This document shows, piece by piece, positions 1-64,000 of a DNA stretch of 64,000 nt. Position 1 is the first letter of the stretch; the number at the start of each line of letters is the position of its first letter. A program made the position numbers and the translations under genes. Source of the stretch: Watersipora subatra. Taxonomy: Eukaryota > Bryozoa > Gymnolaemata > Cheilostomatida > Watersiporidae. The stretch spans positions 12,964,764 through 13,028,763 of the forward strand of contig NC_088709.1 in the NCBI RefSeq assembly GCF_963576615.1, written 5' to 3'. The notes under the pieces were generated by a model, which saw nothing but the letters and a program-made list of their open reading frames with translations, searched no databases and was not told where the DNA came from.

Positions 1-538
1 TGACATAGTCCAGAGTGAGCACTTCATCTCTCTCACGGGTTATTAAACGATCTCTGAGCTTCACATTATCCAGCCCAAACAAAAGTTTATCCCTAATCAA
101 TGAGTCACGTTGAACTCCAAAATTGCAGTTCTCAGCCAAGCGTCTAAGCCTCATTAAATACACATCAACTGATTCGCCACTCTGAGAGCTACCATGAAAT
201 TCAAAGCGGCTCACTACCTCACCAGATCTAGGGTTACAATAGGTTTGGAACCTTTCTAACACCGCTTCTAGTGTCCTACCCTCCTGACCTTCTGCCACAT
301 CAACAGGATTTCCATCTCCATCCTCTCCAACAAACTCCATTTGGCTGTAGATCTCTCTAACATCTTCCCCACCCACGTGGCGGAACAAAGCTAGCTTGCG
401 TCGCTCTGAAACCTGGTCAGCCGCAACCAAATTGATAGCTAGCAAGTAATCTCTGAAAGAACGAACCCAACGGCGCCATTCCCCAGACAAGTCGACAGCC
501 CGCAAGTTTAACTGTTGCGGAGGGTGAATTCCTTCCAT
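1..538 (-). CDS. Gag-like ORF of an LTR retrotransposon, partial
   Basis: Reading leftwards from an ATG at 538, the frame stays open to the window edge (about 179 codons). The protein starts MEGIHPPQQLNLRAVDLSG and continues with a Trp-rich stretch (GEWRRWVRSFRDYLLA). It then has the Gag-capsid pattern of Ty3/Gypsy-type elements: a LERFQTYCNPR segment, a Phe-rich helix, GESVDVYLMRLRRLAENCNFG, and a final DSLIRDKLLFGL / LRDRLI segment. That order is typical of capsid regions, where the protein would coat element RNA. Any zinc knuckle, protease or pol lies outside the window. The frame is undamaged, unlike the other retroelement genes nearby, so this copy may be younger. A host gene derived from Gag is a weaker alternative. 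Confidence 0.7.
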   Translation of the reverse strand, partial: MEGIHPPQQLNLRAVDLSGEWRRWVRSFRDYLLAINLVAADQVSERRKLALFRHVGGEDVREIYSQMEFVGEDGDGNPVDVAEGQEGRTLEAVLERFQTYCNPRSGEVVSRFEFHGSSQSGESVDVYLMRLRRLAENCNFGVQRDSLIRDKLLFGLDNVKLRDRLITRERDEVLTLDYV

Positions 539-884
539 TATTCGATCATAGAAACCGCTGCCACCATGTGAAATTAATAGGAATAATGTTCTTAGATGAA
601 TATCGTATACGCACACTCAGTTTACCTGGATTATATCATAATGAAGATCAAGATGCGTTGTCGTCCTGACTAAGACGGATTGTCGTGGCTGGCCAGCCCA
701 ACGATCGATTAAAGCATTTATAGCTAAGCTTATAGTATTTACACGTGTTAGCAATTCTCTTCCTCGGAACGGAAGTGCCCTATGATTCTCTCCTAGCCCT
801 CGAGAATCCCAGGAAACGGAAACAGTAACTAAGTAGCTTATATGTGACGCTAATAATATAGTTCGATATATATATATAACATTT
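539..884. other. No gene seen
   Basis: Short spacer between the Gag-like frame and the first satellite array. It has a small (AT)n tract near 870 and no coding signal I can support. It may hold the leader or LTR of the Gag-bearing element, but no second LTR copy is present to prove this. Confidence 0.4.
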
Positions 885-2460
885 TCGACCTGTATTAGCT
901 TGTAAATCGTCACGCGTTATACGATGCGGCTACCGATATAGTAAAGCGGCGACCGTTTTGCACACGTTTTACTAAACGGGTTGCCGTTTTAGTAAAACGC
1001 GTGATGAGTTAAAATACTTCAAAATGACATCAAATCTTTCTAAAACACTCCTAGATGATATTTTGATGGTTTTTGGTTAGGTCAAAAATTTGACCAAAAA
1101 TTGCGTGACAACGCGTGACGGCTAAAATCATGCCAAATCGTCGTGAAATCGCTCCCTATGGCTTACTGGATGCGTTTTACGTAATATTTCGACAAACTTT
1201 GAAAAACGCGTGATGGTCAAAGTCGGTTTAAAACGACTTTAAAAGACTTAAAAATGTAGTCTACATCGTCAGGAGTCATATTCACGCATGCCTGACAAAA
1301 ACTTCGACCTGTATTAGCTTGTAAACCGTCACGCGTTATACTATGCGGCTACCGATATAGTAAAACGGCGACCGTTTTGCACACGTTTTACTAAACGGGT
1401 TGCCGTTTTAGTAAAACGCGTGATGAGTTAAAATATTTCAAAATGACATAAAATCTTTCTAAAACACTCTTAGATGATATTTTGATGGTTTTTGGTTGGG
1501 TCAAAAAAATTTACCCAAAATTGCGTGACAACGCGTGACGGCTAAAATCATGCCAAATCATCGTGAAATCGCTCCTAATGGCTTACTGGATGCGTTTTAC
1601 GTAATATTTCGACAAACTTTGAAAAACGCGTGATGGTCAGTCGGTTTGAAACGACTTTAAAAGACTTACAAATGAATTCTACATCGTCAGGAGTCATATT
1701 CACTCATGCTTGACAAAAATATCGACCTGTATTAGCTTGTAAATCGTCACGCGTTATACTATGCGGCAACCGATATTGTAAAACGGCGACCGTTTCGCAC
1801 ACGTTTTACTAAACGGGTTGCCGTTTTAGTAAAACGCGTGATGATTTAAAATACTTCAAAATGACATCAAATCTTTCTAAAACACTTCTAGATGATATTT
1901 TGATAGTTTTTGGCGAAATCAAAAAATTGACCAAAAATTTCGTGACAACGCGTGACGGCTAAAATCATGCCAAATCATCGTGAAATCGCTCCTAATGGCT
2001 TACTGGATGCGTTTTACGTAATATTTCGACAAACTTTGAAAAACGCGTGATGGTCAAAGTCGGTTTAAAACAACTTTAAAATATTTAAAAATGTATTCTA
2101 CATCGTCAGGAGTCATATTCACGCATGCCTGACAAAAATTTCGACCTGTATTAGCTTGTAAATCGTCACGCGTTATACTATGCGGCTACCGATATAGTAA
2201 AACGGTGACCGTTTCGCACACGTTTTACTAAACGGGTTGCCGTTTTAGTAAAACGCGTGATGAGAACATTTTTCAAAATGACATCAAGTCTTTCTAAATC
2301 AGCCTTCAAATAATTTTACCTTGAAAACAAACTCTCCGGTTTGTTAAGACATTATTTAAAAAGCACATAGAATGCCATTGGGAGTAATTTTATGACCTTT
2401 GAACTTCACAAACCCCTGGAATGGTAATTACGTGACTTTTACTTTGATAGCGAAATGTAA
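885..2460 (+). repeat. Satellite array A, ~419-bp monomers, forward
   Basis: The phrase TCGACCTGTATTAGCTTGTA recurs at 885, 1304, 1722 and 2141, giving periods of 419, 418 and 419 bp. Each monomer is rich in CpG-containing ACGCGTGAC/ACGCGTGAT motifs, although the surrounding DNA is AT-rich. Each also contains a self-complementary block in which ACTAAACGGG and CCGTTTTAGTAAA face each other. The fourth monomer decays after about 2300; only scattered matches, such as GCCATTGGGAGTAATTTTATGA, continue to about 2460. The same monomer recurs inverted at 7925-9890. Confidence 0.95.
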
Positions 2461-3208
2461 AGTAAGCGCCATATTGGAGAGCTAATTGTGTTCTAGTTTC
2501 GTATGCAAACAAACCGTGAAAAATGATATGACACCGTCTGATGGACGCACCAATCCTCCATTGTTTTGTAGCTCGAGTAGAGTATAGAAATGTCGGTAAT
2601 GGATACTTGACTTAGTCGTAACTAGGGACTGACGGCCAATGTTACATGACAGCACTCTAGTTAGCATTCGCACAGTGTACCCAGCTGTATTGAATGTACT
2701 GTTACCTATAACAGAAATTTGACATCTGTAATCGTTGTGAGCTCCAAAAACCAATTAACTTCTGGAGTAGCCTGTATGATGAGAATCTCGTCTCGAGCAC
2801 TAACATTACCTGACTTACATGCATCTGATTTTGCGCCACATTTGTTGATAAATTTGCGACAGGTAGCCTTAAACTGTGTAACACTAGGATTATTATACCA
2901 ACCACCTAAACAAAAGCATCAATTATAACATTTACATATAATCAACCAAAATGAATGTCTTATTCATATAAAAGCTAATACCCTTAAAGTTGTCTTGGAA
3001 CACAATTCAGGTTACAGTTATTTGGCATCAAAAGATTCACTATGTTTTAGTCTGCTGTGTTGCAAGTGCCAAAAATGTGGAATTGTGATTACAAGCACTT
3101 GAAAGTTCAGAATAAACAGTTAATCGCCGCCATCACGAGACCGCAGTAGATTAGAATCTCTTTCCAAAATGGCTCAATTGGGATGTAGTTGTACAAGATG
3201 GCTTCTGT
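2461..3208. repeat. Intergenic DNA with one imperfect duplication
   Basis: No gene is supported here. An imperfect direct duplication is visible: 3081-3163 and 3219-3282 share GTGATTACAAGCACTTGAAA-type and AGATTAGAATCTCTTT-type segments. It lies at the 3' side of the minus-strand retrotransposon and may be a remnant of its terminal region. Confidence 0.5.
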
Positions 3209-3967
3209 TTACACTTTCAATGTGATTGCAAGCTCTTGAAAGCTCAAAAACAAAAAGCCGCCGTAGATTGGAATCTCTTTATTCCAATGACGTAACCACG
3301 AAATTTGGTAGCATCTTTGACAGCTTCCCCGAGGCTCTCGCCAGTAAAGATGGCAGCTCTCGGCCTCACCTCTACTCATCCCTCGATGCCCAAGCCACTT
3401 CTTGGGCACCCTCATCATTCTATCCGCCTTGTTCTCCACAGTAGGTACAAGACGCATAGTGACCGATAATCCGTACTCGGTGATCGTGTCACGGATCACC
3501 CCTAGCCGACGCTTCACCAGCATCTCTGCAGCACCATTCGTGCGGACACGATGGCGCCCGTCAATTGTATTTGACATCCAATTGACAACTGTGAGAGAGT
3601 CAACCGCCAAGATGAAAGTCTTGAACCCCCACGCAATAGCCGGGTTAACACATTGTCCCACAGCTTCCAGCTCGGCAACATTGATGTGTGAATGGTCAGA
3701 CTCCTTCATCAGCCACGACGCATCCTCAACAACGCTGCCATCAACCTCAACTGCCACACCGAGGCCCAGAGAGCTGGCATCCGTCCACACAATGACCGAA
3801 CCATTCGGTCTTACGTGCCACGGACCCCTAGCAGGGTCCTTTTGACATACCCTCATGAAAAGCTCACTAGCCAGCAAGCTGACCTCCTTTTCAACAGGGG
3901 CATCCCAAGCTCCGTTGCATCCCATCCGCTTCAAGAAGCTGCAATAGGGCCGCAACCAACCAGCCAC
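3209..3967 (-). pseudogene. RNase H of the minus-strand LTR element
   Basis: The segment continues in the RT frame after the TGA at 3986. It begins with the tether VAGWLRPYCSFLKRMG, then the RNase H core with the catalytic acids in context: VIVWTDASSLGLG (D), HINVAELEAVGQ (E) and FILAVDSLTVVNW (D). A NKADRMMRVPKKWL tail matches the end of RNase H in the plus-strand element. The enzyme would degrade RNA in RNA-DNA hybrids. No integrase follows. Confidence 0.8.
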
Positions 3968-3985
3968 TTGGTAATGACCGACAAG

Positions 3986-5019
3986 TCAGCCACAAAACGA
4001 GAAAAGCTCTCTCTTAGTCAGCCCAGCTGGCTCAAGATGCATATCGGAGGGTGCAGTTTCCCTCGACATTTGCAAATGTCCACGAGTATTTCCCTTCAGA
4101 GAAATGCCCAACAACCGACCTCCATCAAGGCCCTCCGGCTCTTTCGTCGCCAGTCCATACTTAACAAGGTGCTTCCTCAGCTCCTCCACGCCAAGCACAG
4201 ACTCCTGCACTACTATATCGTCGATATAGGGGTCAGTCCCTCGTTGGACCCGCTCGTCGAGCAAAAGAATCTTGCCTAGGATTTTGGTCATGATCCTAGG
4301 CGCACACGAAAGCCCGAAGCCTAAATGTGTCAGCACTAGGGGACCCCCTTATACTTCACGATCTGGTATTTCCACAGGTCCTCCGAAACTTGGATCTGTA
4401 GGTATGCGAACTTGAGGTCGACTACCCCAAGTTTGCCACGCAACTGTCTCCACTTCCGGATTTTCTCGCTGCACACAGCGACCGCGTCACCTCCCGTGTG
4501 ACTCTTGACAAACACGTTCAGTTCATGGTAGTCCATGACTGGTCACACTTTGTCCTTCATTGGTTGAAACACCGCCAAAAGGAGAATAATACCCTCAACG
4601 GGCCGACTCCACCTTTTCAACCAACCTTTTGAGATCCAGCGCTCAATCTCAGCACAGTACCACTCATGCAAGTTAGGTGCCCGAGTACACTTGTACTCCG
4701 CGATTCGGGTCTGCAATCCTTTTGGAGATTCCTCAAACCACCGCCAGCTAACGGTCCACCGGCCTTTGGCGAAAGTGGCAATAAAATCAGGGTTGTCGAC
4801 TCGCAGTGACACCAGATCACTACCCAACCCCGACAACGGCAGAACCCTCGCTGCCCCGCATGTACAGCCAGCCCCAGTATCCTGCCCTGCAGGTACTTTA
4901 CAGCATCCATTCTGATAGGGTTTCCCCCACCTGACCGAATACTTCCTCACTTCCTCTACAGACAGTGACGCCTCCCATGTGGTCAATGACGTCACCACCC
5001 AGCAAGCAGTCAACCCCAA
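3986..5019 (-). pseudogene. Reverse transcriptase of the minus-strand LTR element, broken
   Basis: Pieces in order are: a connector with RWTVSWRWFEESPKG; a start region with IERWISKGWLKRW; palm motifs PVMDYHELN and GVVDLKFAYLQIQV; and the catalytic box as PYIDDIVVQE (YIDD). TKEPEGLDGGRLLGISLKG and TKRELFSFCG follow. A TGA interrupts the frame at the palm start, a 1-base shift occurs near 4336, and another TGA ends it at 3986. Every piece has a counterpart in the plus-strand element at 14184-15120, which supports the assignment. Confidence 0.85.
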
Positions 5020-5362
5020 GATAGCACAACTTGTTCATAACAAGTGCCGTAACGCCGAAACAGTGTCCCTGTACACCGACGACCACCCGACACTGACCCT
5101 TCACATGAGACGCCTTACCATCCGTTGTCAACAGCGAGTGGCTCGGCCTAAGTCAAGTTGAGCCTGTCAGCACCTGCAGACTTACCTGAGTCTGCTCGCT
5201 TCCAGTGTCAACCAGACACTGAAAACCGCAACCATTCAGCATTGCTCGAACGACTGGCATACGACTGCTCGTCATAGGCGCACCAGTTGCCCCGGATAGC
5301 CAAGGACTGTCCCGCAGTACACTCTCACTGCTTGCATGTGACCTGTAGCCTCCCTCTGTCAC
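4898..5362 (-). pseudogene. Retropepsin-type aspartic protease, broken
   Basis: The 5362-5153 frame contains GFQCLVDTGSEQTQVS, with the catalytic DTG intact. After a frame change, the 5131-4898 frame contains YLGVDCLLGGDVIDHMGG, the conserved C-terminal hydrophobic-Gly segment of retropepsins. The enzyme would cut the Gag-Pol precursor. The frame break close to the active-site lobe makes this copy inactive. Confidence 0.75.
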
Positions 5363-5525
5363 GCCAACGCCACCTCGGGTCCCCCTGATGTTATGGGAGC
5401 CCCCGTAAGCCTGGCTTACATGGTGTCTATATGAGAGGATGGGGCGCCCCGAGTTGCATCCTCCTGATGAAAACCCGGCTCATCCTCAGTGAGCTATGCT
5501 GCCGCCCCAGTCAGTGGCCGTACAG

Positions 5526-5674
5526 GACAGTCCCATACAAAGTGCTCCGCGCTACTGCACCGGAAACACCCGACCCTCTTGCCAGAAGAGGTCTTTTTCG
5601 CCCCGTACCAGACAAAGGCCGCTTAATCTGTGGGCAGTCCTTCACCCTGTGTGGACCCCCACATTGAAAGCAAC
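5526..5674 (-). pseudogene. Two CCHC zinc knuckles, out of frame with each other
   Basis: On the minus strand CFQCGGPHRVKDC (about 5674-5630) and CFRCSSAEHFVWDC (about 5570-5526) both fit C-X2-C-X4-H-X4-C, the nucleocapsid zinc knuckle that binds element RNA. They are in different reading frames, so a frameshift lies between them. Their place between Gag and protease is as expected for this element class. Confidence 0.75.
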
Positions 5675-5873
5675 TATCTTTGCTTTCCGGCTGCTAGCTA
5701 GAAGCAGCTCCCAACTGCTTGCCAGAAGCAGTCACCGGCCGGTAACCAGAGCTGGCCGCTGAGCTAATTGTTGAGGGGCGACCCTCAACCGCTCTCCGGG
5801 AAACCAACTTCCCCCTCACTCGGTTCAGCACCGAGCCAAAATCAGCAGTATACGCCTGATCATGCGTAACTGC

Positions 5874-6422
5874 TCACTCGTAGACTGACTCGGGCAGCCC
5901 TTCATAGAACTTGGTCTTAAATACCATGTCCTCCAGCGCCACCCCCAGTCTACCACCGAGCTGATCTAAGCGATCCAGGTACACGTAAACTGTCTCTCCG
6001 GGTTCGAGTCGACAGCTGACAAAGCAACGCCATGCCTCCTGTCGAGGCATGGCGTAATCAGCAGTCAGCACTGCCTCCACGACGTTCCACTGAGATGCCT
6101 CGCCCACCCTCATGCGTCCATGCACTCTGGCAGCAGTGCCATCGAGCATGTATGCAATCAGCACGCACGGAGCAATGTGCTCCAACTCACACAGTCGCTC
6201 GTACCGTGAGAGCCATGCGGTTACCTCAACCGCACCATCTCCGGCAAATGGCTGCATCTGCCGGCTCAGCCTTTTTAGAATAGGCCCTCGTGGCTAGTTC
6301 ATCAGATTCGTTAAAAAAGCGGCATCTAGAATCAACGGTACTGTTCCAGCGCTCGGGGCGCCCTCAGGTGGCTGACCACCTCCGCCTTCGGTAGATGGCT
6401 CAGCCTTTTGGCTTTCACTCAT
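5874..6422 (-). pseudogene. Gag of the minus-strand LTR element, broken
   Basis: An ATG at 6422-6420 opens a frame starting MSESQKAEPSTEGGG, which is interrupted by an in-frame TAG near 6297. It continues in the same frame as MQPFAGDGAVEVTAWLSRYE down to a stop at 5874. The later part has the capsid-like pattern WLSRYERLCE ... GETVYVYLDRLDQLGG ... FYEGLPESVYE, equivalent to the Gag of the plus-strand element. It would have formed the RNA-packaging particle. The Gly/Pro-rich start is probably a disordered leader. Confidence 0.75.
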
Positions 6423-6799
6423 GGCTCGCTCGTGCTTACCTCAGCCCAGCTGAGTGGCACCACTTAACAACAAGGCAAAACAAATACAATATATAGGCCA
6501 AAATAGCTTGGAAGCTGCTAAGTAAAGATTACGCAGTACCACACTGCCAGCCGTGACACTCCAAACCTCCCCTTGTGTCACTCCTACTCTACCTGCACGT
6601 TTTCCCAGAAAACACCGTCGTGCCAGACTACACCAGTAAGTTTACTCACGAGTCACCAAGACTCAGACAGACTTTTATGATCCTCAAAACGTAACACAAC
6701 TCACGAAGAGCGCAAGAGTCACGAGCTGAGCGAACGGAGCTCTGATTCACAATGCCAACATGGCCGATTCTGCTCGTCCGGTGGTGTATGCCTACGAAC
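6423..6799. other. No gene seen
   Basis: Region between the Gag start of the minus-strand LTR element and the hAT element. It is likely the leader or LTR side of that retroelement. A hexanucleotide-rich stretch near 6700 (CACGAAGAGCGCAAG) is unremarkable. No coding or RNA feature is supported. Confidence 0.35.
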
Positions 6800-7866
6800 T
6801 AGTGCTGGGCACGAGTACTTTTTGGTCAACGGGTTTAGACCCGCCCCCTTCTGTTCGGGTTTTTCGAGTATCGGGTAGCTAGTAGTGCTAAGCTCGGATA
6901 TTTCTTTGCCTTCAGGTTTTTCGAGTATCGGGTTGTTGATATGGATTTTATGTTTAAATTTTCCAAACAGATATATTTTCAAATTTACAAAGCAATTATA
7001 TTTCTTTTCAATTTATTTATCATTTTCCACAGTTTTTATCGACTGACATTCGTACTCGCAGCGTTAACAGGCGGATTGTTAAACAGTCAAGATAGTCTGG
7101 GCCACAGGGAATTTTCGTTTCAACAGGTGGCAGAAGATAGGGTCTATGGTAGCTTAAAACTTAAGCATGTTCTATGGACCTCTCTAACCTTTTGTAGATG
7201 GTGTTCCAAATCTCATAAAAAACTTTTCATTATCGGCTTTTTCCGTTAGTAAGGCTTGTTGGCTTAGTAAAACTTGGTTATAATTAATTATGTAATCCAT
7301 AATAGCTAGCTGTGGTAATAAATTTAAACAGAGTTATTAAATTTTCACTGCTACGATCGCGAAACTGATGGCAGTTTCTAACAAGGCGATAGCGGAAACA
7401 GGCTAAGGACCTATGTGTTATCGGCGAAAGCAAACACGCGCTGTATTAAAAAAGGCATAGATTGGCCGATTTGGCTAATTGCGCAAATAAAATTTGATGT
7501 AAGTATTTCTACTCACCTTTTAATGACAAGTAATCACTGCTTGACTACAATATCTCCGGTAGGTACGGTAAATAAAGTATGAGATGCTTTATTCTATCTA
7601 TTAAATTAAAGACTCGTTATACCCCATTGTCGTGCCTCCTTAGCAAAAATGACCCAGAAATGCCCTGTGGGCCCAGACTAAAAGCGCAAGGTGCAATAGA
7701 CCGAGTTTTTGTTCACACTACCCCACGGATCCGTGTACCAAAACCCGAACTCGAAAGTCAAAACCCGAACCCGAAGGACCGGAATACCTGAAATCTCTAT
7801 TACCCGATACTCGAGAGAAAATAAACCTGCGAGTTCAACGAGTATTACTACCCGTGCCCAGCACTA
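6800..7866. mobile_element. Non-autonomous hAT-type DNA transposon
   Basis: The left end reads TAGTGCTGGGCACGAGTA and the right end is its inverse (CGTGCCCAGCACTA). The flanks are CTACGAAC (6792-6799) and CCACGAAC (7867-7874), an 8-bp target duplication with one mismatch. An 8-bp duplication and a CAGTGCTGGGC-like end are hallmarks of hAT elements. Subterminal GGTTTTTCGAGTATCGGGT-type motifs are repeated in both halves in opposite sense, as expected for transposase binding sites. No hAT transposase is encoded, so it would need help in trans. Confidence 0.85.
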
Positions 7867-7924
7867 CCACGAACCCTTCCGAGCGACCATCGGGCACCGC
7901 GTGACTACTAACAAGAACCACCGT

Positions 7925-9890
7925 TGTAAACCGACTTTGACCATCACGCGTTTTTCAAAATTTGTTGAAATATTACGTAAAACGCATCCAGTAAGCCATT
8001 AGGAGCGATTTCACGATGATTTGGCATGATTTTAGCCGTCACGCGTTGTCACGCAATTTTTGGTAAATTTTTTGACCCAACCAAAAACCATCAAAATATC
8101 ATCTAAGAGTGTTTTAGAAAGATTTGATGTCATTTTGAAGTATTTTAACTCATCACGCGTTTTACTAAAACGGCAAAAAACGTGTGCGAAACGGTCGCCG
8201 TTTTACTATATCGGTAGCCGCATAGTATAACGCGTGACGATTTACAAGCTAATACAGGTCGAAATTTTTGTCATGCATGAGTGAATATGACTCCTGACGA
8301 TGTAGAATACATTTGTAAATATTTTAAAGTTGTTTTAAACCGACTTTGACCATCACGCGTTTTTCAAAGTTTGTCGAAATATTACGTAAAACGCATCTAG
8401 TAAGCCATTAGGAGCGATTTCACGATGATTTGGCATGATTTTAGCCGTCACGCGTTGTCACGCAATTTTGGGTAAAATTTTTTGACCCAACCAAAAACCA
8501 TCAAAATATCATCTAAGAGTGTTTTAGAAAGATTTGATGTCATTTTGAAGTATTTTAACTCATCACGCGTTTTACTAAAACGGCAACCCGTTTAGTAAAA
8601 CGTGTGCGAAACGGTCGCCGTTTTACTATATCGGTAGCCGCATAGTATAACGCGTGACGGTTTACAAGCTAATACAGGTCGAAGTTTTTGTCAGGCATGC
8701 GTGAATATGACTCCTGACGATGTAGACTACATTTGTAAGTCTTTTAAAGTCGTTTTAAACCGACTGACCATCACGCGTTTTTCAAAGTTTGTCGAAATAT
8801 TACGTAAAACGCATCCAGTAAGCCATTAGGAGCGATTTCACGACGATTTGGCATGATTTTAGCCGTCACGCGTTGTCACGCCATTTTTGGTCAAATTTTT
8901 GACCCAACCAAAAACCATCAAAATATCATCTAAGAGTGTTTTAGAAAGATTTGATGTCATTTTGAAGTATTTTAACTCATCACGCGTTTTACTAAAACGG
9001 CAACCCGTTTAGTAAAACGTGTGCAAAACGGTCGCCGTTTTACTATATCGGTAGCCGCATAGTATAACGCGTGACGGTTTACAAGCTAATACAGGTCGAA
9101 GTTTTTGTCAGGCATGCGTGAATATGACTCCTGACGATGTAGACTACATTTGTAAGTCTTTTAAAGTCGTTTTAAACCGACTTTGACCATCACGCGTTTT
9201 TCAAAGTTTGTCGAAATATTACGTAAAACGCATCCAGTAAGCCATAGGGAGCGATTTCACGACGATTTGGCATGATTTTAGCCGTCACGCGTTGTCACGC
9301 CATTTTTGGTCAAATTTTTGACCCAACCAAAAACCATCAAAATATTATCTAAGAATGTTTTAGAAAGATTTGATGTCATTTTGAAGTGTTTTAAATCATC
9401 ACGCGTTTTACTAAAACGGCAACCCGTTTAGTAAAACGTGTGCGAAACGGTTGCCGTTTTTACTATAACGTGGCCGTCATCGTACTAAACGGTCGCCGTA
9501 CTAAACGGTAGTAAAACGCGTGACGGTTGAATATTTTCAGGCTAATACAGGTCGAATTTTTTTCTAAGCACGGTAAATATGTCTTCTGACTATGTAGAAT
9601 CAATTTTTAAGTGTTTCTAAACAATTTTAATACATTTTGATCAAATTTTTTTCTCAAAAATTTTTTTGGTCAGTCGAGATATTACGTAGAATGCATCCGG
9701 TTAGCCATTGGGAACGATTTTATGACGATTCTGGACGATTTTAGCCATCACGCGTTGTCACGAAAATTTTTTGACCCTACTGAAAACCATCAAATTATCA
9801 TCTATGAGTGTTCTAGAATGCTTCTACGTTATTTATAAGTGTTTTTGACCATCACGCCTCGTCACGCGTCACGCGTTTTACTAAACCCGC
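7925..9890 (-). repeat. Satellite array B, same ~419-bp monomer, inverted
   Basis: The inverse of the array A landmark, AATACAGGTCGA, occurs at 8251, 8671, 9088 and 9544, with spacings of 420, 417 and 456 bp. The monomer is the same as in 885-2460 but runs the other way. The last full unit carries an extra ACTAAACGG block near 9480. From about 9554 to 9890 a strongly diverged monomer borders the LINE fragment, as is common at satellite edges. The first recognisable base is near 7925, just right of the hAT element. Confidence 0.95.
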
Positions 9891-11186
9891 CTCACAAGTG
9901 ACTATTATTGGACTGGTGCTGGTATCCGGTAAATCGTATTCAGGAAAAAATTCATCTGCTTTTGTGAAAACACTTTGAAAAAACATGTTAAAATTATTAA
10001 CCATCTCCGACTCTGATTGCATATTAGCTAGTAGGGCGGAGGGGCTGTTCTTGCGACCCTGAGTGCGCCTCATAAAAGAGAAAAAAGGTTTGCTTATGCC
10101 AGCCCGGAGTGGTTCGTACAAAACTCGATTATAATAATCCTGCTCAATTTTGCGAAACATCTTTTTATTTTCGCGTCTCATAATTTTGTATTCGGCCATC
10201 AAGTCAGGAGAGTGTGTTTTTTTAAACTTATTGTATAGTTTTCGTTGTTTGCACACAGCCTTACGTGCCTGAGAGTTGAACCATACTGGTTCCCTGTTAT
10301 TTCGTTGTTTTATTGTCTTTTTAGGAACAAAATCATTGACAGCAGATTTAACGGCTTTCTCAAAAATATTCCACAATTGGTCAATATTGTGTCCTGTTTT
10401 TATCGCGTCCTTGATGTCTTCCAAAGCTTGAAGTAAAAATTTCCTGATTGCCATGGTATCTGCTTTTTCATATACAAAATAAAAATCTTTGCTAGCTACC
10501 TTGTCAGTTTTTGATATGTTGAGCTCAACTTCTACTAAAAAATGATCACTCAGACCAGGTTCCACAACCTCAACTTTTTCAATAAATTCTGAGTCCGATG
10601 TTAAGACCAAGTCTAAAATATTTCCTTTAAAATGTGTCGGCCTATTGACCATTTGTCTAAGATTATACTCCGCCAAGCAGTTCAAAAAAATTTGATGACA
10701 ACCTTTATTGTTTGAGCTTATTTTTGTCGAATAAGACTCCCAATCAATATCGGGAAAATTAAAATCACCCATGACTAATATCTGTGATAACGGAAAATGT
10801 GAAAAAACAAACTCAAAAAGCTGATTCAGGCCTTCAACAGATCTAGATGAGTTCCCGGGTGGCATATATACGCATACGATGACCAAGTCTAGAATAAAAA
10901 TAGATTGCTTGGGTATGTGCACTGCGACAACTTCAACAGGGTATATCGACAAACTCAAAGGAATCAATCTCGAATCAATTTCCGAATTTACTGCCACCAA
11001 GACTCCACCACCATGAAGATTTCGATCTTGTCTATATATTTGCTTATCAGTGTGGAAAAGTATTAAATTATCATCAATTGAGCTGTCCAAGTGAGTCTCT
11101 GTTAAACAAAGAATATCATGCTGGTAAGACAGAACCTGAATCTCGTTTATTTTCCCCTTAACCGATCTGCAATTCGCTAACACTAC
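9888..11186 (-). pseudogene. LINE ORF2: apurinic-type endonuclease, cut before the RT
   Basis: The frame overlaps the end of ORF1 in the -1 register and starts around KITVVLANCRSVKGK. The exonuclease-endonuclease-phosphatase fold is complete: NCRSVKGK, LCLTETHL (catalytic Glu), VCVYMPPG, VMGDFNFPDIDW (Asp/Asn) and GLSDHFLVEVEL (SDH). A Lys/Arg-rich linker follows (RKLYNKFKKTHSP, REPVWFNSQARKAV), as in CR1/Jockey-type LINEs. After VTCEAG, where the reverse transcriptase should begin, the sequence becomes satellite and the frame ends at 9852. It would nick target DNA but cannot reverse transcribe. Losing the 3' half is unusual, since LINE copies normally lose the 5' half. Confidence 0.9.
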
Positions 11187-11188
11187 AG

Positions 11189-12016
11189 TTATTTTCTTAC
11201 TTCCACGATTTCCTTGTTTTTGATTTTGAAAGTTTTGGTTGGTTCTTTGCTCCTGATCTGTTTTAGCTCTTGTCGAAGACGAAAATCCTCTTCTTGTTCA
11301 GATTTATTTAAATCTAGTCGAGCAAAGATCCCAGGTTTTTTCAAATCATTAATGGCTTTCAAGATGTCCCATTTTTTATGTTTGCCTTCTGTGCACAGTT
11401 TCACGGGCCTACACTTATTAGTTTTTTCCTTTTGGTCATATTGACCAAGTCTGAACAAAGAATCTTTGTTTACTGTGGTTGTTAGGTGACATTCATCTAA
11501 TATGGATTTAACACTTTCCATGGTCTCATCAATATTGGATTCTTGTATACCAAAGATAATAACATTTTTGTCGCGAATGTTCTTAGACTCGGTTTCCTCT
11601 TTTTTGATCGAGGTACTAGCTGCCTTGGCTATGACTGCTGAGTTGGTCTCCAATTGGGAGACTGCCTCAGCGTATGTTTTCTGAATGTTATTGATCTTAC
11701 TATCTATTGAATTGCTAATAAGCTCATGTATTTTATCTACTTTAACCTCAATCTGCTCTAGCCTATCAGCATGAATATCACACCTTGCACAGAACCAGTG
11801 CAAACCTTTAGTACTCAACAGATCCAAGAGACTCTCAGGAACATCAACACATAAACCGTGGAACCAAAAATGGCAAATCTCACACTCAATGGATGACCCT
11901 GAACTTTCATCTATGGCTTTTTTACACTTGCCACACAGCTCTGCATTAGCATAACCACAGCCAGGACCTGATGTTGACATGGCTTTTTTCCTTATAGTGT
12001 GTTTTCCACCTGCCAT
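11189..12016 (-). CDS. LINE ORF1 with PHD finger
   Basis: The first ATG in context gives MAGGKHTIRKKAMSTSG and about 275 residues. Residues about 25-75 form a PHD-type zinc finger: CGKCKKAIDE, IECEICHFWFHGLC and HWFCARC. Then comes a coiled-coil stretch (RLEQIEVKVDKIHELISNS) and a folded segment NVIIFGIQESN ... FRLGQYDQ ... RPVKL, like the RRM-type part of LINE ORF1 proteins. PHD-bearing ORF1 proteins are known in CR1/L2/Jockey-related LINEs of invertebrates. The frame is undamaged. ORF2 follows with a few bases of overlap. Confidence 0.88.
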   Translation of the reverse strand: MAGGKHTIRKKAMSTSGPGCGYANAELCGKCKKAIDESSGSSIECEICHFWFHGLCVDVPESLLDLLSTKGLHWFCARCDIHADRLEQIEVKVDKIHELISNSIDSKINNIQKTYAEAVSQLETNSAVIAKAASTSIKKEETESKNIRDKNVIIFGIQESNIDETMESVKSILDECHLTTTVNKDSLFRLGQYDQKEKTNKCRPVKLCTEGKHKKWDILKAINDLKKPGIFARLDLNKSEQEEDFRLRQELKQIRSKEPTKTFKIKNKEIVEVRK

Positions 12017-12857
12017 GATGATCACCGAGTTTAGTAATAAATATTAAAAACTTGGGACTTAAAATTTAAAAAGATCCCACTCAGTGTCATATACCTGGTA
12101 GCGCCTGAAACGGCCGAGCTACCCTTAATGTGTTATGTTAGTATAAAATATAAATCAGGATAAATAAAGGATAATAAAAAGGGGTAATAAAAGGTATGTG
12201 AGAGAAATTGTAAAAAGAAATCTAGAAATCTTCGAAGAGCTCTGAAAAGCACGACTATCTAGGGACATGTTAGGGACAACTAAGCACGATTGCTTAGTTG
12301 TCCCTAACATAATTCCACGGTTTAGCATATAACCAACTACTAAAATTACTTAAAGCGTCATCCCAAAGATACAAGGTAAGAATCTGAAGGCACAAATAGA
12401 CATTCAACAATATTGTACAATGATAGCTTTGAATGAGTAGGTCGAAAGCCTGATGAAATTTTATCCGTTACTACAATTACTTTCAACACCTGACTGACAT
12501 AGTTTAACATATATGAACAATATATTATAAACTTTTACCAACCAGTTGTGATAATGTGTTCATTTAACGTGCTCTTTCAAAAACAACCATCAAGGTTTTT
12601 GCTAAAATAGATGTTAGCAATGGAAAGCGCTCTTGGCAACGGAAACAACATGCCCGATGGCATAAACTAATATCTTATTGATTGACAGGCAAACAGTGGG
12701 TCGGCAGCAGATCATAACGTACCTACGCGTGCTAACATAATCGTTGGTATCAGTTATAGCTGCTCCATTCAATCACATTCGACGAACAAATCCGGTGCCT
12801 GCTACTGATCCGATGCGAAAGCTCCCGCAAAGATACTATGTAGATAGTTGTTTGTAG
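12017..12857. other. LINE 5' region and unassigned DNA
   Basis: This lies between the LINE ORF1 start and the DIRS terminus. The first part is presumably the LINE 5' UTR. It includes the perfect hairpin listed separately at 12268-12309. No other gene or repeat boundary can be supported. Confidence 0.4.
12268..12309. repeat. Perfect 19-bp hairpin
   Basis: TGTTAGGGACAACTAAGCA, then the 4-base loop CGAT, then the exact reverse complement of the arm. A third partial copy of the AGGGACA word sits just upstream at 12261. It could be a short fold-back element or a structured RNA leader of the LINE; neither is proven. Confidence 0.7.
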
Positions 12858-12946
12858 GATTTAGAAATTAAATGAGATTTAATTGTAACTATCTTGATTA
12901 CATAATGAAAAAAAGATCAATTTGAGACTGTGAGTGCATTCACTAC
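12858..12946. repeat. DIRS right terminal repeat, outer part
   Basis: The outer edge GATTTAGAAATTAAATGAGA runs to GATCAATTT (about 12922). From there TCAATTTGAGACTGTGAG TGCATTCACTAC matches the inverse of 20511-20560. The outer edge, about 12858-12922, matches the inverse of 17339-17414 in the internal complementary region. The repeat resumes after the nested LTR element at 17088 (TAGGAGATAGC). Confidence 0.8.
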
Positions 12947-13175
12947 TGTGGTGAGAGAAGAGAGTCATGACATACAGCTTGCGCTTGTAGCGGGCATTGT
13001 TACATAGTTGTGGTTTGCCTTTGGAATGTGTTCATTACTGGCAGTAAGCCTTACTCTTATGTCATTGGCTGTGCCTCTTTTGTCTATTTTGTGTTGTTTG
13101 AGATTATGTAGGCACTCACTTCTTCACTCGCAGTGGTACAATAAAGTCATATAGTGTACAGCGCATTTCAGCTCA
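12947..13175 (+). repeat. 5' LTR, 229 bp
   Basis: TG...CA ends, preceded by ACTAC. GTGGTACAATAAAGTCATAT near 13133-13152 contains AATAAA, the likely polyadenylation signal. The sequence just inside (AGCTATTTCGGC) should be the tRNA primer site, but I cannot match it to a particular tRNA by eye. Confidence 0.95.
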
Positions 13176-13190
13176 AGCTATTTCGGCATT

Positions 13191-14174
13191 ATGACAGTGA
13201 AGCTTTCAGATTTAGGACAGCGTTATGAAGATAAAACTAGTGGGGACTTTGGAGAGTGGTGCAACAAACTCGAGTTGATAGCAAAGCTCCAAAAAGTAGA
13301 GGATTTGGTATCATTCTTGCCGTTATTTCTTTCCGGACCAGCATTTGCTGTCTATAAACAGCTAGATGACAGTACTAAAGGCAATTATACGAAGCTAAAA
13401 GAAGAGCTACTCTAAGCATTCAGTGATAATAGTTTTAGTGCATACGAACAGTTACGAGCACGGACATTGGTTGATGGGGAAACTGTGGATGTGTACTTGG
13501 CCGATTTACGAAGGTTAGTGGCCTTAATTGGCCAGACAGAACCGGAACCACTTTTAAAATGCGCTTTTGTTGCTGGGCTACCCGATGAGATCACTACCCA
13601 GTTAAAATCTGTAGCATCTGTGGAGAAGCTAAGCTTGACGGATCTGGTTAGCTGAGCGAGAATGATGATGTCCAGCAGAGCAACAGATGCTGGTTCTTGT
13701 GCTATTGGCTATACAAAGAAGGACAGTACTTGCTACGGATGTTCTAAGGTTGGGCATACCTATCACCAGGGTGGTGCGAGCAACCGCAACAATGCAAGGC
13801 GGCAGGTTCAATGTTACAGATGCCAGAAATTTGGTCACATCAGCCGACACTGTAAACAAGAACAGGGAAACGACAAAGGGGGAGTATCGTTGCTGGATGC
13901 TCCCCCCTGCCCTAAAGTAAGCAGAATGTTACCATTCAAATCTGTTAAAATTCAAAGACATGACAATGTGGCATTAGTTGATTGCAGATGTGAACAGTCT
14001 GTTATACGCCAAGATTTGATTCGCCGACTAGGGTTACAATTGCAAGGGCCACCTCAGCTAGTGACTATGCTAAACGAACATGTTGGTAAATGTGCAGGAG
14101 AAGCATTATTACAAGTGACAGCCAAGAGTCAAACAATTGAGCTAAAGTGTCTCGTGGCGCCGTATTTGTTGTGA
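13191..14174 (+). pseudogene. Gag, zinc knuckles and protease start, broken by stops
   Basis: A single reading frame runs from the ATG (MTVKLSDLGQRYEDKTSGDF) through in-frame stops at 13413-13415 and 13653-13655. Gag capsid features are FGEWCNKLELIAKLQKVEDL, FLPLFLSGPAFAVYKQL and GETVDVYLADLRRLVALIG. Two CCHC-like knuckles follow: CYGCSKVGHTYHQ (the last Cys is missing) and CYRCQKFGHISRHC (complete). The protease begins VALVDCRCEQSVI, where the usual DTG/DSG is DCR, so the active site is lost. The frame stops at 14172 just before the second protease half. Confidence 0.85.
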
Positions 14175-14183
14175 GGCTGTTCC

Positions 14184-14456
14184 ATGATTCTCGGTATGGA
14201 TGCCATTATAAGACTTGGTGGCATGGTGGTCTCCCAAAGCTGTGATATGAGTTTTATGGCATCTACCAGAGTGATCAATGTTGGAGTAGTTGAAAATCAA
14301 CAAAAGTTACTTATGAACGAAAAGGAAACAGTAGTAATCAACGACAGAGACTTTAGCGCTGTCTTCGATGGCTCAAAGTGGGCAGTAAGCTGGAAGTGGT
14401 TGGCAAAAGAGCCTGTGTTGCGAAACAATTGTGCCGAGTGTGTCGAGTGGAAGTAG
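14184..14456 (+). pseudogene. Protease C-terminal half and RT connector
   Basis: Same frame as Gag, reopening after the stop at 14172. MILGMDAIIRLGGMVVSQS is the retropepsin C-terminal ILGMD motif. AVFDGSKWAVSWKWLAKEP is the connector, whose counterpart in the minus-strand element is KGRWTVSWRWFEESPKG. The frame ends with TAG at 14454-14456; the polypeptide resumes in a different frame at VEQWINNGWLQP. Confidence 0.75.
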
Positions 14457-15949
14457 AACAATGGATTAACAATGGATGGCTACAGCCTCACAATGAGAAA
14501 TTACATGGAAAGGTAACAGGAGTCATACAGCTAATGGCTGCCGCCCAGCCAAACAAACCAACCAAAGTTCACCCTGTGATGAACTATAGCAAAGAATTAA
14601 ACAGTTACATTAGCAATCATCCAGGGTGTGATGTCGCACCGTGCCAGGATAAACTAAAGAATTGGCGTAAACTTGGTGACAATGCATGTGTTTTGGATTT
14701 AAAGAAAGCGTACCTGCAGTTACATGTACATGGAGACATCCATAGGTTTCAGGCTGTGAACTACAAGGGTAAGTTGTATGTCATGACTCGAATGGGGTTT
14801 GGGTTAAGTGTGGCTCCAAAAATTATGTCAGTTATACTACAAAAAGTTGAAGCGTTAGACGAAATTGTGGCCAAAGGTACTGATCACTATGTCGACGACA
14901 TTTTTGTCAATGAGGCTGTTGTGTCTGCAAAGCGAGTGCAGCACCATTTTTCAAGTTTTGGGTTAGTCACAAAGGAACCTGTACCATTGTCTGATGCACG
15001 GGTATTAGGGTTGAGGGTGACTACAAATGGTGCTGAAGTGAGATGGTCGAGAGATGGACCCTTGCCAGCAGTGGGCACTAAAGTTACAAAGCGAGAGCTG
15101 TTTTCTGTTTGTGGCAAGCTAACCGGCCATTATCCAGTAGCGGGCTGGCTGCGCGTGTCATGCAGTTATATGAAGCGTTTAGCAAATGTAGTTGAGTGGG
15201 ATAGCGACATACCAAATGATGTGGTAAGGATGCTTCATGAGACATTGAAATACATAGAGGAACATGATCCCGTCGGAGGTGTATGGATGGTGCCAGGCTG
15301 TGACCATGGAACAGTTTGGTATGATGCTAGTAGCATTGCTATTGAGGTTTGTATAAAAGTAGGTGATGTTGTGGTCGAGGATGCGTCTTGGTTAAGGAAA
15401 GAGGATGATGGAGCACACATAAATGTAGCAGAATTGGATGCTGTGGTAAAGGGATTAAATTTGGCCATGAAATGGAACCTGAAAAGATTAACTGTAGTAA
15501 CCGATTCCAAGTCAGTTTGTGCATGGGTGCAGTCTGTTATAACGGATAGTCATCGACCGAAGGTTAGCGGGTTGTGCGAAATGATAGTGAGGCGTAGGTT
15601 GGGGCTAATTGCACAGCTGATTGATGAGTGTGAGGTGGAGTTAACCATCAAATTGGTTAACTCATCCAGCAACAAAGCTGACGTGTTAACCAGGGTGAGG
15701 CAGAAATGGTTAGTGAATACTACTAAAGTGGCCAATGTAGCAGTAGTGGATAATGGCGCTAGTTATGACGATGTGAGAAAAACCCATGACCTGCACCATT
15801 TTGGGATCGACAGAACCTTGTATATTGCTGAGCAAAGGTTAGGTAAACGCGTGAGCAGGAAGGCTGTAAAAACATTGTTGAAAATTACCCGGCATGTCAA
15901 AGGGTGGATCCTGCCCCCATGCGATGGACTAAGGGAAATTTGGAGGTAG
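14440..15949 (+). pseudogene. Reverse transcriptase, RNase H and integrase zinc region
   Basis: This is the longest open stretch of the element. RT: VEQWINNGWLQP, HPVMNYSKELN, ACVLDLKKAYLQLHVHG, RMGFGLSVAPKIM and the catalytic box HYVDDIFVNE (YVDD, 14888-14899). RNase H: TVWYDASSIAIEV (D), HINVAELDAVVKG (E) and LTVVTDSKSVCAW (D), ending with NKADVLTRVRQKW. The integrase N-terminal region starts near THDLHHFGIDRTLYIAEQRL, giving the His pair; the Cys pair is imperfect. A frameshift near 15910 separates this from the integrase core. All polymerase and RNase H catalytic acids are present. Confidence 0.88.
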
Positions 15950-16812
15950 AAGGAGTTTGGGAATGGCTTGCTACAGATATATGTCACTACAGGAATATAC
16001 CATACCTAACTATTATAGATTGTGGTCCAAGCAGATTTTCAATATGGGTAAGACTACAAAATGATACAGCAGATGCAGTGTCACTACAGCTAGCTTGTGT
16101 GTTTAGAGAAAGAGGGCCTCCTGTCGAAGTGCTTTCAGACAATGGACCCTGCTTTCGTGGCAATCGTTTTGAGTCATTGTTGCAAACATGGGGAGTAGAA
16201 CACATATATAGTTGTGCATATCGTGCATCTGGTAACGGAATAGTTGAGAGAATCCACAGGACAATCAAGCGTATGGCTGCACGCTCGGGTGGTAGTAGCA
16301 GTGACATGGTATTCTACTACAACAATTCACATAATGCTGAAGGAGTGGTGCCGGCAAAGAAGTTGTATGCGTATGTGCCTAGGCTGCATAGATTAGTTGA
16401 AGAGGGAGATGGTATGCGACGACAGCGAGACGTGACATGTAACCCATTTAGAGTAGGTGATCAGGTATATGTCAAGCCAGCAAATGGAAAGTGCACATCT
16501 GTGTAGAAGTTAGGTACAGTGACTGCACTAGTATCAAACACAGCTGTGGAAGTTGACAAGATGACTCGTCATGTTGCACATCTGCGTCACGCTTGCAGAG
16601 AAAGTGAGGACGACGATAGCAGGAAAATTGAGATTATCCAGAATGCTGAATGTGTAGAAGCAGATTTGGCAGATGTTGAAAGGCATAGTGATTTGGCTGT
16701 ACGCAGTAATAGTCACCCGCCAGTATCGGTGGTAGATAACACAGTTACCAGTAGAAGTGAAACACGAGATCGTAGGCAGCCAAAGTGGCTAGCAGATTTT
16801 TACGTAGAGTAA
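15904..16812 (+). pseudogene. Integrase catalytic core and C-terminal domain
   Basis: The D-D-E triad is visible: WLATDICHYRN, EVLSDNGPCFRG and ASGNGIVERIHRTIKR. After FRVGDQVYVKPANGKCTSV a TAG at 16504-16506 interrupts the frame. It resumes in the same frame with KLGTVTALVSNTAVEVDKMT, an SH3-like C-terminal domain, and ends at 16812 just before the polypurine tract. The enzyme would insert the DNA copy into the host genome. No chromodomain is seen. The upstream frameshift and internal stop make this copy defective. Confidence 0.87.
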
Positions 16813-16853
16813 AAGGAAAAAAGGGTTCTGTGATCTATAGGATCAGGGGGAGC

Positions 16854-17082
16854 TGTGGTGAGAGAAGAGAGTCATGACATACAGCTCGCGCTTGTAGCGG
16901 GCATTGTTACATAGTTGTGGTTTGCCTTTGGAATGTGTTCATTACTGGCAATGAGCCTTACTCTTATGTCATTGGCTGTGCCCCTTTTGTCTATCTTGTG
17001 TTGTTTGAGATTATGTAGGCACTCACTTCTTCACTCGCAGTGGTACAATAAAGTCATATAGTGTACAGCACATTTCAGCTCA
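16854..17082 (+). repeat. 3' LTR, 229 bp
   Basis: Same length as the 5' LTR with six transition differences, followed by the ACTAC duplication. The purine run ATCAGGGGGAG just before it (about 16841-16852) is a good candidate for the polypurine tract that primes plus-strand synthesis. Confidence 0.95.
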
Positions 17083-17338
17083 ACTACTAGGAGATAGCGT
17101 ATTAGCGTTCAATATTCAAGTTATTCAACTTGTATGAGCAATGTGGCGGCCAAAAACCGAGAGGAAAGACAAATACCAACTTTTTACTCTTGGCTTATAC
17201 ATCAGTCATTCGCAAAACCAAATCAACGGTAACACCATCACACCAAGGAATTTACACTAAAAACATACAGTGTCTTTGTTTACACCAAGATATCATTACC
17301 AAAGGTTGTCATCACAAACCCAAGGGGGATGCGTCGGG

Positions 17339-17461
17339 AAATTGATCTCTTTTTCATTATGTAATCGAAATAATTACAATTAAATTTTGATTAAATATCA
17401 TTCAATTTTTAAATCATTTCTCAACATATTTACAAGGCTATCAATATGAGATTGTGTCAGT
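17339..17461. repeat. DIRS internal complementary region (circle-junction copy)
   Basis: 17339-17414 (AAATTGATCTCTTTTTCATT onward) matches the inverse of the outer right edge 12858-12922. 17412-17461 (ATCATTTCTCAACATATTTA onward) matches the outer left edge read from 20580. The two edges are abutted, exactly the arrangement used by DIRS elements to template a circular DNA intermediate. An insertion of about 11 bp (TTTGATTAAAT) distinguishes this copy from the right edge. Confidence 0.78.
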
Positions 17462-17499
17462 CACAGTCACATTGACAGTCACATTGTGAGTACCATATT

Positions 17500-18540
17500 A
17501 GACAAAATTCAACCAATGATATACAGCCCCCACATGAACAAACCCAAACCCAACTAGGCTTGCATCAGATTGGACAGTAAAGTCATAACTGACTGAATCA
17601 CTAATGGGCACTCTAACACCAACCCTGGACTCAAATGCCTAAAACCTCATATCCAACTTTGCTGCTTCTGGTAAGCTGCATTGTCTGTCGAAGTTTCCTT
17701 TGTTTAGTGAAAGTGCATTGATTTTACATGCCTCTAAACCACGGTAATGTAGCCTACAATAATGATAGGCAGGAAGAACTGATATTATATAGCCAATTAC
17801 TTGCGCAAGTTTTTTAATAAGAATACTTAAACAATTCAGCATGTCAGAGGCAAGTCGTGTGATCTTTCCAATTTTATCTTCGGGCAGAGTCAAGATATAA
17901 TTACCAGTGCTAAACTTAAAGCCTAAGAGCTCAATTGTCTGAACAGGTTGCAAGACAGATTTGTCCCAGTTTAAAAAAAGCCAGCTTTCTGAAACAATGC
18001 CACAAAAGCTTTAATATCAGCCGAACACTTATGATAAGAGTGCTCCACAAGCAAACAGTCATCAATATAGGCCACTGATGAAAACCCTGAAGATGGCAAA
18101 TGACTAAAAAGCACTTTCATAGTACAAGTGAATAATTTGGTTGCACTAGCAAGACCATTAGGCAAGACCTGATACTCAGAAACTTTTTCATCCAGCTTGA
18201 ATCGCAAATATTTCTTAAAATAGTCATGTATTGGTATACTATAGTAAGCTTTCTCAAGATCAACAGAGGCCAGAAAGAAATTTTTCTGAATCAATATCCT
18301 AGCGTCATGAACAGATTACATTTTAAAATGATCATACGCGATGGATTCATTGAGACATTTAAGATTTAAAATCATAGGACTCGTACTATCTTTCTTAGGA
18401 ACAAGAAACACAGAGGATATAACTTTGCCTTGAACAGAATACACTTCTCTAGCTGTATCTAAATTCACTAGTTTGCTGGTTTCAAACCTTAATGTATAAA
18501 GGTCCCCAGTATTAGACACATACGAAGCTTGATATGGCAA
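17500..18540 (-). pseudogene. DIRS-like reverse transcriptase and start of RNase H, broken
   Basis: The frame from 18540 contains SVFLVPKKDSTSPMILNLK (fingers/palm entry). After an in-frame stop at 18316-18318 it continues FFLASVDLEKAYYSIPIH and SSVAYIDDCLLVEHSYHK, with the YIDD box intact. A frameshift in a T-run near 17970 leads to QTIELLGFKFSTGNYILTLP and LAQVIGYIISVLPAYHYC RLHYRGLE. This Q-x-IG-x-I-x-S-x-x-PA block is characteristic of DIRS/Ngaro-type polymerases. After another stop at 17639, VQSDASLVGFGFVHVG marks the start of RNase H, which is cut short. Confidence 0.82.
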
Positions 18541-18549
18541 AAACCAAGT

Positions 18550-19939
18550 TCAAGTTTGCACTTCCTCCAGTACATATTGGTCATGAGTTAAAGTGGACCA
18601 AAATTGATAACAGTTTTTCAGGTTTCCAGAGACAATGTTTTCTTTTCTTACATTGTTTAATTTTTTGTGCTGTTGTTGTGGTTGCTGCTGTTGCCATTGG
18701 TCTGATATGACTTCAGTAGAAACTTTCTTTTTTCTCAGGTTTCCAGAGACAATGTTTTCTTTTCTTACATTGTTTAATTTTTTGTGCTGTTGTTGTGGTT
18801 GCTGCTGTTGCCATTGGGCTGATATGACTTCAGTAGAAACTTTCTTTTTCCCCTCTTGAAATTGTTCTGGTAATTTTTGCTCAGAAAATGTTTGTTCTGA
18901 CTCGGATCTTGAAACAATGCAGTGCCAGGATTGGCAACAGTCAAACAGCACAAAACAATGACATTAATAAATAGATTGACTGTAACCTATACCTAATGTC
19001 AAAATGACTGGGAGATTCTATACCGTTCCAGTTTTTTGACCTATTATTTGCTAGTTTGTCACCAAGCTCCGCTTGCTTCATAGCATTGGTCAACTTCTTG
19101 TCATCTCCGAATAGCAAATCAGTCAAAGGTACATCAGCACCACAGAGTTTTTTGAACGACGGTGCTATGTCACGCTTCAAGCTTTCTCTCTGAAACGCAC
19201 AGTCAAGCACAGCAATTAATAAGCAAGTAAGAAGCTTGATAAACACCATCATTGGAAGCTGGTGTTGCTTTTCATCTACATGTATGTATTACTAATATAA
19301 TTTTACTCACCCTATACATGTTCAAGCTGTAGAATGATTGTTCTATTAGTGTTAAGGCGTCAAATGATGCTTCATAGAGTCTCTCCAACTCAGGGTCCTT
19401 TATGTTCTTGCTTTGTTGGAACACATATCCGTCACAGTAGCCATCGCCATAATACTTTTGCTGACCAAGCCCCGAATTCTTCCTAATCCGGTATCTTTTT
19501 GACAGTGGTGGCAGTTTGTTGTTAATTGTAGCATTAACCTTGACATCTCTCAGATACTTTGTGTTACTTGGTGGTTTTATTTTCTCCAGCTTTGCCTTCA
19601 ACTTGTTTGACGCCACACGAGTTGTCATTCTCTTATCTATAGAGCAAGCTCTTGAGCCCGCTATTTCTGGGATTAAATCATCATCCTCATCGATGCACCA
19701 ATACACATCTGAAATTTTTGTTTCATCACCTGCATACCTGGTCTTATTTTGAAGCTTTTTTTCGTTTGCTTGGACTTTGCATCCTGCGTCATTTGGAACA
19801 ACTTTGCCACGTCCTCCAGTTTCAGCCCAGCATTAGATGAAGAGCCTGTAGCACCATCATTAGTGCCAGTATTTCCAGCCACATCATTTTTCTTCTCATG
19901 GGAAACTGGAGGTCTCTCAACATCACTAACATCAGACAT
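18550..19939 (-). pseudogene. DIRS-element ORF1 (Gag-like) region, fragmented
   Basis: Upstream of the RT on the same strand are several open stretches: MSDVSDVERPPVSHEKKND at 19939, then a segment with DEDDDLIPEIAGSRACSIDK and LPPLSKRYRIRKNSG. A segment with FKKLCGADVPLTDLLFGDDK (about 19250-18960) follows, then a Gln-rich part. The content (acidic, then basic Arg/Lys-rich, then polar) and place fit the first ORF of DIRS elements, but no diagnostic fold can be seen. Frames change several times. The Gln-rich part is duplicated (see 18618-18851). Confidence 0.55.
18618..18851 (-). repeat. 117-bp tandem duplication inside the DIRS ORF1
   Basis: TCAGGTTTCCAGAGACAATG begins at 18618 and again at 18735, and the two 117-bp units are nearly identical. 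On the minus strand each encodes VSTEVIS, QWQQQQPQQQHKKLNNVRK and ENIVSGNL. 117 is divisible by three, so the duplication keeps the frame. Confidence 0.9.
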
Positions 19940-20510
19940 CTACAATGCAAACAAAATGCATGCATTAGTATAATATACACTGTACATGTATATAAGATTC
20001 TGATCAATGAAATAACATTGATAGGAACAACAAGCCAATCGTGCAATGGCTCAGTGCAATGTTGTTCAACATACACCACTTAACTGGATTGGTGGGCATG
20101 GAAGAACTACACATGTATTCGTTTTCTGTCAGGCAACCTGCAGTATGCGACCCAGAAACAATGGAATAAGTTTGTTGGCTGCATGGAATCACACCACAGA
20201 ACTGTGCTAAGATAGGATTACAAGCATCCACCTGCAATCACATGAGATACCTGGGTAAAATTTTCATGCAGACTTAAAAACTAAAGCTTGATTTACACTC
20301 AACCAAAAACAAAACCATCACAATTTTTGGTTGCAAATCTATACATTTAGCTCAGCTTATATTAGCTGGTTAAGAGTGATCTAATCAACTTTGTTTCCAA
20401 AGCCACATACAAGAAGAATAAATGGAACCTGCCTTATAGATAGAAAACAGGGTCAATGTTCAGCTCAGTAACCAACCACCTCAGAGCACGAAGTACACAA
20501 CACGGTTGAA

Positions 20511-20580
20511 TGCTATCTCCTAGTAGTGAATGCACTCACAGTCTCAAATTGAGAGCTTTGTAATTATGTTGAGAAATAAT
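20511..20580. repeat. DIRS left terminal repeat
   Basis: Read on the minus strand it begins ATTATTTCTCAACATAATTA, passes AAGCTCTCAATTTGAGACTG and ends CACTACTAGGAGATAGCATT. It carries the uninterrupted form of the site that the LTR element split in the right repeat (CACTAC joined to TAGGAG). Its outer edge matches 17412-17461 in the internal complementary region. Confidence 0.82.
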
Positions 20581-21869
20581 TGACTGTAGTGGGTTTTACG
20601 AAACTGATATTAAAGAAAAAATTATAGCTTATAAATGTTATTGAACATTTCATGCCTTGCACTCTATATTTATCCATATTTAATGTATGAAAGTGGTTAA
20701 TGTAACTGGTGCGACCAGCTTGCGCCTTTGTAGAAACGGAAACTTTAGAAAAACAACCTGCAAATACGCTAACACTATAGATATAATGTAACAATTTTTT
20801 TTTAAATCTTTGCTTATATAATCTAAAACATTAAAATGCCGGGCATCAAAACATTTGTAGTTTTCTCCTGTTTGTTTTTAGCGTTTTGACTATGTTATTT
20901 ACCTTTGGTTTCCTTTCTCTCTTCCTTTTTACACTCTTCTTTATTCTTTGGGTTTGGCTTGACTCTGCAGCTTTTGTTCTCAGTTTACTATTATCATTAT
21001 CTAGATGCTTAATTCTCTTATTAGCAAGTATCCTGCTGTGCATATAATGTATAAAAACTAGTGTTTATGTTTTCAGAATGGTTCAAATATAAAGTATCTA
21101 CCAAACTTAGTAGCAGGCTAGTAATAACAACCAACAGATTATGATTCTTTTGAGAAAATATAATCTGCAACCGTGTAACGTCATTACTCAAAATCACTCT
21201 GTAGACTTAATGAATTAGTTTCTCTTAAGTGAGCCAATTTTTTCTTGTTTTTGGTAAGCACTTACGTCACAACAAACTTGGATTTCATGTAAATATATAT
21301 TAAAACTTAGTAATTTTTCAGGAGCAGCCCAGTAGCAGTTGGTGACAACAGCAATTATCCAGTGCCATCTACCATGTGATGATTGAACAAAAAATGTACT
21401 TTGTATAAAGCTTACAAAACACATATAAGTTAGTTGAAACCCAGAACTGTAGAACATTATGAATCTAGTTTTTATCTTTGGCTTTATGGGACCGATTCAT
21501 CAAAACCACAAGTGGGCAGCTACTACTACAGTTTGTTATCAGACTATATTCACTCTCAATAAAAAGACGGCAACGAAATAATAAATAAATAAAGAATAAA
21601 CAAACGATTAAAAAGCAGTTTGTATATCACAAAGCAAATCGCACTGGCAACACCAAAGCGTTAATAAAAGTGTGAAGCTTTACAACCTCATATAGATATT
21701 TCACATTTCTTTTCTTTAGTTTGAGCTCATTACCTCTGAAACTGATATAAAATACGCCATTCTTGGTTTTTAGGTTTCTACATAGTTTTTTTTTGCTCTA
21801 TGGGCATCTTACTTTTCATTATATGAATGGATTAAGGGCTATGTGAAGTCAGTCTCTAGTGTAAAATTC
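20581..21869. other. 3' flank of the ERICH3-LRR gene, no gene seen
   Basis: AT-rich DNA between the DIRS terminus and the stop codon of the minus-strand host gene. It should contain that gene's 3' UTR and polyadenylation site, but I see no convincing TTTATT on this strand near 21870. No coding stretch has recognisable homology. Confidence 0.4.
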
Positions 21870-24800
21870 TCAATGTTTTGGACGGCACGAGTCGACAAGA
21901 TCATTGATACTCTCAGGTGATAGATTATTTCCTGGTTCCAACTTGAGATTGCCTATGCAAGTTCTTCCCTTCTTGGATAGCTCCTGTGCTAGCGGTTTCG
22001 CATAGCTGTCAGACAATTGGCACCCTGACAAATCTAAGTGATCTAATTTTAAACCCGCCAACGACTGCAAAGGGCTTCCCGTGGCTAACCAGGTACCACC
22101 GATAGGATTAGAACTGATATCCAAACATTTTAGATGACATTGAGGCTTGGTGATTGTACTCAAAAGATCTTTCCAGGCATACATCGTTATGTCCTTGTTC
22201 TGAGATAGCTTAAGCTCTTCTACATCTTCTCCATACAACATCAGCTTCCTTACCTAATAAAATACCAACATCTCTTTTACCTATTATATTGTTAAAATTT
22301 TACTCTTTATTAATTATGCTTGTGAAAACAATGCCTCATTAACTATCTTTAAATAAAACAGAAGTGAAAGAAAAGTCTGTTTACAAAAAATGCTCAACAC
22401 ATCTGAAATTGTGTTTTTTATGTAATGAAATAAACTTGATACATTCTAATAGATTTGTCAAATAATTTGTTGTAAATTTCAGTATAAAGATGTATTCACT
22501 ATGAAGATGTATTTTCTCATGTCTGATTAGCCAGTACATTCATTTGATATCTATTTACCATCCGTGACCATAATATCCAAGTTTTTCACAGAAACATTGG
22601 ATCTGAGTAACTAACAGGATTTAGGTAGCCAGTGGATCTACTGCAGCCTTAAACTATGCGTATTTAAACATGTCATTTTGCTAGCAGACTGCATCACCTT
22701 TTTATAGCGGGACTTAATATTCACATGACAAAAGATATCTACGAAGTTTGTAAACTGCCACTCCTAGGTATGAGTGAGAGATGACAAAGCACCGAATTAA
22801 GTGATCAATCGAGCCAGTATTTAATTTTGTTATTATAATTCTATAAAAATTAATGTTGAAGTGCTAGAAACTGTTTCAAAAGTTGTAATCAATAGCAGTT
22901 TTATAGTAAACCAATCACAAACTGATTTCTTTTACACTAATAAACATTGTTAACTGTTAAGTCAAATAACAGTTTAATATAAAATAGTTTTTTGCTAAAT
23001 GAGTGAAAATGTTCATGTAAACAAGCTGCATTATTATTTAATTTATATTACTTAGTAAATTAATAAGTAATAATGAATATCTGTAGTATTGATTGTATGA
23101 TAGTTTTCTAGCATAGCTATAACAACGTAACAGCCAGAGAATTTTACTGTCAGAGGTTTATTGTAAATGAACATCGGTATATCACTTCCTGTAATATACT
23201 AATCAGCCTGTATAATTAATAACTACCAATCAGATGCAGTATATTACATATGCATGATATTGAAATAGCTGACTCAGCAAGTACAAAGTTGGCCCCAAAG
23301 TTGCTTCATGTGATCAAGGTATTGAACACTTACCTTCTCACACGTTGCATTCCCGACCCCGCAGTTGGATAGGTCTAGAGTTTTTAGTGCTAGCTGCTTT
23401 AATTGGGTCTGCATCGGAGCCACCTCCGTGTCATCTGATCCTTCCGTGGCTATGGAAGCCAGTGAGTCAGACCTCACGGCATCTATGGAAACACAGATTA
23501 GATAGTGGAACTCTGACATTAATTTTGTCTGTGTGCAGTAGATAAGGCTTATGAAAGCCAACTCTATTGATAGGCCACTAAAATTAAACATTTTGATTTT
23601 GAATTAAAATTAAAACATTTCATTGTAATGGTTACGAACTTTTGATTTTGTTTTAGCCCAATCAAAATTTTTTTTACCACAGTAAGAAGAAATCTTTATG
23701 AGCTACAAAGCTGAGAATTATAATAACATGCAGCATGACATATTTTAAATCCCCTTTCCTATAGTTTGATCTCGGTAAAGGTTTTGATAAACATGCATAT
23801 GTTCATGATACTAAAACCTTTTTAATATCATGTCGATGTTTGATATGCATGTACATCAAAAATCGACTGAGTCTGAATGAGATCTGATTTGATTTTAAAG
23901 TTATATCACTGGCCAACGCCGACTGAATTAAAAAACTGCTTAATATTGCTGTGGCACTTTTTAGCCATAATATCTAAAAGTACTTCATCCAACATTCTAT
24001 TTAGATCTCACAACTCTTTCGCTACCGAAATAATTAGATTACCATAATTAAATATTTGGTAAACTTAACATTTAGCAAGGCTTCGTATACATTGTCATAA
24101 CATTTGAACCATACAGTGTATAAAAAATGTTTTGATATCAAATTCGTCAGCATAAAATCTTACACCACTGAATATCGCAAATAAAGTCACAAATGTGTTA
24201 CGGGATGAGCTCGGACACTTTTTCGGCCATTTTTGCTACAGCCGCGAGTATGTCCGAGTCAGTCAATCTATCAATATCATTACAGCTTACTGCATTATTA
24301 TTACTGCTACATATAAAATAGTTACTCCCAGTAGTATCATTGTTTAATAAAAATTACCCAAAGTATATGGATCTACAATTAGTGAAATCTTTGTAACTGC
24401 ACTGCATCTGACACAACTGGTCTTTGGAAGAAAAGATTGGGTGAAAAAATAATTCTTTTGCAAAATGAAACTACGCTCAAGATGGGTTGTAAACATCTTT
24501 GATATTGGCTTAACGCATGCAGATAATTGTTTTCTTTCATTTACAATGTAAGTACAAGTACGATAGGCTAGTTAATTAACTACTCACTAATAGGAAACAG
24601 CTTGTATGAAGCCTACTAAAGCCATACCAAGCGACTCTTGGTTATACGCAAACACCTTGCCAAGCTGTACTACGTGGCTCGTGGTAGCGAAAGAGTTAAA
24701 TTCATACCTACTGAAAGATCCATGGATATTGGCGGTACAATGCAGATACATAAACATAATAAAAATATTGTTCAAAAAGCTCAGTGCAATCATTTTACTT

Positions 24801-27800
24801 CAAGCTAAAATTTGGGGGTTTTTGATTTGTAAACAAGAAAGGGTTGTTAGTAGCAACTACTCTACGAGGTGAAGCGAGTGATTCTGTTAACTGTGTAGAA
24901 TAAGCAAGCTATAATCGATCCAAAGGGTAGTTTGAGAGAAAGCTATTCATGTTAAGAATATAGCTTGGGATCTACGGACAACATCTTTAAAGCTATTAGT
25001 TGTGTAGCGTCTAGTTATTCTTTGCATGTTATATTCTAACATAGCACTCACCTGGACCATAGACAATCCGTATTGAATCTTTAAAAACAAATAAACTACG
25101 TATAGATAGAGATTATTCGTATTTCTTTTTTTATTTGGTTTGTTTTTCAATTTTGTTTCACTTACAGTACATCCTCGAATATAAGCCGAGTTTGAAACTA
25201 AAAAAACAGTTACCAAACTAAGGGGTCGTCTTAAACGTGCATAACTCTGCTCCTACTAAAATAAAACATCATTATGCTAACTTAATTCCACCTTTATAAC
25301 TTGAATCATACTAAGCATACAGCTGGTAGCCCGTTTGTTTACAGTTTGTTTTATACCGTACTAGATGCACATGCAGCATGTCTGTCGCCACTTTACAACC
25401 GTGTCTCATCATTCACAATCTGCCATGAAGACTTTAAAACGTTTAAATGAACGATAAGATACTCTTCAGAAACACCGTATGGCGTCACAGCACCTGTCAT
25501 TATGGCGTCATAGCGCCTGTCATTATGGCGTCATAGCACCTTTAATTATGGCGTCATAGCACCTGTCATTATGGCGTCATAGCACCTGTCATTATGGCGG
25601 ATTGAATTCCGATTTTGAACTCCAAAAGCTTTATACAGTAGCCTATTTATTTTTAAACTTTAAAAGCAATACCATCGAAATAATAACTACATCCGGCTAA
25701 TAGTAGTTTCTTGTTTAAACCAGTCTGATACTTTGAGGTAAATGAAAAACTGTTTGAGAAAAGAGGTGTGGATGATGTCGCTCTGCCCAAAGGAAAGTGC
25801 AAAATCTAGGCGACATCAGCATTGCTTCGCCTGTACAAGGGTTAAATTTATTTCCCTAAAATTCTGATTGAGTGCTTGCGCTTGAATAAAAGCCACGTGT
25901 AAGGGTTAAAAAAAGCAACGATCTGTCTCATTTTGCCTCTTTTTGTCCAACTATTGTTTTCATGATAAGAGCATTGCATGCACACATCCATAGCAGCACT
26001 TGGTTAATAATAGTACGCTATGACAGCAATAACAGTTTTTGATTGATTTGGTCTTACACAAAATCGTTTGCGTGTTTACGCTCTTCACAAAACTTTACAT
26101 GCAGTTTATTTGCATTAATAGTAACATTAGAAAATTTGAAAAAATTTACTATTATTAATAAAGTAAAATAATGATAATGGCCATCATTTTCATTAATCCT
26201 CTTCTGCAATCTTTTGCTGTAACAAGTGTGTACATAGTGCTACAGTTTGTAGAGCTGGCATGTAATCAAATGTTTATAAATTTGCCATTTTATGGCTGTT
26301 TTTAGGGTCGGTTTATATCCGAGAATATACAGTGTGAGTGAAAAATAGTATGATACCAAATTGAATGAAAGTAAATGACAATTTTCTGTCCATAGTAAAC
26401 AAACGTCTTAACCTCTCATGAACAGACAATTTCTATGTTATAATAAATTTAGTCTACTGCGGTATAAACACTAGTTTGATGGAGATTGACAGTTTTGATA
26501 GAGATTGATAGAGAATGACAAAATAAGTTAGTTTGCAGTAAACTATTTACTGTATTACCTTTGATGCTTGTGGTGGCCAACTCCTTTGCTTGCCTGTGAA
26601 GATTAGAATTCAGAAATGCTTTCTCTGCACGAGTTGAAAACTCAGTGACTATGCTTGCCACAGCTGCATCTCTAAGATCTTCATTGTCTCTCAGTCTATT
26701 CAATGAGCGTGCAAAAGAAATGGCTGATATTAGTCTAACGCCCGGTACCGTAGGTGTATAAATGACAGATTTTAGCCTAATCTCTGATACCATAAGTGCA
26801 TAAAAACAAGGTCATCGCTAGTGTACATGAGTAATAGCTATACATTCATGGTTACTTTAATGACTTTAAGAAATATATTTTATTTTGACTTAGCTTCTTC
26901 AAACATATTTTTGACAACTTTCACGATTTTTAACATGACTTCGTAACACTGAGTGATCATTAAGCCAGCCCATCACTACCTGTGGTTTTTTTTAGTTTTA
27001 CATGAATATTGGCTTATATCGGTTTAATCTTTAGTTTCTGTCACATATTTGGTATCATAAGTCACTTAAACTGGAGCCTTTGCCCCCCCCCTACTTGAAA
27101 GGAGGTTTTGTCTAACGATTCATCACAGTTGATACCAAAAATTGTGAATACACATAAAGATTAAACTAAGAGAAGAGTACAGCACTTACGAGAATATTCT
27201 GAGTGTTGGAGCGTGTTTTGACACCATAGCGACCAAATGCTGCACATCATTGCTTGTGAGCTTACAGTCTGCTAATAGCAGCTCCTACAAGAAGTACATA
27301 GAGAAAGGTTGGCTCCTAAAAACTACACCTCAATTCACCAAATTCTCAGGAAAACCATATATTTTCATTGTCAGAATTTTGCGTCAGAGTTTAATAGAGA
27401 CAATAGCGATTCTAGTTAAATTTGTAGCCTTTTCATCATCTGTTAACTCAAACTAAGTTTTTGTAGGCGGATTCCATAGACTGCTGCTTATGTTCTATAA
27501 CTTAGAAATCTTATTGTTCCTGTACGGTGTTTATATTACCATGTCTGAATAGGAATATTTCTCCTCGACCAACTTTACACCTAAACATTTCTGGTCTTAT
27601 CGGTCCCTTCTAATCTTTCCTCTTTGCAATCCTTCATCTCGAACTTTTATTTTGCTACAGTAATCATGGACCCTAGTAATCATGGACCCTAATAATCATG
27701 GACCCTAGTAATCATGGACCCTAGTAATCATGGACCCTAGTAATCATGGACCCTAGTAATCATGGACCTTAGTGAGTTTCTCTCCTTTTGATTTGCATTG

Positions 27801-28173
27801 TTGCCTTTTTATTACTTCAACTTCTTTTGGACCTATCGCTTCATCATCATGTTCAGCCCATATCTGTTTTTCGCTGTCGACCAACCATTTGCTTACAAGC
27901 TCGAATGAAGGCTTCAGTATTTTTCTTCTAATATTATTTTAACTTGTTATTCATTTAACAGTATATTTTACAAACTTTTGTCAAACTCGTGTTTAATAGA
28001 TTAAAACCACCAGCATTGTGCTGTTACAAATGAATTCTTAAAGTTACCTCCAAGGATTCATTCATTTCAGTAGCGGCTGAGAGCAACTCAACTACTCCTG
28101 CCAAGTTACAATCCGTCAGCTTTATTGCTGTTGTCTTCATCTTACTTTTCAGTAGTGTGCAAAGCTTCTTTAC
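21870..28173 (-). CDS. ERICH3: Exons 22-26: second leucine-rich-repeat block and stop
   Basis: Repeats visible: KTTAIKLTDCNLAGVVELLS; LEELLLADCKLTSNDVQHLV; LKTLDLSNCGVGNATCEKV; VEELKLSQNKDITMYAWKDL; HLKCLDISSNPIGGTWLATG; LDHLDLSGCQLSDSYAKPLA; and the cap NLKLEPGNNLSPESINDLVD. Exons 24 and the first part of 25 are a non-LRR insert (SLRDNEDLRDAAVASIVTEF). Phases 0,2,1,0 agree. The last exon ends SCRPKH at the stop 21870-21872. The position-specific L, N and C residues are those of RI-type repeats. Confidence 0.88.
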
Positions 28174-31100
28174 CTAAAATCATTTAGAACCTCCTGTATG
28201 GTACAGAGTCCAGTCTTATTTTGCAGCTTTAGTAGGTCCCATAATTAGACTATCAGACTATTGTCCTAATAATTCTCCATCAACGTATAAGGTTGATCAG
28301 AAATGGCAAATTTGTACAAGTTGGACACAAAATTTTAAAGGTTTCATGCTTGGGTTCATGCCAAAACCAGAGATGAATTTGTCTCTGCTGATCTATGCGA
28401 TCTGAGATGAACTGCCAGAATGCCTATGATTACTCATTTTACTTGCTGACTAAGCAATGCCTCTTATAAGGATGTACAGTAGACGCTCCTATAACTTATA
28501 CCTCCTATAACGCAAACTCATGATAAATTTATATATAAATATATTTATTTATTTAACAGGATATATATATATTTATATATATCCTGATAAATAATTTATA
28601 TGAAGTTTTCGCTTCCTACTACGTAAAAAATTCTATATAACGTAAAGTGTCAAGTCGGGCGAGTTCTCAAATTCGATTTGAATGTTAATTTATCTCGCAG
28701 CATTGGCAAAAGAAAAACCGACATACGTGTACCGTCATATATATATATTATATATACAACTTTCGCAAAAATCTAATTTGTCGGGATAGATTTTCAGGTG
28801 TTTCGGCAAACCAGAGAGTAGGATAGCTGCGCAAATACATATTGCAAATACAATTGTTCACAAATACAAAGGCGATCAATTGGTGCAAGGGTAACATCGT
28901 CGGTCTACCAATCTGAATGTCATGAGTTGAAGTATCGTCAAACTCTCTTTTATCCTAACCTTGAACCCTGGGTACAGGTAGACGACAAGCGGGTAGTACC
29001 ACTTTTTGTGAATTACTTTGATTTGCTTTTTTGTAGATGTATAAAATAACTGTTATTAGTTTAACTTTGCAGGGTAGACTTTGATGTTTAGAAAAAAATA
29101 AGTGAATCATTGTGAATCAATGTCGAAGGTGTGATCAATTTATTGTGAAATTACCTCAATCATGGTTTAAAAAACCAGTAAGATTGATCATAAAAAGGAG
29201 AAAAGTTGTCGATGCAAAATAATATTGCTGCAGTTACGGTACAGCACACAAATCAAAAGGTTAAGTCAAGTTTTTCCATTTTGTATGCCGAAACAGCTGG
29301 GTTTAGAAAAATCTTGGCATGGATTAGGCAATTTACATGTATTTTACTGTTTTCATAACGTAAAATCCCTATAACGTAAACATTCGTGGAACGAATTATT
29401 TACATTGTAGGAGCGCCTACTGTATAGTAGAACATTGTAAAAATTTTATAATTTTTGTGCCGCTAAAATAGGAGATTTTGCCTTCTTGCCTGTTTTGTTT
29501 TTTAATCTAGGAATTTCCAGGGTGTATTCCTATACTATTAACTTTATACACGGGTATTATATGCTTTTTCTGTGTGAAAGCAAAATAGTTTGACCGATTA
29601 AGGTGAAACCTAATAGGGAAGGTTAAAGAAACATAATCTAATTAGAGAGTGATATATTTACTTTCTCTTTTCTATAACAAGATCTATTAGTAAGTGAAAT
29701 TCACTTTATTTAAATACATTTGATTTAAATGCCAAATTCATAAAAAAGCAGCTTGGGTAGTCAGTTCGAAGTTCAGTTATAATGATGTCAGATTCTCAGT
29801 TAAAATGATGCTGTTTCACATCCCTAAAGGAACAATGATATTCGCGTATTCGCAAATAAAATCAACATTCATTTAAAGAGTATATTTAATTCCATCAGAT
29901 TTACCATTTATATTCAAGAGGAGATAGTTTTCTGTCAGATTGAGTTTTGCAATGTCTATAACATATCTCCGATACTGCTTTACATTTAGAAAAATTATGT
30001 TTTATATATGCTGGATGTTCTCAAGTTAAAAGTTCAAAAGTTCAGCACTTATTCACACCATTATTATTATTACAACAAAAATCTCATTTGTCTTTATGGA
30101 CTTTTGATGTTCAATAATTTGATTAACATGTCAGTTGAATATAAAAACAAACTTTTTCAGATTTTATATTTAAATTACGAAGATGTTACTTAAAATTTTA
30201 GATTGTGATTAAGTCTAAATGAAAGCTTCGTAATTACCATGTTGCTATTGTTATCATGTTTTATTATTATGTATTATTTGTTGTTGTTTGAATGGAATGT
30301 GATTTGAACATGTTCATTTAGAATTGTAAGGATTGTATCTTTACTAAAATTAAACATAATTAAGAATCAGTGTCGCTGTTATGGTCTTACAGAAAATGCT
30401 GAGTATCCATGCTAATTTGGTAGAAACCACAATTCAACTTTACTGTCATGACATTTTACTGATTAATAGGTTTTAGCAATACGTACGTAAGCCTATCAAA
30501 AAAATTAAAAAAGAATGATGACACACTGGCTATTACATTAAAGGGATATTAGGCTGTCTTAAACAAAGTTCTTTAAAAATCCTTTAAATTTGCTGGGCAA
30601 CAATGCATTGCCCGCTGTTTCAACTTTTGTAGTCAGTTTCATTGGTAGTCAGTTGCATAACTGAGGTGACAAGACTTTGTGTTGGTTATTGATCTGTCAA
30701 CAGCATGCCAAACGATTATAACTTGTTTTACAGGCCAATTACTTTAGTAAAAAATGAACGAACCTGCCCGAAATCTTTTTAGCGAGACATTCTTGTCATT
30801 ACACCTCTTCTAATAATACTGAAATTTGTAAGAAACGGAAAGTCTACGAAGAAGTTTCTAGATGGCATTCATATACATATTAATGCACTATTTTCTTAAA
30901 ACGAAATACTTATTTAGCGCAGACATTTTGCCTACCACTATATCTAAGGATTGGTCACATGCTAGCATGCGACTGACTTGTTTTATAAAATATTTTACAG
31001 AGATATTGGTAAAGGGAGAGTGACTCCTCCATGTGGAAAAGAAAGAAGGAATAATTTTACTCTTTAGGTGACGAGATAGTTTTTTTGACACCCACATGGT

Positions 31101-34100
31101 ATTGACGTATATTTCTAACTATGCTTCAAAGTTTTTAATTGTCAATTACAAGACGGGCCAAAATATATTTACTGGTCAGAGTTTCTATTAAAATTAGTCC
31201 TATGCCATTATTGCATTATTGTTTGAAATTTAATAGTGGCTCACTTGCTGTAAGTTAGTGACTTGGGCAAATGGTTTTTAGCTGGCGCACACCCTTGCAT
31301 CATACGTGAGGTCTATAATCAGACGGATAATTCTGTTTGATTATGTAATAATTAGTATTGATCAACATCTACTGTTTGGCAATTATATTAGTCCCATTAT
31401 TACTGTTTGCACAGTGGTTTGGTGTAAACAAACAGCCGTATTTTTTGTGTCACTGAGAATATAATTTTTGCTACATGTATGCAACAGGAGCTGATCAGAT
31501 TGGGAGGCCACATCAGAAGAAACTTTTATAGAGTGTGCCAGCCATGAGGTGCATGCCAAAAGGCACATACAACTAGTGGGTGATATCATGTGTTGCGCTA
31601 TGTTGCCTTTTTGAATATAAGGCAGTTTTATTGAGGACTGCATGTTATTTTTTATTCCTAATCACAATTGAAAGCTCAGGGTTTCAGTGAAAGCGTAAGA
31701 AAGCAATAGCGAAAATAACAATGTTACTCTGTAAATAATAATAATAAATACTCTGTAAAAGTTACTCTGTTACAATAAAAGAAAAACAGGCTGAAGTCTA
31801 TCGACGAAAAAATTTTGGACTATTCACACAGCTTAATCAAAATTTAATTGTAAATGTGTAAGATTTTTTTCAGTGGCGCGCTCTTTGAGCATTCCTTGTT
31901 ACCATGGTTACTAATGGTCTGCTATACAAAGGGCTGGCAATCAAGACCTGGAAACATCAAGTGCTGATTGCTTTAATCTGAATACACTTTCTCAGCAGAG
32001 ACCCAATTTATTGCCATCTCATAAGACTGGAAATTTTGTGGTAGTCTCTGAGGAGGCTTCCTCAAACTTATAGATTGTTTAAAATTATGTAAAAGGAGTT
32101 TGTTTTTGCTACGGTTGCTTGGAGAAGACAGTTTGTTAAACAAATTATATGCTGTCTTACACCAATGACATACAGCTCCCCTGTATATCATTGCTTACAC
32201 GCAGTTTCTGCCAAAGTCAAACCATCAGGTGTAGGCTGCTCGGTGTGAGTTAACACACTTGTTATCAGCAGTTTGTTTTTAATAAAACAAAAACATACCT
32301 AAACAGATAGCTAGGTTATGAAGTCCGCCTTCAACGGTCTATGTGGCTATAACGGTCAAGAAAATACCTAGGTGAGGGTTGTGAAAGCAACTCCTCATCC
32401 GGTCGAGTACTTTGAAGGATTTCAGAACACGTAAATTTTATATACCCTAACTTAAAACGACATCCGAGCTTACTGCTGGACACTGTAAGGTGAAGTCTCT
32501 GATACGCCTTCACTCACCGAACTGTTTCCGTATTTTTATTCTGCACACGTATTTAGCGTGCAACTTACCTACTCCCTAACCTGCCTCCTAAGGCCCTAAC
32601 GTACCTACTCCATAATTTACCTACTCCCTAACCTACTCACTTCCTAACATACTCCCTAATGTACCTACTCCCTAACCAACCTACTCCGACACAGAGAACC
32701 ATCATTTTGGTGTAGAAGCTCATTTACTAAACTGAAATTTCCGAAGCTCTAAAATTTTTCATAAAAAATCTTGAAAGCTGCTGCATCAAACACTGATTTT
32801 TTGTGTGGTTTGTTAGTACCCATCTTCCAACTAGTGCAAAATTTCAAGTCTCTAAGTCCTATGTCACTTTTAGTTAAAATAGGTTTTTGGCTGTAGCATC
32901 CTCGATTAAACTAAAAAGGCTATAGAATATACTCTATGGCCCATCATTTTGCTGTCTTATCAAGCTAAATGTGTTAAAAACCTTTTCATAGTTGCCTATT
33001 AAATACGGTAATAGGTTGGCAACAAAACATAAATTTATTTGTGTAATGCGCTGTGACGTTCAAGATGTAATATGTTATTAAGAAGCACATTTAATTTTGT
33101 TTATCTGATTTTGTTAAATAAGGATATCACGCTTTTTTACCATGAGGTGATGAAGCAATGTTTTCTTGTGTTATACCGAAAGGTATCTTGTCAGACTTGG
33201 AAAGTATGTTTAAAAATATATCATGCCAGGAACCAGCATGAATAATATGTTCTGCTTGCATTTTATAATACATAGTAGGCGTTTTTCTTAACAAGGCGAA
33301 GGTCTTTCCTTTACAAAATGCAAGTAAACCTGTTTACTGATAGTTTTAAACACAAGACGCTGTAGAATAAATTGATATTATTGAAAACTCATAAAAAAAT
33401 TTTACAATGTATCAAACAATTGTAATAAATTTTAGTTTTTAGTAAGTTTTCATTTTTTTCAAATTTAGACAAATTTTAATTTTTTTCTCAAATTAATTTC
33501 AATGGTTATAGTAAAAATGATTTTATTTGATCAAAACTAATGCCATCCAAGCATTATACACACCTCATCCTGATTTAGGCCAACTAGGTGAATCTCAGAC
33601 CCACAATTTTTCAGAGATTCCTCTAATGAAGAACCTTGTGGCAGTCTAAGTTCACCTGCCGTGTCTCTAACATCTTCATGAAGACTTTCATCGCTGCTTG
33701 ATAATGTAAGTGAAGCTGCAAACCACAAACACAAAGCACAACAATTATAAGCCTTTTCTACTCACTATTCGCCATAATAAGAAGGAAGATAGGAAGAAAC
33801 AGAAGCACATGAAATACATGAATTGCTTGGTTGTTAAGCATTGAGCTCATATGCTGCAATCAAGCAATTCTTTGAAAGAAAGAATAGAAGAGTAAAGCCA
33901 TAACTAGAATACAGTGCAACTTTATACAACATTTATTGCAAGCGAAGCATTATTTCACACAGAAAATTATGTGGAAGCATCGCTGATATACCAATCATAT
34001 TGAAACAAGTCTAAAAACAACAACTGAGAGAAGATAATTAGAAATGTACAAAATTACTTGAAATGCTGCCATACAAATGTGTTAATTTTTTAAACAAATA

Positions 34101-37100
34101 TTTAGTCATTAAATCAAACCTGTCCTGAATTTTTGTGTCGATAATGTAATGTCTAATCCTAATATCTATGATGGTTACCAAAAGGTTATGCAAGGTCGGA
34201 GATTTTGCACCAAAGTTCGTAAGATGTATATCAAAAGCAATCTTGATATCTACAAACAGACGTAAAAAAGTAGTATGTTGCCATACAGCCTTGAAGGCTT
34301 CCGTGATACTGTCATACTCACCAATCTTGAGCCACTGTCATGAGGCGCAATTAATCAACGAAGAGCGTCATATCGAATATTACTATGCACAAAAATTCAT
34401 GAAAGCTGCCTTTACCTTGATGTGCTGTAAAACTCTGGCAAATATCAGAAGAGCAGAATTCTAATTTTGTACATTATATTTAGATATTAAATATTGACCT
34501 AAATTGAGAGATGAAAAACATTATACATAAAAAAGCAACAATAATAAGAAACCATATCAAAAGCTCCTTGGTCAGCAATGGCCTTATGTTGTACAAAAGA
34601 TAGGTGTCTGTCTGTAATAAGGATAGAAGAGTCCACGGTAGCCAACTAAGTAAGAAATGATTAAACTGACTTTCTAATAGCATCTAAACAGGTATTCTGC
34701 ATGCAAACTGGCAGCTATGGCTACATAGCTTACAGAACATATGCTTGTCATTCTGGAAAGCTCACAGATAAATGATTATTAACCTCTGGGAGTTGTAGTC
34801 TCTGATTCTGTGCTACTTAATCCTAGCAATCCTGCCTGATCATCCGTGTCAGTATCTATATCATCATCATCACTTGAAGTCGTTTTTGTAGTTTGACTGC
34901 GCGGTGTTTCAGGATCTACAACGATCGGCACAAACTAAGCTTATTATTGTGAATTGAGGTATGGTCCTTTAGACTCTTAATTATATTGTTCAAATATTTT
35001 ATAGTGCTAAAATGACATTTAAAAATTTTGAATTAAAATAATACCTAAAGCTTTGTTTGATTCTAGCTTTTCTTGACTCTTTCGATCAAACTCTTCAGAA
35101 ACTGATTTCTTTGTCATGGGTTCTTTAGATTCTGCCAGTTGCGTTTCCGATTTTTGTGAATCACTTTCGGACCATGACGACTCCTCTGGTTCTGAATCCT
35201 TTTCTGCGTTTGCTTTTTTTACATCCGCTTTTTCCAAATTTGTCTTTGACTCAGACTTTTTGGATTCTGAACTTTCCGATGATGTCGAATCACCATGTTC
35301 CGACTCCGTCTTCTCTGCATCTTTTTTAAAATCTCCATTATCCAAATCTTCTTTTGAATCTGATTTCTCTGAAACTGTCTTTTCTGAATCTTCTTTTTCT
35401 GAATCGGTTTTCTCTGAAGCGGGCTTTTCCAAATCTCCATTTTCGGAATCTGCTTTTTCGGAATCCTTGTCTGACCTCGCACTAACAGAAGACTGAAAGG
35501 ACAAACTTCTCGGCGGCAGTGGAGGTTTGCTGACAATAGGTGTTTTTGATCGCGTTGGAGAAGAGGCAGCTGAAGATGTTTCATCTGAAGATGTAGTTGC
35601 ATCTGTTTCTGGTTCACCACGCAGAAACCTATTGAGGATGTTTCTGCCGACATCTGTTATTAGCGGATTTCCAGGTTCGATGATGACTGCTCTTAGGGTT
35701 GGTCGGTCTGCGTACCACTGCTTCACAATAGCAGTAATGCTATCATCTGTGAGATGGTTATTTATAAGTGAGAGGTTGTTTATAACAACTCCTGATGAAA
35801 ATTTTAAAGAAGAGACTTCTGCGCCAAACAATTCCTTTACGAAGGAAAACTCAACAGATGAGAAAGTTCGCCATGAACTTGAGATGGCCTCGCACAGCAT
35901 TCGCAATGAATCTGTTGTTATCTGTAGCAAAAAGTTGTAATTGTTGTAGAGAAAACTTGCGAAACATTTTGAAACAAATCATTTGAATAGTTTGCTAAGA
36001 CATGATAATTGCTCTAGAGTTGTAGTCATTGTTGAATATGTATTTCTGTTAATAAGTAGTTCCCAGTTGATCTAGCAAATGCACTCACGTGGCTAATAGC
36101 CATTTGCTTCAGCCTGCTCCCTTGGGTTCGGATAAGGTGGGCGAGGTGCTCCAGGCCATCACCGGGGTTCAATGTCTCACCTTTAATCAAATTAATGCAA
36201 ATAACGCTATGCGAGATGACATATTGCAATCAATACAACTAGATAACAAATTTTGAACTTCTAAAAAGCATCAGACATGCTTATGAAATATCACTTCGGC
36301 GAATATAAATACCATCAACTCAGCACTGAATTTAACAGCTTCGATCCAATCAATCAAAAGATCCAATCAATAGATCAAATTCAAAACCTTTAAACACCAA
36401 CTCAAAATATGCTTGCCTACTGAAAATACTTTCCTCGCTGATTAAAATCTGAGCTTAGATAAAACTCACCAACAGTGCAATTGCTCAAGTACAGGGAAGT
36501 CAATCGTACTTCACTTTCCTTTAAGGCTTGCAGTACCGGTGAGACACCAACAGGTGTTATATCTGTTCCAGTTAGCCTGTAACATTCAAGGTTTTGTTAT
36601 ATGTTCTACTTTTCATTATTAATGTCATTACATTAGTCAAGTTATGTTCACTCATTATATGTTTTAAACATTAGGTTGAATATTTACAAAATTATGTAGC
36701 CATGAGGATGAGAAAAGTGATTTTGCAAACTTGCAACTACTGTAGGTAATTTTTACTAAGTAATTTTTATTGTGTACAAATTTTAGGGAATTGTATGGTG
36801 TTTTTAACATTGATAGACCAATCATGCCAAAACTTAATAAACCGCAAAAGAAATCTTGTTCCAAGCCACCTTGTCATCACACTACTATCCATCGTTTTTT
36901 TTGACGTCATCAAGTCGTTTGCGCATGTGCACGTTCACGAAAAAGCCGCCATTTTTGTAGAAAACGATCATCTTTCTTTGATTTATTTGTACTTTTAAGT
37001 GATGTTTTGATACTATAATAAAAAATTGCAAACAAAAACATCGTTTTCAAATTATCATTGCAAAAGCTTCGTGTTTCTAACGAAAAAATTGTCTATAAAG

Positions 37101-40100
37101 ATGGCCGACAACGATAAAATGACATCACGAAAAAACAAAGGATTTGTAGCTTTCTGTTGAATAGCCCCAACGCTTAAATCATGTTTTGGTGAGTGCTGTA
37201 TAACAAATTACTGGAAACCACTTTAGAATGTCTTCCATTGGAAGACCAGTCAAAAAGTGAAGTCGTCTCCTCACCCGAAATTTACTAGCTGATTTGTTGC
37301 GCAACCCTAAAACGTGAGAATATTTTACCTGAGGCTCATAAGCATCTTCTTAGAAGAAATTAGGTTTGGCAATGCTAGCCCTCCACTCAGCTCGATCTTG
37401 TTGTCCGTTATATCCAATTCCTAAAAAACAACAATAGAAATTATTCACAGAATTGGAGTTGGTACACAAGCATAGGTTTCAATGGTGAACACGAGTGAGC
37501 TTTTCTGTTAGGTAAATAGACATTTAGACTGCTTAAACTCTGTAAAATCTTTGGAAATAATGACAGCGTTTGGTTCTTTTGGCAGTGAGAACATAGCACA
37601 TAATACCAGGACTAGAGTACGCTGAAAATATTACACCGATTTGGGAAGGGTTGATATACTGGCGGAAAGGATAATGAATTGAGCAGGACTTCGCGTGCCT
37701 CTTTATTTGGATAGCTCAATAGTTTTCATCATTCAACTTTCAAAATGAAAAACTAGTTACTGTCTTAAAGCTTATGCTATCCAAAATACGAATGATAAAA
37801 TTATCATTTAAAAAAGGAATTTGTAAGAACACCTAAAAGAAAGATTTTTCACACTGTTGCTTGGTTTTTAGTATGCTTCTGCAAAGCAGCGATGTTCCTG
37901 AATTTAATATTTCTCAAATCTGAGATTTATTTTAAAAACCTGAGAATTGGTAATGATATGATGATGTTCACGAAATAAACATTTTATGAGTCCTTAGAGT
38001 AAGTTTTAAATGCTATGCTACATGTACTTGTTCAACATTTCGAGCATATTCACTCTTTTTTGTAATGGCACTAAAATAAGAGTTGCCTACTCATGTATTT
38101 TCTTCATCAATGGGTTTTTTTTACACCAAAACGGAATTATTGTGTTTACCTAGAACTACGGAATACTGTTGTATGCTACTATAATGTATAACAAAGATTT
38201 AAAATATCAATTCAATCAGTTGAATAGAAGCTGAACATTCCTGAATTAATAGTTAAATGTTGATTCTGAAGTTTTTAAATAGAATCTGTTTTGAATTACA
38301 GATGCTTTTTAGAAACTGATAGCTACCATTTTTAAGCACATACTAATGGCCAAATTCAGCAATGAGTTTTGGTGCCAATCAATTGGCTGGTTGAGGGTCA
38401 GCATGAAAGCTCCCATTAATCATACAATTTCAGTCCCATATTACTACTTTACTTATCAAAAGCTGAATACTCAACATTTTTATATTATAGGTACTAGTAC
38501 CCTGGCAGACCCGCACGCCATAAGAGATTGTCATGTGTAATAACTCTGTGCACAATTATTCTTAGATGTTAAAATGTGGTTGAGTGGGGCAGATGGTAGC
38601 GTGCTTGACTGAGATTTTAAATATCCAGGTTTGATTTTCGTGTGGTGCAATCTTTTTTCCTAATGCTCTTTGCGTGGCTACAGACAGACAGACAGACAAG
38701 TGAACACGACTCTTATTATAGCAAAGATTAAAACAGCTTGGTGATTATAGCATAGGCCTATGATTGTTCCTGTCTTGAAGTTCTCCTGATTTTGAGTGGC
38801 ACTGGTTGAAACCTACACATGTTATGTTGTCCATTGAAGTTGCTATCAATCGGACATACCTGCAATGGGCACCCAGATTTTATCAATGCGTGTGCGATTT
38901 CTGTAAACTCTTGAGAGTTGAGTCCGCAGGCAGGCATGGCAAGTTTCATCAAGTCATGATTGTGTGACAAGATCTCTATGAGCTCTCTAACCTGAAGTCA
39001 GAAAGTGGCGCATCAAAAATCACAAGAGAAAAAGATCCGCGCTTTCGAGTATCTCAATTGTTTGTTGTGGCCATTGCGTAAAATAAATTAACTACAGCCA
39101 AACTCCTATACAATTAATTCAATCCAAAGCCTATTTTGGATGAAAGATCATTTTTAAACATACTGAAATTTGTTTACACCAAACTGCAGATCGAAAATCT
39201 ATGATAACTTTTAATAAATATATTAGATAATTATGCACTAAACGCACTATATCAGAGAGATGTGAGAAGATTTGAAAGAGGTCATCGATAAATAAATAGT
39301 TGTTAATCTTATTTAGCTTCTAGCCAGTCGTATGAAAGCGTAGGCGTGACGATGCCGGAAGTATATGGTGGTAAAGGGGTGGTAGAGACACCCGGAGTAA
39401 CGGACATTAACTTACTTTAACCTAAATTGGACAGTTTACACTCAATTTTATTATATTATTTACACTTTTCTTTGAAATTGTTTTCTTCTGCCGTTTTACT
39501 GTCTCAAGCTGTGATGCTTTAAGAAACTTTGAAAATCATATTTTTAAAAATCAATTCTGTTTAACATTCAAACATTTATTTGAAATTTCTATTGTAGTTG
39601 TAAATTCAAATCATAAGCCAATTGGAAAAAAATGTTTGTGTGTATTATTATTTGAAACAATTATACTAAAATATCTGATAGTTATGTAAAGTTTGAATAC
39701 CATTTTATCTGACATTCAAAGTGCAAGAAGTTCTGCGTGGTAAGTCAAAAAGTGCAAGCTGTCGCCAAGTAGGCTGCAACTCTTTTACAAACTGAACAAT
39801 CTTCATAGCTGTTAGATTTTTGTTGACTACTCCATTCCAGGCGATTAATTGTAAATACTTACTGTACCCATGCATCCTTTCACAACAAGCTTGTCTCCTG
39901 TTCTAGAACATTCCATAGCAAGAGCGGTGGATAGCTTATAAAAACTATTGGCTTCGATTGGTGGCACTTGCATTTTGGGTGCTTCTTCTGTTTCTACTGA
40001 AGGTTTCAGTTCAATTGGTTCCTCTGTTGCCTTAGCTTCAACGGTCCCAGTCGATTTTACAGTGTCGTTAGAGCTACTTGACGAGGTGGATTTGGCTGAT

Positions 40101-43100
40101 TTTTTTGAGCTTGCTGATTGGATTGATGTTTTGGAATGGTGGGACTCTTCTGAACCATCCGACCTGATAGACCGCTGAGACATGTTGGAACTTGTCGACT
40201 TGTTTGACTTGGCTGATCGATCAGACCTCATGGAATCACTTGACTTGTCAGACTTATCGGATCTGTCAGACATTACGGAGTCTTTGGACTTGTGTGATGT
40301 ATCGGAGCGGTCGGACTTTATGGAACTTGTCGACTTGTGTGATGTGTCGAAGTGGTTGGACTTAATGGAACTTGTCGACTTGTCAGACCTACCGGATCGA
40401 TCTGACTTCTTGGAACCTTTTGACTTTTTAGACTTATCTGATCTGCCTGACTTTACGGAGCCTTCTTCATACTAAAAACCATAAACTGCGCTGTGAGAAT
40501 GACATAAGTGATCAGGGTGGTATGAGGCACTCAAAAGTGCAATAAGCCACCATATATTAAAATCTTAATCATTACTATTACTATTCAAGTACAAAGAAAG
40601 AGCCTTCAAGTGATCTCTTTTTTCATCATGTTTTGTACACTTTAAGATTAAGTCAGTAAAATCTAGTCTTCTTGATTCAGTCATGGTCTGCGGTATGGTT
40701 AATAAACTTCTTACGAATTTACTGTAAAAGACCTGAGGAATAGTCAAGGCTAATTTGTTCAGCAAACAGAAACTAATCAGGTAATTTTCACAACCATCAA
40801 TTTTAGTACAGCCGGTCAACGTAACCTTCTTGAAGATTTCCTAAGGTTTCTGATACACCAGACTGTTGACTTACTAAGCTTGTTCTTTGTTCTATGAATG
40901 ACTCTCGCGATTTAGTGGAGCTACCAGACTTTTTTGAGTTTTCAGACCTTCGGGAGTTGTCAGATCGGTCAGAACGTGCAGACTTTGATGACCTTGAGGA
41001 TGCACTACCATCTTTATCAGCTAAAAAGATGGAATCAAACTAAAAGAACAGAAAAGATAAAATGTAATTTAAAGCGTATTATTCGTCTTCAAAATCCACT
41101 CCAGAACCATCTATGGTAGTTTTAAATTTTTTTCTAATTTAGCAAGAATTTATGTAAATAAGGCAATCTAGCACCACGGCCATTAGGAAGGATGAGATAG
41201 ACTTCAGCTATGAACAAAAAATTTGAACGCAAATGTTTTATTACCTTCGCATTGCAACTTTTAACTACGTGGTGGATAGACAGCTGTAGGGCCAAACGTT
41301 GATTATTATTGTGCATTTATTTAGGCTTTACAACGTGAAAGCAAGAATAAGGTTAGACAATGTTTGAAAACTGAATTACTGAAGAAATACAGAAAAAACA
41401 AAATTAAAGAAAAGAGAAAACACTAATAAAAATATATACAAAGGGATATCCATAGACTAACCGGGCATATTGATGCATATGTTGCGAGTAAAGAGTATTG
41501 CAGTGAGTAAAATAGGTGAAGTGTGCTTAAATTATAGGATAAGAGCTGATCAATCTTAGAAAAGAAGCTGGAAATGTGAGGGAAAGCACAATGATTTAGG
41601 CCTGCCACCATACAAACCAGCTTTTGGGGACGATGTCTTGGCAGCATTTTTTGCAGGTGAATCCCTGCTCATGCTTTCCAAATAGTGCTCAACAATCTCT
41701 TTAGTAGTGACTGGAGTGAAACACATAATGGTCGTTATTAACAGTCAAGAACTGTAATGTTGACCTCTAGAGTTTAGTCTTAATCGGTATTAAACGGAGA
41801 ACAACATATTTTTAAACACTAGAGGTATTTTAGTTTTGAATTCAAAGCGTTGCTTTTATGTCTTACTGGTAATGTATCACAAATTTTAACGGGTATTTAG
41901 CACAGTATTGGGACTTGGCATTAGAGATCATCCGGGATAAGAAGGAAAGTGAAAGGCAATTACAACTAAGCAGCAAGGAAAACTGAGGCTAGTGACAGTA
42001 CTCTCTAAATATAAAGACAGATAGCCTTAGATATCATTACATGTGGATATCCTATCGGGTAGCATTACCCTACGCAACATAAAATTAACATTCCATCTAA
42101 AATTTATATATTCATTTTGACCAATTAACGATGCTTACACAGCATGTGTTATAACCGTCATAGTATTGGAAGTTTGTATTGGTAAAAAGAATCACCACAG
42201 CACTTTTTTTTAGTACCTTGGCTTTTTAATGATAGAACCATAGACCTATTAGATATATTAACTATACTGTTAGCTATACAATTAAGTATAGTTAATAGGT
42301 CTATGGATAGAACTAACACAAATAATGGAAACCTCTACCAACTTGACCCTTTTGCTAATGATCTCATACAGCTGGGAAATGCCCATCGCATCAAGCCAAT
42401 TTTTAGCTTATTTGTGCCGTCGACATGGCTGCATGAAAGCTGTAATACCTTACATCAAAATTGCAGTAGATACCTAGATTATTATGCATATGAAAGTTAA
42501 GAAACTTGTATACAAGCTCGCATTCTTTTCTTGTAGATAGCTTGCAAAGATTTGAGTTCAAACAGGCTTACATGGGTTTGGTACGCTGGAACAGGTCCCT
42601 TGCTTTGTTATAGTCGGAACAAAAGAGGGTTAAGTTTTCAGAGAAGTTAGCGTTAAAGTTGAGAACTTTTATAATATAAACTTTTGTTTTGATTAGGCCT
42701 ATTATAACTCACGATCTAAAAAGGATGTACAAGTTTTTATTTTTAAGGTTCAACCTACTTTCATCATCACTGTCCTGGATTGCAATCTCAACAGGATGTC
42801 GAGACGACAGACTTCCTTCCCTTTTGTCACTTCGGCCCAATGAGGACTGAGATCTGGGAGGCTCTGAATCTGACGCAGTCCCAGTTTTTGGCTCCAGATC
42901 ATCTTCATAGCTCATTATCTTTAATAATAATGGATGCTTTCACAAACTCTTCTAACTTGTTAATGAACAATAAAGGATATCTTTATAAAGTGGTACAACA
43001 TCATATCAATCATATCAATTGATTATCTATTTATTTCATAGAGCTTTGGGAAGGCGGTTATTGAAGCTTGAAGCGTAGATGAAGAAAGGCATGAACTTAG

Positions 43101-46100
43101 CCTATTACATGTACTAGAATCAAAGTCTACTACTAAACTATATTTGTTTGGATTGTATGCAACTGTGTTAACATGTTACTAGTGAGGCATACAGGTCTAG
43201 CATTTTTCAAGCTCATATGAAAAAATTCCATACAATTAAACAAAAATAGGTTATCGCGTATTTATTTGAAAAATGGTGATGTGTAAATATGTAGTGAAAA
43301 AATTTGTGACTCAAAGGAAAATTTAGAGCAAAACAAGAGCTAACCTCTCTTGCTGTCTTGTCATTGTCATCATCATCCGAATAGCTCTGCTTAGTTGTCT
43401 CCTCGGTCAATTTGACTTTGGTAATTGATTTCTCACTTCGACTTGATTTGTTACTAGGTGACTTGGAGTTAGAACTTCTTGCAGACTTGGTCTCTTCTCT
43501 GTCTGTCTCATCGAAATCATCTTCATATTTTTCCTCCTTCTCTGCATCGCTTTCCTCGAAGTCTTCATCATACTTATCTGCAATATATTACAAACTTCCT
43601 TCAATTCTCTAATAATCGCTTTACCATGCTATATATTTAAAACCAAAATTTTGGCTCGAAAAAAGAGCTAGTGCGCTTTCCTGCTTAAATATAAGACACG
43701 AGCCGACAAGTTTTTCAAAAGTCCGCACGTAAAAGTCAGCACCATGTTAGGCTGATAAATTGACACTTTGCAAGTTTATGACCTATTGGCATAAACTCCA
43801 TTATTGTTTACAATTAGGTTTCGCCAAAATCTACATTTTCAATTGTATATTGATTGCAAATTGATAGCAACCATAAAACGACTCTTGTATTATTTGAGTT
43901 ATCTTCCTTATTGAGTGAGAGACAAATCCAAAGTTTTCCTGACATTATGTTCAACCAACAGGTATATACAATCATAAATTTAGTGGTCAGATGTAAAACA
44001 GAAAATGTTGAAAAATATTTTTCTCTTCTGTGCATTACATGTATATTTTGACCACCAATGTCTCAATTTTGAACTTCCTTTTTCAGGTTTGCTCCTTAGA
44101 GTGAACTTTGATTGTGTCATCTAGCATGAGAAACAAATGTTTTATATCAGTATAATAAACTTGCCCAGAATATTAAAGCTACCACTGTTTAACGTCATTC
44201 CCTTTTGTTTAATCAGTGCTAATTAGTCTTAGTAGTATTATTATTAATTATATAATATAAATTATATATTTTATTATTAATCTAAATACATGTATATTAA
44301 TTTTAGGCAGACCTTCTGCTGCCTCCTCCTCTTTCTTAGCCTTTTGCTTTCTTTCTTCCCGTTTCTTCTGCTCTTTATTAGCCTCTCTGGAGAGTTCTTT
44401 CTCTACTTTGCATTTGTAACAAGGTTCAGCGCCTTTGACTCCCACAAAGAGAAAATGACTTGATTTGCTGCCAAGAAGGTTACCCTTGCTGTGCTTGTAT
44501 TCGCAGCATGTGCTCACTGTGGCATCTTGGCTGCCATCTATGTAGAGAGTCAGTCCAAATGGATAACCTCTGTGCCGCTTGGATGTGAAACTGAAGTTGG
44601 CTACAACATTATAATAACATTAATATTTATTAATATCATTATAAAACTTGCGTACTGACAATTGATCTGATTATCGCCACGTACCTCAATCATGAAACTT
44701 GACCTAATTATCGATTACTGTTAGTTGACCTCATTATTAACAATTGGTGGTCTAATTCAAGTTATGTATGAGAAGGATGTGGAAGAAGATAAATCATGGC
44801 TATTGTTGATTTTACTTGTCAAACAGTAATTAAAGTATTCAATGAATCTTATACTACAGTACTGCCGGTCCTTTTCTTTCAGGGTTTATCTAATGTTGTT
44901 TTGCAATGTATTGGAGCCAGGCGTATAAAGCCTCTCAGTAGCCAGGTAACGCACGAAGCTGGAATGCTTCTACAAGAGCCGAATGTGACTATTGAAAGGC
45001 ATATTAGCACGGAGTGTAAAACTGCACTTTTCGGGTACTGCAAAACCTTTATTTGAAACCATATCGGATTTAAACCTTTGTGACTTTGAATCGGAGTGTA
45101 GTTCTGATGATTGTGACAATTGATCTATTTAGGTCACGAAAACTATAGCAACCACAATAACAACAATGAAAGAACTAATTGTTACTTATGTAACCGAGTT
45201 GTTATTAGTACGATTTTGTTGACAATTTTATACTGATCACTTTTATTACGGGTTCAAAAAGATCAAACATAATGACTGTCACAGTGGAGGTCTAATAGAG
45301 GTGGAGTTCAATTAAAGGGTGCCACTGTGTTTTAAAACTCCTAGTGATGTGGCGTTCAAATAAGTTTTGTGGTATATGTACATCGCCATAGCATGAGTTC
45401 TTTACCGAGGCTATTCTCATAGTTCATACGGCTTCGGTTAGCATTTAGTATTTTTATATATCAGAACTTGGTAAACAATAATTATATTTGTTCAAACAAA
45501 GCTTAGCTCTTTTAGATTAGCATGTTATTGATTTCACAAAAGGCTGCTAAAGGCTATTAAATATTTGCCATAGGTTATTAGATCTCTGGTAACCTATGGC
45601 AGAAATCTGTCATAGCTTGAAGACAAACTTAAGCAAAACATTAGTAGGTTTTATCAGAAAGTATCAGTATTGTTCTGTTATTTCCAATTTTTTTAATGTT
45701 TGATGTGATCTGACTGCCAGGATGTTTCAAGATTAAAATCGACAAAACTTGATCGCGGTTAAAAATGCACCTCCAAAAATGACTTCAGTCAGTAGTCGGG
45801 TTTCCTATTTGTCCTTTTCTCCCTATCTGGTACAGGTTATGAACAAGCAAAGCACACATTCCAAATCCCTTGAGTTACATTAACGCTGCTTGTTAATAGT
45901 TAGATATACTATGGATGTACTTATAATTATTGCTTCTGCTTTTAGACAACTCCAAATACTCGATAGATATGGATTGCCAAATCCAAATAGTTATATGATT
46001 GCTATTGCAAATGTGATACTCACATTTGGGCTTGACAAATTCTTTGAAGACTGTCAGCGTGTTTCCCCCGCAGTGCTGCTGTTCGACTATGATCTGCTGC

Positions 46101-49100
46101 TGCATCTGGTGATTGTAGGTACCGCCAAGGTACTTCAGTGTCACCTCACAGAATGTCTGCACTTCCTTCTCATGTTTGAAAGCTGGCTCCTGTCTGTGCA
46201 GGATTACTCTGCCCTGTTGTAGCATGTCAGAATAATTTGAGATTCTGTCCACATTAATGTTTAAAAATCATCTAGATGCAATGCTGGTCGCATGATGTAT
46301 ATTTCTGTGAGCTCTGACCAAAAAAAAAGTTTGGCAGGTTTAAATGACAAATGTGAAGACCCACAGAGGTAAAATTAAACCAATAAGTCAAAGATTTGCA
46401 GGTAATTAAAGGCAAATAGAAATGATCATTAAGGATTACACAACAAAATCTCGCTATTAGAGTTGGCTAGTACCAGTTACTAGTACTGTAATATTAACAG
46501 CAAATACACAACTTGCTAGTACTGGCTTGCATTACATTTGTATTACCCTGTAGGCTTGTACACGCATGTATACTGTATTACTATGTAGGCTTGTACATGC
46601 ATATACACTGTATTACACTGTAGGCTTGTACATGCATGTACGGTATTGGACTGGAGGCAGTCTGTTCATAGATGTTTAAATTATTTGTACTAGTGGCCTG
46701 GCAGTTCAATGCGCTGAGAGAGGTTGTCAGATGTAATGTAATAACTATGTGCATAATTGTTCTGAAATATGGCAAGGCAGTTGATTGACACAGAGGAGGG
46801 AGTGTCGGTCTACCAAGCTAAGAGTTTGAATTCTGCTGAAAGCGGAGATTGTTATCCTATCTGGATCTGTTTTCAGAGGATCTGTTTTTTAGAGGATTTG
46901 TTTTTCAAAGGATCTGTTTTTTAGAAGATCTGTTTTTTAGAGGATCTGTTTTTAAAAGGATCTGTTTTTCAGAGGATTTGTTTTCCTAACTTCTGAGTGT
47001 TGCTTCGAACAGACAGCTGAACGTGGCTCTTCTCATAGTAAAGATTGTACTGTATCTAGTGAGCGCGTAACTTACCCTAACATGTTTTTTCATCACAATT
47101 GGTCGACCGTGTTCATCTCTAGGAGTTCCTGGTGGAGGCTTTTTAGATGGAGGATTGGGTGTCCAGGCTAAAGGTGGTTGGGGTTCATAATCATTGTCCA
47201 TATCGTTGGTATAGGGAGACCTTTGATGTTGCTTCTTCTGTAAAGAATATATATTAAGGTGAGAAACAAACGTAGATTACCATGAATGCTGCCTTCTAAC
47301 ATGCTACCTAAGTGTAACCAGATAATGACAATTTTGTGAACTACAATACATCACAACACTTCTTGGCTATTGCTGGAAAATGTTATTACAAAAGGTGTTT
47401 GCATCCCCTTTGTAATATTTTGGTAAAAAGTTACAGAAATAAATTGCATAGATCTATACAATCATTTCAGTTTCCAACCTTTTTATATGTATTCATTAAA
47501 CCGAAACCCAGAGAGGTATGACTAATGAATGGTAAAAAGAATGATCAATATTGTGTACGATAGGTCGATAGCTAGAGTTGCCTTCTCCTGCTCAACATAT
47601 CCACCATGACAGAGATATTCAACAAAATATGCTCGTTAAATGAAGACACCAGAGAAGTAGTATACTTACCCGTTCCTGAGAAGAGGCTCGGTGCGGAGTG
47701 ATGTGGTGACCCTCTCTCACTGACTCACTCGACTCTGTGTCAAATGAGGATGACCTTGAACCACTCCTTCGTCTCCTTTCGCTGTACACAATCATATAGT
47801 ATATAAGCTATATAAATATGTCTAAATGCCCTTAAAGCTGATTATTGTTATTAGATATTTGCTGTTTAAAATACTCCAATCGCGTCTCCAATCTGCCTGA
47901 CGATCAATTACATTCCTGCTCCGCCAAAAAATCTACACCTTGTAACTGACACCAACACCTTACCGATTTACATTATAAAACACCACTATACGAAAAAAGC
48001 GTTTTCTTTCAATAAACATAATTCACTTTACTACTTTTCATTTTTGTCTCATGGCCTAATTTGCTTTAAAATTAATAACCGGTGTAAATAAAGTTAATGT
48101 CTATCTAAACCTAATTTCTGACTAAATGCCTAATTTACTCTCAATACAGTTTGTAGAGGAATAAAGATCATGCTAGTACAAGACTTCTAAAGCTTACTCA
48201 TCTACACCCAAGTATGCTCGTCATACCCAATAATAAATCAACGAATGAGAGAAACTTTAAAAGGTTGGTTCAGATCTCTGTGAGCTCAGATACATCGAAC
48301 CTGTAGCTGCCTACTTGTACTTAAACTGAATTACTGCCAGCAAACCTATTTATATGCTCTCTGACCTTGAACGTGAACGAGGGCGCCTTTCAGATGCGCT
48401 GTGGGAACTATACAGTCTTTCATTTCTTCCACCTGAATCATGTCTCCTTCCCTGTTCACCATCACAAACATGATTACACACAAGTATGATTTAACTTGCC
48501 TTCTTATAAAACAAGAATTTCCAGCCATAGCAAGCAGACTGGATACAATGAATGAGATATGAAAGTAACTCTCCCACTGCTGTCACCAGCTCTACATTTT
48601 CTACTATAAACAGGTATATTTGGAGTTGTCTAACCGTTCAATAGTCTTATTTGCTTTAACATATTAGACCTGAAATATTTGACATGTAAACATTCCTCTA
48701 GTTTGCTTTGCTCTTGATTTTAGCTAGAAAGCACGTTGCAATATTTTAAACATATCAGTTACTTAAAATGGTAGATTAAATCAATACTAATGAGATTAGA
48801 GATATCTTATGTCACACACAACACACAAGTTCTCTAAATATATGAGACTAGCAGTAGGACTGGCCATGCCAGGATTTGTTTCATTTTCAGTCAGATAGTC
48901 AGCAGCAGCGTGTTTAAGGGACTGATTCTTAGGAACAAGATGGAGTTTTCAAATTAAATATTTTAGCTATCTAGCGGAAGGCACGGAGCATATGCATGTG
49001 AAGTTTGGATAAATATGGCACAAACTGTAAACACATGCTGAAAAAGTGATTTATTGATAATGTCATGACTTGATATATATTATATATAATATATTATGAT

Positions 49101-52100
49101 ATGCTAATATATTATAATTTAATAATATATATAATATATTATAATATATTATAATATAATAATATATTATAATATAATAATATATTATAATATAATAATA
49201 TATTATAATATAATAATATATTATATTATAATACATAATATATTTTCCGTATATAATATATTATAATATAATATACGGAGAAATGACAAATATAATAGTA
49301 GTGTAGTAAAAAATATGTTAGAATATATGAGACTCGCTTGTATATTCTCTAAATATATGAGTGCGTCTTCATCTGTTTGTAGTGTGTAGTCTGACTGTCT
49401 ACTACTCTGTACACCAATCCATCAACCTATTTTTATTTTGCATAATCAAGTTCTAACTTACTATTGCTTGAGAGTCTGGTTATAAAGTTAGGGAACGTAC
49501 CAGGAGCCTGTCTTGCCTGCTTTTCCTAGAAGCTCTATCAACCAGTGGAAGGGATTGAACACTTCTCACAGACTACAAGTTTAACATAGAAAGCTATAGT
49601 TAGTAATTTCTGTCGCTTCCAATTGCTAATCAAGTTTTTATTTAATATTTCTCAACTTGTATTGTCAGAAATGGTGATATGTGAAGCATCGCAGCTTGTT
49701 GTGCATGCTTGAAGTCACTTGTTATCAAAGTATGCAGAAAGTTTGAGAGCTCATTGTAAAAGAATGAAATTTGTACTCTGCAAAATAAACTTTTTGAAAA
49801 TAATGTTGAATTAGAACGTTGGTATTAAAAACCGGTGCGCCATTTGCGATGTGCCAGTGGAAAAGTTATATTCTTTATTTTCCTTCTGAAGAGCCTATTT
49901 AGTCATTTTTTTCTAATTATTTTCTAGACATTCTCATCAATCTGAATTAATTTAAATTTCTATCATTCTCTTACTCACTATTACTCTGAAATATACTTAC
50001 ATCTGTCCATAAACACAGGACATAGACACATGAATTAGTATGTGGATTATGATGATGGATTCGAGGGTGTTTACGGACAGATGTAAGTATATTTCAGAGT
50101 AATAGTAAGAGAATGATAGAAATTTATATTGATTCAGATTGATTGATAAGAATGTCTAGAAAATAATTAGAAAGAAATAAATGAATAGGCACTTCAGAAG
50201 GAAAATAAAGAATATAACTTGTCCACTGGCAAATCACAAATGGGGCACCGATCTTTGATACATTGGCAGTATCGTGCACTTTGAGAGATCATTCAGTTAA
50301 ATATCTGCACAATTATTGCCAATGAATCAAGGCGGGTGCATGATGCAGTTGGTAGAGTGCTTCGCTGAAAGGCCAAATATCTAGGTTCAATTCCTGTGAG
50401 GAGCAATATTTTTTCCTAATGCTCTTAGCATGGCTTCGGACAGATAGACACGGCTTTTATTATAGTTAAGACTAGATGAACGCCCGAATAATAAAAAAAT
50501 CTTCACGCAGACAACTTATTTTTATTTAACATATACAACATTTACTATTCTAATTTTTAAACTTAATATTGGGAGAAAAGTGTTTTTGTGAAGTTCAAAC
50601 AAATTAAGTGAAAACATAAATGATGAATACATGATGGTGAGTGTATGAAAAAAGGTTCCTGTCGCAGCAGAAGCTCATCGTATTCAAAGTTTTGATGAAC
50701 GAGTAATAAAAAAGCCTGCGCAGAAAACTTATTTTTATTTAGCATGTACAACATTTACCATTACCATTACCATACTGCTACCTACTCGATACCGGTACAA
50801 AAAAATGAAATATCGCACTTATTTGTCTGATACTTCGTCTGACTGAGCGGAAAGAAAATGTAGAGGCATTTCCTACTCTAGATAATACAATTGCCCACGT
50901 GAAAAGTATTTAGCTTTTACAGATTTACCAAAACCGGGAAAATGAATGTAATGGCACATTTGAAAATTACAGATTAAAAAAAAGGTACAAAAAGCTTTTT
51001 AAAAAATTATAAAAAAAAAGAAATGCAAAAAGGTAATAATAATTAATAATATAAAGTGTACATTCAGCGTGTGCAATTTAAAAAATATTTTCCTGCAGTA
51101 TATGGTAAGAGTAATGGGAATGGTAAAAGTAGCTTAGCCTTGTGGTTACACGCGATTGTTAGTAGACTTGCGATTTGAAAGTCGTGAGTTCAAATCCAGT
51201 AGGAAAGCGATTTTTCGTGCAACAACTTGATCACTATAACTCAATCGCTGTAACTGGACAGATGAAAGACAAAGACTGAGATTATATGTATATAGATGAA
51301 AACTGGAATGACCTGTTCAGTAATAAGACCGCGTTGTGGCTTAATCGATTGTCATGATAATCGTTTGCTTGGATTATAGAGTGAGTTGACTGATTAAGGC
51401 TTTTGTAAAAGAGCATTAGTAATGTCACTCTTTGTCTGCACCTGATCAGCCTAACCAAATACAATGTCTATAAACTGTACGCTATTCATAAAGCTAACAT
51501 ATCAATAATGGTATAACAACAAACAGCATAAGTGGGCGACTGACTAGCTTGGTTTTTCTATGAGTTCAACAGGGTGATGAAAAAGGAAGGCAGTGCCATA
51601 TGTAGCCTTTTACCAATTCTCTCACCGCAACAATGGCTGCTTAGATTTTAGTGATACTGCATTTTTATCTTTACGCCATGTACAAACCAAACAATAAATT
51701 AGATTTTGTTTATCTGTATCCTAGCAATCATCACTAATCTTAAAGGCTAATAGCATTCTCAAGTGTGTCAAATACTGCAGCTATTACAAAACTGAATAAG
51801 GGACAGCATGAAGTGGTTATTATTGATGTGAGTTCAATTGACAGTAAGGAATTAATGCTCTCTCTATTGGGAGGCTTGAAAGTATGATACTGGTTTAAAC
51901 TGCAAATTAAACTGTCAATTAAAGCAAGCAATCTAATCATATCCTAAAAATGAACATACATCACGGCGACGGCTCCTCACTTCACTAGGTGATCTGAGAA
52001 GATCCATTATTGTGTCCTCGTATCCAAACTTCCTCTCAGCCTGCAATGATCAACAAAACTTGTTCGACTCTATAGATCAATATGGTAGCTCCGTGTTTTC

Positions 52101-53393
52101 ACTGACAAGAACTTTATTCCATACTACTAAAGCAAAACATTTTAGTGGTTGATGCAAAATGTAAATCCAGGAAAGTTTTGAGCCGTGTAACTATTTTTAT
52201 TACCGTGCAAGCGGTAAACAAGGCAGGTGTTTAAGACGGTGGTTCTCAATATCTAGACAAAGATTTGAAACCAAATATTTTTAACAATCTGGCCTAAGAA
52301 ACAGAGTAGATGCTTGTGGAGGTTTGGAGGAATTTGGTCAAAAAATGGGAAAACATTTAGAGTTTATAAAGAGTAACAACCCCACACCTACACACAATGA
52401 TAGTGGAATTTATAGCAACTACAAAGGCATTGAGGTATCAGTGTAGAAACATGTAAACACCTCGTACATGTGAAAGTCTACTTGTGGCTACTTGTTGTAG
52501 CAAAAAGAAGCGTAATTGTAATAAACAATGAGTTTTTCTTAACTAACCCTGACTTTCTTGACAAGTTCAATTTTACGAATCTTTTCGAGCCGATTCCTTA
52601 TTTCCGCCTGCCTCATTCTTTCAATGTCAAGAGTTTTGTGGACAATCGCTTGTGCCAACATGTTGCGCACTTCTTTGCGATGGTTGGCTTTAGCATTTAA
52701 CAGCCTGTATTTACTTTCTGAAATTACCACTCCTTTTCTTGAAACCTACAAACAGTTGATTCTTTGCAAACACAAATTCTTAATAAATCAGAAAAGTAAA
52801 CAAATGCGCAGTTTATTGTTTTTAAATCTGCTTATAGGCTTGGTAACCTACTTGACAACTTGAAAACAACTTACAAGCTTAGACTTTTTCAGATGTTTCC
52901 TGATGTGTGTATTGCTGAAATATCCAGAGAGATGTGGATCTAACAGGCTGTTGTAGGTGGCCAAAGGGCTAAAAGCAAGAGTTGTCATATTTAGTAAGAA
53001 ATGCAAAAATTAGACAGTTATTGAGTGCTTATTATGGTTCATAAAATTTTTTTTTGATAATCTGCAACAACGATTTCTAAATTTTATATTATGCGTTGTG
53101 TTCTTATTATCGTTGTCTAAAAAACTGACCATAATCCCTACAAAGAACAAACATGTACTTGATACTCTAGCAAAGCTTTGATGTAACAATTTACATGACT
53201 TGGTGTAATAGCTATAATTAATGATAAAACTTATTTCAACTTAAACGTATGAAGCACATTGACAGTGTGACGCGTAGCTACAAGCTAAGCTATCGAAAAA
53301 ACATACCTACTATACGGTTGCAAAGCTTTACTATGTTCTTCAATTTAAATAGAAAACTCTGTATTCAACTTACCCTTCGTGAACGTGACTCAT
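21870..53393 (-). CDS. ERICH3: ERICH3 (DUF4590) - leucine-rich-repeat fusion protein, 26 exons
   Basis: Coding exons in order: 53374-53393, 52875-52968, 52548-52745, 51960-52040, 48366-48451, 47670-47781, 47076-47237, 46024-46213, 44313-44600, 43345-43577, 42759-42918, 41618-41710, 40875-41020, 39863-40471, 38860-38991, 37329-37420, 36470-36576, 36089-36180, 35045-35921, 34784-34915, 33564-33715, 28048-28173, 27190-27284, 26559-26695, 23334-23482, 21870-22253. Intron phases 2,0,0,0,2,0,0,1,1,0,1,1,0,0,0,2,1,0,1,1,0,0,2,1,0 all agree, giving 4,947 nt and 1,648 residues. Residues 1-131 and about 270-378 match vertebrate ERICH3. Residues 825-1073 and about 1340-1648 are RI-type leucine-rich repeats; Ser/Asp/Lys/Glu-rich linkers lie between. 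ERICH3 has been linked to primary cilia in mammals. Donors of exons 9, 10 and 20 (GTCTGC, GTTAGC, GTTAAT) are weak, and a missed small exon in the 5.4-kb intron 21 or 3.5-kb intron 4 is possible. Confidence 0.85.
22254..23333. other. Intron 25, no further feature
   Basis: AT-rich intron between the last two exons. I see no additional exon, RNA gene or repeat boundary in it. Confidence 0.5.
24129..24312 (+). repeat. Interspersed repeat copy, intron 24
   Basis: Shares ordered blocks with the inverse of 62705-62892: TTTGATATCAAATTCGTCAGCATAAAAT, then CTCGGACACTTTTTCGGCC, then ATTACAGCTTACTGCATTATT. Blocks are separated by diverged spacers of similar length. Similarity may extend outward, but I cannot set firm ends. 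Confidence 0.7.
25165..26332. mobile_element. Non-autonomous DNA transposon with imperfect inverted ends
   Basis: The left end CAGTACATCCTCGAATATAA GCCGA is the inverse of the right end CTGTATATTCTCGGATATAA ACCGA (read on the minus strand). No transposase is visible. The element lies in intron 24 and encloses a 5-copy 23-bp tandem repeat (25478-25599). Its superfamily is uncertain; the ends and size suggest a Tc1/mariner-type derivative. Confidence 0.65.
25478..25599 (+). repeat. 23-bp tandem repeat, five copies
   Basis: The unit TATGGCGTCATAGCACCTGTCAT starts at 25478, 25501, 25524, 25547 and 25570, with a partial sixth. Only single-base changes separate the copies. Each unit contains the half-palindrome GGCGTCA. 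Confidence 0.95.
27661..27772 (+). repeat. 16-bp tandem repeat, seven copies
   Basis: TAATCATGGACCCTAG is repeated seven times with two single-base variants. It lies in intron 22, between exons 22 and 23. Confidence 0.95.
28477..29422. mobile_element. TA-flanked MITE-like DNA transposon
   Basis: The left end is CAGTAGACGCTCCTATAACT; the right end, read inversely, is CAGTAGGCGCTCCTACAATG. Both are flanked by TA, the target of Tc1/mariner (IS630-type) transposases. Internal short words CCTATAACG / CCTATAACGTAAA occur near both ends. There is no transposase frame in the 946 bp. It lies in the 5.4-kb intron 21. Confidence 0.8.
29423..33563. other. Rest of intron 21, no gene seen
   Basis: Long AT-rich intron sequence. 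A degenerate CCTACTCCCTAA repeat runs from about 32565 to 32690. No exon-like segment with LRR or Ser-rich coding was found, although a missed small exon cannot be excluded. Confidence 0.45.
32565..32690 (+). repeat. Degenerate CCTACTCCCTAA tandem repeat
   Basis: Phrases such as ACCTACTCCCTAACC, TTACCTACTCCCTAACC and ACATACTCCCTAATG recur irregularly. The unit is about 12-20 bp and copies are diverged. Confidence 0.75.
33564..34915 (-). CDS. ERICH3: Exons 20-21: acidic linker, second LRR entry
   Basis: Exon 20 is Ser/Thr/Asp-rich (TTKTTSSDDDDIDTDTDDQA). Exon 21 begins SLTLSSSDESLHEDVRDTAG and ends with an LRR-like start, GSEIHLVGLNQDE, which continues in phase 0 into exon 22. These exons connect the two leucine-rich-repeat blocks. 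Confidence 0.82.
35045..38991 (-). CDS. ERICH3: Exons 15-19: first leucine-rich-repeat block and linker
   Basis: Repeats of about 28-30 residues: LMKLAMPACGLNSQEFTEIA; PLQELDITDNKIELSGGLAL; SLRLTGTDITPVGVSPVLQA; RLTSLYLSNCTVGETLNPGD; LKQMAISHITTDSLRMLCEA; VVINNLSLINNHLTDDSITA. Alternating strand LxxLxLxxN/C and helix parts resemble ribonuclease-inhibitor-type LRRs, which usually bind other proteins. One intron falls at nearly every repeat, the usual gene structure of such arrays. After GEPETDATTS, exon 19 turns into a long Ser/Glu/Lys-rich region (SEKTDSEKEDSEKTVSEKSD) of about 180 residues, probably disordered. Confidence 0.88.
38491..38730 (+). mobile_element. SINE-like element, copy 1
   Basis: Starts GTACTAGTACCCTGGCAGAC and ends CTCTTATTATAGCAAAGATT. 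The middle GGGCAGATGGTAGCGTGCTTG followed by ATCCAGGTTTGATTTTCG resembles the A and B boxes of a tRNA-derived promoter (GGTTCRA-type B box). It shares this layout with 46688-47046 and 50257-50470. It lies in the intron between exons 15 and 16. Confidence 0.72.
39863..43577 (-). CDS. ERICH3: Exons 10-14: acidic and Ser/Asp/Lys-repeat tail
   Basis: Exon 10 starts DKYDEDFEESDAEKEEKYED, like the KYEYEEDFE segment after DUF4590 in vertebrates. Exons 11-13 are Ser-rich (LEPKTGTASDSEPPRSQSS; SASSRSSKSARSDRSDNS). Exon 14 (609 bp) is built of SDRSDKS-type units. It closes with a less repetitive stretch, SFYKLSTALAMECSRTGDKL VVKGCMGT, that leads into the LRR block. Joins have phases 0,1,1,0. The composition predicts a disordered, highly phosphorylatable linker. 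Exon 14's GTAAGT donor, in phase 0 with the first LRR exon, is the key evidence for the fusion. Confidence 0.85.
42238..42305. repeat. Short imperfect hairpin
   Basis: CATAGACCTATTA on the left is answered by TAATAGGTCTATG on the right, with a second matching pair TTAACTATACT / AGTATAGTTAA inside. It lies in intron 11, close to but not inside an exon. Confidence 0.6.
44313..46213 (-). CDS. ERICH3: Exons 8-9: DUF4590 core
   Basis: Exon 8 contains VTLKYLGGTYNHQMQQQIIV then EQQHCGGNTLTVFKEFV, matching the YLG...QQHCGG signature of ERICH3. Exon 9 joins in phase 1 and gives SFTSKRHRGYPFGLTLYIDG, then CCEYKHSKGNLLGSKSSHF and GAEPCYKCKVEKELS. The conserved CCEYKH-KG-LG and PCYKC motifs suggest a compact Cys-containing fold of unknown chemistry. 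A Lys/Glu-rich coiled segment (EANKEQKKREERKQKAKK) follows, as in the vertebrate protein. These two exons are the strongest evidence for the ERICH3 identity. Confidence 0.95.
45037..45372. mobile_element. TA-flanked MITE, short copy (336 bp)
   Basis: The left end is CTGCAAAACCTTTATTTGAA; the right end, read inversely, is CCACAAAACTTATTTGAACG. Both are flanked by TA. Internal sequence such as GTAGTTCTGATGATTGTG, TATAGCAACCAC and TACTGATCACTTT matches the longer copy at 58961-59854. It sits in intron 8 of the ERICH3-LRR gene. Confidence 0.8.
46530..46650 (+). repeat. ~40-bp tandem repeat
   Basis: TGTAGGCTTGTACATGCATG occurs three times with CTGTATTAC spacers. It lies just left of the SINE-like copy 2. 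Confidence 0.8.
46688..47046 (+). mobile_element. SINE-like element, copy 2, expanded
   Basis: GTACTAGTGGCCTGGCAG at the start and CTCTTCTCATAGTAAAGATT at the end correspond to copy 1. Between them, 46862-46985 is an added tandem array of GGATCTGTTTTTTAGA-type units of about 18 bp. The array explains the greater length. It ends about 30 bp from the exon 7 donor. Confidence 0.65.
47076..48451 (-). CDS. ERICH3: Exons 5-7: Arg/Ser- and Pro-rich linker
   Basis: Exon 5 (GRRHDSGGRNERLYSSHSAS, RRPRSRS) and exon 6 (SERRRRSGSRSSSFDTESSE) are RS-rich and probably disordered. Exon 7 is Pro-rich: YEPQPPLAWTPNPPSKKPPP, then GTPRDEHGRPIVMKKHVR. Vertebrate ERICH3 has a comparable Pro-rich linker before DUF4590. 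Phase 2 then 0 joins these exons cleanly. The acceptor of exon 5 (GAACAG) is the least certain border. Confidence 0.75.
49074..49285. repeat. Palindromic AT-only tract
   Basis: Runs of ATATATTATAATATAATAAT repeat with a period of about 20 bp, bounded by CCGTATATAATATA / ATATACGG words. It could extrude hairpins. No gene is present. Confidence 0.9.
49833..50250. mobile_element. Fold-back element, 184-bp inverted arms
   Basis: 49833-50016 and 50067-50250 are near-perfect inverse copies, starting CGGTGCGCCATTTGCGATG and ending CAAATGGGGCACCG. A spacer of about 50 bp separates them. No protein is encoded. Similarity may extend some bases beyond each arm. The right side abuts SINE-like copy 3. 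Confidence 0.85.
50257..50470 (+). mobile_element. SINE-like element, copy 3
   Basis: GGCAGTATCGTGCACTTTGAG, CTGCACAATTATTGCC, ATGCAGTTGGTAGAGTGCTTC, TATCTAGGTTCAATTCCTG and TTTTTCCTAATGCTCTTAGC follow the same order as copy 1. The B-box-like GGTTCAATTCC is well preserved here, which supports tRNA-derived ancestry. Confidence 0.7.
51131..51260 (+). repeat. tRNA-like repeat, possible second SINE family
   Basis: TAGCTTAGCCTTGTGGTTAC is A-box-like and GTCGTGAGTTCAAATCCAGT is B-box-like, at tRNA spacing. The sequence cannot be folded into a full cloverleaf by eye, so I treat it as a SINE head rather than a tRNA gene. Confidence 0.45.
51960..53393 (-). CDS. ERICH3: Exons 1-4: conserved ERICH3 N-terminus
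   Basis: Exon 1 holds only MSHVHEG before a GTAAG donor; vertebrate ERICH3 likewise starts MSHSHP. Exon 2 reads PLATYNSLLDPHLSGYFSNT followed by HIRKHLKKSKL. Exon 3 continues VSRKGVVISESKYRLLNAKA, NHRKEVRNMLAQAIVHKTLD and IERMRQAEIRNRLEKIRK. Both correspond residue by residue to the ERICH3 start (YNSL, GYF-NT, IRRHL, AQAI-HK-LD-ER). Exon 4 is a short charged exon, FGYEDTIMDLLRSPSEVRSR. The segment is predicted helical and basic; its biochemical role is unknown. The start is chosen on the MSH match and the consistent donor. Confidence 0.92.
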
Positions 53394-53812
53394 CTTGCAA
53401 AATGTTAAATATTTTGATTGAAGTAAAAACTGCTATTTTAGCACATACTGCTTCTGCGTCTCTAATGAACACTGATGAGGAATAAAGATTTCTACGATAC
53501 GTAGGAGCTGGCAGTTATTGAACCATGTTGTTTTTCTATATGGCAACCCACCTGTTACTAAGGCACGTGACCATACGCAGTTGCGCGTGTAGTTATTTTT
53601 TAATTGCCAATATTTTTTAGTGAAATTATTTTTATTAAACAAAAAAAAATATTTATATTGTAAATTAATTGTTAACAATAATTTATATTAATTATAAGAA
53701 AAACACATTTTATGCACTGTTTCGTAAACGCTACCGGAAATAGTAATAAATAAATTTTGCAGTCAGAGTTTTATATTAAACAGCCTGAGACTCGGTCGAC
53801 AAAAGCATTATC
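53394..53812. promoter_or_regulatory. Probable bidirectional promoter, ERICH3-LRR / PLAA
   Basis: The start codons of two divergent genes are 419 bp apart (53393 minus, 53813 plus), and no other gene lies between. The stretch must hold both 5' UTRs and promoters. It includes GC-richer sequence around 53560-53590 (GGCACGTGACCATACGCAGT), with an E-box-like CACGTG. No clear TATA box placement can be assigned. Confidence 0.6.
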
Positions 53813-56800
53813 ATGTCGCAATCTTCGTATAAATTGCGATGTAATATACTTGGACACGATAAAGATGTCAGAACGTTATGTAATGGCCACGATTCTAAAG
53901 AAATTATTGTTTCTGGTTCTAGAGATGTTACTGCTCGTATTTGGACGTCCAGCGGGTGAGTACACGTGATAATACGTCGACGGAAAACAGTTGCCAAGCT
54001 GCTACACAGACTTCACGTACAAAACTGGAAATTTCCTGCTTGCTTAACCTATTTTTACTAGTGACATTTTAATGTTACCCCCTGTTAACAGTGTGCATAT
54101 AAGATAGCTAGTCAAAATTTGGTCGTAACTGATTCTATGGTGTTTTTTTCCATTAGTCATGTTAGAAGTACAATCTCTTACACTGTCTTACTAGTACACT
54201 ATCATCCGAATAATATTCTACATTCATACTTCTTGTTAGGCTAACCAGCATATTGCCGTGTACCATGCAAAAAATGAAAATTTTGAAAGATTTTTAAGAC
54301 AGCAGATTTAGTAGCAAGTATAGCATATAGGGATACTAACTGACATAACCCACTCAAGATTCTTGTGTAGTTATTAGTGACCTTCTCCAAGCTGGCCTTC
54401 TGCTTTTGCCTTATTAGAACTTAATCTATTTTGTTTTAAATAGATGGGTAGTCCAGGTTTTAAAGCATTTTTACACTCCTGCACACTCTATGTACGTCTC
54501 CAATTTTACTATAATAGCCAAAAAACTTTTTAAACATCTTTGTCAATGCACAAATATAAGTCATCGGTGACACTAAATTATAAAACACCTATAACTTTAG
54601 GCAAATGTCTAATTGTTATTAACAATTAAAATGAATAACATGATTTGATTGCTTTGGAAGTCCTTTTGCCTACCCTTAGGAAGTCCAGTGACCTGGACAA
54701 AAGCATAATTGTCAGTGTATCTTACAAGTGCATACTTGCAGCACATATGTAATTCACTGCTTATGGTCGTGCTCGTCCCAAATTGGTCAGATCACTTGAA
54801 AGTTTACATTTCCAGAATCACACGAACTTGAAGGGTATTTCTATAGCGCCTTACAGTGCCTCGCGTTTTGTGTTCTCAATTCGAGTTGTTGAACTTGAGT
54901 TGTATTTACAAATGCGAGTTTGTAAAACTAAGGTGCAATATATTGACCAGTATTACGGTAGCATAACCGTAGATCTGGTTATATTAACAAGGATACATCA
55001 ATAGGCACCCGTTAGCTAATAGAAATTAAACTATGTATGTACTGTAAAACTATAGCTACTGGCGAATTAGAGTGTCCCAAGTTTCCAACTCGAGTTGTAC
55101 TTTACAAACTCGAGTTTGTATCTATATATAACTTGAGTTGTATAACTCGAGTTACACAACTCCAGTTCATCGAAAACCCAAGCTGATTTCTTTCAACAGC
55201 AACTCGAGTTCAACAACTTGGCTTGAGAACATGGGACGCGAAGCATTGTAAGGCGCCATACTAAACAGCTCATCATTTCATTTTCTTTAGCTATATTTTT
55301 TATATGGAATTTTTTTGGTGCATCATTAAACGTCGCTGACATAATTTCTATGTTTGTTCATTTTCGGTGTTCATTCAGTTTCTTGTCAGGCTCTAGAAAG
55401 ATAACTCTTTTTTTCATTTGAAAAAGAAGTGGCCTGACCCCCACATAGATTGTTTTTTAGTTTGCTTTTTACATTCTACAATTGTTTTCGTCACATTATA
55501 TTTATATAAATAAATATGAGCAAATATCGCCAATATATATAATTTAAATATGTGGATATATATTTAAATTATTATTAATCAATTATTAAATTTTATATAA
55601 TATGCACAAATGCAGTTCTGTAAACGAGACACCTTAATTACTCACTTTGCTTTTTTTCACAAACCCGCATTAGTTTTGCGTAACACAACTCGAGTTCATC
55701 AAAAACCTAGGCCGGTTTCTGTGAACAGCAACTCGAGTTGAGAACACGGAACGCGAGGCACTGTAAGGCGCCATATATTTCTCTCTTATGATGTTTCCCT
55801 GAATGTCTTTCAAAACATTCATCACGGCTTGCGCAATTGTATTTGGCTGTGACATTGTTGACATTTATTTACTGCTCATACCTCAGGCACATCAACATGT
55901 TCACTGGTTTTGAGATGTTGCACTAGCATTTCATCTCGTATAGTTCTGTTTGCCAAGCTATTCTTGATTCCGGTGTAATGCAGTGATGGAAATGGCTTTC
56001 TGGAAGGCAACTTGCTTAGTGGACATAATGGCTTTGTTGCGGCTGTTTGCTTTTTGCCGGAAACAGAAGAATATCCCGAGGGGTTGATAGCCACAGGAAG
56101 CAACGATAAAGCGATTCGCATATATAGTTTTGATTCGCCTATTCCAGTGCTCAAGTTGGAAGGTCACACAGAGACAGGTGAGAAAACTTCTGATCTTTCT
56201 GAATATGGTTGGTGATGATTCGCTTATGGCTTGCATATGTGTGAGAGAAATGAAACTTTGGGCATCCCTCTTTTATCTGCTTGATTTCAGTTCAACCTCC
56301 ATGTCGCTAGATTCAGCCATATTCATATTTATGGTGATTTTGGTAAAGTTGATTGGTGAAATCATTCTTATCATGTAACAACTGTGAAAGATTTTTTGAC
56401 TGGTTTTAAATTCATGTTAGCTCGCATTTGCAATATGTTCCAATATAAACCACATAACTTGTCATGTGCTGTAGTATGTACTCTTTCTGCTGGTAAACAT
56501 GGCACCCTGATGAGTGGCTCCTGGGACAAGACTGCCAAGGTCTGGCTACAGGATAAGGCCCTGATGACGCTGACAGGTTATTAATATACTCATGCCTTTG
56601 TACTTTACTCCTGGTTTATCTTTACAATCTTATGCTAGCACAACATTTTAGTACAATAATAGTAGTAATAGTAGTGGTGGTATTGGTAGTAATAGTAGTG
56701 GCGGTCATAGTAGTAATAGAACTACTAGTAATAGCGATAATAGACTTAATGGAAAAAGTAGCAATACTTTTATTACTCTCATATTGAGAGTTATCTTCAC

Positions 56801-59800
56801 ATTAAATGTTGTTTCTCAAGAGGGGACAACTACATTTTACCAGAAGTAAAGTTCATGGAAAACAAAACTGACTGAATTATACGCATTTTTTATGTCAAGT
56901 CTAATGATTTAAAAACTGATTTTACTAAAATTTATTCACCTGTATGTCTCAAAGTAATGTCTAATAGGTTGAATTATCCAGAAAAATGTGCCTTCCCATA
57001 TAAATCCTAAAGAAATTAAATGCTGTTTTGGAAATATTTGACAAATCATTGAGTGAAAAAGGACCTAGGAAACGACACGAATGCTCAACACGATAGGTGA
57101 GGTCATTATCAGGTTTTTATTTTCATTTATCAATTGAGTAATGATGTTAGAATAACTCAAGGGTCTTTATTAGATGATGAGTGTATATATATTCTTGGAC
57201 TGCTTTAACTGTAATTATGATGTTGTGTAGCTATAAATCAATGTTAGCCAGATAAATCATCATTTAAAAGCATAGATAGGATTGAAGACAAGAATAGCTG
57301 GTAATGACTTGACTTTTTATCATTACTGTCTATCTGAAGATATCATTGACACAGCACAGTGTTTATCATTACATGGATCTTTTCATTTTGTAATAAGCAC
57401 ATTACTGAAGCTGTGTTTCAGCATCATTTTACAATAATAAGTCTAAACAAACTGTGCTACTCTATATTGTTGCTGCATAACTGATAAATTTGTCAATTGA
57501 CACAATTACATGGGAGATTGTGCCTTATTAATCTGATGCGTTTGTAAAATTCAAAACCTCAATTACTTGTTTTCAAAACCAAATCTTAAATCACTTCTGT
57601 ATTTGTGCAATTCAACTGAAAATTAACTCGAGCTTTCAAAAAAGATTTGTTTCAGGTATTCAAATTACCACTGATTTGGGCCCATTGCTGAATAATACAT
57701 ACATACAAACTAACATAACTATGGTACAACAGGTGTAGGCCATATTGAGTTTACTCAATTCTTGGTGAGTGTTCATATATTTATTGCGTGTCTGTTGTCA
57801 ATTGTAAAACATACAAATGTTTTGTTTGACAAGCTTGAAGAGAATGCGTTATTTACATGTGACCAGAGGGTGCTTAAGTTGAGTAATCATATTCTTATTA
57901 AAATGAAGTGTTTGTGCTAACATTTTGCAAGTAACAACTTACTTTTGCTGTTTTAACTTATCCATGATCTTTTAAAGTAAACCCAGTAACGTGGAAAAAA
58001 TCATCAACAAGTTTGAAACACCGTAAGAAAGGCGTCATTTTTAGATTTGCCTCTTCATATAAGAAGCTTTATCACTAAATTTATAGATCTAGCAAATGAT
58101 GCTATTAACTGTTTTTCACGCTCATGAAAATCAGTGAATTTAACTTTTTGTGAAAATATCTTTCACAGAGTCTCTAAGGTATAAATCTATATTAAAGGTT
58201 AAGTTCATGCTGACTATACTGGGTATTATTATTCTTGTACGTAATTTAATCAGATTAACAAAAATTGTATATAAATTAATACTAGACACGCATAAAGTAA
58301 AGGCCATATACCGTTACAACTAGTTTGGTGAGGCAGGTACAGAGAATACTTCTTCAGAAATGTACCAGGTTTATACAACAACTCTTTATACTTGACTTTT
58401 ATGTACGCTTTTAGTGCTTTTACTTGTACCACTGCTATACTACTATTACTACTACTACTATTACTACTACTACTATTACTCCTACTAATATTACTACTAC
58501 TACTGCTATCACTACTGCTCCTACTACTACTAACTATTACTACTACTATTTCTACTATCACTATTAACTGTTATCCCTGCATGCCACATCTCCATTTTAC
58601 ACTTGGTGTGGTATTCCACCCTCAATGGAGTATACTATTATAGGGCATGAGTTGGCTGTTTGGTGTGTGGCTGTCATGCCTGAGAATGGATACATGATCA
58701 CAGGATCTGCAGATAAGCTCATCAAGATATGGAGGGCTGGTAAATGTGAGCAAACATTGAAAGGTGTGTTTGTCTGCTATAACGTTTTCTTTTCACCAAA
58801 CATACAGTTCAGAGAGTTATTAGTGTAGTGTGATTTTCTATAATACGCTGCCAATAAGTACTTTTGTGTAACATATATAAAGGTTATAAAAATATAAATA
58901 AAACCGTGTTAGTAATGGGTTGTCAAAAACATTTAGTGTGAAAGTAGTCAAAATACATTACTCTAAAACCTCTATTTGAACGCCATGGCGCTCTATTTTT
59001 CATCTCTTCTTTTATATTAGTGTATAATTATAAACGTCGGTCCAATAACGGGGCGCTGTATTTTCAATCAGCTCATAAGATTTTCGGGATGATAAATTTG
59101 ACCCTTAAAAGGGCGAAGCAATGTTAATGTTGCCTATATTTTACACTCTTCTTTGAGCGAATCAACATTGATGCCGTCGGCCTTAGAAATGTTTCTAAAA
59201 CGGTTTTCATATACGTCGAAATATCAGATCGAATTAGACAAGAACTACTTTGATTATAAAATATTCGCGTAGTGCTGCTATCAAGTATTTTGATTGTGTC
59301 GGTTTAAAACTGTTAAAGAAAAAAATGTAAAGTTTGGAATTATAAAACGGACATAACATTTTTAAAGACGTTTTTAACGTTTTAAAGTTAGAAACACCAT
59401 AATAATGACTGCTATTACTTCCTACAGTATTCCTGAAGAGTATTCTCATCGTTCATAAAAAACATTTTAAAGTCTTCAGGTAAAATTGTAAACCACATTA
59501 TGAACGAATCTGAAAACAAGGGATATGATTTACACCTCAGTAACTTTTAATCAGACGGTAGTTCTGATGATTGTGTCTATCGATCTTCTCAAGTACACCA
59601 TCACTAAAACTATGGCAACCACTACACTAACACCAACAATTAATTGTTATTGATGTAACTTAGTCATTGTTAGTACTATTTTGTGGACACTTTTCTACTG
59701 ATCACTTTATATTATTGGATTGTAAAGACCGAAGAATGTCAAAGTGGCAGGCTAATAGAGGTTGACGTTCAATTAAAGGGTGACGTTGTATTTTTCAACC

Positions 59801-62136
59801 CTTTTTCTAAAGCGGCGCTCTATTAGAGGCGGCATTCAAATAGAGGTTTTACAGTATGTAACAGATGGAAGCATAAATGTCAATATTATTTTTAGGGTGT
59901 TGGTGACCTAGTAACGGTTCCATATGTACCGTATATACAAGTACTGCATTTATAGGTTGACAAGCTATACAACTTTTGATGTCTTCTCTACTGAGACTTA
60001 TTCTGTTAGTCACCCAAGTGTTTTTTATCTCTTGCGAGCCTTCTACAAATTCCTCTCTCTCTCTTTTTCTCTTGTGCATAGATAGACATGTGTACCACAA
60101 GAGGTTGGGTAAAGCTTTTTTGAGTAGAGACCTCCAGTATGTCCTGTGAATGTAAATTGATAAAACAGCTAATTTGGTATAAGTTGAATAACTATACAGA
60201 TATGACGATGTTTGTGGCATACACAGCAGTGATGCTACTTATTTCTGACTGACACATGTTTACCTTTCATATTCACTATCAAATGCTCACTAAAACTGAG
60301 CTTTTATCTAGTTTTTAATAGAAATGTTTCCAAGCTCTTATATAATACTTTGTCTTCAATTGTTTCTAACTATGTTGTTGAGTGGTTGTTATAGCTCGGT
60401 CCATACTGTTCTAGGTCATGATGATTGTGTAAGGGGATTTGCCGTCGTCAACCCTCGGGAGTTTCTCTCTTGTTCCAATGACAGCACAGTCCGGAAATGG
60501 TCTTTAAAGGGTCATATCTTACAGGTAGATCAGCTGTAAATTGGATTGATAGCTTTAGTGAGTGTTTTTGAAAAAATAAAAAAACTGAATGTTTAGTTGA
60601 CAAGCCCTTTTTAGATATTATAAATCAGAAATTTGCAAAATGCATTGTATGTACAGCATGAATATTGTTCTCCCACAATTATCCTTAGAAATCTCTGAGA
60701 AGAGAGTTTGAGCTGTTGACAGAAGAGATTTGGCCTCATTTGACTCTAATTTTTATCTAACACGCAAGCATTATTAGGAAGCATTTCTAATATTTGTCAT
60801 ATCCAGGTATTCTACAGCCATATGAATTATGTTTACTCTGTCGCCATGATGCCTGGCTCGATGGCAGACTTTGTGTCTGTTGGTGAGGACCGGTCTCTGA
60901 AGGTCTGGAGGAATGGAGACTGTGTACAGACTATAACTCATCCCGCCACCAGCGTTTGGAGTGTTTGTGTTCTACCTACCGGAGACATCGTCACTGGCTC
61001 AAGGTAGGAGCATTCTGGTGATTTTCAACTGAAGCAGAGAGAAAATATATCCAAATCTTATCTGGCATATTGTATCCAAGCTCTAGATTAGTATAAAATT
61101 CATATCATTTTTACTCGGCTGTTCTTAGAAAGGCAGCATTTGTCATATATGGCTGATAAACTATATTATATTATAGGTTTACAGAATAATACACTGACTC
61201 AAGTACTTATATACAGGTACTTACTAGTCGCCGTTGAAAATAGTGATTTTTACACATTTTTAAACACAAAATTACCAACTTTCATTCATAGCCTCTCTTT
61301 AAAGCTGGTGTGGCGGTAACTAAGTCTACGCATCTTACAAACACGGTTAGAGGGCAGACAACTTTACATTAGTCAAGAATGATTTATTTTTGAAATATCC
61401 TGCAATACAATCAGTAGCACAGGTTAATAATAAACATGAAATCCTGTTTTTCAGATACGCAGCCAATTATCTACTCGACTCACTAATAAATTGCATGCTT
61501 TGGATGCTGCATAATTGCTCTGTTTTCTTCCGACCAAAGCTTTTGACCAACTTTGTTTAAGACAGCCATATATTTATCAAGAAAATCCTTGTTATAATAT
61601 AATTAGGGTATTTGTCATTCCAGCCATGTTGTTTCGGTGATGTATTGCGGAAGCAATTTAGGCATGCTACGTGCTACTATCTATGGGTATGAGCAACAGT
61701 ATATTGCTATCGCAAAAAGTTGAGCAACATTTAATTTTTGTTTTAAGGTCAAGGAAGTCGGCAAAGTTTAGTTATTGTTTTGTTCTGATCAACTTATTTC
61801 AACTTTTGTTGCTTGTAGTGACGGTGTCATTCGAGTGTTCACAAACAGTGAAGACAGAATGGCATCAAGTGAGGATATTAAGGCGTTCGAGGAGCAGGTT
61901 TCTGCAACAGAAATACCAACGCAGGTTGGAGACATAGACAGCAACAGCTTACCTGGACCAGAGGCTCTCTTTAACCCTGGTCAGTTTCAGTGTTCAGATG
62001 CGTATATGTTGATTATGGTGTCTGGGATGCATTTTGTAAACATTATATTTCTGACAAATTTATTAAAATTAGGAGTAATTTTACCGTGTAACAATTTACA
62101 ATTTTCCATCAGGCCTGCACGCGAGCAGTACTCAAG
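53813..62136 (+). CDS. PLAA: PLAA, phospholipase A2-activating protein homologue, 5' part
   Basis: Exons 53813-53955, 55984-56177, 56475-56576, 58644-58763, 60415-60524, 60807-61003, 61819-61979 and probably 62113-62136 join with phases 2,1,1,1,0,2,1 (and 1 after the last). They encode about 350 residues. WD40 blades follow the PLAA order: [40 protein letters not shown] with [124 protein letters not shown] binds ubiquitin through its WD40 and PFU domains and p97/VCP through its PUL domain, helping sort and degrade ubiquitinated cargo. PFU and PUL exons lie beyond 64000. Confidence 0.95.
54842..55776. repeat. Three related repeats with GGCGCC and AACTCGAGTT, PLAA intron 1
   Basis: Copy 1 (54842-54925, plus) starts GCGCCTTACAGTGCCTCGCG. 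Copy 2 (about 55088-55260) and copy 3 (about 55683-55776) are the inverse, ending CACTGTAAGGCGCCATA or close variants. All carry CTCGAGTT words. The arrangement suggests fragments of one or more short inverted-repeat elements; full borders are unclear. Confidence 0.7.
56577..58643. other. PLAA intron 3
   Basis: No gene. Contains an imperfect AGT/AAT trinucleotide tract at about 56651-56755 and a clean ACT/ATT trinucleotide tract at about 58434-58560. Confidence 0.6.
58434..58560 (+). repeat. (ACT)n trinucleotide repeat
   Basis: ACTACTATTACTACTACT-type sequence continues for about 125 bp and ends about 80 bp upstream of PLAA exon 4. It makes artificial Leu- or Ser-rich frames on both strands. 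Confidence 0.9.
58961..59854. mobile_element. TA-flanked MITE, long copy (894 bp)
   Basis: The left end is CTCTAAAACCTCTATTTGAA CGCC; the right end, read inversely, is CTGTAAAACCTCTATTTGAA TGCC. Each is flanked by TA. It shares internal sequence with 45037-45372 (GTAGTTCTGATGATTGTG and others), but is longer by an internal block of about 560 bp. No transposase frame is visible. It lies in PLAA intron 4. Confidence 0.85.
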
Positions 62137-64000
62137 GTGAACAACAAACACAGATTATCGTTGTTCTATTTATGCAGATCACTGTCTAATGGCTGTATAA
62201 CTTCTTCGTTTTGACAAAGAATTTTATAGAACTTTGTCATAAAACAAAGTATTATTATAAATATAATTATGTGCTTATTTTTAGGGATTTTTTGGTAAGA
62301 ATGCAGAGTTTATTGTGTGTCACCTGGTAGAAGCAGTGCTTTGTTTTTACTGCAATAGGGCAAAACTCCTTACAGCGTTCGCTTGTGGCCAAGATCCTCG
62401 AGGTGTGGCTTTAGTAAGCTTCATACAGAACATTTCTGATTAGTGGGTAGTTGATTGATTAGCCAATCTAGTTTGTACTTAAATGAAAAGGAACAATCAT
62501 TTTGTTGTTTTGACCCAATAGAAAATATGTTTACAGCCCACGCTAAGCTGAGTTTCACTTTGCAAAAACTTTAGTTTTTATCACCGTTTTTTCTTCGCAA
62601 TGACCATTCGTGTCAGATGCATCACAGGCTTCACAATTTGTAGCTGAATGGATTTTTGATGATCATCTACTGATAATAGTATTAGCCATAGTGATAACCT
62701 TGTTTAATAATAATAATGTTGTAAGCTGTAATAATAATAAATCTTAGAACTCGGATCACATGTGTTGTTAGTCACGGTAGTAAAAAAAAGGCTGAAAAAG
62801 TGTCCGAGTTCATTCTGCAACCCATTTGTAAACTTGTTCCTGGCATCAACTGATGTTAAAATTTTATGCTGATTAATTTGATATCAAAGCTTTTTTCATA
62901 GACCTTATGATATAAAAAAATTGGGACAATATATATGCTCCGTTATCAAATATGTCAACATGTATTAGGTTTTGATGAACACCCAATTATGTCCGGGTAA
63001 AAACAAATATTGGGTTTTGAAAGAATTGATGATTTGATCTAATCTCAATTCTCGAACATTTCAGATCAGAGTTCAAACAAAAGATGATTTTTAAGAGAAC
63101 GACGCTTTGGTTATGTCTTTAGCGTTTAAAAGCCCTATGTTATACTTGTTTATTATGGTTTGTGAAATGCGGACTATGTTTCGTGGTTGGTCTAATGTTT
63201 AACCCCCTAATTATGCTTTCCAAAAAATGTCTGCAAAATAGTAGTTAAATTATGTTTATATCCTTTTATTTTACACAAAAAACTTCTGAGACAACGAGGC
63301 TGGGGTATGAGTTGCTATGGTCATGCATTTACCAGTCTGTAGTAGTCTATTAATAGAGTAACCATGTAACAAATCAGTGCAACTCATATATTACCTCCTT
63401 TGTCAGCATACATTTTATGGTGTAAAATAATGTGAAAATAACTAAAAAGTCTCGACTAGTGTTGGAACCTGTTTAAATTACTTACATTATATTTTCATAG
63501 TAAAAATTTTTGAAAATTTATCAATTCGTTTGCTTCAATTCGCTTGGACGAACGATCAATTCCCTCTTATGAGCTATCAATTGGCTTATAGAACAGCGGG
63601 TTATGAGTGAAAACCGATGTTAGACTGCACATGAACTTATGTTTTTATCAACTGTGTTTAAATGTGAAGCATTCCTCATTTTAAGCTGCAGTAGATAAGT
63701 GAAAGCAGTCCATTTGTTTTTAAATTACAAGTCAGTCATGTTTATATGAAGTATTTGACCGGCAATAACAGACATGTTATGTTGGCACCATCTACTATAT
63801 GTAAATATGCCATTGCAGAGTAAAGTGATGTACAAGGGTTTGTAATATTTTCATTCTGTTTAGATTTGTATATTTTGCTTATATTAACTATATGTTGGCT
63901 GTAGTGCTATACAGTCTGTTTCATACAGCGAATAACTCAACCACTGCTCTAGTAATCACCGTGTGTTATTGATATGATGAGGTATACAGGTAGTCCTCGT
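62137..64000. other. PLAA intron to window edge, no exon recognised
   Basis: I searched for the PLAA segment that normally follows the WD40 domain (REGQTRLIRDG-like, then PFU) and did not find it. The stretch includes the repeat at 62705-62892; the rest shows no feature. Confidence 0.45.
62705..62892 (-). repeat. Interspersed repeat copy, PLAA side
   Basis: Inverse copy of the repeat at 24129-24312. Landmarks are AAAATTTTATGCTGATTAAT, AAAAGTGTCCGAGTTC and TGTAAGCTGTAATAATAATA. Confidence 0.7.

Follow-up and report, generated by a model that had tools for sequence, protein, structure and literature searches.

Does one gene at this locus join an ERICH3-type protein to leucine-rich repeats (LRRs), or do two neighbouring genes on the same strand merely read as one? 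And if there is a single gene, how might its two parts have come together? Little is understood of ERICH3, a ciliary protein, and the first-pass annotation of the 64,000-nucleotide stretch of DNA analysed here (the window) had described such a junction. From the arrangement of exons and domains we consider it probable that one gene joins an ERICH3-type head to two LRR blocks. A stand-alone sibling of the first LRR block lies downstream of that gene and bears both on its integrity and on its possible origin.

Results

Gene structure

Rebuilt by hand from the sequence, the probable ERICH3-LRR gene runs on the minus strand from 53393 to 21870, the last base of its stop codon. It comprises 27 exons whose phases agree at all 26 junctions and which together give a frame of 1,650 residues with one stop (Table 1). 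The span and the single in-phase frame had been recognised in the first-pass annotation and stand, whereas its 26 exons, 25 junctions and 1,648 residues had to be revised. Arithmetically, the earlier figures correspond to an exon 4 extended to the donor at 51959 (seven residues more) and the omission of micro-exon 25 (nine residues fewer).

Phase agreement on its own is weak evidence, because the exon edges were picked to fit. A gene-finder that was free to end and restart genes returned one gene of 24 exons; its codon statistics came from these very exons, and the first exon it gave was wrong. Splice-site scores are low at the exon 19 donor (75th percentile) and the exon 18 acceptor (68th percentile), and the nearest AATAAA past the final stop lies 925 nt downstream. 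The 5' end is well placed, because a divergent WD40-repeat gene, which we take to be PLAA-like, starts with an ATG at 53813, about 420 bp from the start codon in exon 1. One of the four scanned pieces of this neighbour lies above the Pfam cut-off for WD40, and the two genes perhaps share a promoter.

Table 1. Exons of the probable ERICH3-LRR gene and neighbouring features, in window coordinates
Feature	Position	Strand	Remarks
exon 1	53374..53393	-	start codon, MSHVHE..; donor AGG/GTAAGT
exon 2	52875..52968	-	ERICH3-like N-terminus
exon 3	52548..52745	-	ERICH3-like N-terminus
exon 4	51981..52040	-	alternative donor 51959 likewise in phase
exon 5	48366..48451	-	
exon 6	47670..47781	-	
exon 7	47076..47237	-	
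exon 8	46024..46213	-	DUF4590, first part
exon 9	44313..44600	-	DUF4590, second part
exon 10	43345..43577	-	acidic stretch, then Ser/Arg/Lys-rich
exon 11	42759..42918	-	second codon is ATG
exon 12	41618..41710	-	skippable without loss of phase
exon 13	40875..41020	-	SRSDRSDN-type repeats
exon 14	39863..40471	-	SDKS repeats, then start of LRR block 1, same frame
exon 15	38860..38991	-	LRR block 1, 132 nt
exon 16	37329..37420	-	LRR block 1, 92 nt
exon 17	36470..36576	-	LRR block 1, 107 nt
exon 18	36089..36180	-	LRR block 1, 92 nt
exon 19	35045..35921	-	end of LRR block 1, then SEK-rich linker
exon 20	34784..34915	-	linker
exon 21	33564..33715	-	linker and start of LRR block 2
exon 22	28048..28173	-	LRR block 2
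exon 23	27190..27284	-	LRR block 2
exon 24	26559..26695	-	LRR block 2
exon 25	25052..25078	-	27-nt micro-exon, optional; exon 24 to 26 in phase too
exon 26	23334..23482	-	LRR block 2
exon 27	21870..22253	-	LRR block 2, stop codon
divergent WD40-repeat gene (exon pieces only)	53813..61001	+	separate neighbour, head to head
retroelement frame	3209-3985	-	DUF7047 (Pfam)
retroelement frame	9852-12043	-	PHD finger and endonuclease (Pfam)
retroelement frame	13656-16812	+	zinc knuckle, DUF7047/RT-like, integrase (Pfam)
retroelement frames	17639-20000	-	RT-like by eye; no Pfam match in the two scanned

The ERICH3-type head

The DUF4590 domain that had been proposed for the head is borne out by Pfam (PF15257), which places it at residues 279-384 with an E-value of 4e-38 and 130.3 bits against a cut-off of 27, covering positions 7-112 of the 114 in the profile. 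Throughout the 784-Mb genome (239 contigs), the only DUF4590 match at E<=0.001 is that of the window gene. The N-terminal region before DUF4590 matches no Pfam profile. Exons 2-3, which we take to resemble the N-terminus of vertebrate ERICH3, are matched in full at the window gene alone in a search of the organism's own genome. In the PDB, the best match to the N-terminus has an E-value of 0.52, and thus no significant relative was found there, and DUF4590 as a query returned nothing at E<=10.

As a separate observation, a second ERICH3-like N-terminal stretch occurs at C4:48964406-48964534 (L035), with 44% identity over residues 10-52 and an E-value of 7.1e-4. This stretch has no Pfam match at E<=0.01, and the sole DUF4590 match of the genome lies elsewhere.

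Collections of other sequences yielded little that resembles the head. Against viral contigs, the N-terminus gave 17 pattern matches and no confirmed one, and DUF4590 exon 9 gave 19, of which one was confirmed. The latter (L023; 56% over residues 19-54) was treated as chance; its E-value of 9e-7 holds within the candidates only and becomes 0.002 against the full protein, and what is held in common is a short YIDGSQDA stretch. Against the genome_contigs collection, the same exon gave 78 pattern matches, none of them confirmed.

Two LRR blocks

Pfam identifies LRR_6 repeats in the whole product (9.1e-12) and in each block separately, with 30.6 bits for block 1 and 41.4 bits for block 2, both above the cut-off of 23.4. 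Block 1 begins late in exon 14 and finishes in exon 19, and block 2 begins late in exon 21 and finishes in exon 27. About 400 residues separate DUF4590 from block 1, and about 270 lie between the blocks in our exon model.

Both blocks had been described as being of the ribonuclease-inhibitor type, and comparison with PDB sequences agrees. Ribonuclease inhibitor is the best of the 54 distinct sequences that match block 1 at E<=1 (7.4e-11). Among the 16 that match block 2, entries titled leucine rich repeat protein, presumably designed proteins, come first (3.2e-7), followed by ribonuclease inhibitor (6.6e-5). An AlphaFold2 model of exon 27 alone has a mean pLDDT of 39.4 and is uninformative on a horseshoe fold. 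Beyond the window and the sibling gene described below, the genome holds two weak matches to block 1 (C2:75335632, E 0.07; C7:15990858, E 0.74) and no second copy of block 2, for which one weak match was obtained (C3:66304312, E 0.31).

Might the two blocks have arisen from one another? The intron phases 0, 0, 2, 1 recur at junctions 14/15-17/18 and 21/22-24/25, and an EPGN motif closes both blocks. Aligned over their first 170 residues, the blocks score 60, which is reached by 1 of 1000 shuffles, and aligned as a whole they score 80, which is reached by none of 1000; the register differs between the two alignments. The score of the sibling against block 2 is reached by 31 of 1000 shuffles. 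Taken together, these likenesses are suggestive only of an internal duplication.

A stand-alone sibling downstream

Querying the genome with block 1 located a match at C2:12953936-12950167, which belongs to a sibling LRR gene (C2:12956017-12950059) on the same strand, 30.6 kb downstream of the window gene's end. Frames in the intervening gap look retrotransposon-derived, judged by Pfam for those in the window and by eye for the rest. The exons of the sibling measure 144 (14'), 132 (15'), 92 (16'), 107 (17'), 92 (18') and 414 nt (19'), with intron phases 0, 0, 2, 1, 0, and exons 15'-18' are identical in length and phase to exons 15-18 of the window gene.

The two proteins share 40.9% identity over 296 aligned codons, whose first, second and third positions agree at 54.7, 67.6 and 37.8%, which is the pattern expected of a protein under selection. 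Homology also covers the end of exon 14 (ANxxxxLSxxxxxxCSRxxD), reaching some 20 residues beyond the LRR on its upstream side; the score is equalled in 3 of 2000 shuffles when the final 35 residues are compared and in 20 of 2000 when 74 are. Because the same exon lengths and phases are found at two diverged loci, the 14/15 junction recurs at both; the sibling locus thus offers independent support for this junction.

The sibling protein begins with MGCQAS, has 326 residues and ends after the equivalent of block 1. At its start ATG (C2:12956017), positions -3 and +4 are A and G, and the frame is closed by a stop four codons upstream. In contrast to the window gene, the sibling contains neither DUF4590 nor block 2; it has its own start codon, and therefore the LRR module exists as a stand-alone gene too. 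It falls below every Pfam cut-off (LRR_1, 19.7 bits against 20.6), and two of its exons scanned alone match no family; its assignment as an LRR protein therefore rests on homology to block 1.

Two repeats were noted at this locus. Directly behind exon 14' lies a 40-bp minisatellite (C2:12954767-12955848; L021:3-1084) with 27.1 copies in the scanned part, which runs on into L020, where further copies are seen by eye. Its consensus corresponds to the 3' end of exon 14' together with the 5' splice site (TTTCG/GTAAGT), so that the array forms a row of many donor-like sites. In addition, the final portion of exon 19' is repeated in tandem at C2:12949604-12949798 (L029); the copy has 60% identity, and similar sequence continues past its stop.

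One gene or two

The passage from head to LRRs is made at exon 14. Its junction with exon 15 (40471-39863 and 38991-38860) is as the first-pass annotation had it, in phase 0 on both sides, with the donor ACA/GTAAGT and the acceptor TTCAG. With exons 11-16 left out of its training, a codon model scores the 5', middle and 3' parts of exon 14 at 34.7, 47.5 and 8.7 bits. A TTTTTAG acceptor, with a stop directly adjacent, marks the exact point at which the frame opens, and 66 codons pass before the first in-frame ATG, so that an upstream exon is required. Exon 15 is preceded by two open codons with no ATG among them. A 45-bp tandem repeat lies within exon 14 at 40186-40416, and the DNA of this exon has no match among phages. 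From such features the 14/15 fusion junction appears well supported and the whole exon chain reasonably so, and we infer a continuous transcript from exon 1 to exon 27.

Conceivably, the long transcript might be accompanied by a shorter product that contains the LRR part only and arises within exon 14, from an internal promoter or from a start such as Met 781. As the sibling demonstrates, the position at which block 1 starts can serve as the beginning of an LRR gene; the sibling protein begins 17 residues before the common ANxxxxLS motif, and the window gene has an ATG 7 residues before that motif. Exon 14, however, is open for 166 codons before Met 781 and is coding by score, and therefore an internal start could give only an extra product, which we regard as unlikely.

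The weakest links of the chain are junctions 10/11 and 13/14, where two same-strand neighbours might meet. One would be an ERICH3 gene whose end falls behind exon 10 or, in a less simple version, within exon 13; the other, with a start for example at the ATG of exon 11, would encode the Ser-rich linker and both LRR blocks. At the first of these junctions, there is an ATG at 42915 behind an acceptor that reaches only the 80th percentile of AG sites, poly(A)-like signals occur at 43035 and 42925, and an AATAAA lies about 180 nt past the stop met on reading through exon 10. That read-through, however, comprises 43 codons at -33.1 bits and is thus non-coding, exon 10 has a good, in-phase donor (97th percentile), and AATAAA or ATTAAA occurs here at a background of 1.17 per 500 nt. 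A motif at the border of exons 11 and 12, which we take to resemble human ERICH3, also counts against a separate second gene.

At junction 13/14, reading through exon 13 to the stop at 40803 adds 23 near-neutral codons (+2.3 and -0.3 bits), the exon 13 donor and exon 14 acceptor lie at the 89th and 75th percentiles, and the likeness between the repeats of exons 13 and 14 is weak (42 of 1000 shuffles), that between exons 10 and 13 being absent (283 of 1000). Against an end in exon 13, no AATAAA or ATTAAA falls within 500 nt of its read-through stop, and exon 14 could not supply a start in its first 66 codons. Even with the precedent of a stand-alone LRR sibling, a pair of genes strikes us as decidedly improbable, and the single ERICH3-LRR gene is the reading we carry forward.

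Discussion

How might the gene have arisen? We envision that the LRR module was duplicated at the locus, such that one copy would stand alone with its own start and the other would be joined to ERICH3. The order of these events is less obvious. Coming close to an even chance is a history that begins with an old fused gene, of which the LRR part was later copied incompletely to give the sibling, which gained a start codon. The sibling lies on the same strand with the same phases, and the rest of the genome yielded no further DUF4590 or block 2, as this order of events would have it. Against it, the MGCQAS start, whose ATG context is a good one, looks like a settled N-terminus.

The first-pass annotation had considered an ancestral architecture lost in vertebrates or a lineage-specific fusion, and the sibling adds a possible third history, in which an LRR gene was duplicated beside ERICH3 and one of the copies was captured. 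Tentatively, and with more doubt than confidence, one may picture a tandem LRR pair beside ERICH3, the near copy of which came to be read into as its 5' region turned into a Ser-rich linker exon. The LRR block would then have doubled within the gene to give a scaffold that offers two binding surfaces in cilia, and the far copy would still be alone, perhaps tied to the membrane by a lipid on its MGC start.

The bacterial, archaeal, virus and PDB collections yielded no relative able to decide the origin of the fusion, and no report of an ERICH3-LRR fusion was found in the parts consulted of the ERICH3/C1orf173 literature (including PMC6848114 and PMC10299642). If junction 14/15 proves common to other invertebrates, vertebrates lost a binding module; if it is not shared, the locus records a datable fusion of genes by which a domain was gained, and the donor module still has a copy next door.

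What might such a protein do? LRRs are repeats that proteins use to bind other proteins. The product would be a modular scaffold, in which an ERICH3-type head, made up of the N-terminal region and DUF4590, is followed by a long Ser/Arg/Lys/Asp-rich linker and a ribonuclease-inhibitor-type LRR block, and then by another linker, this one Ser/Glu/Lys-rich, and the second LRR block. Binding of partner proteins would fall to the LRR blocks, and the linkers would give reach as well as sites for phosphorylation or other modification. By analogy with its human counterpart, the head would place the protein in cilia; we propose this role because human ERICH3 is itself ciliary, and is described as affecting ciliary transport and Hedgehog regulators in the parts of that study drawn on here (PMC6848114).

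The LRR_6-type repeats found here also occur in RNH1, NLRP14, LRRC34 and radial spoke protein 15, which block 1 matches in the PDB at 7.4e-11, 2.5e-5, 3.7e-4 and 3.1e-4, respectively. This is likeness at the level of repeats, and no one orthologue stands out. To our knowledge, none of these ribonuclease-inhibitor-type proteins carries DUF4590 or an ERICH3 head. On the side of the head, the N-terminal region is presumably of the same type as that of human ERICH3, and we assume that the acidic and Ser-rich stretches after DUF4590 are likewise common to both proteins.

DUF4590 itself is present in both, whereas the two LRR blocks are a feature of the window protein. Human ERICH3 (C1orf173) has 1,530 residues with a 113-residue DUF4590, the only domain named in the portions of its description used here, from whose main text the term "leucine-rich" is absent (PMC6848114). 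An LRR-bearing form of ERICH3 suggests what vertebrate ERICH3 may need to bring in from elsewhere, and a natural two-part version for comparison is provided by the stand-alone sibling.
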